Source: Cliona cf. orientalis (lineage: Eukaryota > Porifera > Demospongiae > Clionaida > Clionaidae). From it: a stretch of DNA of 64,000 nucleotides. A model generated the notes under the pieces. It was not told the DNA's origin. It did not search any database and saw only the letters and a list, made by a program, of their open reading frames with translations. This document shows, in pieces, positions 1 to 64,000 of this stretch (the first letter of the stretch is position 1; every line of letters starts with the position of its first letter). The stretch lies in assembly GCA_963930775.1 (NCBI GenBank), contig OZ005697.1:8516292-8580291 (forward strand), written 5' to 3'. The position numbers and the translations under genes are program-made.

Positions 1-157
1 CTGCTACCATGGTACTGAATGTAGCATTGATTCTTTCGTCAATCAATTGGCTTAAGATCTCAATGTTACTGAGTGAACATTCGCTGGCATAGCTAGGTAC
101 ATTAGCAATAATTATGAAGGCAGCAAAGATAGACATAACTGGGATGAAGTTTGCCAT
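1..157 (-). CDS. Family A secreted protein, exon 1, cut by window edge
   Basis: The reading frame begins with an ATG at 157-155 and runs leftward off the window. It encodes a hydrophobic signal peptide starting MANFIPVMSIF, then a lone cysteine in the motif ECSLSNIEIL, then the start of an N-A-T-rich helical stalk. The sequence is almost the same as exon 1 of the complete copy at 1702-3507, so the start is chosen by homology. The head exon would lie left of the window. Whether this copy is intact cannot be judged. Function is unknown; secretion is inferred from the signal peptide. Confidence 0.75.
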   Translation of the reverse strand, partial: MANFIPVMSIFAAFIIIANVPSYASECSLSNIEILSQLIDERINATFSTMVA

Positions 158-227
158 CGTAATCCACTAGTTTCACAATAGATGTGTTACTAGAACTGCA
201 TCTATCTAGTAGCTAAATGTTCAAATA

Positions 228-345
228 CTTTCTAGAGAGGGATGAAACGTGGAGCTCAAAGTGAATTGCAGGATATCACCTCCTTTGAATGCAGTTTATT
301 CTGTCATGGTTTCAAACTTTAGCAAATATTTACTTTGCTATAGTT
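228..345 (-). promoter_or_regulatory. Conserved 5' flank of the family A copy at the left edge
   Basis: About 70-190 bp upstream of the ATG at 157 lies a block that recurs upstream of the other family A genes (3590-3700, 25625-25745, 27430-27535, 29378-29490). It includes the plus-strand string ATCACCTCCTTTGAATGCAG. Conservation beyond the coding exons suggests either a shared promoter or simply recent duplication; the sequence alone does not separate these. Confidence 0.35.
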
Positions 346-474
346 AATGATGTGCATGCATGCTTGTGTATACAGTCAGTTTTATTATCAGTAAAAATTC
401 ATGAAACTCTACTTGTATTATGCATGAATACTGTGTGCTGTCAAGTTTTAATAACTGAGTTGATTATTTAGTAC

Positions 475-786
475 CTGGTTGGCTTATAAGATTAGAAATA
501 GATACATCATGAGCATCAGCTCTAGCACTGATTGCTGCTATTTTTTCATCAACTGTGGTCCTGAGACAACTGACTGTTGCTATTTTATTATCAATTATGG
601 CACTGAGAGTTTTAAGTTTAGCGTACTGACTCTATAGCATTGATTCTTTTGTCGGTGAATTGGCTTAAGATTTCGATGTTACTGCAAGAGTATACACTCG
701 CTAGAACTGGCATAACTAGGTTCGTTAGCAATAATAATTATTATGAAGGCAAAAAGGATAGTCATAACTGGGATTAAGTTTGTCAT
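475..786 (-). pseudogene. Family A exon 1 pseudogene (orphan, frameshifted)
   Basis: The region matches family A exon 1 from an ATG at 786 (MTNLIPVMTIL...) to the donor site near 475. Just after the conserved SSSECIL stretch four extra bases shift the frame into a stop, and part of the stalk is missing further on. No head exon follows before the next exon 1 at 157. This is a decayed orphan first exon from tandem duplication. Confidence 0.7.
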
Positions 787-1339
787 CGTAATCCACTAGT
801 GCATGCCACATATACAATCAGATCAGTGTTTTATTAGAAGAACATATTAGCTAAATACATTTATTAATTATACATCCACATACTCGATATAGAGAGCTAG
901 GGATGAAATGAGCTCAAGAATATCCCTCCTTGAATACAGTTTGTTCCACCATGGTTCCTATCTTAGTAAACATTTGCTTTGCCTATTGCTGCGTGGTATA
1001 TATAAGTCTTTTTTGTGACGCTTGATGTGTGTATATAATACTATTAATAGACCTTTGGAGAGAACGATAATGTCACCCGCTATAGTTTTAAACATGCTAT
1101 GTAGCATAATCATGCATATTGCAAACTTATTACAATATATTATAGCCTCCATCCCCAGTCGTTTCAATGTATTAATTTCAGTGTTCTTTTTATTTTATAT
1201 GATAATAATTCTAGGACACATACAATTATAGCTAATAGCTAATACAAGGTAGTGCCCAATGTGTCATAATACTAATATTGAAGCTGAGAATGCCATGGGC
1301 CAGCCACCTGCATGGGATGATAATATATACTTAGATCTA

Positions 1340-1640
1340 CCTGCATGGCTGTCAACTGATACATCAAGAGCACCAACTGTAGCACTGTATGACTATACTG
1401 CTAATTATGAAAGGTGAGAAGTGCAATTTATTCCGATTTTGCATCCCTATCCCACCTTCTGTATATACTTAGTAGTTCACTGGCATGCTGGCTTGTGGGA
1501 TGTGGGATGCAGGGTACGAAATTCTTTCTAGCTTGTTCTATTCTTTCTCACCAACTGTGGCGTTGAGAGCACTGAGTCAGACTATTACAGTTACTGTTAT
1601 AGTAGATACATTATCAAAATAACGTCATACATGCAATAGT
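1340..1640 (-). repeat. Vestiges of family A exon 1
   Basis: Two short stretches (about 1345-1400 and 1540-1640) resemble the 3' part of the stalk exon read on the minus strand: the segments coding for the region before the donor and for the N-A-T repeats. They have no open frame. Similar vestiges occur near 22540-22600, 25980 and 28070-28150, so a vestige-bearing spacer was itself duplicated. Confidence 0.45.
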
Positions 1641-1701
1641 TCAGAAAAATGTTACAGTTATGAAAGATGCATAATCTCTCTCGTGCCTTAATTAAAAAGA
1701 T

Positions 1702-3507
1702 TCAAATGCCACAATGTTCACGAGCTGGTGGTAGTAGGCACACCAGGGCTACTTCAAAATCTGAAACACATGCTCGATCAAATGTACTACAGCCTGTGAC
1801 ACCAAATCCATATGTTGCAACGAAATAACTATTGGCAAAGATACGGAAATGATTGCCAATATCAGATGCTTGTATGAATGGATGGAAGCTGCCCTCTTCA
1901 AAGGTGAAAAACTGGCAGGCTGGAGCTCTCCGCTCATGTCGATATCGATAGCACGGAATTACTCTTTCCAGATTTACAAAGAGAATGGCTGTATTGCCTC
2001 CTGAATTCCTGGAATGGTTGGGACGATAGGCCAGATTATTTGAAGTGTAATTGTCCGAAACATTGTGTATTTCCAGTGAAGATATGTAGTCCTGCACTTG
2101 TGTTGAGCTGTTGATCAAACTCAGTCTGACCGTCCTTGGGGTTCCAGTTAAAGCAATGTGCAATATTTTCACCACTGTTTAATAAAAGGCAAGATAATAA
2201 TATTATTTTGGTATGCAGCTATTATAAGCAGTAATGATACATATACATGTAATTGTGAACTTAGCCAATTAAGCCTCTTTCCATGCAGGTTTTTTAATTA
2301 ATGTCGTGTATTCAGGCTTTTAATGATGAAGTGTAATCTTCTGAAGTGTTTGGAATTGTCGGTGTGGATATGTAGTCTCCCATATGCATGGCCACCACTT
2401 GCGTTGAGGAGTCCATCGACCTCAGCTTGACTCTTCTTGGGATTCCAGTTAAAATGAATGCACTCGAGTGCAGAAATCTCACCACTACATGCATGCATGA
2501 CTCATGCGTGTGTATAGTATATGGCATATGTATGCTTGTTCAATATCAGGAGTATTGAACTACATACCCTTCACCTGCATGAATATGCATGGTTATGGTA
2601 CTGTTCAAGTCACTCCAGAGTCAATGCATAATCTAGGAGTAGGGGGAAGGCACCTGGTTATAATGTCACTATACAAACTATAAGCTTCTGTGACATACCT
2701 AAACACATGCAGACGGGCAAGAGCTGCACACTATATACTACACCACTGGGCAGGACTAGTATTAATAATATGACTATTATTCCTTTATATCTCGCATGGT
2801 ACACAACTGTTAACTGTACATTATCCTCATTTCTTGATCTTCATTATTAGCGACAATAGATTGTGCTCCTGGCAGTGAATGACAATAGCTATGATAGCTA
2901 CTTGTACATATACTTTGGATCGAAAATAGTAGAGGAGGCATCATTTTACTAAATCTATTCTGTGAGCGAATTTAGGCTCACCCCTTTGATGGTTTACATC
3001 ACCCTAGTTATATTATGTACTCTTTCCCATGCTGTTTAATGTATTTCAGCGAATGATATTGAAAAGCTGAAAGTAGCTATTATAATAGGCTTTCATTGAT
3101 TAGATAACACACTTACCTGGCTGGCCTAAAAGCTTAGAAATTGATACATCATGAGTACCAACTGTAGTTCCAACTGTTGTTATTCTCTCATCAACTGTGG
3201 CATTGAGAACACTGACTGTCGTGTTGACTGCTGCTATTTCTTCGTCAACTGTGGCATTGAGAACACTGACTGTCATGTTGACTGCTGCTATTTTATCACC
3301 GAGAGCATTAAGTGTAGCATTGATACTTTTTTCGAGTGTTGTAGTGAATTCTGCTACCATGGTACTGACTGTAGCATTGATTCTTTTGTCAATGAATTGC
3401 TTTAAGATCTCAATGTTACTGAGTGAACATTCGCTGGCATAGCTAGGTACACTAGCAATAATTATGAAGGCAACAAAGATAGACATAACTGGGATGAAGT
3501 TTGCCAT
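1702..3507 (-). CDS. Family A secreted stalk-and-head protein (two exons)
   Basis: Exon 1 is 3507-3117 and exon 2 is 2174-1702, joined by a phase-1 intron (donor GTAAGT at 3116, acceptor CAG before 2174), giving about 287 residues. Residues 1-24 form a signal peptide (MANFIPVMSIFVAFIIIASV). One cysteine in ECSLSNIEIL precedes about 100 residues of heptad-like, N-glycosylation-rich sequence with repeated NATV units, a probable coiled-coil stalk. The head (about 130-287) has N-glycosylation sites, SGGNTAILFVNLE, and six cysteines in the pattern PCY...ACQ...GCSTFDRACVSDFE...VCLLPP...C. The head matches no family I recognise. The 942-bp intron is unusually long for this family because it holds a relic second head exon (2312-2490). 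Role unknown; it should be secreted and oligomeric. Compared with its paralogues the head lacks a few residues, in frame. Confidence 0.75.
2312..2490 (-). pseudogene. Relic 5' half of a family A head exon inside the intron
   Basis: On the minus strand this segment reads VVRFLHSSAFILTGIPRRVK, then ...SSTQVV...YIS...SEDYTSSLKA and a stop. It aligns with the first third of the family A head (VVKILHIALTGTPRTVRL...). It lies between exon 1 and the intact exon 2 of the gene at 1702-3507, and a TAG precedes it at the position of the usual acceptor. It is most simply a truncated exon left by unequal exchange. If spliced in, it would give a short secreted stalk with a truncated head. Confidence 0.6.
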
Positions 3508-3589
3508 CGCAATCCACTAGTACCACAGTAACTCTTTTACTAGAAGAAAATGCATCTATCTAGTAGCTAACTGTCCACATACTTTCTAT

Positions 3590-3700
3590 AGAGAGGAATG
3601 AAACGTGGAGCTCAAAGTGAATTGGAGGATATCACCTCCTTTGAATGCAGTTTATTCAGTCATGGTTTCAAACTTTAGCAAATATTTACTTTGCTATTGT
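3590..3700 (-). promoter_or_regulatory. Conserved 5' flank of the family A gene at 1702-3507
   Basis: This block matches the flanks of the other family A genes and sits about 80-190 bp upstream of the ATG at 3507. On the minus strand it contains GCATTCAAAGGAGGTGATAT, an AAATATTTGC string and a CTATAGAGAGG string closer to the gene. No canonical TATA box position can be fixed. Confidence 0.35.
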
Positions 3701-3941
3701 TAATGATTTTTTGTGTTTGTGCATATACAGACTCTCGGAGAGAATGATAATGATGTCACCCTCTCTACCTAGCTTTGAATCAACTCTATTGGCATTATTG
3801 CACTCTAAAATTCTAAATAATATAAAGCAATCTTAAGATCTAGAGCCCTGAAGCGTTATAACAGTTAATAGTATTAGTTCATAGCGTAGCTACATTTATA
3901 TGGCTGATATACAATTTCTTTTCTACATTATTGACTAAGAG

Positions 3942-4046
3942 CTGGAGATAGCAAACAAACTAGGAAAGCGCTAAAATTCAAAATGCACGCTCTTTCAAAT
4001 GTGCTACAGCCTGACACTCCAAATCCGTATGTTGCTGTTACAGTAG
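3942..4046 (-). pseudogene. Relic 3' end of a family A head exon
   Basis: The minus strand resembles the last 35 codons of the head (region ATYGFGVTGCSTFDRACVSDFE to the C-terminal cysteine), with substitutions that destroy the frame. No first exon belongs to it; RTK1 lies to its right. It is a leftover of the tandem array. Confidence 0.55.
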
Positions 4047-4924
4047 TGATTGTACGGCCATGATTATACGCAGGTAGCTAAACTGATGGATATGTGATAT
4101 ACATTGTCATGCATAGCTATATTAATTTTAATATTTGTGAATGTCTAAATGGATGAATAGGTAACATAATATTATTATTATTATTATTGCAACTGCCTTT
4201 CGAATGAGACTATAAAATCATTTAGGTATACATAGCTATCATTCCATTTAGAACAGTATCCATTTCATCTTTTGAAGTTTTCTGTATAATGTAGCTACTG
4301 CATGTTTATGCATCCACCTATCCATTTCTGTTGCCACTTTAAAGTTGATATAGACTTTTGGCATATCTGTTACTGTAACACAAAATTTTGTTTGCCAACC
4401 GTGCATGCACAGTTTACATAATAATTATACACACAAAAGTGTCAGTGAGCAATAGTATATACATGTTGTGTGACATAAAATGTCACGTAGCAATAACGTG
4501 CAATCTCCATGATTGATCTGTGAATTTACAAAGGTTGCTATGATGACGTTGCACCATGCATGCTTGAGCGATTTGAGAAGGTTACGATTTATGATGGAAT
4601 GTCATAGTATAAGCGAATGCCCTATAGAAATTCCATCACTGAGTCCATGAACTCAAAACTCACGATTACATGAAGGAAGACATGTAAAATTTTATAATTT
4701 CATTATTCAACACAATTATGATAAGTTATGTACTTCCCCTATACGTAACTGTGTGCATGCAAGGTTATCATAAAAAATTTAATTATACACAGTCAATTAA
4801 AGTTTAATTAGCAGTAAAAATTCTACTTGCATAATAATATTATAATTATATGCATGTATAAATTGATGCTGTCAAGTTTAATAACTGAGTTGATTACTGT
4901 TGATTCAGTATTTGACTGGATTGG
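4047..4924. other. Spacer without a recognised gene
   Basis: AT-rich spacer between a family A relic and the 3' end of RTK1. It contains short ATT microsatellites near 4170-4190 and palindromic GCATGC strings. No coding potential is seen on either strand. Confidence 0.5.
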
Positions 4925-7900
4925 CTACTCTTTTCTTGTTATTAAATTTTGTTGATTGTTGAAAGCACTGACATAGAGATAGTCGGTCATGCTTTGGAGG
5001 TCTTTGCCGATACTCTGCACCAGTTCTGAGAATCCTGGGCGGAGCTTAGGGTCCTCTTCCCAACAGCTGTTCATCATGGCGTACCTGTATATCAATGTAT
5101 AGCTACAATGTCATTAATAATAGCAGCAGAGCAATAAAAAAGACACTGTATGGTTTACTAAAATTAATGTAAATTTTGGTTAGCTGAACATACATTTTGT
5201 CGCTACACGCAGTGTTTTCTGGTTTGTAGAGCCTCAGGCCATTGCTGAGTTCCCTAGCCAGAGCCATTGGGTGTACTCCTGGGTAGGGAACTGTGCCAGC
5301 AGTGAAGATTTCCCAACAGGTCACTCCATAAGACCACTATTATTATGATATTATAGATATCTGAATCAGTGTAACAGTTGCGGGGATAAGAATATAATTA
5401 TTTTCCATACCACATCGGACTTTTCAGAGAAAATTCCCTCCAGAAGGCTCTCTGGAGCTGTCCATTTCACTGGGAGTTTTGCAGTAGTCAGTGGTATGGC
5501 ATTGTTATTTTTAACCCCTCTGTCTTCAAGATTGGTCAATGTCTCTGACAGTCCAAAGTCAGCTACTTTGATGATCCAATGTTCATCAATCCTGTTATGA
5601 CAGGCAGTGCATGTACAAGATTTAGTAATGGTATGAAGAGTAACATTAGCATACGACTTCTAATTAAATCTTTGATATAACGTTGTGCTGACCTAGATCT
5701 ATAATATCTATCACAATTAATACTGCTTACATGCAATTTCTTGCAGCCAGATCTCTGTGAATGAGCTTCATATTGGTAAGATACTCCATTCCTTTAGCAA
5801 TCTGTAAGCACATATCCATGAGCTTTTTTTGAGCTACACAAGCCTTGAACAAGAAGGTAAAATTGATAAACGAAGAGTGAAGCTTTAAGCTCTGATTAAT
5901 CCCTAACCAACCATTTCATCATCTGTGTTGGCATTAGTGACAAGAATTTCTCTGTTGTTCTTGACATACGAAAGGAGACTTCCATTTTCCATAAAAGGCA
6001 AAATGATGTAAGGGGAGGGGCCAGCATCGAGACATAATCCAATTAAGGAAATAATGTTTGGATGATCAAGTCTGTGCATTAATACACACTCCCTAATCAA
6101 GGTTTGGGTATCTTCATCGGTAAAAGAACCTGAATATATTATATTCATGCATGCATAAGGTGATTTAATTCAATATTATATCGTTCAAGTGTATGTCTCA
6201 ATCTATAATAATATAAATCATGCAATTGCCATTAACCATAATATTATCTTCCCATGCATAATAACTTTTTGATGAGCAGCTTAGGGATAGCTACATTTAT
6301 TTTGAAAGGATGCATGCCTACTGTAACAGCCATAGCTACATACCTTTCAGTGTCTTGACAGCAACCTTTGTACTTGATTCAACGTGATAGTGTGTTTTTA
6401 CTATTGGCTTTTGCAGTTTGGCTTGATAAACCTGATTACGTTCTCCTGCATGCATGTATATATACAAGTCATAGATTTCTGTATGATGAATGCTGTTTTT
6501 GTATACAATAATATTATGTTTACCTTCTCCAATGATATCCATGAGCTGTATATCCATTTTGCATATAATCAATCTGTTAATGTTACCCTCTAGATAGGTA
6601 TTGAATTTTGTTGTAGTGGATACACCTTCTACACTGTACTGTAATGCTGACTCAGATATTTTGCTAGCTTTATTGCTGCATGCAAGCAAAACTTACGATT
6701 ATTCCTTTCATAATAGTCTTGATACCAAGTAATAATAATATTATATTGTACCTCAATATGAACTGATCAACAAGGTCTTTATTCCTTATCAATATGCGGG
6801 AACGATATTTCTTTCTTTGTCGTTGACCACAATACCACAACACCGCAAGTGCACCTACTAGTAGTATGAGAGCTAGTATTCCACCTGCTGCAGCTCCTCC
6901 CAGTTTAGCTCTTCCTGGCCCTTTTGAATTAGCTGAACATAAATAAGACAAGCACATTGATGTATTATGATGAGTTATTCATCCTTGTGCAGCATAAAAT
7001 TGTGTTGGGGAGTGGGTGGGGAGAGACGGTTGCCACTAAAATTTAATTATGTCGGGGTGTAGCTACAGCTATTTCATGGAATGCCATAACTATAGTGATA
7101 CTAAGTATTAGCAACTGGTATAATATTATTATCACAGGTGCAAGGGATCTGATCTATATGATATATTATTGCATTCAGCCCTTGGGCGCTTTAGTTTATG
7201 TAAAAAGGATAATAATCTAGTTTATCTGACTATTTAACAGCTGTAATTTTAATGAAAAATTTTGAGTAATTATCTCTTCAAATTTTATAGACTATATCTA
7301 TCATACATGTACACATACCACCGGTACCACTCAAAACAGTGATTTTCTTATTATGAGCTGAAGCAGATAACTTTCCATTGGTCAGTCTAGTAGCGCACGA
7401 ATATAGCCCCTCGTCCTCCAACAGGATGTTTTCAATCCTTAATATGGACTCTGTAAAGGTGTCTTGCTTTTGTTCACAGATTGTATACTGGAAAAAAACC
7501 CCCAGTAAATACGCACTGATGCTATGGGATTAACAAAATGAAAAATTGCAAGTTGTAACCTATTAAAAAGTAACCGTATCATTGCTGATTCAGTAGGCAC
7601 TAGCCATGATGAGTTAATATGATTATTATTAGGGGAATGACTCAAGAGAAATATTCAAACCTATATAGCTATATAGATCTATGTATACATACTCAGCTAT
7701 ATAGTAGATCAAGCCTCAGTTTACTGTGCATGAGTATAAAACTATTTCATGAGGTGAGCTATATGGCTATAGTAGCTAATAGTATACTATAGCTATAATT
7801 GCAATCTCGTAGCTATATACATGTATAACACAACAATTATTATTACCCGCGGATTGTAGACAGTGTTGTTAATAATTGCAGTCTTTCCATTGGTAATCCA

Positions 7901-8158
7901 TAGCCACTCAATCGAAGGAGCTGAAGTGCTGCCATGTGCTAGACAAAGCAGGTCAACAGTAGAGCTGGCATTAACCACTTCATCATCATCGAGGGTAGTT
8001 ACCAGTATTGAAGCTACTTCAGTAGATTCTGCAAGGCCGTCTGTAACTCAAAAAAATCAGTAATGCGTGATAGTTAGCTAAATATGTCAGAGCTTACTAG
8101 TTGATACTAAACTGCAGAGAAGCAGTGTCACAGTAACAAAATTTAATAACAGCAGCAT
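4925..8158 (-). CDS. RTK1: single-Ig receptor tyrosine kinase
   Basis: Eleven exons on the minus strand: 8158-8098, 8040-7847, 7487-7319, 6932-6752, 6675-6524, 6445-6344, 6129-5912, 5843-5731, 5591-5411, 5336-5194, 5084-4925. Lengths sum to 558 codons without a frame break. Exon 1 is a signal peptide. Exons 2-3 make one Ig domain (LLCLAHG...IEWLW...DEGLYSC). Exon 4 has a GG-rich transmembrane helix followed by RQRKKYR, a stop-transfer signal. Exons 5-11 form a tyrosine kinase: GEGERNQVY loop, VAVKTLK lysine, [23 protein letters not shown] and the CW-RPGF segment of the C-lobe. The glycine loop lacks its third glycine, and the activation segment between DFG and APE has no tyrosine, unlike RTK2. 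It should sit in the plasma membrane and phosphorylate tyrosines after ligand binding; the ligand is unknown. Fusion of one Ig domain to a kinase fits the large sponge RTK expansions, but orthology to a named RTK is not claimed. Confidence 0.85.
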
Positions 8159-9025
8159 GGCAGTGATAGTGATGAAGCAAGCAGTCCCTATGACATAAAT
8201 TCTTATTCAAGCTGCAGAGTGGTTTTTAGTTTAATTTGAGCAGAGCGAGAATTAATCGTGCGGTCATCTCAGTTGCGCTGAACTATGTATGCATGCATGC
8301 ATGTCTGTCCGTAGACTGACACGTACGCTTCAGGCCGGGAATATAATAATAGTCTAGAGGTTATTTAATGCAGGCCGGCTAGCGTTGCATCACCACAGCT
8401 AGACAAAGCAAAGAGGCCGAGGAATAGTAATTTAGCACATGTAGCAATTGTCTTTTTTATCTTGACTTGTAAGGTGTGTCCAATGAAACTTTCAAGTTAT
8501 CTCTTCACGCACCAAAGGCAAAAAAGCTTCATAGACTGATGTGATAGTATTTCTTGCCTTGAGAATCATAACTTATCTTAATCAATCATGCATGCATGCA
8601 ATACCATGCATACATAATTATTGTTACTTTATTATTCAAAGAAAAATCTGGTCACGTATATCTGCATGCATGCATGTACATACAAACTTAATAGTTGATT
8701 CACAGATTTCGTTCTTTGATGTGACAGCTTTCTTTATGCAGTCACGGTCACACACTCTAAACATTAACATTACCTTTAGTCATGCAATCAAGCATGCACA
8801 CAACACATACCACGGAGTTCTGATTGGTCACCAGTAGCTAAGTCTGAGATTGCATGTTATTGTAGAGTAGCAGGCCATGTATAATCTCTACCTTTGCTCA
8901 GACACTGGCACGTTTATGGATACGTAAAATATTGTCACTCATAGAAAGGAAATTGCAATGGAGTGTATGTAGCTAACAGTTATAAATTTGGTCATGATTA
9001 TCAGTTTATTGTACGTAGTACAACC
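8159..9025. other. Intergenic region between RTK1 and the plus-strand secreted gene
   Basis: The two genes are divergent, so both promoters should lie here. CATGCATGCATG strings occur near 8290, 8590 and 8665. No coding region is supported, although short open frames exist on both strands. Confidence 0.4.
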
Positions 9026-9652
9026 ATGGCTGCTACTACTATGATTTTATTTGCTGTCTTCATTGCTATCGTCCATGGCGATAGTACCTGCAAAATTGCT
9101 CCTTGCAAGTGTTCGTTCAGTAATGTTGAAATCTTAAGCAAATACATCGACGAAAGAATCAATGCTACAGTTGCTTCCAGGGTAGCGGAGCTAACTGCAG
9201 CTACAGAAGATAGATTCAATGCCACAATCGATGAAAGAATTGCAACGGCCATAAATACCACCGTCAGTGCTATTAGTTCTGAGTCAGCAATGTGGACACC
9301 CGTGGCTAAGACTGCTATTAGTCCAGGAGGACTTACTCTCGAAAATGCAACTACTTTTACCTTTCAAATCCCCGATATCATTCCCCTTGCAGCAAGGGAA
9401 TTTATGGTCTATGCCGTAGTGAAATGTGGAACCGCTCATCAAAGAACTGGTGATATCATATTTTATGTGATGCACCATGGATTGCGATTTGAAAAGTTTC
9501 TATACATGCACTCATATAATCAGGCAGCTTGGAACACCAACTCAGACAACATGTGGTTCCCAATGCCTGCTGATAGACTCTTGCACGTGGAGATAACCGT
9601 GGCCATCACCGGAAACTGCAGTACTCTCTTCTTTACTACTGGATACCGTTGA
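9026..9652 (+). CDS. Secreted stalk-and-head protein with head B, intronless
   Basis: One uninterrupted frame encodes about 208 residues from MAATTMILFAVF; an in-frame upstream ATG at 8963 would bury the signal peptide, so 9026 is preferred. After the signal peptide come CKIAPCKCSFSNVEIL and a stalk with repeated DERINAT units, the same stalk type as family A. The head starts at MWTPV and continues with FQIPDIIP...EFMVYA...CG...DIIFYV...RFEKFL, then [12 protein letters not shown] and a C-terminal GYR. The same head occurs in the genes at 59406-60044, 58099-58611 and 56813-57335, which all have an intron where this gene has none. The head is not one I can name. It should be secreted and oligomeric through its stalk. 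Confidence 0.75.
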   Translation: MAATTMILFAVFIAIVHGDSTCKIAPCKCSFSNVEILSKYIDERINATVASRVAELTAATEDRFNATIDERIATAINTTVSAISSESAMWTPVAKTAISPGGLTLENATTFTFQIPDIIPLAAREFMVYAVVKCGTAHQRTGDIIFYVMHHGLRFEKFLYMHSYNQAAWNTNSDNMWFPMPADRLLHVEITVAITGNCSTLFFTTGYR

Positions 9653-10059
9653 CTCATTTGAGAATTGCCATTGAATACTGTAACAGCTACCAATTTGAAC
9701 CTGAACAATGTCTATTCATTGCTAATACTGCATAATATTATAATTTTTACACTTGCTTAATTAATTTGTATATGTTTACATGAATAATGGCTTAGCTTGA
9801 TGATTAATATAATATATTTTTATTCACATTGCATTCCCCATGTGCATGCACCTTATTTAGCTGCCACTATCACGGCATGATCATATAATATAGTTACTGT
9901 AGCTTATACATACAATTGTGTTTTAGCAACATCATCAAAAGTAAAATACCATCATGCATGTATATAAGAGCTCTGAAGAATGCTACAATTAATTTTGTAC
10001 TGTTGCAGAGCTAGGTACGTTATGCATGGCAGATGCACAATCTGAGACTCTCTCATCCC
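9653..10059. other. 3' flank and spacer
   Basis: AT-rich sequence downstream of the intronless gene. No genomic poly-A tract marks a processed retrocopy. Nothing coding is seen. Confidence 0.4.
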
Positions 10060-10335
10060 TTAATTTATAACTTCAGATGCCACATTGATTAAGAGCTGGT
10101 GGTAGCAGACACACCAGGACTAGACTGCTTCACAATCTGAAACATCCACTATAGTGCCAAGATAGATGTATTATTATTAGAACATTCATCTACTAGTAGC
10201 TAAATGCAGGTCATGTAATAATCCAACACAAAATAGAATTGTGGAGCTCAAAGGGCAGGACTATATCACCTCCATTGAATATGAGTTCATTTAGCCACAG
10301 TTCCTAACTTAGCAAACATTGCTTTGATTTTGTTA
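10060..10335 (-). pseudogene. Deletion remnant of a family A gene
   Basis: The last part of a head exon (10060-10145, minus) is joined directly at about 10148 to sequence that normally lies just upstream of the exon 1 ATG, including the GTGCCAAGATAGA string and the conserved 5' block at 10225-10335. An entire gene body from mid-head to the start codon has therefore been deleted. Confidence 0.55.
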
Positions 10336-10559
10336 CAGTACAATTTTTTGCACCTGTCAGTGTGCGTGTATAGACTCTCATGATCAGAGAGAACGATAAT
10401 GACATCACCCTCTAGCTTTCTATATCATAGATATATTAATTTCATAATTTTTTGCACTCTAAAATTCTAATACATAAATGAGAATTCTGATTCAGAAATG
10501 TTACAACATTAATTTAACAGTTACTGATGCATAGCACATTAGCTCTTATCGCATAAATT

Positions 10560-11699
10560 TCAGATAGATCTATCACATTGATTAAGAGCTGGAGGTAGCA
10601 GACATACCAGGAAAGCTTTAAAATCTGAAACACATGTACGATCAAATGTGCTACAGCCTGACACTCCAAATCCATATGTTGCTGGAATGGATTACGGTCG
10701 AATCACTTAAGGTCGAATCATAGCGCGTGTGTGTCTCTCTCGGCCACCGTATGTTGCTATCTGCTCCAGGTGGATACCAAAGATTTTCAAGTGGCTACCA
10801 TCATCAGATGATTGGATGAATGCGTTTCCATACTGGAAGGTCCCCCCATCATAGGTGAACAGCTGGCAGGCTGGACCAATCTCATTACCTCGATAGCATG
10901 GAATGGCAGCTTCTAGATTGACAAAGACAATGGCTGTGTTACCACCTGCATTCCAGTAGCTGTCATAATAGGGACGATAGGCCAGAATGTCATCATCCGA
11001 AGTGTACTCCATTGAAGTGTTTTGAATTGTCAATGTAGACATGTAGCCCCCCAGTGCTTGTGTAGAGGAGTTGACTGATCTTAGAGAGATTTTTCTTGGG
11101 GTTTCAAGCAAAGAGATGTACAGTATCTCCATTACTGTTTACATGACATTGTAATAATTTAAAACATATTATTGGTACAGTATTATAGCTATGATTTTGA
11201 TGAATGAGATCCATTCTGCATGCATACAATGCAATGCAGCGTAGCTACATATAAATGGCCTCTTCTCCCAGGCTTTTTAATGTATTTCAATGTGCAATAT
11301 TGAAGCTTAGAGTGGACTTGGGGATGATACAGTATAATTATGGCTACTATGTATTTAGACTCACCTGGTTGGCTTAAGAGCTTAGCAATTGATATGTTAA
11401 GACCAGATACAACTGTTGATATTTTATCGTCAATTGTGGCATTGAGAGCACTGACTGTGGTATTAGCTCCACTTATTCTAGCATCAATGGTGGCAACTTT
11501 TTTTCTCGAGTGCAGTGTTGAATTCTTCTGATGCTATAAATTCCTCCAGCCTAGCAGCAATGGTAGCGTTAATTCTTGCATCAATGAGATCACTTAAGAC
11601 TTCAACATTGCTAAGCGAGCACTGATCATTATCGGAGGCATTGCTGCAGGTAATGAAGACTGCAAGGAATGTCACAATAGTTGGAATAACACTGGCCAT
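10560..11699 (-). pseudogene. Family A gene with insertion and frameshift
   Basis: Exon 1 is 11699-11365 (MASVIPTIVTFLAVFITCS..., one cysteine, stalk) and exon 2 is 11134-10560. Two lesions are visible. A run of seven T (plus strand 11498-11504) gives one extra base relative to the frame that restores EKKVATIDAR. In the head, a 66-bp insertion flanked by 9-bp repeats (10675-10758) brings an in-frame stop before the conserved GFGVSGCSTFDR segment. The rest of the head matches the intact copies. The homopolymer shift alone could be a sequencing error; the insertion cannot. Confidence 0.7.
10675..10758. mobile_element. 66-bp insertion with 9-bp target-site duplication
   Basis: The string TATGTTGCT occurs at 10675-10683 and again at 10750-10758, bracketing 66 bp absent from all paralogues. 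The insert carries two near-identical GGTCGAATCA units (an internal direct repeat). It interrupts the head exon of a family A pseudogene. It is too short to classify. Confidence 0.5.
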
Positions 11700-12495
11700 G
11701 ATTATAAAGGAATTAAACATGCAGGGATACCGCATGCAAGTAGCTAGCTAGCTATATATGCTACTTAGTCTAGTGAAAGTATGACTGGGAACCGACATCA
11801 TGATTACATAAAACTGACCATATCAAAATCAACAAGTGCTTAGGTACGTAACCATGACTGAATAGCTTATGTCGGGTAAACTGGAGTCTCGGAGACTGCT
11901 AGACTAGCTCTTTCCCTAGCTGAAGTAAGCATTTCACCTTAGTCTCTTCTGTGGGTATTTTTTGTCTATAATAATATTTTATGCTTTTATATACATGATT
12001 GATCATTGTAACTGCATGGCTATTTTTTCTACATGTGCTGCACTGAATTTTATTACTATGGCAGTAAGTATATAATACTATGTAACTAGCTTTGTCCATG
12101 AATTGGTTTAAGATATATAATATCTAATGAACCACTTGACCATATTATCCTCAATTGGAAAATTTAAAGCTCGTCAATGATAATATAGTGCATACACATT
12201 CTATCTCAATCGCAGAGATCATGGAGACAGAAATGTAGCCAGGCATACCGCTCCATTGCAAAATTAATGTTTACTAAAGCTTGGAACCATGGCTGAATAG
12301 ATTCTCAGACTGTTACTCATTGACAAGCCTTTCAACTTTAGCTGGATACCCATGGATCCTTAAATCAACACGCATGCGCAAGTGGAACATATTATCACTA
12401 GTACTTATTGATCAATGATATAATAGACTACACGAACAATATTATATAGAGCGATCATTTTCCATGCTGAACTGCACACAGAAAGGTTTGCGTGC
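11700..12495. other. Spacer between family A pseudogene and RTK2
   Basis: The two genes are divergent (minus and plus), so promoters are expected here. The family A 5' block is not preserved. Nothing coding is supported. Confidence 0.4.
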
Positions 12496-15400
12496 ATGAT
12501 TATGCAACTACTCCGTGAAGCCATCCTACTCTTTTGCATGTTGGAATTACTCCGGGATGCAACATTAACTGGTACGTTCTAGATAGTTTATAGCTATTGA
12601 GCTTGAGGTAGTGCAAAGACTGATACAATGCGAGTGAATAGTTCACCATCCCTGCAGAGTCTGCTGAAGTTGTAATACTATTGTCCTCAAAAGATAAAGA
12701 AGTGAATACCAGTTCCCCCATCAAACTGAGATGTGTAGCCTATGGAGGTGGCTTATCGGCTCCTTCTATCGAGTGGACATCAGTCACAAATGAAAGGACT
12801 TCTACTACCATTGGAAATTCTACCTCCACTCGAGTAATAATTGTTGAACTTTAAAGCCCCATTTACACATAGGGCTTAACTCGGGTCAGGATCCACATTA
12901 AACTAACTCGCTTATGTGTAAACGCGCTAATCCACTTGTAAACCAATTAGTTGACCCGGGTTGTAACCGCGACATGATAGCCCTGTTTACACACACTGAT
13001 CCAGATTAAACTGAATCAGTTTAAACTGCGTTTACATACTTAGTCTAGCGCTTAATCCGGATTAACATTATCATGGCCCATTACTTTACATGTAATCCAC
13101 TTTTAATCCACATCAGGATGTGGATTCTCATCCGGATTAACTAACCCAGATTAAAAGTGGATTAAGGCGTTTGCACAGAAACTGGATTAGATTAAGGGCC
13201 TAGTGTAAACGGGGCTGATATTATCCTGATGTGGGTTAGAAGTGGGTTACGTGCATAGTAGTCTATGAATATCTTAACTCGGGTCAAGCGCGTGCGTGTA
13301 AACGCGGTTTAATCCGGTTCAGTTTAAACTGGTTTGGTATGTGTAAACGTTGATTTCTGAGTGACTGAGTTCTTGATTAGGAATCTAGCTAACACATAGT
13401 AATTAGTCAGAGATCGTGATAATAGTAAACCAACCAGACATTATTTGACTGTAGATATGTAGCATTACAGTCGAAACTGTTATTGTAGAAAAATAATTTC
13501 TCCAGCATTGTAGTCAGTGTATCATAGTCTAACTAGTTACAATATTATTTAATTATAGTTGTTAGCTTATCATGCACACCAATTAGACATTTACACTACT
13601 TCATATATAGGAGGTTTCTAGATTCTATAGCTGCTGGAGATCGATGAGGCTAGCCATTAATAGAATATCATTAATTGTAATAATTATAATAATTGAGATA
13701 TACACTTAGTCTATAGCTATAGTTTTATCATCTAATATATGTATTTGTGTAGCACACAGTTTGTGTACAAAGTGAAGATTCCTTCACGGAGTCTGAATTA
13801 GAAATTAGTGACACCAGGTTGGACGACACTGGAGTGTACTCATGCACTGCCAGGCTGAACATAGAGGGTTCAGTAATAACAGCCAACAAATCAACAACAC
13901 TCTCCGTCTTTGGTTCTGAAGGTACGTAGTTACACAAATTTTAAAATGAAATACTGGTAGTTACATACTAGTATCATCAGCATAGACCACTGCTGATATT
14001 ATTGTGCTTCTACTAGACTAAGTGGTGTTCACTGTCATTGTGCAATACATAGACGTATTGATCATGCATTAATGGGAAGCCTAGCTTTAAGTCGTAAATA
14101 GTTGGAGGCATTACATTGCTTTCTATCTTGCACTGAAGTCTCCATCTATATCTAACACCTTAATCATTTTCTAGGTGTTGACTTACCCTGAGTATCATAA
14201 CTTACTTTGATCACTCCAGCATGCACAATGTCATTGTTGTAACCTTTACAAGTACAGCAGAGTGTATAGCTAGTAGCTGTAAGTAAACTAGCTATCTAAC
14301 TGTCAATGAGCAGAAATATTACCATTAGAGTTATGTTAGCCTTGTCCCTAACATTGAAAACCTCCATGGAAATACGTGACTTTTATAATCAAGCTGTATT
14401 AATACCGTTGGAAGAAAACAATACACTATAGTCTGTATACCTTATCATTCACTGTATTGGCAGAAGCAGTGTACTATAGTAATCTCCATTGGATCGATAT
14501 CTATAGCTAGTTGCATTACTAGAAAAGATTGGCGATAATTACTACTCCTTCATCTATGCATGGGTTTTGTTCCCCAAGCTATTGGGCAGCTAGCTATGTG
14601 TGTATGTGCATTTATACTTTGAATCTGCAGATTGGTCCAAAAACGCAACATCTTGTACCCACTAGCATAATATACTCTAGAGCACCATAGATTTGTCAAC
14701 CCTGTACCATTTTTGCATATACAATTCACAAAACTTAATTAGTACTCGCAAATTATGTTATAATATTATTATATGCATGTATGCATGTTAATCAATCAAA
14801 AATAGATCGGGATCAAGAATTCCACTCCACATCTGATAATATGGTTATCGTGCTGGGAGGAGCTATAGCAGGTGGTGGGATAACTCTATTGCTGCTCACT
14901 GGTGCACTGATTGTGACTTTGTGTTACTGGAGTCGACAACTAAGAAAGAAAGATAAATATCGCAGTACAAATGATATGAAACTTGTTAAAAAATTCATGA
15001 GGAGGTAAGATTCTATGGGTAGACAATACTAGGCTAGCGCTCTTCTTTTGTTAGCTAATAACTTCAAAAGTATTTTATAAGGACACAACTGGGACCGTGC
15101 ATAATATACAAAATATCACTGGAGCTTATTTCAGTGGCACCATTGTTTTCTCTAAGGGTAGATGCGACTATAACGGGTGGTATCCCGAATAAAGAGGTGT
15201 CTTTAATGGTTTCAGAGATCCCTAATAGCTACAGAAATTCTGCTATTTAGATTTACTGTAGGCTAAATTATACACGTACACTGCAGCAAGCTCATTGCAA
15301 ATGTATGTATATCTTGTAATCATTGCAGTAATAAAGCTGCTAACGTGGATCAAGAGATTGTGATAATAAGGAAATATTGGGAGATGACATTAATAATGAC

Positions 15401-17836
15401 AGATAAGTCGGAGGAAAACATTAGAGAGCTATTTGTGCACAAAACACATATAACAATCATGGATATTATTGGAGAAGGTACATTGTCAAGTACCGCAGTA
15501 TACTCTGTCAGCCATAGTAATCTTAAGCTTGCAAAATAGGGTGTTAAAGTACTATGAGGTAATTCCCCTTTTCTCAATAAGCTCCATATTGGCCTGCATG
15601 ACACTGGTTTATGGCTACACTCACTGCACTGTTTACCTCGCACCACTTCCTGTATATGCCTTGTATAAGGTTCAGTGCACTGCCCATAGGCCCTCTATAC
15701 ATTACAGCTATCTATAGTAGAGCCTTTATGAGATAATTATGATCATAATTATACCTTATTTTTTTCCCACTGCATATTGATTAAACTTAAATTTTATAAT
15801 TATGATAACACACACCCACACATCTAATATAGGAGAGTTTAGTCATGTTTATGAGGGTAAAGTAACAAAAAATACATCTATCATCAAGGTTGCTATCAAA
15901 ACACTAAAAGGTATAATAATATATAATATGAATTATAGATAATAGCTACTAGAATTGTATCTGTGACATTTTATTTCAGCACTGCACAGTATAACCAACA
16001 CTTTCTTGAGTGCCACATACATGACATTGCATGTTCATTAGTATTCTGGCCTTTAAGTGCACTTGAATAAATTAGTGTTTGAAAGGCTATTATTATAAAT
16101 TGTCATATCATATATAATTATAGCTATACCTGTTCCTGCAATCATGAAAATACTGGTTTGATATTAGGTTCCTTTAATGATGATGATATTCAAGATTTAA
16201 TCAAGGAGAGTGTATTGATGTACAAGCTTGACCACCATAATGTCCTTTCCTTAATTGGATTGTGTCTTGATGCTGGCCCCTCCCCTTACATCATTTTACC
16301 TTTTATGGAAAATGGAAGTCTACGTTCGTACATCAAGAGCAACAAAACCAGACTTTACACCAACATTGAAACAGAAGATGAAGAGGTAATTATATAGATT
16401 AGAAACTAAACCTATATGGCCTAAATAATTTTCAATTTTGAATATTAATTATCTCACTGGCGAAAATTCAACTTTAAAGTCTATACGGCAAAATTAAAGG
16501 TGTTAGTTATTCTATTGTTTTTATTTTTTTAAGGTGTGCATAGCACGGAAGCAGCTCATGGACATATGCTTACAGATCGCTAGAGGAATGGAGTATCTTG
16601 CCAATATGAAGCTCATTCACAGAGATCTGGCTGCAAGAAATTGCATGTAAGCAGCTAATACTGCATGCATAGAATCTGATCTACTTATAAGTTAGCTATT
16701 TACTATTATTATTAATTTACAGGATTGATGAAAACTGGGTCATCAAGGTAGCTGATTTCGGGCTCTCAGAGATAATGAAGACCTCTAAAGACTACTTCCG
16801 ACAAAATCAAGACAACAATGTTAAGCTTCCAGTCAAGTGGATGGCTCCAGAAAGCCTGCAAGGCTTGATATTCTCTGAGAAATCTGATGTGGTATACTTG
16901 TAACTATAGGCTAAATGGACGTATCTGTCCTTCATAGCAAATAAAATTAATATAGCTATAGTTAAAGCTCCATCTATAGAAAATCATGTTTTATTACTGT
17001 ATGGTTTGTTGCTACAGGCAGAAGTTTATAATTATATCTCTATAGGATCTAAAGCTTTATATACAATGTTATGTTAAATGCAATACCTAGATGCAATTTA
17101 GAAGATTTCAGGGCTAACCCTTAAGTGGGATTACAATTAATTGTATGATAGAGCCCATCTATCAGTCTTCTAAAATCAAAACCTCTCAATAATTTATCAT
17201 AATAGAGCAATCACAATTCAATTTCTTTCTATAGTGGTCTTATGGAGTGACCTGCTGGGAGATTTTCAGTGCTGGTAGGACTCCCTACCCAGGAATACAC
17301 CACCCAATGTCCCTGGCAAGGGAACTCATGAATGGCCGGAGACTTGACAGGCCAGGCAATACCGCATGTGATGACAACATGTACGCATACTATAGCTACA
17401 TCATCTGTATATTGACAACTGAATACAAATGCATGCTTGTAATACACTATAAAAGTCTTGATAAAAGTGACTCAGTAGATACTAGCTCATAGGTCCCAAC
17501 TTCATCAATCCTAAATGCTGGTCATCTACTAGCATAGTCTATCGAGCTAGACCCTTCCCTGCGCTTGTAGCTATTGTGCGCATACAATACAAGCGCAAGG
17601 AAGGGTCTAGCTCGATAGACTACTACTAGCAGTATACCCATGGATACGCATGATTGATTCAAGTGGCAAAATTTATCTAATTTGCCGCTGAAAATAGGGG
17701 AAATTGTGCTACTTGTAGGTACGTCATGATGAAGAGGTGCTGGGAACAGGACCCTAAGCTCCGCCCAGGATTCTCAGAACTGGTGCAGAGTATCGATAAA
17801 GACCTCCAAGACATGACCGACTATATCTTCATTTAA
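12496..17836 (+). CDS. RTK2: single-Ig receptor tyrosine kinase
   Basis: Eleven exons: 12496-12571, 12658-12833, 13753-13921, 14806-15004, 15329-15477, 15833-15910, 16168-16385, 16534-16646, 16723-16891, 17235-17380, 17719-17836; 537 codons in frame. Exon 1 gives a signal peptide ([19 protein letters not shown]). Exons 2-3 encode one Ig domain (KLRCVAYG...IEWTS...DDTGVYSC). Exon 4 has the transmembrane helix followed by [10 protein letters not shown]. The kinase shows [23 protein letters not shown] (helix C Glu), [14 protein letters not shown], a KDYFRQ activation-loop tyrosine, PVKWMAPES and [12 protein letters not shown]. Exon order and phases equal those of RTK1. The third glycine of the glycine loop is replaced by Ser. 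Intron 2 contains a MITE (12856-13216) and intron 10 a long hairpin (17535-17622). Probable plasma-membrane receptor; ligand unknown. Confidence 0.87.
12856..13216. mobile_element. MITE-like element in RTK2 intron 2
   Basis: The ends are inverted repeats of about 21 bp: AGCCCCATTTACACATAGGG at the left and, in reverse complement, AGCCCCGTTTACACTAGGCC at the right. Inside are many GTGTAAAC and TTAATCCGGATTAA motifs in both orientations. Similar motifs continue to about 13345. No open frame. Superfamily undetermined. Confidence 0.6.
17535..17622. repeat. 35-bp stem hairpin in RTK2 intron 10
   Basis: Arms 17535-17569 and 17588-17622 are reverse complements over 35 bp with one G/T-type mismatch, around an 18-base loop. 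The arm includes the string TATCGAGCTAGACCCTTCC. Either a fold-back element or the stem of a small-RNA precursor. Confidence 0.65.
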
Positions 17837-18224
17837 TTTAGTGCTTTCAGCTTGAAATATGCTGCCAATCCTCAGCAAGATCACTGATTAAATACAAACT
17901 TTAACATTATTTTGATATTATTATTATTATTAAAGCAAACACAGAATCTATTAATAACTAAAACCATTATAAACTGTAAATTTTGACAAGCTAATCAATA
18001 GTAACAACTTTGGCTGATAAATTTCTCCTGCATATACACATGCATAGAGGAGTCTCAATGATTACTGTAACAGTAACTGCATGATTGAATGCTGCATGAT
18101 AATTGCATAAAATTATAATTATAATTATGTTTACCTTCAAAAATATTCATGAATTGTAAATTACTTAATATTATAATAGTATTATTATTGTATGTCTCTG
18201 AACTTATTATTGAATTAGTTTTTA
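17837..18224. other. 3' flank of RTK2
   Basis: AT-rich spacer with short AT microsatellites; no gene seen. The duplicated RTK segment begins at about 18225. Confidence 0.4.
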
Positions 18225-18345
18225 GTACATTTTCAATATAATGTCAGGTATAATATATTATAGAATAGTAGTTCACACGGCTTATATGCAATTTCTTGCA
18301 GCCAGATCTCTGTGAGTGATCTTCATATTGGCAAGATACTGTGTG
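18225..18345 (-). pseudogene. RTK exon 8 fragment at an inversion junction
   Basis: This segment matches 30870-30970, the catalytic-loop exon of RTK4 with its 3' flank, in the same orientation (minus: [14 protein letters not shown]). It stops at GATACT, where the sequence changes to the reverse complement of the RTK4 region near 32655. Unlike RTK4 it keeps the 8 bp TTGCCAAT. Confidence 0.65.
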
Positions 18346-18779
18346 GGTTGCAGACTATGGCATGTGCAATAATCTCAATATTTTTATGCATGTAGCTGTT
18401 GGTAACGCATCGACACTGACGGGAGCTTTAGCAGCAGGAGCTCACTCATAATCTGGTGTTACTGTATCGTTGACAACAACGAAAGAAAATTGACTCCCAA
18501 AATACAATGGATATAATTAATAACTTCATACTGAGGTAAGATTATAGCTACACTCTTCATGGCATGGAGTCATGGACTTAATTACAACCTAGGCCCATGC
18601 AATCATACTAGTACTCTGCTTAATGATAATATGGCAGCTATGCTTTAATGTGTAATAATTACGTCCAGAGTCCCAATTAGAAACAAAGAATTCGGCTCTC
18701 GCTATGATGAAATTATGATGAAATGATGATGAAACCTATGATGAAATATATGATGAAACTTATGATGTAATTCCTGTGA

Positions 18780-19097
18780 AACTGTTTCAAAATGTTTAGC
18801 GCGCATGAAAGGTTGTTGGGACCCAGAATTCGAACCTAGCGTAGAAGACATCGTGGACTATCGATGAGATATGGCGATTTTCTCGGTTCGCTTTCTTTGG
18901 CGAGCTCGCACTCGGGGGGATTTCCCTATTCAGTCGAGCACATGGCGGGTGAAGGTCAACCGGCTCAAGCCGCGCGCCCCAATATTGTACGCGTATACGG
19001 AGCATGCGCGGTTTGTCGATGTGTCCTAGTTCGAATTTATGGCGGCGTATTCATGAGGGACTCTGGACGTAGTCTCCAAGTTGTTCATTATCTCCCC
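18780..19097 (+). pseudogene. Possible fragments of another protein kinase
   Basis: This GC-richer island contains RMKGCWDPEFEPSVEDIVDY (18801-18863), like a kinase C-lobe end; PNIVRVYGAC (near 18980-19010), like the helix C-strand 4 region; and VHYLPSSNLLFCG (19081-19122), like a catalytic loop with the Arg-Asp lost. The last two are in family order; the C-lobe-like piece lies before them. There is no continuous frame. It resembles a serine/threonine or TKL kinase rather than the neighbouring RTKs. Evidence is by eye only. Confidence 0.3.
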
Positions 19098-20220
19098 AGT
19101 AGCAATTTACTTTTCTGTGGTTATGAGGTAATTGTGGTGTAATCTATGATGAAATTATGATGAAATTATGATGCAACCTATGAGGTAATTATGAAAAAAT
19201 CCAGGGCCTCGCTGGAGCCTTTCTGGGACTTGAAAGTCAGTAAATATGTAGAGTATCTTACGCGTGTATCCAGCGAATAGATTATAAGGTGAGCGCTACT
19301 TTCTCTGAGAAGTACTGTTGGTTGAACTTCACGTGTTTTCTTGGCTTACGTAATGCCGTGGATAAATAAAGCTAGCCTTGCGCTATATATAGCACGCATC
19401 GTCACAAGGGGCTGGCCCGCGCGAGACCGTAGCCGCGCGACCAACCTGAAGTTTGGAAGGAATACTGTGCTGTCGAGTTCGTCTCTGTGATTGAAGCATC
19501 GAAACCTGTCGCTATCAAGGTTGACAGTCGATCTTAGAGTCAGACGCCATCTCCATGATTTCTGGGGCCAGCATCGATCGATGTGTACGCATTCTATTGA
19601 CGACCTTTTACCACATGCACCATTACACTGTGCAGCTACTGGGGAGATGGTCAAGGGTTCATTATCTCACCAGTAGCAATTTACTTTTCTGTGGTTATGA
19701 GGTAATTATAGTGTAATTATGATGAAACCTATAGTGTAATCTATGAGGTAATTATGAGAAAATTCAGGGCCTCGCTGGAGCCTTTCTGAGACTTGAAAAT
19801 CAGTAAATATGTAGAGTATCTTATGCGTGTATCCAGCGAATAGATTACAAGCTGAACGCTACTTTCTCTGAGAAGTACTGTTGGTTGAACTTCACGTGTT
19901 TTCTTGGCTTACGTAATGCCATGGATAAATAAAGCTAGCCTTGCGCTATATATAGCACGCATCACTGCCACAAGGGGCTGGCCCGCGCGCGACTGCAGCA
20001 GCGTGACCAACCTGAACTTCGGAAGGAATACTGTGTTGTCGAGTTCGTCTCTGTGATTGAAGCATCGAAACTTGTCGCTATCAAGGTTGAGAGTCGATCT
20101 TAGACGCCATCTCCATGATTTCTGGGGCCAGCATCGATCGATGTGTACGCATTCTATTGACGACCTTTTACCATATGCACCATTACACTATGCAGCTACT
20201 GGGGAGATGGTCAAGGGTTC
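19098..20220 (+). repeat. Two tandem copies of a ~560-bp kinase-like unit
   Basis: Units 19098-19665 and 19670-20220 are close copies sharing AATTTACTTTTCTGTGGTTA, GGCCTCGCTGGAGCC and the AAGCTAGCCTTGCGC string. Frames in each unit give (K/L)VAIKV (19502-19525; 20068-20090) and HHYTVQLLGRW (near 19618), which in unit 1 runs in frame into VHYLTSSNLL. These recall the VAIK lysine, a HxNIVxLLG segment and an HRDLTSSNLL loop with two residues lost. Each unit is too short for a kinase domain. The repeat sits in the transmembrane-juxtamembrane intron of RTK3. Confidence 0.6.
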
Positions 20221-21194
20221 ATATAGTAACAAAGCATCTGAAGAAATGGAAACTTTGGATGCTATGAACAATAATATTATAAAGAAGCATTGGGGGGCGA
20301 TAGCAATAGAGATGACAGAGAAATCAGAGGCAAAAATTAAAGAATTAGTTATACGACAAACAGACATACAAGTCATGAATATTATTGGAGAAGGTACACC
20401 TAGGAAATTAATTTTAATTACATGCAGGTCCTTCCATAATTAATAGTGTACTTGAATTGTTGATTTGAATATTACTATGATCATAGCTATACTCGTAATA
20501 AAAATTTATGCAGAATTCAGTCATGTCTATGAGGGAAAGTTACAGAAGGAAGTAGTAGTGGAAAGAGCACACATTTCTGTCACAAAATCAGGGCCTGTTA
20601 GCGTGATGAAGAGAGAGATTGTAAAGTAAAATATCAAGTTGCCATCAAATTACTGAAAGGTATATAAAACTTATGGAACGAAGGAGAGCTTTATAATAAT
20701 ACTGTAACTAAAATCTCTTCGGATCCATGCTTTGAATAGAAGAAAAAAAAGAATACACATAATATCTTATAGCTATACAGTAACTGTCATAAAATTTACA
20801 GTGTGCATATGCATATTATGTTGAAATGCTTGCAGGTTCTTTCACCAAAGATGATACTGAAGACTTAATCAGGGAAAGCGTATTGATGTATAAATTTGAC
20901 CACCCAAATGTCATCTCTTTAATTGGATTATGTCTCAATACTGCCCCCTCTCCTTACATCATTTTGCCATTTATGGAAAATGGTAGTCTCCTTTCGTATA
21001 TCAAGAATAGCAGAGCCACGCTTTACACCAATTCTGACACAGAAGATGAGATTGTTAGTGAAAGCTTTATAGTATATGGTAACCTTTCTTAGCTATTATG
21101 GTAACCACCCATGCATACAATAGCAGCTACTTACGGGTGGATCAGAGCCTACTTTGGACTGAATACAAAAGAAATTTTGGAGAGCTTTTACAAA

Positions 21195-22450
21195 CCCCAC
21201 AAGGGCTCACATACATACTCACACACATGATGTACATGCACCCCTTCCATGCAAAGCAAGCTTTAAATTAAGACTCTAGTATATATATATGTATTATGGA
21301 AAATTTTCAGAATTTTAACTCAATGACATGTGATAGCTATAATATTATGTACATTAGTACTGTCAGGTGTGCTTTGAGATTTTCAGCAGGTCTTAATAAC
21401 TATTGTGTTATGATAATGCATTATCACTAAGCTCCTGCGTGCAATAACTAGTCTCGCGCCTGTCTCTTCTGCATGGAAAATAATGTGGGCCGGAGAGCGA
21501 AACGTGAGCCTATGCAATGACAGCACCGGTACCATCCTGATATTACGTAGAGCTACATGTGCTAGCTAGTGCAGTGACATACTAACCACGAGAAGCACAA
21601 AAATTTAATATCTAAATAGCAATTCAGTGAACAGTTACTGATCCCTGATCTAGTTATGCTTGAGTGATCAAAATACCCAAAGATATTATGTCAACACCTT
21701 GTCCATTGAGCACATAACGATCTGTCATAATAGCTACTTTGCTTTATCAAACTGCAAATTGAATAGCCTATCTGAGAAAATTTCAGTAGCTACATCTATA
21801 GCTGCTATGAATATTAACAAGAGTACGTGATAGGTCCTTCATTGGACGTGCATAGGCTATAATTATTGTAAGTTAGTCAACTGAAAGATAATCTTGTTAG
21901 TGATACTTTATCTTCACGTGTCATTAGCAACGATAACTCACTATAATAATACATCAGATTCAGTGGACCAGACATCCCTAGCTCGTTTTTTTTCTTTGTT
22001 GCACGGGAGGAAGCTTTCCCCTCCTTCAAATCAAACTACACAATTCCATCCCAAAGGCTGTGCCGCAAATCCTATAGTGCCGCTCCCATGCATAACAATT
22101 TAATAGCAGGGCAACTTATCTTGGTGCTTCTGAGCTCTCATTAAATATTACTTTGGCAAAATTTAATAGCCAAAGTTCCCACTATACAATAAACCGGCAT
22201 AATAATTTTATATACTAACACCTATTATTATACTTGCCTTTATGAGCTATTACAGTAAGTGTTGTTAATTTGTTGGCTTCTATTACTGAATCCTCTACGT
22301 TCAGTCTGGCAGTGCACACATACACTCCAGCATCCTCCAATCTGGTGTCTTCGATTTTTAATGTAGACTCCGTTAAGGTGTACTTGCTTTGTGTACAAAC
22401 AGTATGCTACATTAAATTATAGTATCAGTAGGTGAATTCAAATTGAGCCC
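21195..22450 (-). pseudogene. Duplicated 5' part of RTK4 with an orphan Ig exon
   Basis: This block matches 32660-33960 in the same orientation. It carries an open second-half Ig exon (22406-22238: HTVCTQSKYTLTESTL...EDAGVYVCTARL...) followed by a GC-type donor, AAAG|GCAAGT, as in RTK4. Similarity ends at about 22450, before the first Ig half and the signal exon. With no partner exons nearby it is a remnant. Confidence 0.65.
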
Positions 22451-22776
22451 TTCAGGAGCGCAAGCAAAGTGGGCTAACCTCCTTTGAATGCAGTTTGTTC
22501 CACCATGGTTCCTAACTTTGTTTTGCCTATTGCTGCATGCTGTAGCATTGAGAGCACTGATTGTTACAGTAAATACATTATCAAAATAGCATCATGCATG
22601 CAATATTATTAATGCAGTGTCTAGAGTGCCAGCAAATTTATGTACAAATTTATATTGCCATATGCAGGAGGGGGCTGGGACTAGGGCTACACAGTATTTT
22701 ATATGGACTTACCGGCACTATAACGCTTAAATTGCGGTGTTGGTGCCGGTACCGGCACTGCATGTAGACACAGCTA

Positions 22777-23214
22777 GGGGTAGGTAAATTATGCTAATTT
22801 TTTGGCCTATAATGCTATTCTCAAATGCTCAAAAAAATCCATAATAATGCTCAACAAGTGCACCTATAATTCCCAATACATTGCCCATTATGCTCAAGTT
22901 GAACTGACTATAATGTTAACAAAACCGATATGAGACATGAGGAGACTCAATTACACTATCATAGAGTGCAGCCATTTCAATTTTACATGCGTTTGGATTC
23001 GAAAGTGGGTACCAGCTGATTGATCAACCTTTTACGAGTCCATGATATCTAGTCCAGGCGTTATGACAAAGGTCAATTAACAGGTACTTGCAATTGTGTG
23101 CCCTAAATTCTCAAAATTATGCCAGTTGATGCCTATAATGCTGGCACAATTCTCAAATGCTTACATACACCTATTATGCTCAAAATTATGCCGGCATAAT
23201 TTACCTATACCCCT
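22777..23214. mobile_element. MITE-like element
   Basis: Terminal inverted repeats of about 20 bp: CTAGGGGTAGGTAAATTATG at the left and its near reverse complement at 23191-23213. The interior is rich in TATAATGCTC-like units and has no open frame. CACAG strings flank both sides. It lies between the RTK4-derived duplication and a family A pseudogene. Confidence 0.55.
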
Positions 23215-23339
23215 AGGCACAGCGTATTATTAATATAATTCAGAAAAATGTTACAACCTAAATTAAATTGTTGCAAAAACTACCTGCAGTTAATAATAAT
23301 TATGAAAGATGTGCAATCTCTCTCGTTCCTTAATAATTA

Positions 23340-23747
23340 AAATTCAGACTCCAAATCCATATGTTGCAATGTTCTGAGAACTGCTGAAGATGCGGAAATG
23401 ATTGCCAATATCAGATGCTTGGATGAATGCCTTTCCAAATCAGAAGTTGTCCTCTTCAAAGGTAAACAACTGGCAGGCTGGCTGGATCCTATTACCTTGG
23501 CAGCACGGAATGGCAGCTTCCAGATATTGATGAAGACAATTAATGGCTATATTGCCTCCTGAATGGCTGGAGTAATTGGGACGATAGGCCAGAACACTAT
23601 TGTCGGAAGTGTAATCTTCTGAAATGTTTTGAATTGTCAGTATAGATATTACGTCCCCCACCGCTTGTGTTGAGGAGTCTATCGATCTCACCCTGACTGT
23701 TCTTGGCTCGGTTCCACTTACACTAATGTACAGCATTTTTATCACTG
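23340..23747 (-). pseudogene. Family A head exon pseudogene
   Basis: The minus strand encodes VIKMLYISVSG...SSTQAVGD...SEDYTS...LAYRPNYSSHSGGN, then a local indel in the INLE region, a TGA in place of the glutamine of the SFQFGK motif, and an end at ATYGFGV with the C-terminal cysteine segment missing. No first exon is found upstream. Confidence 0.7.
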
Positions 23748-24361
23748 TTTATATGCAATGAAAGCAAGATGTTATTATTATTATTATAGTACAGCTATAA
23801 TAATAATAAATCGGGGCAAGCTTGAACGAGCCCACATTAATCAGTACTACAAGAAAACTGGTACCGCTGTACTTTTACGTCATCCACATGTTCGCTAGCT
23901 CACACAAGAAAATTTTCTACAGCAACAAGGCTATGGTCTGGGTGCTAGGGCTACGCTATAATCTAATTTCTGTAGCTAATGCTACAAGTCCAAGCTAGCT
24001 ATAGTTGCCCACTGAGACAATTCTGCACACCCATGATATACTGGGAATGAAGCATGCATATAGTCGCTACACAAACGGACCTACAGTTCTGACCAATCCT
24101 GCTGAGCTTTGTAGTGCGGACTTTCTCTCCGCCCGCGTCGTGCGTTCATAGCAACCGGGCGCATCCAAGACGCGTATATCCATGCCCTCATGTAATGACA
24201 CAGACTATATAAGAAAATTGTCGCTCTGAAAAATATTTTTCGTTGTATATAATATAAATAGTATAATAACATCATGTATGTAAAACTTGTAACAGTTGCA
24301 GATCATGCTATACAGTATTGTAGATATATACATGCAATTTCTCTTGTCCCTTAATTAATTT

Positions 24362-25407
24362 TCAAAGGCCACATTGATTAAGAGCTGGTGGTAGCAGGCA
24401 CACCACAAATACTTCAAAATCTGAAACACATGCTCGATCAAATGTACTACAGCCTGTGACTCCAAATCCATATGTTACTATGGAATGATTGTTGCTAAAG
24501 ATATTGTTTCCGACATCGGATGCTTGGATGAAGGCCTTTCCAAACTGGAAGCTGTCCTCTTCATGTGTGATTAACTGGCAGATTGGACCAATCTGATTAT
24601 ATCGATAGCATGGAAATATAGTTTCCAGATTGATAAAGATAATGGCTGTATTGCCTCCTGAATGGCTGGAGTAATTGGGACGATAGGCCAGAACATTTGA
24701 AGTATAATTGTCTGAAACGTTGTAAATTTGCAGTGAAGATATGTAGTCCTGCACAGCTAGAGTTGAGATATTGACTGACCTCAGCCAGATTTCTCTTGGG
24801 GCTTCAAAGCCAGTAGCAATGTATGCTATTTTCATCACTGTAACCAGTTTAAAAGGAAAGTCTTAGATTATTACAGTATATAGCTACGTATAATATTATT
24901 ATTATGATAATTAATGCAGCATAGCGTAGTTGCAAACATAGCCACTTTAAATGTATTTCAGTGAACCAATGTTACAAAGCTGAAAGTAGCTACTGTAACA
25001 GGCCTTTTTTTAATATGGAGATGAGCATATGTTAACATACCTGGTTGGCTTAAAAGCTTAGAAATTGATACATCGTGAACATCAGCTGTAGCACTGATTG
25101 CTGTCATTCTTTCATCAACTGTGGCACTGAGAGCACTGACTGTGGAATTAACTGTTGCTATCTTAGTATCAACTGTGTCACTGAGAGTATTAAGTATAGT
25201 ATTGACAGTGGTGGCTATACTTCTTTCAAGTGTTGTAGTGAATTCTGCTACCAAGGTACTGAACGTAACATTGATTCTTTCGTCAATCAATTGGCTTAAG
25301 ACTTCAATGTTACTGAGTATACACTCATCAGCGCTGGCATAACTAGGTTCATTAGCAATAATTATGAAGGCAACAAGGATAGACATAACTGGGATGAAGT
25401 TTGCCAT
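24362..25407 (-). CDS. Family A secreted stalk-and-head protein (two exons)
   Basis: Exon 1 is 25407-25041 and exon 2 is 24837-24362, phase-1 intron of 203 bp, giving 280 residues. A signal peptide (MANFIPVMSILVAFIIIANE) is followed by ECILSNIEVLSQLIDERINV, a stalk with N-x-T/S units, and a head with SGGNTAIIFINLE and six cysteines ending NQCGL. All splice signals are canonical and there is no internal stop. The head has several glycosylation sites (NVSDNYTS). Function unknown; the start codon matches its paralogues. Confidence 0.78.
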
Positions 25408-25624
25408 CGTAATCCACTAGACTAATAGTGCATGCCACATGCATGTACAATAGATGTTTTATTAGAAGAACATGTACATGTAATATCTAGTAGCTAGATA
25501 CAATAATTATACATCCACATACCGTATTTCTTCTAAAAATTCGGCCCTTCTAATTATTCGGCACCCTTTACCGAATGATTGAAAATAATCCCTAATTTTC
25601 GGAAAAGGTCGTCACGCGTAATAT

Positions 25625-25745
25625 TATAGAGAGCTAGGGATGAAACGAGTTCAAACAAATCGCAGGATATCACCTCCTTTGAATGCAGTTTGTTTCACCA
25701 TGGTTCTTAACTTAGTAAACATTTGCTTTGCCTATTGCTGTGTGG
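25625..25745 (-). promoter_or_regulatory. Conserved 5' flank of the family A gene at 24362-25407
   Basis: Same block as upstream of the other copies, but 220-340 bp from the ATG because about 100 bp (near 25510-25615, with AATTCGG strings) is inserted between block and gene. If the block is a promoter, the distance is not critical. Confidence 0.3.
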
Positions 25746-25899
25746 TTATGAAATCTTTTTTGTGACGCTTGATGTGTGTATATAGACTCTTGGAGAGAAT
25801 GATATATGTATGCTCTATGTAGCATAGCATTACATAATACATGCATATTAATCATTACAAACTAACATTATGATAGAGTAAATTTATTTCAGTGTGTCA

Positions 25900-26340
25900 T
25901 AATATTGAAGCTGAGAATGCCATGGGCCTGGGATGATAAGGCCGCTATAATTATCATACTAATACCTGGTTAGCGTAAAAAAAAGCTTATTAGCAATTGA
26001 TTTGTGAAAGAATAACTATAAGCCGAGAAGGGCAATTTCATTTGATACCACAACCAGCATCCCACATGCAAGCATGTCATGCCACATGCCACCAGTGAAC
26101 TACTAATTATGTGGAATGCAGCATGCGGAATCGGAATAAATTACGCTTCTCATCTTCCATACAAATAGCAGCTGCATTCATGCAGCCAACTGATTATAAT
26201 ATAGCTGTTACGGTAGACACCTTATCAAAAAATATACAAACATCATGCATGCAATAGTTTAGAAAAATCTAAATGTACGTTGCAAAATTAGATGCAGTTA
26301 TGAAAGATGCACATGCAATCTCTCTCGTCCCTTTGTAATT
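25900..26340. repeat. Duplicated spacer with vestigial family A pieces
   Basis: The string GCCATGGGCCTGGGATGATA near 25918 recurs near 27820 and, in altered form, near 1290; each is followed by a decayed exon-1-like end. This spacer was copied along with the genes. No intact gene. Confidence 0.45.
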
Positions 26341-26347
26341 AAAAAAT

Positions 26348-27330
26348 TCAGATGCCACATTGATCAAGAGCTGGTGGTAGCAGGCACACCAGAGCTACTT
26401 CAAAATCTGATACACACGCTTGGTCAAACGTACTACAGCCTGTGACTCCAAATCCGTATGTTGCAATGGCATAAACATAATGATCGCTAAAGATAACAAA
26501 ATGATTGCCGAGATCAGATGCTTGTATGAATGGCTGTCCAAACTGGAAGCTGCCCTCTTCAAAAGTGAATAACTGGCAGGCTGGAGCTACATGATTGTAT
26601 TGATAGCACAGAATTACTCTTTCCAGATTGACAAAGAGAATGGCTGTATTGCCTCCTGCATGGCTGGAATGGTTGGGACGATAGGCCAGATCAACTGAAG
26701 TATAACTGTCCGAAACATTGTGAATTTCCAGTGAAGATATGTAGTCCTGCACAACTTGTGTTGAGCTGTTGATCAAACTCAGTCTAACCGTCCTTGGGGT
26801 TCCAGTTAAAGCAATGTGCAATATTTTCACCACTGTTTAATAAAAGGCATTGATACTATGCAGCTATAATGATTATAAGTAAGAATGATACATAATAATT
26901 ATTATTAAAAAGCTGAAAGTAGCTACAGGCCTTCATGGAGATGAGGGTCCAATATAATAATATACTTAGTAATACCTGGTTGGCTTAAAAGATTAGAAAT
27001 TGTTGCACCATGAGCACCAACTGTAGCTCCAACTGTTGCTATTCTTTCATCAATTGCAGCTGAGTCAGACTCAACTCTTGATATTTTATCATCAACTGTG
27101 GCACTAAAAGCATTAAGTGTAGCATTGACACTTGCAGCTATACTTTTTTCAATCGTTGCTGTGAATTCTGCTATCAAGGCATTGACTGTAGCATTGATTC
27201 TTTCGTCGATGAATTGGCTTAAGATTTCAATGTTACTGAGTGTACACTCACTGGCATAACAGCGTACATTAGCAATAACTATGAAGACAGCAAAGAGAGT
27301 CACAGCTGGAATGAAGTTTGCCATTGTCAT
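26348..27330 (-). CDS. Family A secreted stalk-and-head protein (two exons)
   Basis: Exon 1 is 27330-26976 and exon 2 is 26832-26348, phase-1 intron of 143 bp, 279 residues if translation starts at MTMANF (a second in-frame ATG at 27324 is equally possible). Signal peptide, CTLSNIEILSQFIDERINAT, then a stalk with AASVNATLNAFSATVDD-type repeats. The head is VVKILHIALTG...SHAGGNTAILFVNLE...ACQLFTFEEGSFQFGQ...GCSTFDQACVSDFEVALVC...DQCGI. It is very close to the copy at 28251-29298, indicating recent duplication. Unknown function; should be secreted. Confidence 0.78.
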
Positions 27331-27429
27331 CCACTAGTGCCAAGATAGACGTAGCGCATGCAATACCATGCATTTAGTAGCTACATAGATGCAATAATTG
27401 TCCATGGACATACACTATATACATGTATG

Positions 27430-27535
27430 ATATGTAAAGAAATTCAAAGTGAATTTCAGGATATCACCTTCTTTGAATGGAGTTTATTCAGCCATGGTTC
27501 TAAACTTTAGCAATTATTTGCTTTGCTATGCCTAA
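27430..27535 (-). promoter_or_regulatory. Conserved 5' flank of the family A gene at 26348-27330
   Basis: Contains the shared block (ATCACCTTCTTTGAATGGAG on the plus strand) 100-205 bp upstream of the start codon. Confidence 0.33.
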
Positions 27536-28250
27536 TGATTTTTTTCTACTTGTATGCATGTATAGACTCTTTCATCCCATAATGTAGAGCCCAGAAATCG
27601 TGAATTGCTGTGTGTTAGTCTTTTTTGTGACGCTTGATCATGATTTGTGTACAATATACTATAGACTCTTGAGGCCAATGATTGCAATGTCATAATGTCA
27701 CCCTCTATAAACTATGTATAGCATACTGGTATTACAATAATATGCACATTACAACCTTGTAGCCTCATCCCCAGGCTTTTCAATATACAATGGATTTTCA
27801 GTGTCATATTGAAGCTGAAAATGCCATGGGCCTGGGATGATAAGGCCGCTATAATATTATTAAAACTTACCTGATTGGATATGTATACTAGCTTATAGCT
27901 ACCTGGAAGCCTACAAGTGCAATTTCTTCCGATTCTGCATCCAGCACCCTGCATTCCGCATAGCTACTTTAATAGTAGTTCACTAGTACTGGCATGGATG
28001 CGGGATGCAGATTGTGTAATCAAACGAAATTGCCCTTCTCCGCGCCATACTTCTCAACTTACATAATTATAGCTATAATTCTTTCACCAACTGTACATGT
28101 GGCATTGAGAGTACTGATTGTTACTGTAGATACATTATCAAAGTGCAATAGTTCAGAAATTAAAAATGTTACAATCTAATGAGAACTACATGCAGTTATG
28201 AAAGATACACGTACAATCTCTCTCATCCTTTAATTTGTAATTAAAAAAAT

Positions 28251-29298
28251 TCAGATGCCACATCGGTCATGAGCTGGTGGTAGCAGGCACACCAGGGCTG
28301 CTTCAAAATCTGATACACACGCTCGATCAAATGTATTGCAGCCTGTGACTCCAAATCCGTATGTTGCAATATTCTGAGAACTGCTGAAGATGCGAAAATG
28401 ATTTCCAATATCAGATGCTTGGATGAATGCCTTTCCAAATTGAAAGCTGTTCTCTTCAAAGGTAAACAATTGGCAGGCTGAACCCATCAGATTCTGATTA
28501 TGTTGATAGCATGGAATTACAGTTTCCAGATTGACAAAGAGAATGGCTGTATTGCCTCCTGAATGGCTGGAGTAATTGGGACGATAGGCCAGATCATTTG
28601 AAGTATAACTGTCCGAAACATTGTGAATTTCCAGTGAAGATATGTAGTCCTGCACAACTTGTGTTGAGCTGTTGATCAGACTCAGTCTAACCGTCCTTGG
28701 GGTTCCAGTTAAAGCAATGTGCAATATTTTCACCACTGTTTAATAAAAGGCAAGATAATAATAATAAGATAAATGGTACAGCTAATAGTATAATAATATA
28801 TTATAAGCAGTAACGATACATAATTACTGCGAACTCAGCTAAGCCTCTTTCCTATGCAGGCTTTTAACGTATTCAGTGTTAAAAAGCAGAAAGTAGCTAC
28901 AGGCCTTCATGAAGATGAGGATTCAACATAATAGTAATACCTGGTTGGCTTAAAAGATTAGAAATTGATGCACCATGAGCACCAACTGTAGTTCCAATTG
29001 TTGCTATTCTTTCATCCATTGTGGCTGAGTCAGGCTCAGCAACTCTTGATATTTTATCTTTAATTGTGGCACTAAAAGTATCAAGTGTAGCATCAACACT
29101 TGCCGCTATATTATTTTCAAGTGTTGCAGTGAACTCTGCTACCAAGGTACTGACTGTAGCATTGATTCTTTTATCAATGAATCGGCTTAAGATTTCAATA
29201 TTACTGAGTGTACACTCACTGGCATAACAGCGTACATTAGCAATAACTATGAAGACAGCAAAGAGAGTCACAGCTTGAATGAAATTTGCCATTGTCAT
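28251..29298 (-). CDS. Family A secreted stalk-and-head protein (two exons)
   Basis: Exon 1 is 29298-28941 and exon 2 is 28735-28251, phase-1 intron of 205 bp, 280 residues. The signal peptide region (MTMANFIQAVTLFAVF) is nearly identical to the neighbouring copy. The stalk has ASVDATLDTFSATIKDKI-type heptads. The head has SGGNTAILFVNLETVIPCY, QLFTFEENSFQFGKAF, TGCNTFDRACVSDFE and a final CGI. No disabling change is seen. Secreted, probably oligomeric, function unknown. Confidence 0.78.
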
Positions 29299-29377
29299 CC
29301 ACTAGTGCCAAGATAGACGTAGCTATTACTAGCTAGAAGAACATGCATGCATCCAGTACATATACATGTTTATTATA

Positions 29378-29490
29378 GAGAGGGATGAAACGTGGAGCTC
29401 AAAGTGAATTACAGGATATCACCTCCTTTGAATGGAGTTTATTCAGTCATGGTTCCAAATTTAAGCAAATATTTGCTTTACAGCTAATGA
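29378..29490 (-). promoter_or_regulatory. Conserved 5' flank of the family A gene at 28251-29298
   Basis: Same block as at 3590-3700, 80-190 bp upstream of the ATG, including ATCACCTCCTTTGAATGGAG and AGCAAATATTTGC on the plus strand. Confidence 0.35.
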
Positions 29491-30102
29491 TTTTTTTTCT
29501 ATTTATGCATGTATAGACTCTTTCAGAAGGCCAATTTCCACATTCACACTTTGCGGAGACTCCCTCCCACATTAAATTTTTGTGGGCCCACAATCTGCGG
29601 GTGCGAAAATTGCCCTTCTGACTCGGCTTCCATACTGACAAACTCACTGCAGCACTCAAACAAAAGCTATATTATAGGTACATTACGGTATAGCAACTTA
29701 AAGGATAGTCACGCAGTAGCTAGGATGATATTCACCATGTATTGCAATCAACAGGCTAAGGTGATATGTTCTTGACATAATAATATTATTATCATTATAG
29801 GCATGCATGCTTGCATGCGTATACAATGTCATGCTGTATGGAATTATGGCTACTGAAGCTTGGAACCATAGCTTAATAATCTCAGTCACTCTCTTTGAAC
29901 TAGCTGGATACTCATTCCCTATCCATAAAGAACAAATTTATGCAGACAAAATAATTATTGATGATAATTAAAGACAAACATGGTGCACGCACACAATGAT
30001 CATTAATAATAATTATTGGTTAAAATAATAATAATATTATTATACATCTCTGGCAAATCGAACCAAGGGTATAAGCCCTTGCAATGCCATTGAGTGAACT
30101 TG
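29491..30102. other. Spacer between family A array and RTK4
   Basis: AT-rich spacer; ATT and ATA microsatellites near 29780 and 30010-30045. No gene is supported. Confidence 0.4.
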
Positions 30103-33100
30103 TTAATATTGATTGTTGAAAGCACTGACATAGATATAGTCGGTCATGCCTTGGAGGTCTTTGCCAATACTCTGCACCAGTTCCGAAAATCCTGGGCGGA
30201 GTTCAGAGTCCTCTTCCCAACACCTCATCATCATGGCATACCTGTAGGCAAGCAGCAAATCATTACAAAGTTACTAGCTATAAGTACATAATTAGGTCTC
30301 CTTGCAATTATAATATTATTTAGTGTTAAAAATGTATAGCTTGCTTATTAGCTAGTTATATTGTGTGGATTATTAATTTTATAATTTTAGGATCTGATAT
30401 TAAACAGCTATAGCTAAACACCATTGACATACATTTGGTCACTGCACGCAGTGCTGTCTGGTTTGTAGAGCCTCAGGCCATTACTAATTTCCCTTGCCAG
30501 AGCCATTAATTAATTGGGTGTACTCCTGGATAGGGAACTGTGCCAGCAGTGAAGATTTCCCAACAGGTCACTCCATAAGACCACTATGGCAGTGTTGGAA
30601 TTAAAATTTATCTGAAATGCATGGACTGCGAAAATATCATACCACTGCACATCAGTCTTTTCAGAAAAGATGCCATCATACAGACTCTCTGGAGCCATCC
30701 ATTTGACTGGAAGCTTGACGCTGACATCACTACGTTGTCTGAAGTAATCTTTAGACGCTGTCACTACTTCTGAGAGCCCAAAATCAGCTACTTTTATGAC
30801 CCAATTTTCATTGATCCTATTATTAATAATATATAGAGTGCATAGTTTAGTTTTTGGCATAAAAGATTTACATTTTCAATACAATGTCAGGTATATATAG
30901 AATAGTAGTTCACACGGCTTACATGCAATTTCTTGCAGCCAGATCTCTGTGAGTGATCTTCATGATACTCCATTCCTTTAGCAATCTGTAAGCACATGTC
31001 CATGAGCTGCTTCTGTACTTTGCACACCTAAAAATAAGGTAAAGAAACTTCATGAAGGAAGTGCCAAAGTGCGATTGCAGGAAGCTGGCTGTTTGGCCTA
31101 ATTGGGCCTCTTCAGTGCAGCAGTTCAGTATACCTCAACATGCAGAGGACCTAGTAAGGCACCAAGACACTTAAACAAGCTAAAAGCTCCCCAAAATTTC
31201 TTTTGTATTCACAGCCCGAAGTAGGCTCTGAACCACCCATAAGTAGCTACTGTTGTATGCATGGTTGGTTACCCAAAGGTACTATAATAATATTATATTA
31301 AAGCTTTCACTAACAATCTCATCCTCTGTGTCAGAATTGGTGTAAAGCGTGGCTCTGCTATTCTTGATATACGAAAGGAGACTACCATTTTCCATAAACG
31401 GCAAAATGATGTAAGGGGAGGGGGCAGCATCGAGACATAATCCAATTAAAGAGATGACATTTGGGTGGTCAAATTTATACATCAATACGCTCTCCCTGAT
31501 TAAGTCTTCAGTGTCATCTTTAGTGAAAGAACCTGCAAGCATTTCAATATAATATGCATATGCACACTGCATATAATTTTTATGACAGTTACTGTAGCTA
31601 TAGATATTATTATGCATGCATGTGTATACTTTATTCAAAGCATGGAAGTGATTTTAATGAACTATAGCTACAGTATTATTATAAAGCTCTCCTTCGTTCC
31701 ATAAGTTTTATATTATACCTTTCAGTGATTTGATGGCAACTTTGATAGTTTGTTTTACAATCTCTCTCTTCATCATGCTAACAGGCCCTGATTTTGTGAC
31801 AGAAATGTGTGCTCTTTCCACTACTACTTCCTTCTGAAACTTTCCCTCATAGACATGACTGAATTCTCCTGCATAAATTTTTTATTACGAGTAGCTATCA
31901 TGGTAATATTAAAATAGACAATTCAAGTACACTATCAATAATTATGGAAGGACCTGTATGTAATTAAATTTCCTAGGTGTACCTTCTCCAATGATATTCA
32001 TGACTTGTATGTCTGTTCGTTGTATAAGTAGTTCTTTAATATTTGCCTCTGATTTCTCAGTCGTCTCTATTGCTATTGCCCCCCAATGCTTCTTTATATT
32101 GTTTATAGCATCCAAAGTTTCCATTTCTTCAGACACTTTGTTGCTGCAAAATAATATTGTATAATTATTAAGTATAGCTGCCGTATCATAGACATTGTCA
32201 CACACCAAATTTAAGTGCATGTATAACAATGTATACATGTATATACTATAATATTATAGTGGAGCAGTAGATTATCTTATGACAATGCACGTGTGTTGAC
32301 TAAGACATCCTTAAGCAGAGTATGTCATTGATCGCATGGGCCTACTAGTAGGTTGTAATTAAGTCCATGCATGACTCCATGCCATGCAGAGTGTAGCTAT
32401 AATCTTACCTCAGTATGAAGTTGTTAATTATATCCATTGTACTTTGGGAGTCACCTTTTTTCTTTCGTTGTCGTCGACGATAGTAATACCAGGTTATGAG
32501 TGCACCAACCAGTAGCAGAGCTAGAGCTGGCACACAAGCAGTTCCTGCTGCTAAAGCTCCCGTCAGTGTCGATGCATTACCAACAGCTATATTATTATAC
32601 ATAAAAAATAATATTATTATTATTGAGATTATTGCACGTGCCATAGCCTGCAACCCACACAGTATCACACATACACACTCGCACACATGTGCACCCCTCC
32701 CATGCAAAGCAAGCTTTAAATTAAGACTATAATAATATAGTCTTAAATTATTGCTGGAAATTTTAACTCAATGACATGTGATAGCTATACACTTAGTCAA
32801 GTATACTGTTAGGTATACTTTGAGATTTTCAGCGGGTCTTAATTGTGTGTCATGATAATGCATTATCACTGAGCTCGTGCGTGCAATAACTAGCCTCACG
32901 TCTGTCTCTTCCACATGAAAAATTATGAAAAATAACATGGGCCGGAGAGCCAAGAGTGAGGCAGCAGCTATGCAATGATAGCGCCATCCTTATACGTACA
33001 GCTACAAGCTAGTGCAGTGACATAATAATCACGACTGAAGCACAATAGCAATTCAGTGAACTCCGCCGCATTTGCAAAAGTTGCATGGCATAGATCCCTG

Positions 33101-34316
33101 ATCTAGTTGTGCTTGAGTGATCAAAATACCCGAAGATAAGTCAACACCTTGTCCACTGAACACGTACTGATCTGTCATAATATTATTTTGCTATTCGGTG
33201 CTTTATCGAACTGCAAATGGAATAGCCTCATTGATTCTAAGAAAACTTCAGTAGCTATACATGTACAGCTGCTATGAATATTAATGTAAGTACGTGACAG
33301 ATCCTTCATCAGACGTGCAAAGGCTATAATATTGTAAGTTTAACTTAGTCAACTGAAAGATAGTGATACTTTATCTTCATGTGTCATTAGCAACGATAAC
33401 TCACTATCAAAATAATATTATTATAATACAGTGACATCCCTATAGCTCATGTTTTCTTGCATGGGAGGAAGCATTCCCCTCTCCCAAATCAAACTACACA
33501 ATTATTTCCACCCCAAAGGCTGTGCCGCAAATCCCATAGTGCCACCCCCATGCATCACAATTAATAAAAAATTTAAAGGCAAGGCAACTTAACTTAATTG
33601 GTGCTTCTGAGCTCTCATTAAACACTTTGCCAAAAAATTTAATAGCCAAAGTTCCCACTATACAGTAAACTTTCCAGCGTAATACTTTTATTATACTAAC
33701 ACATAGCTATAATTATTACTTGCCTTTACGAGCTATTACAGTAAGTGTTGTTAATTTGTTGGCTTCTATTACTGAATGCTCGACATTCAGTCTGGCAGTG
33801 CACACGTACACTCCAGCATCCTCCAATCTGGCATCTTCAATTTTTAATGTAGACTCCGTTAAACTTAAGGTGTACTTGCTTTGTGCACAAATAGTATGCT
33901 ACATAAAATTATAGTATCAGTAGGTGAATTCAAATTAGCTATGGGAGTTGACATTGTACATATATAAGCGTGATCAGGAGGAACAATTACTCGATTGGAG
34001 GTTGAATTTCTAATAACTGTGGTGCTTCCGTTGGCGACTGATGCCCATTCAATAGAAGGCGCTGATGTTCTGCCATGGGCTACACAATTCAATTCAATAG
34101 TAGAGCTGGAATTCACTGTTTCATTGAATGTCACTAAAAGTACTACAACTTCATTTGACTCTGCAGGATTAAAGCCAAGACTCAAACATGATGACCTGAT
34201 CACGAGTGAAAATTCTACCTGAAGCACCTACCGATTAGTATTGTATCCAAGAGGAGCAGTTTCACTATACAAAAGAGCAGGGTGGCTTCGAATTCAAAGA
34301 AAAGCTGCATGATCAT
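30103..34316 (-). pseudogene. RTK4: single-Ig receptor tyrosine kinase with disabling lesions
   Basis: All eleven exons of the RTK1/RTK2 plan can be found: signal 34316-34232, Ig 34160-33991 and 33898-33724, transmembrane about 32588-32410, juxtamembrane 32144-31983, glycine loop 31868-31722, helix C 31530-31312, catalytic loop about 31027-30933, activation segment 30816-30653, C-lobe 30594-30433, end 30242-30103. Motifs include [28 protein letters not shown] and LRPGFSEL. Three lesions break the kinase: 8 bp (TTGCCAAT) missing before the HRDLAARN codons near 30965, five extra bases at the activation-exon donor near 30650, and an 8-bp TTAATTAA insertion with a stop near 30510. The third Ig exon uses a GC donor. 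The extracellular and transmembrane parts are open, so a kinase-dead or truncated receptor remains conceivable. Confidence 0.7.
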
Positions 34317-34585
34317 ACAGTCCAGCACACCTTGAGAAATTAATGACAATAGCAGTTAAACTTGCGCGCAATCAAATGAGGCCGAGTGGGTGTGGCTATA
34401 ATACGTGAGCGCATGTGGAAATTTGGGCCTTCTAGTGTCCATGGTCCCAACAGGAAATCATAGCACAACTGGAGCAATGCCTTATTGATCAGTACATACA
34501 GTGTTGGCAAGGAGAACTCAGGGACTCACAGCAGACAGGTGGAGGCCTACGGTATTCCTCGGCGTCTGGAACTGCATAAACACAT
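34317..34585. other. 5' flank of RTK4
   Basis: Spacer upstream of the RTK4 signal exon; no gene and no clear promoter motif. Confidence 0.35.
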
Positions 34586-34639
34586 TGGGCTATTCCAGTT
34601 AATAAAGATACACCCCCATGGAAGAACACTATCACGTTT

Positions 34640-35095
34640 CCCCCCATGACAATAATTAAAACCACCTAAACACCCTCAAGACTAATTTATGGGCACACTT
34701 ACCCTGATGACAACTTAATTGAAGCCACTTCACCCCCTCAAGACGTCATTATGAATACACTGGGTACCCTCCGGACTAATTATGGGTATATATATTATAC
34801 ATTTACCCTCATGACAACTTAATTAAAGCCACTTCCCCCCGCCCCAGATATCATTATGAATACGCTGGGTACCCTCCGGACTAATTATGGGTATATATTA
34901 TTATGCATTTACCCTCATAAAGCCACTTCCCCCCCCCCCCCCCCCCCCCCCCCCCCAAGATGTCGTAATGACTACACTGGGTACCCTCCGGACTACTTAT
35001 GGGTACATTAATTTTACCCTGATGACAACTTATAATTAATTGAACCCCCAAGACGTCATAATGAATACACTGGATACCTTCCGGACTAATTATAC
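34640..35095. repeat. Minisatellite of ~110-120 bp units
   Basis: At least four partial copies of a unit with GGGTACCCTCCGGACTAATT, TTTACCCTCATGACAACTTA and AAGACGTCATTATGAATACA. One copy contains a run of 28 C (34929-34956). Subterminal tandem repeats beside an inverted repeat are common in transposons. Confidence 0.7.
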
Positions 35096-35393
35096 TCCCT
35101 TCACTGGTGAAATTAGCAGTGATGGCTATTTATTCCATAATATTATGATTACTATCTCAAGCATTTTTGAATTGACATTACAGTGTCCATAGGGCACTGA
35201 GAGGTAGTGTCCATAGGGAGCTGCTAAATGCATGATGTCTGGGGTATTACTCTTTAATTAGCAGTAACAATAAGGTAAGTGATACTGCAAAAACGGTAGG
35301 GGATTGCTATTGATGTGTCCGTGGCACAGCCGAGAGAATTAATGCATTAAGTATAATACAATAATATAGAACAGCACGACTGGTAGATTGTAA

Positions 35394-35460
35394 GCTATAC
35401 AAGACCTTAATTGGGGTGCACAAGATGCATGATCGAATACACCCCAGATAAGGTCTTGCA
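35394..35460. repeat. Imperfect hairpin
   Basis: Arms around GACCTTAATTGGGGTG and CACCCCAGATAAGGTC pair with two mismatches. It shares the AATTGGGGTGCA core with the perfect hairpin at 36433-36536, so both may come from one small family. Confidence 0.45.
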
Positions 35461-36059
35461 TACAACGTACTAGTTAAGCTTCTCATGACTCCTCTCATCA
35501 TTGGCCTACCCAGTGGCAGAGGATGATGGGGGGAGAGACGCAGTGGATGTATCACATGTCTACCACAATAGGGATCTATTAAAGGACTATCATGCAAGGG
35601 GGCACATGCCCCTGATGCCCCCCTGGTTGTGCCACCTATGCTACCCTATGTTTACCAATACCCCTCTGGTATCCAGTAATTCGCCTATAAGAACTTCTGT
35701 TGCTAGGCGATGGTCAACTACGTACGGTGTACTGTATAGTCCATAATAATATTGTATGTGGTATTATGTATCTAAGTGGGTATGTGGTGTTATGTTACTT
35801 GTCAATGAGTGTGTGAGGGGATACAATAAGTTATAGTTATATGGCAGGCAGGCCAATACAAGGCAGTGGCTGCCATATAACTGACTTGTTAGATCTTGAC
35901 ATAGGAATTTAATTAGTACCTATTAATTCTTTTATAATTATTGAACATGTTGCCCACAGTGTCACTGTGTACACCAACATTAACCTGTTTGAGACTCTAA
36001 TCTCTGTATTGGAGAATATTCTGCCACTATTTACCTTGGCAATTATGTGTTTGAGCTGT

Positions 36060-36690
36060 GTGATATTAGGGTATTAATTTGATGTGATTATTAGGCTAGG
36101 TATGTATTATGGATTATGAGGGTATATAATATTATGAGTATGTGTGGTGTGATTGAGATATAATTTAATACTCAATTGCGATTGAGGTGATTAGGATACA
36201 TTGTATTATTATTATATTGATCAATGATGGAATGGGGATATATGTGTATGAGTCAATGAAGTGATAGTTTAATTGGGTATGTTCATGAATAGTTTGGAGG
36301 TATTAGAGTGTATGGATATTTGTTGGTAGTTGCTTAGCAACCAAAGTTTTTATAGGCAATTTGCCAGCTATGGGAAGGGGTCGGATCATCATAAAGTAGG
36401 CCAATGATGAACAGAGGTCAACTACCAACAGAATAGTTATCTGCCAGTAATTGGGGTGCATGAGATGCATTCTGCCAGTAATTGGGGTGCATTCGACCAT
36501 GCATCTCATGCACCCCAATTACTGGCAGATAACTATTATATGTATACTAGTTAATTGTTTGAGAGTGTGATGTGATTAGGGTATGATATGATAATATTAT
36601 GTATTTGTGAAGTGATTAGGGTATGTATGAGTTGTTTTAAGTGCTATGTGATTAGGGTATGTGTGATATGATTAGGGTATTACAATAGAG
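36060..36690. repeat. Scattered GTGATTAGGGTATG-like units
   Basis: Five or more degenerate copies of GTGATTAGGGTATG lie near 36060, 36570, 36610, 36650 and 36670. The spacing is irregular. TTAGGG is included, but there is no contiguous telomeric run. Confidence 0.45.
36433..36536. repeat. Perfect 38-bp stem hairpin
   Basis: 36433-36470 and 36499-36536 are exact reverse complements (left arm begins ATAGTTATCTGCCAGTAATT) around a 28-base loop that repeats part of the arm. An outer 12-bp inverted pair TGTTGGTAGTTG lies at about 36319 and 36419. Confidence 0.75.
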
Positions 36691-37152
36691 TGTATGTGAC
36701 CTTTGAAGCTCTGAGTTTGAGAGTGAATGCTGTCAGAATACATTGTATGTCATATAAATTTGGGGGAATGTGTTTAAGAGTATGATGAGATTGGAGCATA
36801 TATAGGTTGCCAGTGAGCTTTGCAAACTCAAAGCAGTAACTTTTATGCAGCAGTGGACAGGTGTGTACATAGTGACATTCACACTTTCCTTATAAGGAAG
36901 GTGTTAACCCAAACAGACTAATTATGTGCACAGCTAGGGCTGCATCACTCCATCTGTGGTGGAGACCACCCTGAGCTTCACATACACAATCACTAACTCC
37001 ATTGCACACACTGAATTGAGCTGGAGCCTCAGGAAAGTATAGATCAAGTGCTGCTGTTGGCCAGCTTCATTCACCACCCCTTCCCTCTCTTTGTGGATAC
37101 TTTAGTACACCAGCCAGACCCTCTAGCTCCTCCTTGTTTATTTTCTATTACT

Positions 37153-37176
37153 GGGGGGGGGGGGGGGGGGGGGGGG
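37153..37176. repeat. Poly-G run of 24
   Basis: Uninterrupted G run. Similar homopolymers lie at 34929-34956 (C), about 46708-46727 (C) and 60160-60178 (G). Such tracts are unstable and often mis-sized in assemblies. Confidence 0.9.
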
Positions 37177-37507
37177 TATGAGTCCTCAACCATAATTCCT
37201 GATAGGTCTATCTTACTAGCATACCAACAGTGCCATTTTCCCTGTGATATGCTAGTGGTGATAATAGAATGTTATTGTGAACATGGCCTATTAGCTATTT
37301 ACCTAAACTTACATACTGGTATTCTGAAGGGGAAGCCTGGCTCGTTTCTAAGGGGTCAGAGTTGCATACAGAGGAGGGGGGCACTAGTTTATACATGTAG
37401 CTTAAATCGATTAACTTAATGAGTAATGATCACTATCTACTTTCTTGCTGTTGCTAACACCTGTACTCGAGTTTATTATAGCTAGTTCACACTTGCATGA
37501 AACATAT

Positions 37508-37726
37508 CAGTGGCGTGTCCAAGGGGGGGGCTCCGGGTGCTCGAGCACCCCCCTCAGCTCTGGCACAACAGCCAGATCAGTAGCTCAGTGGCAACTCTTT
37601 ATGCTGATAATTGACAACTGGTAGCCAGAACCAACAATGAACTTAAAATTCGCTTTGTAAGCAACGTTTTGGGCGCCATGGCCTAAAATTTAGCACCTCC
37701 TCCTTCAAATTCTGGACACACCACTG
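37508..37726. mobile_element. MITE with CAGTGGCGTGTCC ends
   Basis: The left end CAGTGGCGTGTCC and the right end GGACACACCACTG are inverted repeats, and CATAT is duplicated on both sides (37503-37507; 37727-37731). Length is 219 bp, without an open frame. The ends resemble hAT-like TIRs, but the 5-bp duplication is not the usual 8 bp. Confidence 0.6.
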
Positions 37727-38555
37727 CATATTTAGCTGTCACAACAAAGATAGCTAATAATAATAAACAGTACCTCACTATTCACCTCTCGACAAGTGGC
37801 ATAATATTAGGTAAATTTTATAAAATCTTCTGGAGTTTTTGAGCTCAACAAGTAGCATCTCTGAAACATTACAATACAGAAACTAGAGAAACATGGCAAG
37901 GCTCAACTGCTATAGTTATGCACATGTGTATACACACACCATGTGCATACAGAGTCATAACCCCTAGAAAAAATCATAATATTATGCAAATAAACGTGAT
38001 TGACACAGCTAGTCCATGACAAACAGAATGAACACTAGCTGGCCCAAGTAAGCCCTATGACAATACTTGAGCACATACTTATCATTAATTATTATGTTAA
38101 TGGGGAGAGTTTGTTTGAAGGATAGCTTGGATTAAATTAATACCATATAGGCGAAAATATTGGCAGTCGCATAAGTTAGGCAATTTGGGTCCCAATGGCG
38201 CATTTCACACTATTCAGCACTTTAAATTGATTTTAAATTGGCGGTTATGGTATGGTATCGCTTTAATATTATTATCTTATACTCTCTTGTTATTATGTGT
38301 ACATATATTACATGCATGCAGATCAGAATTTAATTTAGAGGCATACCATCAACCCACCCAATTTTATTCCCTGCCAAATTTTCCAGCTCTACGGTATTAC
38401 GTAATTCTTCATAGGGATAATTATTAGCTAAGTTGACAATAATATAAATCATGTCCCTAGGGGGTCGATCTATATCTTTAGGGATAAATTAAAAAACCAA
38501 AATCATGATGTAAATTAAAGCTAGGCTGTGTATCAATACATAATATAGTATGTAT

Positions 38556-38955
38556 CCAAATAATTGTGAACCGCTCTGAGAAAAGGGACCACTCGGGATA
38601 AAATTTCATTTTTTTTACTTTACCAGAAATTATAGGATTTTGGCTTCATATTGATATGCTATGTTCATATAGTTGCAAATGTAAACTATCGTTATGGGCG
38701 CAAACAATTGTTCGGACACATACAATTAATTTTAATACAAAATTTAATTAAATATACGCATTTTCCGAAAATCGAATATTATTATTATCTATCTGCGTAT
38801 ATAAAAATGGTCATAACTCGGCTTGTTTTCAATATAAATTTTCATGAAACTTGCACCATTGGATTCAGCACACACAGATCAATCCTTGCTAAAAACTCAA
38901 TTTTTATGAAATATCCCGAGTGGTCCCTTTTCTCAGAGCAGGTCACAATTTGTCT
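38556..38955. mobile_element. MITE-like element with ~50-bp inverted ends
   Basis: The left end (AATTGTGAACCGCTCTGAGA onward) pairs with the right end around 38905-38955, including the CCACTCGGGATA / TATCCCGAGTGG core. The interior is AT-rich; the open frame inside has no recognisable domain. Confidence 0.6.
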
Positions 38956-39201
38956 GAACGGGTAGCTATATCTGACCGGCCCCTTTTAGTTTATCCTATA
39001 TTTGTCCTATGGGGTCGGTATGCACAGACATACTCTAGAGCTAGGATATAATATGTGATAGTGTGGTTCAATACTTCTAAAGTAGAGTAGAATTCTCTGT
39101 ATATTCCGAATTGGGACAGCTTAAGGTGTTCTGATCAAAAGTGTTCTCATTTCTGGGGTAGTTTTATGCACTTTTCTAGCTATAGGTTGCTGGAACCATG
39201 C

Positions 39202-39548
39202 ATGTAGATGGGGTGATGAGAGTGTGTGTGCCCATCCTTGTTAAGCTAAGAACTTTCATGTAATTACTATTGTTGGGGCTCTGTGCTTTGGTGATTTAAT
39301 TATCCCGGCAGACTCCGTGAACGTAGTTTGGGTATAGGGTTGACTTTCGCCTTTAAAGCTGGAAGGGGGGAGTTCGGGTGCCTAAGGGTGGTCGTAGCTC
39401 AGTGGTAGAGCGCTGGTGGCTCAAGCCAGTGGCCCTGGGTTCGATTCCCGGTGGCTGCCCGGATTTTTTCTCTTCCAGCTAGCTTTAGGATGTAGATGGG
39501 GTGATGAGAGTGTGTGTGCCCATCCTTGTTAAGCTAAGAACTTTCATG
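39202..39548. repeat. Identical 59-bp direct repeats flanking a tRNA-like unit
   Basis: 39202-39260 and 39490-39548 are identical over 59 bp (starting ATGTAGATGGGGTGATGAGA). The 229 bp between contain the tRNA-like gene. Perfect identity implies a recent event. Confidence 0.85.
39386..39460 (+). tRNA. tRNA-like Pol III gene or tRNA pseudogene
   Basis: A box TAGCTCAGTGG and B box GGTTCGATTCC are perfect matches to the internal promoter. A cloverleaf forms: acceptor GGGTGGTCG with TGGCTGCCC (many G-U pairs), D arm GCTC/GAGC, anticodon stem CTGGT/GCCAG, T arm CTGGG/CCCGG. A T6 run at 39464-39469 would terminate Pol III. The anticodon loop reads GGCTCAA, so position 33 is G instead of the near-universal U and the formal anticodon would be CTC. 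A decayed tRNA or a tRNA-derived SINE head is more likely than a working tRNA. Inverted AGCTGGAAG/CTTCCAGCT strings lie just outside. Confidence 0.5.
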
Positions 39549-40474
39549 GTGTCCTGATTAAGGGAGGTTTCATCATTTCAGGGATGTCCTTATAGAGGGG
39601 TTCCATGCACTGTATACTATAATAATATAGCACTATGACACCTGGTTGTGGGAGCATCTGAGATGTATACCGGTATGTAATTTAAGGCTGATGAGTAAAT
39701 TATTTTGAAATATTGGTTATTATTATTTAGTGTTTCCCCCAGCATACCTGAATCAGGGTGGGCCACCCGGTTTGACTTTGGGCTAATTGGATAAACATCA
39801 AAGAAATGGGTGGAGTTTAAAGCCACAACTTAATTAAAAGCCTATGAATATCATTAAGCACCCGGTTTGGATTCTGTTCTGGGGGAATCCCTGATTATTA
39901 ATAATTAATTGTATGATTTGATTCTCCCTCACTTCTTTAAAATACCCATCTACCCATCAGACAAATTATTAATCTAATTTAAGATACCCATCAGACAAAT
40001 TATTAAATGTTATTTTGAGCCCATAAGACAGAAATTAGATTCTCCAAAAAAAAACCCTGAAGACTAATTAGTGTTCTTCCATGGGGGTGTATCCTTATTA
40101 ACTGGAATAGCCCATTACATGATATTGTGTATGATGACGCAGCCACAGCCCAAACTGATTGCTTGAACTACTGCAGGTCAGTTGTCTAGGGAATGGCACC
40201 CGTCTCTGTCACTATATAAACTGATAGCCTTTGTGACCTGTACTGATTAATTCTCACCTTTCAGGAAGAGATTGTTAAATGGTAATTCCTCACAAACAAC
40301 CAACTGATCAAAAGTATTAATGATAATAAATTATGCTAATGGGCCATAAAAAGGGTATGGCTATGCTACAATAATATTATTATAGTACAATGTCATGATG
40401 TTTCAAAAAAAAATAATCAACTTTTTTAAGCTCTAATATCTACACACCTCTACTACCAATAAGAGTCGGTTTGT

Positions 40475-43400
40475 TCATTTTTGTTCTTGAACACCCATAG
40501 CAGCTATCAATTCAGTGAGAAATGTGTCAGGATTTCCGACAGCTTCAAGAATGCCTGTATGATGTGATATTATGCATCATTATTTTAGTGAATACAGTGC
40601 ACAGGCAGATAATTCGATCATAATTAAACATAGTGACTGACTAGTGTTTTTATTTCAAAATTTGACAAGCACTGTTGATACTTGCCTAAGCTTATTAAGC
40701 AAAATATTTCACCCTGGTATACAGTTGAACCTCGAATAAAGGACCCTAGCTCCGAGAAAGGGACACTATGTTAAACACTGTTTGGGGTCCCAAAACAACC
40801 TATAGTTTCTATTCATTGAGAACCTCTGAGAAGAGGATAACCTCTCTAATATAAGGGACAAAAACAGCTGAATTTATAAAGTTCCCAAAGTGTCCTTTTT
40901 TCGGAGATTCAACTGTATGATTGTATACAATATCATACTGCCTTACCCATAACGTCACAAAACTCTGCAAATGACTCTGCAGTCAGCAGCTCCTCTTGAT
41001 ACTTGGACAGCACTTTGTCGCAACCCTCCAGGATGGGTATGTCATTGTGCCTGATGTAGTTGAGCACAGCCAATGGAAGCTCTTGACCGCACACACTTGC
41101 AGCAATGGATTTCTGCAAACAGTTTAAAGTATAATTATTCTAATGGAATGCAAGCCAATTACAATTTCAAAGGTCATTATACGCTCCATTAAGATATGTA
41201 CATTACGAAAAGGCCTAAAACGTAAATTTTCTTGCACTAATTAGATCTTGTGCATAAACACAGCAATAATAATATTATATTTTATTATTTGTGTGTGTGT
41301 GAGTGTATGTATGTGGTATATGGATAAAATCGGTGCACACAGAGGATGAAGAACACGATTTTTCACTAAATAAGACACAGCACACATGCATGTCTGACAG
41401 TGGACTACTTCTTACTTTCAGTAGCTTCTGCAGTGCATCCACTAGACCAAAGAGCACCAAGAGAGGCTTGTACACAGCATACTCGGCGGGTTGTGGCGAA
41501 GACAAGCTGTAAACAAAGGTACATGTATAGCCAGTCCATCACTACACAGGTCTCCACAAATATACGTACACACACCATAACATTAAATAGAGGGAGATTT
41601 TTAAGGGGTTCGGTAATTTCAAGTGGGCATTGTTCAATAATTATTATCTTGCAAGTTAAATTTTTATGGATGTACGCAATCATTCCATCTTAATATGCAT
41701 ACACAATGTGCTCATTTCATAAGTTAGTTAATCAATCATGAAAGCATGAAACCTGGACCCCTCGAAAATCACAATATGCTAGACGACTTACTGCTTGACG
41801 AGCGAGGTGCTGACACTTCTAGCATGAGCCAGGACCAGGAGACGACGAAGGATCGACAGCTTATGCTCCTCCCACTGAGCCAGGGTGTGGATGAACAGAG
41901 ACTGTACAATACTATACAACGGACCGTCAAGCTACAGTGTACGTATATAGACGATAAAATTTTCATCAAAAATTTGCAGAAATTAATGTTGCATGCATTG
42001 GTTACCTCGTATGCTGAAGCCACCCACTTGTCTTGGGAGGCACTCAAAAAGTTGCTAAGGTTCCTCTCTTCACGCTGATAGCAATGAGTCCTGAAACCAC
42101 ACAATATGAAAATCATAAAAATAAACTTTACACAGTTCTACTCGCGTGGCTATGATCATTCTAGTCACGGGTAGGCCTCGGATCTGAGAAAGGTGATAAA
42201 TTGGGGATAATTAAAATAATATTGACTTTTTAAATCCTGAAACTAGCAAAAAAAATCGCTTTTGGCACAAAATTACTCCACTCTCAATCCCAGCACATCT
42301 TCAAAATTAAAATTTTAATAGAAAATAATATGATAAGGTTCTTACGTTTTCATGACATAGATGGCAACGTGCATGAAGTAAGGGATGAGGTACATGTTGC
42401 TCTGGGGCCCTCCCCCTCCACTCTCGGCACTGAACGACTTCTCGTAGGCAAATCGGAGCAGCAGTAGTCGAATGTCGTGAGCCAGCATGTGGTAGGATGG
42501 ATCAAATATGCCAGTGCACTCTTGAAGATAGTGGTTGTGTCTGTGCATAATAACAAACGTATAAATTACAAAATTGAAGCATGAAAATCTTCCACAAATA
42601 ATCCCAAATAGGAGGGGGAGGGGGGGGGGGGACTATCCAGTACCCACTCAGGGACACCCATGGGATGTCAGTATTAAGCTAAAGGTGGATCCATCAACCT
42701 TTGCACACGTACATACATGTACATGATTTATGTAGATGTTTAGAAGTAGGCAGTAGTTAAACTACATGTAAATGTGTCTCACAACTGACTCACCTAGCTA
42801 TGTAGCTGGAAAATTTGGAGTCTTGAATCTGCAAAAATGAAGAGGAGATGGGAAGACATAAAATGCTGTACATGTATTTGTACAGTTCAAAGTATTATTG
42901 AATGTATGTACCTCTGGGCCCCACAGTGGCATTAGACCATTGCATTTGGTGTTGGCGTTCTGTAGCATGGCACTCTCCCACTCGTCTCTGTTGCGAGCCA
43001 ATCTATACGCAACAACAATATTTTGTTTGAGCCCATAATGAGAGAATTGAGAGGTAAAGTGACTCACTTGACAGCAGCCGAGTGACACTCATAGTGGACA
43101 CAGTTGAAATGGGACACAGTTGCATATCCCTGCAGATTGATTTAAGACAATAAATTCAACAACTGTAAAAAACTATTCATAACTGCAGCATATACCGATG
43201 TCTTCCTGGGTTTAGTCTCAAATTCATCCAATGTCACTTTCCGAGTGAACGTATACACACCTAGGAGCTGCAAAGCATAAAATTATGATTAAAAATGATT
43301 ATAGAACCACATTCTTATAGTGGCAATAATATTAAGTACCATAGTTAATCGAATACAACGTATGATCCAATTTAACATAACAAATTAGGATTTTACAAAT

Positions 43401-43698
43401 GCTCATAACGTGTATATGTGGAGCGATTGACGACCTTTACCAGAAAAGGGTGTGATTTTCAAAATTGTAAGCATGGTATGCTAACCTTCGCAGGTTGGTT
43501 CTTGTAGCCTTCAAGGCAGATACAGCATTTGAGTCCCGCTTCCTCAACCAAAGCTTCCATCTCTGTCAGGAGTGAGGTCTTTGCTATCACCTGTCCCTTT
43601 TCGTTGACCTGCAGGCCGAGCGCTCCAAGCTCCTTCTCCCTCATCGCCATGGCTTTCTTTTTCTTCTCTTCACGAGTCGCCTTTCTAACTTTCTTTAT
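40475..43698 (-). other. UBR4: UBR4 E3 module: hemiRING and C-terminal domain
   Basis: The last eleven exons encode the catalytic end. The hemiRING begins in exon 43698-43486 ([17 protein letters not shown]) and continues with GVYTFTRKV, the conserved [10 protein letters not shown] cysteine/histidine cluster, [10 protein letters not shown] and [14 protein letters not shown]. The rest is helical ([37 protein letters not shown]) to FCDVMG and the end [15 protein letters not shown]. In UBR4 this module recruits the E2 UBE2A/B through a single-zinc hemiRING. All key cysteines and histidines I can place are present, so the ligase should be active. Confidence 0.85.
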
Positions 43699-46600
43699 CT
43701 ACATAAAGAGAGACAGAGAGGGAGAGGAGAGAGAGAGAAGAAATGAGATTGGGAAACTATGAAAATAGCAGTTATCACATGTCATAAGAAAAGATTACAA
43801 TAAACCTAAAGAACTATTCTTTAGCAATTTTCATAATAAAAGGCCTTCCATGACTGCATTATCATTTGCTCCTTTCTCTGCATGCTGTTTAGTACATACA
43901 TATATACATTTACTTACTTCAGCCTGACATGTAGGATTTTCCATCATAGCTTCTAGAAGGTTCTCTGCCATTGTACCAATGTGCTGGTCAGAGGCCACCT
44001 GTTCCAGCAGGTGGACCTGGGGTATTACTGCCACTATGGCTAGCTGAGTCTTGCTATGCGATCGACACAGACCCGTTAGCATCTTCAGGACATAGGGCAG
44101 AGAGGGCTGAGAAATACACGACTTCCACTCTGGCGTGTCAAATGTGGAACTGTGCAAACATAAAAGAGAAATACTAAATACAATCAAGGGCTTATAGACC
44201 CCAAAGGGGGAGAGAGAGGGCATGTAACTGGCAACCTGCAAAATTCAAATCCATAGGCTAAAAATAGTAGTAAAATCCACATTATCAGTCCATAGCACTA
44301 AGCCCTTGATACAATTAATTTTGTTTGGTACACACAGTTAATACATACTAAAGGCCAAGAACCATAGCACTCAATTATTGAAACTTCAGTATGGGTTATT
44401 TTTGTTCAAAAACCGACTAAAGTACGTAGTACAGTATAGTTACTGTAATACAATTACACAAGCGGGCATACGGTTTCTGGGGGACTTTGTGCTGCAGATA
44501 GGCCACGGCAGAGGGGGTAAGCTCCATTTCTATAGCGAGGTCCTTCAGCTTGTCTCCAGTAGCATCTTTCTACAGTTACAAAGAAATCGATTTAAAATTT
44601 AACTCCTGTATGTACACAGCTACAGTGTACTTACTCCAATGCCACCAGCAACTACACAGAAGCAATCCAGATAGAGCTGATTGTCATCAGAACTCTCTTG
44701 GTCAAATCTATACAACAATAGTACCAATTCCATAAAATTTTAATTGTCCATTCAGTGAAGACCTGCACATTCTATTTATACGTAGGTGAAATTATTTGCT
44801 TACTTTTCAAAGTCTAGATGTGGAGCAAAGTGTTTTAGTAGCAGATTCATCGATCGAGGGTCACCGAACGTGAGGAAGGGGATGACATGAAGTAGACCCT
44901 CGCGAACAGCAGAGTTAGACTGGACGAATGGACTCTCAATGTGCTTCAGGAACACTTGAAGCTGATCCATGCTATCACTCTGCTCAAGGGTATTCTAAAT
45001 ATGGAAAATCATTATAATACATGAAATATTATACACGTGTAGTGAAATGCCCATCAAAAGGTTGGATACCTATTTCAGGCAATACGCATGCAAATTGTCT
45101 GATGCTTATAATTTATTCAAGCCTAGTAATATTATTATATTGACTCACCTCAACACTAGCTGATCTCAGTATCACAGGTTGAGCACTGCTTGACTCCTGC
45201 ATGATTCTCTCGGTCACCTCCAGGATCTTCTCGGCCACTGCAGCACCTATTCCATTACCAGCATGCTCCTCATAGTACAGAGCCTGCATAGTATAAATGA
45301 CGTGTACATGTAACCATACATTTGCACAATAAAACTATGCACTTTCATATCTGTAAAATTTCAGTCACTTTCCACCCATCTACATGTATGTCTCTCTCCC
45401 TCCTCCCTCCCCCAAATCTCCCTCCTTCTCTCTCTTCCTCCCTCCCTCTCCCTTTCGCTCTCCCTGTCTCCCTTCAGAAATACCTTATCCAGGATACTGA
45501 TCAAAATGTCCAGTGTGTTGAGGCTTGGCTTGAGGAGATACTGTCGATTCACTTTTAGCCTCACACAGAAGCCAAGAAGCTTAAGAGCAGCCGACACCAG
45601 GTGGTGGCCTTGAACAAAATCCTTCACGTGAGCCAGTCTGTCCAACATGGCATCCAGACCCCCACACTCGCACAGAATGGCGGCCATTTTGTACTCTTCT
45701 TCTTCGTTTGTGTCCTTGTCCTTCCCACTGTCCAGTCTCTCCACCATGTCCTCCGTGGCGTCTCCAAGGAGACCACGCATACGATACACCACACGCATAC
45801 ACTCACCATGCTACAGAGGGTATCATAGTTACAATTATTACACATCATGTTTTATACCAAGCAATCCACATAATATTATGGAGAATTTATTTGCAGTAAC
45901 CTTAATTATATATTTAAATTAAATCAAGAGTCAAGAGTATAAGTGAACATTCTTGCAATTTATGAAATAGAATTCCATGTTCAGTTCATGCTTACAAGTG
46001 TGCAGTGTCAGCAATTAGCAATTACTTGCACTTACATTGGGTAGAGCACACCAGATCTTCTTGTAGACATCCTTGACCGGGAGGTCGAGGGAGATGATTT
46101 TATTGCAGACTAGAAGCTCCATCCCTGTGTCATCCTCAAGCAGTGCTATCAGTTCACAATCTGCAGAACACCAGACATACATGTATTATGTACCATACCA
46201 TACCATACCATAAAATATTAGTGTGCCACTGTTAGTAAAATATACAAGTGAATTAACAGGGTCATGTCGGATCACACACAATTAAATCTCCATGGAGTAG
46301 GTCAGTAGACCGTCGTGATGTGTGATTAATCATCATGTTGGACAGACCCATAGTAATTCATGATTGTACAGAAACCATCAGGTATACGGTGCACTTCTAA
46401 TTCATCGGATATGATGATATCTTCTTACCAGTGCATATCTTGTTCTTGACGTCCCTCATGAGTGGACCCAGGCCGGGGGTGGTGGAGAGGTAGGGGTTGC
46501 CCTGCATGCGACCCTGCAGGAACTCCTCCTGCTGAGGGTCCTTCTCAAGCGACAGGAAAAACTGACCAACATCATTCTCCTCCTGTATATATAGAGTAGT

Positions 46601-47568
46601 TCAATCACATGACAGTCACATGACCACCACAGCACTCAGGGGGGTTTCATTCATAAAGAGGTGGGGGGGGGGCAGAATTTCTCACCCCCCAGCCCAAATT
46701 TACATGTATCCCCCCCCCCCCCCCCCCACTTCATTCCTACTGTTTAGCTGCCATTTTAAGCCAAGCGACCCCACTAGCAAAGAGTAGTTGGTATCTTCCC
46801 TCCCACCAGAATTATGGACTCTGTCAGAATTTGATTCCCATTCTTACAATCCCCGTGACTAGGACTAGCATTCTGTACGAAACACCGAGTACAAGTCTAT
46901 AATGTACTCACAGGGTGGATGATGTTGCAGAGCCTCTCAAAGACAAAGATGGGGGTGATCAGATCAGTCATTTTGAACTTCTTGAGTGTCTCGACACAGG
47001 AGGCCATGAACTCCTGCCTCTCCTTCTCTGTCCCTGAGGTGAGGTCCTCCAACATCTCAAGGAGTAGCTCCTGACTCTCGTCAATGCGCTTGGTGCGCTG
47101 GATTACTAGCCTATATGTAGTACATGTTAAGGGACTTGAATGAATGTATGGAGTTATATGTACATGTATGCATGTATACAGGTACAGGGAAGGGTCTGTA
47201 GTGTTCTAGCATAGTTCGGCTGCTATCAACACATACATGTAGGCCCTAAGATATTAGGCTAGCTAAGCCTTCTGTCATACGCATGTGCAAACACAGCATT
47301 AACTAAAATTATGGTTTAGCAAAGTAGAGGTTTGTCCGTATCAGACACACAATATTCTCTCCAGTACATCGGAGTCAGCAGACCGTCGTGATGTGCGAAT
47401 ACTCATCATTTATGGACATGTAATCAAACCTACTCTAGCCGGTACAATTGATACACTAGCTAAAACTTACCTCTTGAGAGATAGGTAGCCATTGAGCACC
47501 ATACCAACCAGTGTGCCTTTGAAGTGCTGTTTGATGCGCTCAACTTTTAGAAAAGACTTCAACAAAAC

Positions 47569-47647
<79 letters not shown>

Positions 47648-50600
47648 GTACCTGGTATCAGGTAATGTCTAAAAATTTCTACAGATAATCTTGTACTCTG
47701 CATAAGAATGTTCCCTCCATTAGTTAAAACCCCTCTCATATCAAAACTATGAGCTGGGCAGTAGCGATAAACATAGCAGGGTGACCTTCTCTAGCAGAGG
47801 GTGACCGAGAACCAGCGAAGGAGGAAAAATCTAACTGGCTCATGAATAGCCTCTGCAACACAACACTAGATACACATAGAAGCACCAGAACACACAACTT
47901 TTTCCCCAGCCACACATACATATATCCATCACTTCTCAATCAATACCGTATAGCGGGAAATTTTCGTTGGTGCTAATTTTCGTATGATCGGCCAAAACAC
48001 CCTTAGAATAAATTTTCGTATTTTTAAATTTCGTATGCTTGCTGCGGGAGATTGCGCGCATGCGCAGCTGGTAGCGCTCTCACTTACGTGCGGTATACGG
48101 TAACGCTAGCATCACTGATCGTAATCGATGCCGATAGCGGTCCACTGGAATCAGAAAAGTCACTTCGTTTCAACGCCTTGGCAAAGAATCGATAAAGAGA
48201 CATTCAGTGAGCTAGCCTTGCATTTAGCACCTCCAGCTAGCGACCGCGTGTGGCGCGTATAGGTCAAAGGTCACGCACGAAAGGAAAAAAAAATTTCATA
48301 CGTTCAAATTTTCGCAGTTTTTATTTTCGTATAAGGGATGGAGCATACGAAATATACGAAAATTAGCACCATACGAAAATTTCCCGCTATACGGTATGCT
48401 CAACATAGATATACCAAAAGAAATAAGTTACAGAGAGAGAGAGAGAGAGAATCTGAATAACTACTACTAATGCTTCTCAGCACACACACACACACACACA
48501 CACTAAGAGTGGACACACTAAGAGTGGAACATGAAGATAAATGTTGCAGACAAACCCGTGAGCATCTTGAGAGCATAGCCTTGAGATAGGTCGGAGCTGA
48601 GAGTGGTCTCCTCGAGCACTAGGAGGTGGTCTATCTCCTGCGTGATGAGGCTTCCAATGCGAGGGAGGACTCCTCTCATCGCAAGGTAGGACTTCCACTT
48701 GCCGCTGGAGTCGTCGCTGAGCTTGTGTAGCAGCTCGAGGTACTGCTGGGCACGCTCACCAGCCGTACCAACATCATCAAGGAAACTGGAAATTTATAAC
48801 AAAATCATACTTTGAATTGATATGGTATAGTTGGAGGATAGAGATTTTATCATGAATTGGTAAAAGTATATTGGTCACAAAAACTGGGAATCTTGTAACA
48901 TTTTCACAAATTAGGTGCCAAAAATTCAACTACAGCAGCCGTTTCAGTGTAGTGCAGCATTAGGGTGGGCCAGCCAAAATACCCAAGGCACCTGCAAAGG
49001 CACCAGTCACACCAAGGGGCTTCAAGTTCTAAAGCACTTGTATGCACACATAAGCCTACACTTACATACCTGCACAGTAGATCCAGTATCTGTCTCTGCC
49101 TGGCCTCTCCCTGGCAGAGTGAAGCAAGCATGTTGCATGTGGCATGGCGCACTGATTGACTTGATGGATTGAACAGCGTGGAACGAAGCCAAGAAGCTTG
49201 ACGGAGTGTGGAACGGAACTGGGCTTCTGCAAAAAAAAAACAACAAAAGACAGTATTCAATACAACACAGTGAAATGTTTAGGATGGACTGGGGGTGGGC
49301 AGTGGGCTACAATGTATATAGGGTCCCAGCTGCATAGAATTATGTGTACGAGCAAAATTGCCCAGGGAAAAGAGGGCACCTCACTAAAAGTTTTGACAAA
49401 GGTAATAGACAGGTTCCACTGCAGACTGACAGCAGCATCCATTTCTTTACCTTTCTGTGTTTTCATTCTCCAGATGCCAGCATACTTCTGCATGAGCTTG
49501 TAGCGATGTATGTCCTCCTTGCTCATTGCCTGGTGCTGGGCCGCCTCCCTCCATCGCTCAAAGGAGGAGGCACTGGACTCACCGTTGAGCCATTCCGAGG
49601 CTTTGACTCGAATCTGATCCCCCAGCATCGACAGGCTACTCAGCTCCAGCAGAGGCTTCTTCTATAAAAAAAAATTATGTGCAACGGAAATTTTAACGAT
49701 AAAGAAATGCTTTGGCAGCACAGATATTTGGTTAACACTACCTGGGCCCTTTCGGCATTATCTTTAATGTGGTAACCATGTGATCACACAGACTCCACCC
49801 AAACCAAGCCTACCCACTATATGCCCTTCAATTTCCCCTGGGTAGAACCCTGTCATGATTGGGTTAATTACTGAAGCTTGCCTGGTTGTTTTTGCTCATT
49901 GGTTCACTGGGACATATGAGAAAGTCGAGTATCTTGAGGCAGGGCATTGTGATCCCAGCCATCACCGCTGGACTGGGGTGAGACTGTGCCTTACGGAACA
50001 GGCGAAGAACTGAAAAAAAATATCAATATAAAACATTACTGGTACATACATGTATATATGGTAGTATCGCGAGTGTAACCACAATGAAAGATTGAATACT
50101 ACCAAAATGAGCACAAGCTGTACTGGATGGGTAATGAATGTGATATTGTTGTCCACTGACTGACCTGTCCTTAGCCTCTGCTCCCAGCAAGAGTCTTCCA
50201 TCTCGAGAGAGGCAGTCAGCAGCATCATCTCATGACGAACAAGGGAGGCCTGACAATACAAATGTAATTATCATATTACAGTATATTGGAGGAGATTGCC
50301 TGGCTTACCAGGTTGGAGTTGACACGATGGTGGGATAGCTGATCAAGAACTTGGGACAGAATGAATTCGTTTAGTTCACCAGTGGCTCCAGGATCATCTC
50401 TGCAAAATCAATGCAAAATATCATGCATGATTACTAGAACTTTATCAACAAAAAAATTGCATCTGGCAGCACAGGTATATGTACATGTATAGGCCATTAT
50501 CAATTATTCAGTTTATTGCCAAAATCACCCCCCATCGCCATCCATCCCCAATACTATGAGGGTTATCTAGGATTGCCAAAGACAGTCCTAGGACGTCCCC

Positions 50601-52232
50601 AAACCCAAACCCCACCCCCATCCCATACCCTAACACTAACCCAGGACACCTAATGGCAATCCTGGACATGTATGAATACTATATAAGCTAAAATCTGACC
50701 TTGTGATCTGGCATAGCAATTTCCTAATATTCCTCTGCATGAGTGGCCCCCCAGACCTCAGATTGAACTCCATCAGTTCTCTGATGATGCTCTGCTTCAC
50801 CAGTAGCTTCCTGGTCTGTGACTTGAACGATAGTGCCCTCAGCATGGTGATGCAATGCTCCGTGGCAGCAGAGGAACAGCCAAAGCATCGGTCGGGCTGC
50901 TGTTGTTGGACCGTGGAGCTGGGAGTCGGGTACGAGTGGACTGTCGGGAGGGCGGCACCCGAGACCTGAATGATAATGCATTTACACGTACAAGTATATA
51001 CACATACACATGTATGCATCAATATGCAGGTTACTTTGGCATATTTTATAAAGTCATACACGAAGAATACTGGTGAACATTTCCACTGTAACTGGCATAA
51101 ACCACTAATTTTGAGCATAACGTGCATTGTATACATGTTATAGGTGCATGGGGCAGCAAATATTGATCAATACACACACACACATGCCCAAGTTCAACTA
51201 CTGTAGATCGGGAAATTTTTGTCGTTAAATTTTCATTGCTGATCTTTTCCAAGAAAATTGAATATGTGAAATATTTTGTGAGGATTAGTTAATACAATGA
51301 TGTATTACGTACGTTCATGTATGCAATAAAAATTAGACTACACGAAAAGTTAACAAGCGAAAATATTTTACCGGCAAAAATATCCCGATCTACGGTATAT
51401 CACACACACACTTGTACATGTATATACACCTTTGTTCTTGGGGAGAGGACCAGTGTGGCTGATCCTGACTCTGGTAAACCCTCTGCCCCCTCCTCTTCAT
51501 CAGACAGTGACGGTAATCCACCACCCATCTCTACCTTCTGGTCAAACTTGACCAGTTCTCGTCGCGAGGCCAGCACTCCCTGGATGATCTTGCTCAGTTC
51601 GTTGTAGGTCTGCTTGCAGTCGACACAGTAGCGGTGGGCTAACATCTGAATGCCACGATTAACACCACTGTCTCCGGGAAGAACCTAATAATATATCACA
51701 TGAAACGGTGCACGAAATACATGCAAATTTTTAAAAATATTAACTATATCTAAGACATGGACCACCCATAGTTACAATGTACAACTATTTCTACATAATA
51801 GTTGGATGTTGGTTTTGCGTATTATTCTATGAAGCGGCAAAACTGCGAGTAGAATTGCGAAACCAACATCTATTTTGGTAGCAGTCACTACTGATCTGTT
51901 AATATACTAATAACCCTCCATCACCTCTAATTATCCTGCAACTTGGGATTGAAAATTATGTTGCTATAGTAACTGCTACCAAAGACTATTAAAATTCACC
52001 TCTAGCATCAAGCATTGCTATAATTTTTAGTAACAATTGTACCTTTATTCTTCAACTATACCTCCCCATGGTGATAGAGGAGTATAAAGTAGAAAAAACA
52101 GAGGCAAATATTTGCACGCTAAGATAAACTTGCTGTTCCCTCCCTGAGGACCACACCCCCAACCAAGAAAGAGGGTGTGGGACAGTGGAGGGCTCTCTCT
52201 CTCCCTCTCCCTCCCTCCCTCCCTCCCTCCTT

Positions 52233-52268
<36 letters not shown>

Positions 52269-55200
52269 ACCTCTCTCCCTCCCTCCATGTACACACCGTT
52301 CTTGAAGTGGCAATTCCTCCTGCCAGTGACGTTAGATGCTGGTCCAGTTCATTGCGATGCTTCACCAGTAGCTTATACACACTGTCAGCTCTCTCCAGCA
52401 GCGAGTTGATGCTCGATAAAGTCTAAAGAAGAGAGAGATGTACATTTAGCACAAGTATCAACTTCATATTAATTTGTAGTATAACAAGCGATAGGGCTGG
52501 TTGGTAATACAGAAATCCTCAGATTCACAGCACTTTGAGCAATTAAGTATACTATTTTAGCCCATGCAGTATTAATACTTTTAACATAGCATCCAAAAAT
52601 TTTAACAGTCGCCATTTTTTGCCAACAAACCTTGGCTCTGTCATCCTCGCTCTCGATGGGGTCAACAGCCGAGCAAGACCTGGCCTCGAGGAACGTGTCA
52701 AACTTGGCGTACTTGCTGAACCCGCAAGAGTTGCAGAGGAAGGGATCCTTCTCGTCATAGTTGATGGCTCGACACTTGTGGCACTGGTAGACGTTCTCCC
52801 CGCATGTCCCGCACACCCCAGGGTGGGGAGGGACAGAAGCCTGGCACCGCGGACACTGGAGAACCTCCGAACTTCCCTGGAGAGAGGTCGGCAGTAAAAA
52901 AAATTGAAGTTTGCATATTATAGTGTTTGCTTTACCAGAGCTTAGAATACTGAACAAAATACATATTATAGTAGTGACTGTTGGCCTAAGGTACATTACA
53001 AGTGTAGAATCGTAATAAGCCACCATATTATGACTATATTCACTGAAGTTATGTACCTGGAGGTTGTCATAGAAATCAGCAAATTCAATGATGACATTAC
53101 TAGCCACAATCGGAAGAGGAAAGTCAATCTAAGCAGAGGAGAAAATATAATATTAAAATTTTTTAACCGAGGGACAAAATCAATTTTAATAGTTCAGATA
53201 CGTACCTTGATTTCAGTCTGGCCTGCTGTCAGTGAGCAGCTCCTAGCTGTCAGCCAGGTGTTGCGCCTACATGTACAATGTACGTCAAAGAAAAATATCA
53301 GATAGCAATAAAATTATAGGGACCATGGTTGACAGAGTCTGACGTACTTATTCTTGAGTTCAATGACATTCTGCACTGTTCTGTTGCTATAGAACACATT
53401 GACGGTTCGCACCTACGTGTACGTACAAAGTAAGCAGTTATATCAGATAGTCCTTTGAAATCACAATTACAAGTGTCTACTGTACCATTTTAGTTCTCTT
53501 GATGTCTGAGATTCGAAGAATAACTTGCGAGATGTTGTGAGAGCCAACCAGCTTGACCAGGATCATGTTGGGGGTATAGCGGATCTCAGACTTAACTGAC
53601 TGAAGCTTCATCATCTGGAAAGGATCAGCACGTATATACATGTACATGTATATATTCTTAATCTTTCTCTGTACTGTACAACACGCAATAATCTTGAACT
53701 ACCACAGTGTCTCAGGGAAGCGCCCATTCCCAGCTAAGCTAGTGTCCATGTAGAAGGGAGACAATGGACCAGTTTCCACACAACATGCAATATACATGTG
53801 TACATACATCCCGGGGTAAACGCCATTGTGGGCTGAAATTGAGGGTTATGTTACACCCATGGGCACTTACTGTACATATATATACATGTACATGTACCTG
53901 GGAAATTATGGTATATACTAACTGACTCACAGAGTAAGGTACTTCAGGATCGTTGCAGACAAGGCAGGGCTCACTCTCGAGGTAGAATCCCTCAAAGTCG
54001 ACCAGACCCTGGAGCTGGGAGTAGACGTGGGAGTTGGGGTGATGAGCTATCACCTCATTCTGACGCTTCAGCAGAGAAATAGCTCTCTCCACGTACGATT
54101 CACAGAGGGACTCCTGTAATGAGGATACCAAGTAATGATGTTCAAATCTGGGATCCACACAATATACTAACTTTAGTCTACTTTGGGACCAAACTGCAAA
54201 ATTTAATTATGTTGGTTATATGGTAGCTTCATATCCTCCATTCTTAGCGTTTTTGCCCGTGAATGAGATTTGAAAATACTGCTCAGATTAATGGTGCTCA
54301 GCAATTTGGGTATAGACTTTTTAGTCTTCACAGGAAACGATTCAGGCAAGGAAATACTCATCATTGCACCATAAAGATAACATCATACTCTATTTTCTCA
54401 CTACTTATAACCCCTAGCATAAGCTAGAGAAAGAGGAGAGAGCAAAGACAGAGAGAAAGAGAGAGAGGGGGGGAAGAGGAATGCACCTTTTCCAACACTT
54501 GAGGCGTGCTGATAGTCATAAAGCCGAGGAGGTCCACAAACTGAGTAGCCTTCTGTCCATAGGTAGGCACACTCGGCCAAAGCTTCCACAACTGATCAAT
54601 GAGCTGAACCTGCTCCCCTGACTGGCTATACTGGTAGAGCGTGTACAACAGTTTGTGAGCTTGCCAGCGTAGGGAACTGGAGTTGGACTGAAGCAGGAAA
54701 AGCTGGATGAACTGGTTTAGGGTCTTTTCGTCCACAAATGATAGGAACATCTGGACAAGAGCTGTGCACACTTCTTTGTTAGGCTCGGCTGTGCACGATA
54801 AGAGAGAGAGAGAGAGACAGAGGGGGGGGAGGTGAAAGAAAAAGAGCGAGAGTGAGGAGAAAATATGAAGAGAAGAGAGACAAGATAACATGAAAACTGA
54901 CAAAATTCTTTTAATAGCTATTGTTGATATCTCACCAGATTTGGCCTTCTCTTTCCCTTCCTTTGCCTTTTGTTCTTTCTTAGCCTTCTCCTCCTCCTTG
55001 GCGGCTCCTCCCTTCTTCTTGTGACCAGCCAACACTGCTGCTATCACTGCATCCTTACTCTCCGGCTTGGCAGCTGGGATGCCAGAGAGAGCCGTGTGGA
55101 TCAGCTGGAGAAGCAGCGACACAAGACCTTGGTCCAGCACAAAGCAGGCTTGCAGCAAGTAGGGAAGAGTATCTACAAGCAGCATAAAATAATCACATAT

Positions 55201-58200
55201 ATTATACCAGTTCTAAAATTCACTAAGCCATACAATGTAATATCCAAGTATAATACTATCCAGTACTGTTACGAAATTTTATTGCAACCTTACATAAAAA
55301 TATTCAATGTGTTATGAGAGGCTGGTAAAATAATCTAACATATTATTGTTTGCATTTTTCAAGCTTTTACTCTAAGATATACACACACATAATAATATGC
55401 TATTTTCTCTCCATTACTTTTCTCAGTATGGCAGAAAGTCTGCCAGTTGCTAGTCCTAGAGGAGGCAATCTCATCACAAGCCTTCAGCTGATCGATCAGT
55501 CTCAGCGTCATCTTGTAGTCGAGGTGCACAGGCATCCTGGTGGGGTTCTCGGGGTCAATCTGGCAAATATTCGTGATAGCCTTCATGTGGTTCCTCAGAG
55601 CATGCATGTCCCGTGTGAGACGGTACTCCTCCTTCGAGCCACAAATGTGTAGCAAGAGCTGATGTATGTGTGTGTACGTGTATGTATGTAATTGCATTGT
55701 CGGTGGAGCACATGCAAGTCACATGATCTAGTGAATACAATGGAGCAATTAACATAAATGTACCTTTCTGACATGCCTTCTACCAATGCCACTGGTCTGA
55801 GCAACATTTAGCATGAACTGCATGGACGTTTTGACGTAAAAATAATATTTGTTCATTTTCTTTGTATATGATTATGTTAAACTATTGCTCTTACATTACA
55901 GAGTGTATCGATCCACTCCGGTCCAAATTCAGGGCTCGGTAGATACTTAGTCGTTTCACTGGTCTTCTTTAGCTGTAGACACACACACAGGCAAAAATTA
56001 ACAGAATATCCAGATTCAGCTCAGGAGCGCATAATGAGCCAGAATGAATCGTGCAGAGTATACAACTGTAGGAGTGACAGTTATACTTGCTTACCTGGCA
56101 TGGGAGAACAAGTAGCAGCTCGGCCAATAACTGCCCATAGGCCGCAAAGATATCTGTACTATGACCTTTGATGTACTGCCGTTGGAAGAATGGGCTGAGG
56201 TCGTCAAGAGGGTTGATGAACTGACTGTCCGATGCGGGCTCCTACGATTAACAATTAATCATGAGTTAATAAGCAGAATTACTAATTGATTGGACCAACC
56301 AAAAGAAATTATACTACCAAATTGGACTGTACTTATTCTAATTGAACGCATGATAAAATATAATGCAAAGAAATTACCATTACCCAATTCTCAATGTATG
56401 GAGCGACTGACGATCTTCACCGGAAAAACGTGCATTTTTCATTAAGTACGGTCACTCATCAACATTTCCAAGTCCCAAATTCATTGTATTCTAATGTAAT
56501 GTTTACCGATTTGCTACCCATAGCTACGTAAGAAGTCACATAATGAACTCAGAACAAGTGGCACATTTAATATATAACATGAATGATCCTTACATTAACC
56601 CATATTTCACAGAGCTGCTTATCCAGTAGCACTGTACCCTTGAGGTTAGTTTTTGCAAGTAATTGACAGCACACAATAACAATTATGCATACATTATCAT
56701 TATTATACGTAGTAAAGAGCTGTAAAAATCTGAGCTAAAAAATCTTTAATTTCTATACTGTTACATATTAGAGTCAAACTGCACACAGCTGTATTGACGC
56801 ATTATAGCAAAATTAGCAGTAGCCAATCGCATGGAACCTAAACCAAGCATAACCAGGAACTCCCTCTGGAACCAGAACATAGACGAGCTTATTGGAAGGC
56901 ACAGGGAACCACATATTGTCACTATTGATGCTGAAGGCCACCTGCTCGTGCCCTATGACAAAAAGGTGTTGGGCGAGTCGCTTCTCATCAACGTACACAA
57001 ATACTGACACATCCATGAATACTGATGGACTGTAAGTATTTCCACTGAAGACCGTGGCATAGATCAAGAACTGGGTGGCAGTGTCTGGAACTAGGTTCGC
57101 AATGCTGAACTGATAGAGCCCTGGGCGATTCAAACTTTCTCTTCCAATAACATTATTTTTGTCAATAGGCATCCAAACTACAAAAAAAAGTGGAGGTGTT
57201 CGTCAAAAATCATAAATACATGTATTTTTGGCTTCATGTGTAAGACTATCTTACGTATCTACCTGAACAGCAGTTAGCAGAGGTGAAAGTCAGCAGTCCA
57301 AGTAAGGTCAGTGCTGCAAGAGCAACTTTCATCATGGTGAAGGTATAAGCTTTTCTTATTGATATGTAGGTTATATCTGCATTCACTTGCTACTCCTATG
57401 CAGTTTCTGGGCCCGTTTTATACCATATGGTTTTGCTTATTTGTGCGCACAGTTTTTGGAACCGTTACACATGCAAAAATCATAGGATGGGTAGGAATAA
57501 AACAATCAATGCACTGTACATTTAAAATCTGTTCTACAGTACATGTACGTGATCAAGTCCTTGTGAAAATTTGTTGTACTGAACTCCAAACAGATCAAGA
57601 AGAGTGTTGTTTACATGAAGCCTTGCTTTGTCAAATTTCACACGCCCAAAACACTTAAAAGTTGCAGACGTGACAGCATATGGGGACAGAAAATCTTCCA
57701 AAGAAATAAGACCTTCAAACAATAACAGATAAGAAACTGCAACTAGTGACAAACCACCAAGTGTAATAAAACACCTCCTTCGTCTAGCAAATTCTGAGCT
57801 AACACTGCTTCCATGTCAATTCCGTCCATACACCAGTATTTACTAGTTGATTGTTGACAATATAACACACTACAGAGATCTGACCCATATATCATTTTAA
57901 TATTACTGCAGATCGTTTTGATGGTCGGAAATTTATCGTCAAATTACATAATGCTTTATTAAGACCAGTGCATGAGCCATAATACTATTATTGTTAGAAT
58001 TCATAATTGAATAGTTAAATGTTGATTTATTTCTATACTGTTATACATTAGTGTCAAATTGCACCCAGCTGTATCAAAGTATATGTATTATAGCAAAGTC
58101 AGCAGTAGCCAATCGCATGAAGTATAAATCCAGCAAAACCAGGCACTCCCACTGGAACCTGGACATAGACGAGCTTATTGGAAGGAACTGGGAACCACAT

Positions 58201-61200
58201 ATTGTCAGTATTGCTGCTGTATGCCTCCTGCTGGTACCCTGTAACGTAAAGGTGCTGGGCAAGTCGCTTGTCATCGACATACACGAACACCGACACATCT
58301 ATGAATATCGTTGGACCGTAGGTATTTCCACTGTAGACCGTAGCATAGATCAAGAACTGGGTGGCAGTGTCTGGGACTATGTTCGCAATGCTGAACTGAT
58401 ATAGCTCTGGGTGATTTAACTTTGCACTTCCAATATGTTTGTCAATAGGCATCCAAACTATAAAAAAAGTGGTGGTGGTGTTCGTCAAAAATCATAAATA
58501 TTTTTGGCTTCGTGTGTAAGATTATCTTACGTATCTACCTGAACAGCAGTTAGCAGAGGTTAAAGTCAGCAGCCCAAGTAAGGTCAGTGCTGCAAGAGCA
58601 ACTTTCATCATGGTGGAGGTATAAGCTTTTCTTATTGATATGTAGGTTGTATCTGCATTCACTTGCTGCTCCTATGCTCAGTTTCTGGGCCCGTTTTATA
58701 CCATACGGTTTTGCTTATTTGTATGCACAGTTTTATATATGCAAAAATCATAGGATGGGTAGGCATAAAACAATCACTGCACTGTACATTTAAAATCTGT
58801 TCTACAGTACATGTTGTGATGTACGTGATCAAGTCCTTGTGAAAATTTGTTGTACTGAACTCCAAACAGATCATCCAATAGATGTTGTTTACATGAAGCC
58901 TTGCTTTGTCAAATTTCACACGCCCAAAACACTTAAAGTTGCAGATTTGACAGCATATGGGGACAGAAAATCTTCCAAAAGAAATAAGACCTTCAAACAA
59001 TAACAGAGATAAGAAACTGTCTCCATCTCACAGGGGATCATCCACCCACTCATGGAGTCAGTGGGTGTGGTCAAGGTGGGCACAGTTGTGATATAATAGC
59101 CATATTACTACGCTGAAAATTGAATTCCACATTATTACGCATAGTATTATGTACCTCATTGCACAATGTTCACATAATATAGATGGTTATCATGCCGAGA
59201 TCTTCAGGTACGGTGATTCACAAAATATATTATTGCATCTTTCTTTCTCATACAAGCAGTGCTATAGTCAAAAGGTAATAAATTGCACATGATGTACTTC
59301 TACAATACACACTACTGTATATGAAAGTATTATATTATTGCAACTATCACTAAGTTAGTACAACTGGGGAGCACATAATATTCAGTTCAAGGAAGTAGTC
59401 ACAAATCAACGATATCCAATCGCATGCAGGCGAGAAGAACAATTTGGAATAGTAACTGGCACAACATCCACGTGGATCTGCCTGTCAGCAGGCATCGGGA
59501 ACCACATGTTGTCAGAGTTGGTGTTCCAAGCACTCTGATGATAACTATGTACACGTAGGAACTTTTCAAATCTTATACCACCATGCTCCACATAGAATAT
59601 GATATTATCAGATATATCATTAACACTAGTTCCACAATCCATTGAGGCATAGAGCAGAAACTCGCTCGCAGAGTTGGGAATGATGTCAGGAATTTGAAAG
59701 TGAAAGGTGGTACCAGGGGTAAAATTTGCTTGTCCTATTTCAGTCCTATTCACTGGTGTCCAAGTAGCTGAATAGAGAACATAAGACCTAATTATCAACT
59801 CTTGGTAACACACACAAACAAGCATAACTGTACCAAAGTGATTCTGAAGACTGTTAACAATATCATCACGCATCCCAACGAGGAGAGTATCGTTGACAAT
59901 CCTCTCAACTAGTTCAGTGAGAACTTGGATATTGCTGAACTGACAGTTGCAGGCACGACAATTCTCACCGTACACAGAGCCAATGGAAAATAGAGCAGCG
60001 AGCAGCAGTAAGCAAATCATTGTCAATCTAGCCAGGATTATCAATGACTGTGCACTCTATCTAAGCAGTTCATATACGTATATAGCCATTAGATGGGATG
60101 GAAATCTCCAAATTCCTGTCATTTTTAACAGTGTGTAGTCATGAGCATATTCACAACATGGGGGGGGGGGGGGGGGGGTAATCCACTAGGAATAACTTGT
60201 TTGTCCCTGCATAAACTGTCCTACGGACTTCATATACCAATGGGATCGGAGGCTCATACATGTACTTCTTACCCTCGTAATAAGACTTGAAGATATTGTG
60301 TCATGATGTAACATGTAATAGTTTGTTAATAAGGTGGCACACCCAATATTGTGGTTTAGAATATAGTTGTAACAAATATTGTGATCTGATTGGTCACTCA
60401 GAGGTCTCTATTTCTCATAGAGACCTACATGTTTTTATAGACTTTGGTAGCAGTTACCATAGCAACCGGCCATTTATAGTTATATTATTCATTTATTTTC
60501 ACCCCTGAATTGTCCCTTTCTTTTTAGCTGTTCAGCCTGAATATCTTTCAGGTTATCATCAAGTCCACCCAGAAGGTGACTGGTTCACTCAGGAGCTGCT
60601 AAAGGTGAAGAACCTTGCCCATCAAATACAGTACAGTATCAATCTTGACAATATTTAAATATGTAGGTAAGTATTTATATACATAGCTCCTAGACGTTGG
60701 CATTACTCGTATACACATCTTATGCATACACAGTACAGAATATTACAATAATATTATGGTAGCTCCCCCTTTCGTGCTTTAACAGCTACTTACGTCAACT
60801 GCTTCAACACTGCGTGGCTTGTCAACGATGGCACAGAGAGTCCTCCGACAGAACAGCATGACCTGGGACTCCCTCAGCAGAGTTCGAGCTGTCAGGAACC
60901 ACAGCATATCTGAAGCCTGAGACGACTGAAAGAAGATGAAAACCTCCATAAAATGCACATTCATATGTATATCACTACCATATGACATTACACACAGTAA
61001 TTGCTAACAAAATAGGACAAGCAATTGTGGAAAAATAATCTTTCTACAGTCTTAAACTCAATTCCTGAAAAAATGCCCCAATCTATATTTCCTAACATAA
61101 ATTCTACACCTGTCCTTGTACCTATGAATTCCTACCAGAGAGGTTTCTCTACCAGTCACCCCACTACTAACCTTGGCCTCCTCTCCCTTTCCTTTCTTCC

Positions 61201-62877
61201 TCGACATGAGAATATTGAAGAACCTGAGGTACATGAGGTGCACCTCGTGGCGCTCGCTTCTCTTCACCATCTCCGCGACGTCTTCTCTGTCCAGGTCCAG
61301 TCGACTCAGTATGGCCTTGAGCATTGACACGACAGCCTCTGCGTCCTCACGAGTGCACTCCATGTTAGTGCAGATAAACATCAACAACTATATACAAAGA
61401 TACAATTTAATACATGAAAGTATAGTAGATCTTCTAACTACTAATCCCAAATCTAAGGGAGGAACCATCCCATTGTCCACTAAGGAAAATTTAATCCAGT
61501 AAAAGACAGGTGCCTTAGATAATGCATTTTCCTAAGCCGTTTCGTTTCGCCTAAGCCAGCTTACATATGAACAGAGAATGAACAGCTAAACTATTATTAA
61601 TTTTAGATACATGGAATAATACAATCAAATGTAGCAAAATGCTAGCTCAACGCAATTTTGAGTGCAATTATAGATCACCTGAAAGAAGCAAATATTTTTC
61701 ATCCCACCAGCCTCTTCCACCTTATGCAGTTGGGACATCATTTGAACAAGAAGTTGCTTCCTCAAAGCAGCCAATTTCTCGACAGCAGGGTCCTCTGGTT
61801 TGGTACTAGGTTCAGCGGCGGTGGAGCTCTCCAACTGCTGGCTCAAGTTCTCAACGATGGCTTCAACACCTATGGAGGAGTACAGTCATTCTTCTATCCC
61901 CTCCCCTTCTCTCTCCCTCCCTCCCTCTCTCTCTCCCCCTCTCTCCCTCCCTCTCCCCCCCTCACTCCCTCCCTCCCTCTCTCTCTCCTCCCTCTCTCCC
62001 TCTCAATCCCCCCTTCTCCCCTCCATTTTTTTCATTTCTCTAACCAGATTCCTCTTCTGCTGAGCTGTCGTTAGGTGCCTCTGGTTCAGAATTAGCATCG
62101 TGCTGATTCTCAGGAGTAGTTCCATCTCCGCTGCCGTCTTTCTGCCCAGCACCACCCTCACCACTTCCGTCTCGACCTTTACCCCCGGCAGCCCCGCCTC
62201 CCTGGGACTCGGAGGGCGTGGCAGTACCCTCTCGAAGGACACTCTCCCACTGACGAAGCAACATCTGATTGTCATCACCAGGAACACTGATAGAGAAATC
62301 AATACAGGAACGTATTATATTCATACATCATTGTGTACATAAAATTTATGAACTCATGGTTAATGTGTACAAAAAGATGAACTCTGAAATTTAATAATCT
62401 AATAATATTATACGGAATCATACTCTCTACATTATTTACATATCAGATATTGCTGCTCCATATTTAGAATAAATACATGCATGTATATTGTACAATGTTG
62501 TATTACAAGCAGCTATAGTACCTGAACAGTGAGGAAGGTGAGGAGCTGCTCATTCTCTCGGCGTCATCAGCCGGTCCAAGGTGCTGCACCTGGGCTCCCA
62601 CCACCTCACCGTTAGCTCCGCCGCCAACAACCACACCCACTTCATCTCCCTCCCCTCCTCCTCCTCCTCCTCCTTCACGACGATCACGATCACCTTCACC
62701 TCTATCACCACGAGCAGCCTCATCACCAGGCACACGAGGCACACCCTCACCAGCCTCACCAACCTCCTCCTCTTCCTCATCATCATCTTCTTCTTCTTCT
62801 TCTTCTCCGTCTTCCTCGTCGTCTCCCAGTTGGACGTGGACAGGAGGAATGTCACCAGGACCACCGGCACCACCTCC
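40475..62877 (-). CDS. UBR4: UBR4 (p600/pushover) E3 ubiquitin ligase, C-terminal half
   Basis: Exons: 62877-62522, 62286-62045, 61869-61679, 61387-61172, 60925-60794, 56638-56594, 56241-56095, 55972-55895, 55817-55764, 55658-55418, 55172-54936, 54788-54487, 54113-53931, 53614-53486, 53412-53348, 53266-53206, 53128-53057, 52876-52631, 52422-52297, 51684-51430, 50965-50700, 50399-50309, 50249-50165, 50009-49882, 49661-49451, 49226-49080, 48785-48556, 47567-47471, 47110-46912, 46582-46429, 46160-46036, 45810-45484, 45283-45149, 44994-44804, 44707-44635, 44569-44460, 44149-43918, 43698-43486, 43267-43196, 43129-43068, 43002-42912, 42828-42794, 42540-42346, 42090-42006, 41931-41792, 41506-41416, 41112-40947, 40554-40475; about 2470 codons against roughly 5180 residues in human UBR4. 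Segments such as [34 protein letters not shown]-type repeats and [18 protein letters not shown] match UBR4 closely. UBR4 is a cytosolic N-degron and protein-quality-control E3 that binds calmodulin and works with UBE2A/B. The N-terminal half with the UBR box is absent. Boundaries are by eye; the exon at 56638-56594 is least certain. Confidence 0.9.
40722..40915. mobile_element. Pogo/Tigger-like MITE with TA duplication
   Basis: Ends CAGTTGAACCTCG and (reverse complement) CAGTTGAATCTCCG are inverted, flanked by TA on both sides (40720-40721; 40916-40917). 194 bp, no frame. CAGTTGAACC ends are typical of pogo-group Tc1/mariner elements. It lies in the last UBR4 intron. Confidence 0.65.
46266..47412. 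repeat. Dispersed repeat pair in UBR4 introns
   Basis: 46266-46350 and 47340-47412 share the AGACCGTCGTGATGTG core and flanking ACACACAAT and ATCATCAT strings. A second pair, 43417-43460 and 56399-56440, shares a TGGAGCGA(C/T)TGACGA core. These look like fragments of short interspersed elements. Confidence 0.45.
47571..47643. repeat. (GA)n microsatellite at a UBR4 acceptor
   Basis: About 36 GA units on the plus strand. On the gene strand this is a (CT)n run directly upstream of the acceptor of exon 47567-47471, so it serves as the polypyrimidine tract. Confidence 0.9.
47946..48394. mobile_element. TA-flanked MITE in a UBR4 intron
   Basis: Long inverted ends (left begins CCGTATAGCGGGAAATTTTC) of about 36 bp, TA on both sides, 449 bp. 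The interior has a GC-rich core without a frame. The ends resemble those of the element at 51201-51395. Confidence 0.7.
51201..51395. mobile_element. TA-flanked MITE in a UBR4 intron, related ends
   Basis: The left end CTGTAGATCGGGAAATTTTT and the right end (reverse complement CCGTAGATCGGGATATTTTT) are inverted; TA flanks both sides; 195 bp. It shares the YCGTA...CGGGAAA pattern with 47946-48394. Confidence 0.6.
52189..52296. repeat. CT-rich tract immediately after a UBR4 donor
   Basis: On the gene strand this GA-rich tract follows the donor of exon 52422-52297 within a few bases. Comparable tracts lie at 45395-45483, 54420-54486, 54795-54890 and 61885-62040. Confidence 0.8.
52631..54113 (-). 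other. UBR4: UBR4 beta-rich domain and cysteine-rich zinc region
   Basis: Exons 54113 to 53057 encode [38 protein letters not shown] and [20 protein letters not shown], the conserved jelly-roll-like region of UBR4. Exon 52876-52631 follows with [18 protein letters not shown] and FLCNSCGF, four CxxC-type knuckles expected to bind zinc. Conservation with vertebrate UBR4 is very high here. The domain class of the beta region is inferred. Confidence 0.8.
56813..57335 (-). CDS. Small secreted head-B protein nested in a UBR4 intron
   Basis: Exon 1 is 57335-57263 ([20 protein letters not shown] signal peptide, then NCCS), exon 2 is 57177-56813, phase-1 intron of 85 bp, about 145 residues. The head begins VWMPID and runs [20 protein letters not shown]..., [18 protein letters not shown] and HAIGYC. 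It aligns with the head of 9026-9652 ([15 protein letters not shown]) but has no stalk, and the family's final arginine is a cysteine here. It is a near duplicate of 58099-58611. Secreted; function unknown. Confidence 0.72.
58099..58611 (-). CDS. Small secreted head-B protein nested in a UBR4 intron (second copy)
   Basis: Exon 1 is 58611-58539 and exon 2 is 58457-58099, with the same 85-bp-class phase-1 intron. Signal peptide [20 protein letters not shown] and NCCS as in its neighbour; head [10 protein letters not shown]...[20 protein letters not shown]...[16 protein letters not shown]...HAIGYC. Upstream flanks (57336-57740 and 58612-59010) are also similar, so the duplicated unit is about 1 kb. 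The charged loop near EKRLAQHL / DKRLAQHL differs slightly between copies. Confidence 0.72.
58612..59405. other. Duplicated 5' flank and spacer
   Basis: 58612-59010 copies the flank of the neighbouring gene; 59010-59405 is plain AT-rich spacer. On the gene strand a TTAAGTGTTTTGGGCGTGTG string is kept in both flanks and may belong to the promoter. No gene. Confidence 0.4.
59406..60044 (-). CDS. Secreted stalk-and-head protein with head B
   Basis: Exon 1 is 60044-59834 and exon 2 is 59767-59406, with a 66-bp phase-1 intron that happens to lack stops, so the region looks like one open frame. Signal peptide [20 protein letters not shown], then [14 protein letters not shown] and a short stalk ending QNHFG. 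Exon 2 gives [71 protein letters not shown] and HAIGYR. It is the closest relative of the intronless plus-strand gene at 9026-9652. It lies in the same UBR4 intron as the two shorter genes. Secreted; function unknown. Confidence 0.75.
   Translation of the reverse strand: MIILARLTMICLLLLAALFSIGSVYGENCRACNCQFSNIQVLTELVERIVNDTLLVGMRDDIVNSLQNHFGTVMLVCVCYQELIIRSYVLYSATWTPVNRTEIGQANFTPGTTFHFQIPDIIPNSASEFLLYASMDCGTSVNDISDNIIFYVEHGGIRFEKFLRVHSYHQSAWNTNSDNMWFPMPADRQIHVDVVPVTIPNCSSRLHAIGYR
60528..60605 (+). other. Exon-like segment on the strand opposite UBR4
   Basis: A strong acceptor (CCCTTTCTTTTTAG) precedes an open segment reading [20 protein letters not shown], then QELLK, followed by a possible donor AAAG|GTGAAG. 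No partner exon is recognised. It may be a stray exon of an unseen gene or chance. Confidence 0.2.
61885..62040. repeat. CT-rich low-complexity tract in a UBR4 intron
   Basis: Dense TCCC/TCTC repeats between exons 62286-62045 and 61869-61679; GA-rich on the gene strand, just after the donor. Confidence 0.85.
62045..62877 (-). other. UBR4: UBR4 acidic and Gly-rich linker exons
   Basis: Exon 62877-62522 encodes [20 protein letters not shown] followed by an Arg/Asp/Gly linker and SSSSPSSLF; exon 62286-62045 encodes [20 protein letters not shown] and a disordered Gly/Ser tail. A low-complexity acidic linker is expected in the middle of UBR4. Upstream of 62877 a TGA lies in frame, so 62877 must be an acceptor or the frame is not coding to the right. 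Confidence 0.65.
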
Positions 62878-63400
62878 CTGGGTGGAGTATACGTAGCATA
62901 TCGGTCAGAAGAGTGTACATGTACATGTACATGTACAGTGCTCCACAGCAAGAGAGTAGATTTTTACCACTGTATGGTTTTTGCAGTGTTTTGTGGTTAA
63001 ACTTGCATGTCTCTACATTTGATTTGATATCCAGTTAGGTCAATGGATGGACTATCTACATCTGCAGTGGAAAGTTGATGCCACCTTCTATATGGCTTCA
63101 GCATGCAAAAATGGCCAAAAATTCCCGATTCTTATGTTAGGCACAATTTCAAGGGATTGGATTATAGTTAAGAATCCAGATTTGAGATGAAGATAGACAC
63201 CAACTAGATACATCTTTGTGCCAAATAAGAAGTCTTAACTACAAAGGGTCACGGAGCTATCGACTGAAATAGCCTAAAATATGGTCTATTTACGTTAGGC
63301 ACAGAAACTTGCATGAAAGTATTAGTTAAGAGTCAATATTGTACTCTATGCATCCTTATGCATTAATAATCCTAGTGTATGTATGGAACTGCGAATATTT
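62878..63400. other. Region upstream of the last UBR4 exon seen
   Basis: No UBR4-like coding sequence is recognised on the minus strand. TTAGGCACA strings repeat near 63137 and 63294. It is either a long intron or intergenic. Confidence 0.35.
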
Positions 63401-63613
63401 TACAGGAAACGCCCAATCCGGAAGCAAACATTTCCGCCGACTGCTCCAGACGGGTTGAAGTTCGGCTTGATGACGTAGTACCCAACGCACGTGTACAATA
63501 GTGACGTTTTCATTGACCACGCCCACTGGCGATCTAGGAAAGAGAAGGCAGCGAAAACAGAGTTGTTAGCGTTGAACGCGTGGAGCGCTTCGCTTCTGAG
63601 GCGTCCAAGCGAG
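63400..63613 (+). promoter_or_regulatory. Promoter-like stretch with possible 5' UTR exon
   Basis: GC content rises here. TGATGACGTAGTAC and AGTGACGTTTT resemble CRE/ATF sites, and CACGTG is an E-box. A clean donor GCGAG|GTAAGA follows at 63613-63614, and an acceptor-like TTCATTATAG ends at 63964. This fits a plus-strand gene starting here and running off the window. No coding sequence is reached. Confidence 0.35.
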
Positions 63614-64000
63614 GTAAGATAGTAACGATAGGCAGCCCAAAATCCTTTTTAATGCTCCGAAGTGTTTTTGTGGGGTTGACAGTCACCGCCTCACTAGGCG
63701 GTCCGATAGTCGCTTGTTTTAGCTACGTACGGTAATACTGTGTAGAAGTAGACATACTAGAGCGATTCTCTACCTTCAGAAACTTACCTCATCTTGTCTA
63801 TAGCCTTCGATCTTGTAATTTTTGATCGTTTGTATTGCTATGTATTGTGCACGTGATACCAGACCAACGTCATAGTTCGTCATAGCTTCTGTTACGGAGC
63901 GGTCTTTGTTTGACGCTTTGCACGCTAATACTACTGCTAAAAGTGGTATTTCTATTCATTATAGGTAAAAATAAGTGTGCATGCAAAGTTAGAAAAAAAT

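Follow-up and report, generated by a model that had tools for sequence, protein, structure and literature searches.

The genome of the sponge Cliona cf. orientalis contains many secreted proteins of one modular family, in which a single type of stalk exon is joined, across a phase-1 intron, to one of at least three heads (A, B or C), and on balance we favour the view that these proteins are trimeric and act in multivalent adhesion or recognition. The window referred to throughout is a 64,000-nucleotide part of contig C9, and family searches were run across the whole 217 Mb genome. A sequence-only reading of the window had proposed that one secreted stalk type is joined to two unlike heads, A and B. 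All eight genes that it named are present as gene models, and the anatomy of the stalk-plus-head genes is near certain. Its coordinates were right, save that the gene at 59406-60044 probably holds a small intron and its start at 60044 is not an ATG. The four intact head A genes were correctly identified, but the list was incomplete, with two further decayed copies (A5 and A6 below).

1702..2174, minus strand: gene A1, exon 2, head A (gene model and head A alignment)
3117..3507, minus strand: gene A1, exon 1, signal peptide and stalk (gene model)
9026..9652, plus strand: gene B1, signal peptide, stalk and head B in a single uninterrupted frame
10560..11699, minus strand: A5, decayed stalk-head A copy with interruptions in both exons
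23440..23744, minus strand: A6, broken head A exon
24362..24837, minus strand: gene A2, exon 2, head A (gene model and head A alignment)
25041..25407, minus strand: gene A2, exon 1, signal peptide and stalk (gene model)
26348..26832, minus strand: gene A3, exon 2, head A (gene model and head A alignment)
26976..27324, minus strand: gene A3, exon 1, signal peptide and stalk (gene model)
28251..28735, minus strand: gene A4, exon 2, head A (gene model and head A alignment)
28941..29292, minus strand: gene A4, exon 1, signal peptide and stalk (gene model)
56813..57177, minus strand: gene B3, exon 2, head B
57263..57335, minus strand: gene B3, exon 1, signal peptide alone
58099..58457, minus strand: gene B4, exon 2, head B
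58539..58611, minus strand: gene B4, exon 1, signal peptide alone
59406..59767, minus strand: gene B2, probable exon 2, head B
59834..60020, minus strand: gene B2, probable exon 1, signal peptide and short stalk

The frames of A1-A4 are all open, with a phase-1 border between stalk and head in 4/4; earlier in-frame ATGs in A3 and A4 give alternative starts at 27330 and 29298. In B3 and B4, the signal peptide leads through a phase-1 intron directly into head B, and these gene models confirm that head B occurs without a stalk at 56813-57335 and 58099-58611. Gene B2 does combine stalk and head B as had been read, but its frame is probably not uninterrupted: from its first ATG at 60020, it most likely contains an in-frame phase-1 intron of 66 nt (59833-59768), with read-through as the alternative. 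The splice-site scorer preferred a 48-nt variant of this intron, with acceptor and phase identical to those of the 66-nt version. Interspersed with the head A copies are exons of tyrosine-kinase type from several receptor-like genes (window 5366-5659, 16083-16397, 20793-21092, 30510-30875 and 31282-31653). A UBR4-like domain is encoded at 52469-53128, and much of the right part of the window resembles, on the minus strand, one large UBR4-type gene whose extent was judged by eye.

Encoded in the N-terminal exon are the signal peptide, a cluster of cysteines that often reads CxxCxC-x2-NN, and the stalk, which is short and helix-like. The reported likeness between the stalks of A and B genes survived every comparison made. 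As a genome query, the B1 protein matched head A stalks with E down to 3.1e-9; stalks A3 and B1 are identical at 35/78 residues; and a 57-residue stalk query gave 84 matches across the genome. One head A stalk is 60 and 56% identical to the head B stalks of loci L063 and L064, and 41-55% identical to the head C stalks of L071-L090. Many stalks span only 25-40 residues. A simple test for heptad-type periodicity was clear for A1 (5 of 500 shuffles) and ranged from 58 to 437 of 500 shuffles for the five other window stalks; with one clear case in six, we do not claim a canonical coiled coil. The earlier suggestion of multimeric proteins therefore stands weakly, favoured by the relatives of the heads, with regular amphipathic periodicity in just one of six stalks against it.

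A head was assigned to a stalk if the two shared a frame, or if the head followed on the stalk's strand within 2.5 kb. Under this rule, the 84 stalks paired with head C in 43 cases, head A in 24 and head B in 5, leaving 12 with none, compared with 5 pairs for opposite-strand neighbours and a mean of 2.19 (maximum 7, 200 trials) when stalks were shifted by 10-100 kb and given a random strand. The 72 pairs are not a gene count, as some stalks have one head in common, as do two on C4 near 4143280. The head A set comprised 68/82 rows of one search and the head B set 21/39 rows of another, the B1-protein genome search, with stalk-only rows left out of both; the head B rows include one copy that is broken and one with an E-value of 0.13; the head C set held the 150 listed rows of 151 reported. 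Five of the 12 unpaired stalks were inspected: L072, L074, L075 and L077 have head A remnants, and L083 has no recognisable head. On the reverse strand of L083 (1456-2100), the stalk exon is followed by an open frame that looks Death-type by eye and perhaps belongs to another gene.

Junction phase was mapped with a simple splice-site scorer, as the best frame-compatible intron in pairs with a readable stalk motif. The best intron was in phase 1 in 15/18 pairs for head A, 3/5 for head B and 11/13 for head C, and phase 1 thus prevails at the stalk-head border of all three heads. The two head B misses, L001 and L002, are uninterrupted genes on which the scorer forced a phase-0 pair. Among the remaining misses, L058 has a phase-1 pair of lower score, L074 and L075 have a stop within the stalk, and L087 and L089 are poor fits. 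The proposal of one stalk type on different heads across a phase-1 junction is accordingly upheld, and across the genome the heads number at least three.

A tree of 36 stalks from selected loci (67 columns, long rows, weak deep forks; L082, L003 and L042 left out as having no motif match) needs 7 changes of head type, against a possible minimum of 2 and a shuffled mean of 15.2. Grouping all head B stalks together was rejected (p-AU 0.011), as was grouping all head A stalks (p-AU 0.009); without the long row B2, these values were 0.015 and 0.0009, respectively. A single group of head C stalks was not rejected (p-AU 0.34). The stalk tree requires more than one exchange between stalk and head. 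The stalk of the intronless gene B1 groups with head A stalks from its own cluster (support 100/96), and a local exchange of stalk and head at B1 is therefore likely.

Neither head had been assignable from the sequence, and for head B this no longer holds: it is, with near certainty, homologous to the solved tip domain of Bd2133, from the mosaic adhesive trimer (MAT) fibres of Bdellovibrio (PDB 8OK3, 8OND; PMC10769870). Sequence comparisons with the Bd2133 tip gave E-values of 3.9e-8 and 6.1e-4, a profile comparison gave 7e-13, and the predicted fold of head B is the beta-sandwich of 8OK3. C1q/TNF entries aligned to the head B model with TM of about 0.5-0.6, lower than Bd2133, and Pfam returned no match for head A or head B. 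The 2024 description presents the Bd2133 tip as a fold uncharacterized until then and names relatives in bacteria only (PMC10769870). W999 is kept in 9/10 animal rows, and the strand G989-W999, which is the trimer strand of Bd2133, ranks ninth in conservation among 112 windows. Among the residues of the Bd2133 peptide pocket, a feature of the ligand rather than of the fold, Y985 is kept in 7/10 animal rows, N956 in 2/10 and N1020 in 4/10; because the two asparagines are so seldom kept, we do not predict the head B ligand from Bd2133.

Like the tip of a MAT fibre, head B forms the C-terminal end of an elongated stalk (B3 and B4 having none), and the pairing of one sponge stalk with different heads parallels the single kind of fibre with different tips described in the MAT paper. 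In contrast to MAT fibres, the sponge stalk is short, cysteine-rich and helix-like, the window genes contain no beta-helix fibre domain, and the tip pocket residues are mostly changed. The sponge family "works like" a MAT but is not one, as the long beta-helical trimeric fibre is absent. Head B is also C-terminal in short, uninterrupted, secreted proteins on C2 and elsewhere on C9. Loci L006-L009, L011 and L012 represent a third kind of head B protein, which is short, uninterrupted and secreted and combines a proline/threonine linker with a helix flanked by cysteines.

Four tandem head B frames on C13 (L015 883-1944 and 2024-3214, L017 601-1782, and L023 from 892) encode proteins of another type. 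A RING finger scored over cut-off in 4/4 and a TRAF-type zinc finger in 1/4, followed by a helix-rich linker and head B at the C-terminus, which matched Bd2133 at E 0.0026. The RING finger, zinc finger match and helix-rich linker recall TRAF-type RING ligases, but head B occupies the position at which MATH would be expected, and no MATH family was matched in these frames at E up to 0.01. Lacking a MATH match, the C13 genes are not complete TRAFs.

Head B is rare in bacteria. A search of bacteria with one motif, which misses Bdellovibrio Bd2133 itself, yielded 5/33 confirmed stretches; viral contigs gave 0/3 and phages none. Counting the start genomes, head B occurs in 3/290 genomes from the phylum to which the Bacteriovoracaceae locus belongs and in 1/296 from that of the Bacteroidetes locus. 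The bacterial copies are C-terminal in frames of 1109 (fibre-like), 476, 384, 250 and 270 residues, the last two appearing by eye to be membrane-anchored and helix-rich. In the head B tree, 11 animal and 6 bacterial rows are split by one branch (97/97); this topology is compatible with a single origin in the animal, and shows neither transfer nor its direction.

Head C, absent from the sequence-only reading, was first spotted among the loci of the stalk search and has 151 matches in the genome. Ten cysteines are invariant in 9/9 rows, in a motif that we take to be short-chain collagen C4. At least ten copies appear to have Gly-X-Y collagen repeats upstream in the same open frame, as judged from adjacency and from matching reported frame lengths. 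Ten is a minimum, since the best 150 of 1692 candidate repeats were scored, and the check covered 28 of 149 collagen rows, picked near head C copies, with frame lengths for 13/150 head C rows. A published comparison describes spongins as matrix proteins related to collagen IV, whose NC1 has seven cysteines in common with collagen IV and three of its own (PMC5395295). Matched to this description of the cysteines, head C is strongly suggested to be a spongin-type collagen NC1-like domain. The ten cysteines, and the Gly-X-Y repeats that appear to precede at least ten copies, liken it to the spongin short-chain collagens of that account, from which the stalk genes differ in having stalk and phase-1 intron in place of collagen repeats. 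Gly-X-Y repeats were not found in the stalk exons read, and the stalk genes are therefore not collagens. The same comparison reports stand-alone NC1 genes in ctenophores (PMC5395295), which are similar in being secreted NC1-type domains with no collagen tail; there, however, the collagen IV NC1 stands alone, whereas here a putative spongin-type head is joined to a shared stalk exon. At C1:5751209-5764153, collagen repeats are followed by matches to the collagen IV C4 domain, in what is likely a collagen IV gene. This match is at odds with the published statement that demosponges lack collagen IV (PMC5395295). Chondrosin is reported to be a secreted sponge protein of 199 residues.

Head A still has no assigned family: searches of protein families, PDB sequences, viruses and phages found no relative. 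An alignment of 17 copies shows a common core with LAYRP, PC, EED and several cysteines. The predicted model (pLDDT 65, pTM 0.66) is all-beta and too weak to name a fold. At the profile level heads A and B remain unlike, as had been thought, with no match between them (hhalign probability 0.1%), and profile comparison gave no sign that head A is head B or head C. A dermatopontin domain (PF14704) lies directly before head A at L053 (521-2007) and at L055 and L056 (both 542-2010), with E of 1e-37 or better in two tested loci; L055 (C1) and L056 (C3) are near-identical copies on separate contigs.

The N-terminal exon supplies the signal peptide, cysteine cluster and short helix-like stalk, and the phase-1 intron connects this exon to C-terminal heads of at least three kinds. 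We propose that the stalk would tie three chains together, probably through disulphides, so that three copies of a head could be presented as a multivalent protein binding surfaces or one another; recombination within the shared phase-1 intron would swap heads on the same secreted stalk. Trimerisation is probable by analogy, because head B and head C both have relatives that stand at the ends of trimeric fibres (Bd2133 and collagens). A role in recognition or adhesion is suggested more tentatively. With similar caution, the family may be regarded as an animal counterpart of MATs, in which a trimerising stalk exon captured at least three trimer heads and a fibre-tip head, otherwise known from scattered bacteria, was put to two uses in one genome: outside the cell as an adhesin-type head, and inside it at the MATH position of RING ligases.

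A structural role in the matrix, in which collagen-free relatives of spongin build or cross-link matrix or skeleton and the heads serve as network-forming caps like collagen NC1, is somewhat less likely again. Stalks pair with head C more often than with any other head (43/72 pairs) and at least ten head C copies lie within collagen-like frames, spongins themselves are matrix proteins related to collagen IV (PMC5395295), and dermatopontin-like frames directly precede some head A copies. However, no matrix relative was found for heads A and B, and tandem clusters with divergent heads suit recognition equally. The kinase-domain exons between copies, seen in 5/8 window frames tested, could instead mark the stalk-head proteins as ligands of these neighbouring receptor tyrosine kinases; this is improbable, as it rests on neighbourhood in this window. 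Other clusters of the family lie on C2, C4, C5, C11 and C16.

The stalk is short and its tree, on 67 columns, has weak deep forks, as might be expected had a signal peptide and low-complexity helix converged with no shuffled exon. The identities of head B and head C stalks to the head A stalk, the intron phase common to the heads and the placement of the B1 stalk within its own cluster make such convergence very improbable. Bacterial contamination of the assembly might be entertained for the head B copies, whose other relatives found are bacterial; their introns, the surrounding 9.9 Mb contig with its kinase and UBR4-like exons, and the branch separating animal from bacterial copies leave this scarcely credible. 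We thus retain the modular, probably trimeric, adhesion or recognition family as the preferred reading.

The ingredients are individually known, as tip-swapped fibres (MAT), spongin NC1 and phase-1 shuffling; in our searches of open-licence PubMed Central, we found no description of the stalk, head A or a eukaryotic Bd2133-type domain. The Bd2133 tip domain gains a eukaryotic branch, with about 20 places in one genome, and the RING proteins carrying head B offer a test case of whether an adhesin-type trimer cap serves as a signalling trimer. With one stalk, three heads and one intron phase, the family makes exon shuffling easy to read in an animal of an early-branching lineage. Should the heads prove to bind microbes or markers of self, it would show how recognition has diversified in such animals without adaptive immunity.
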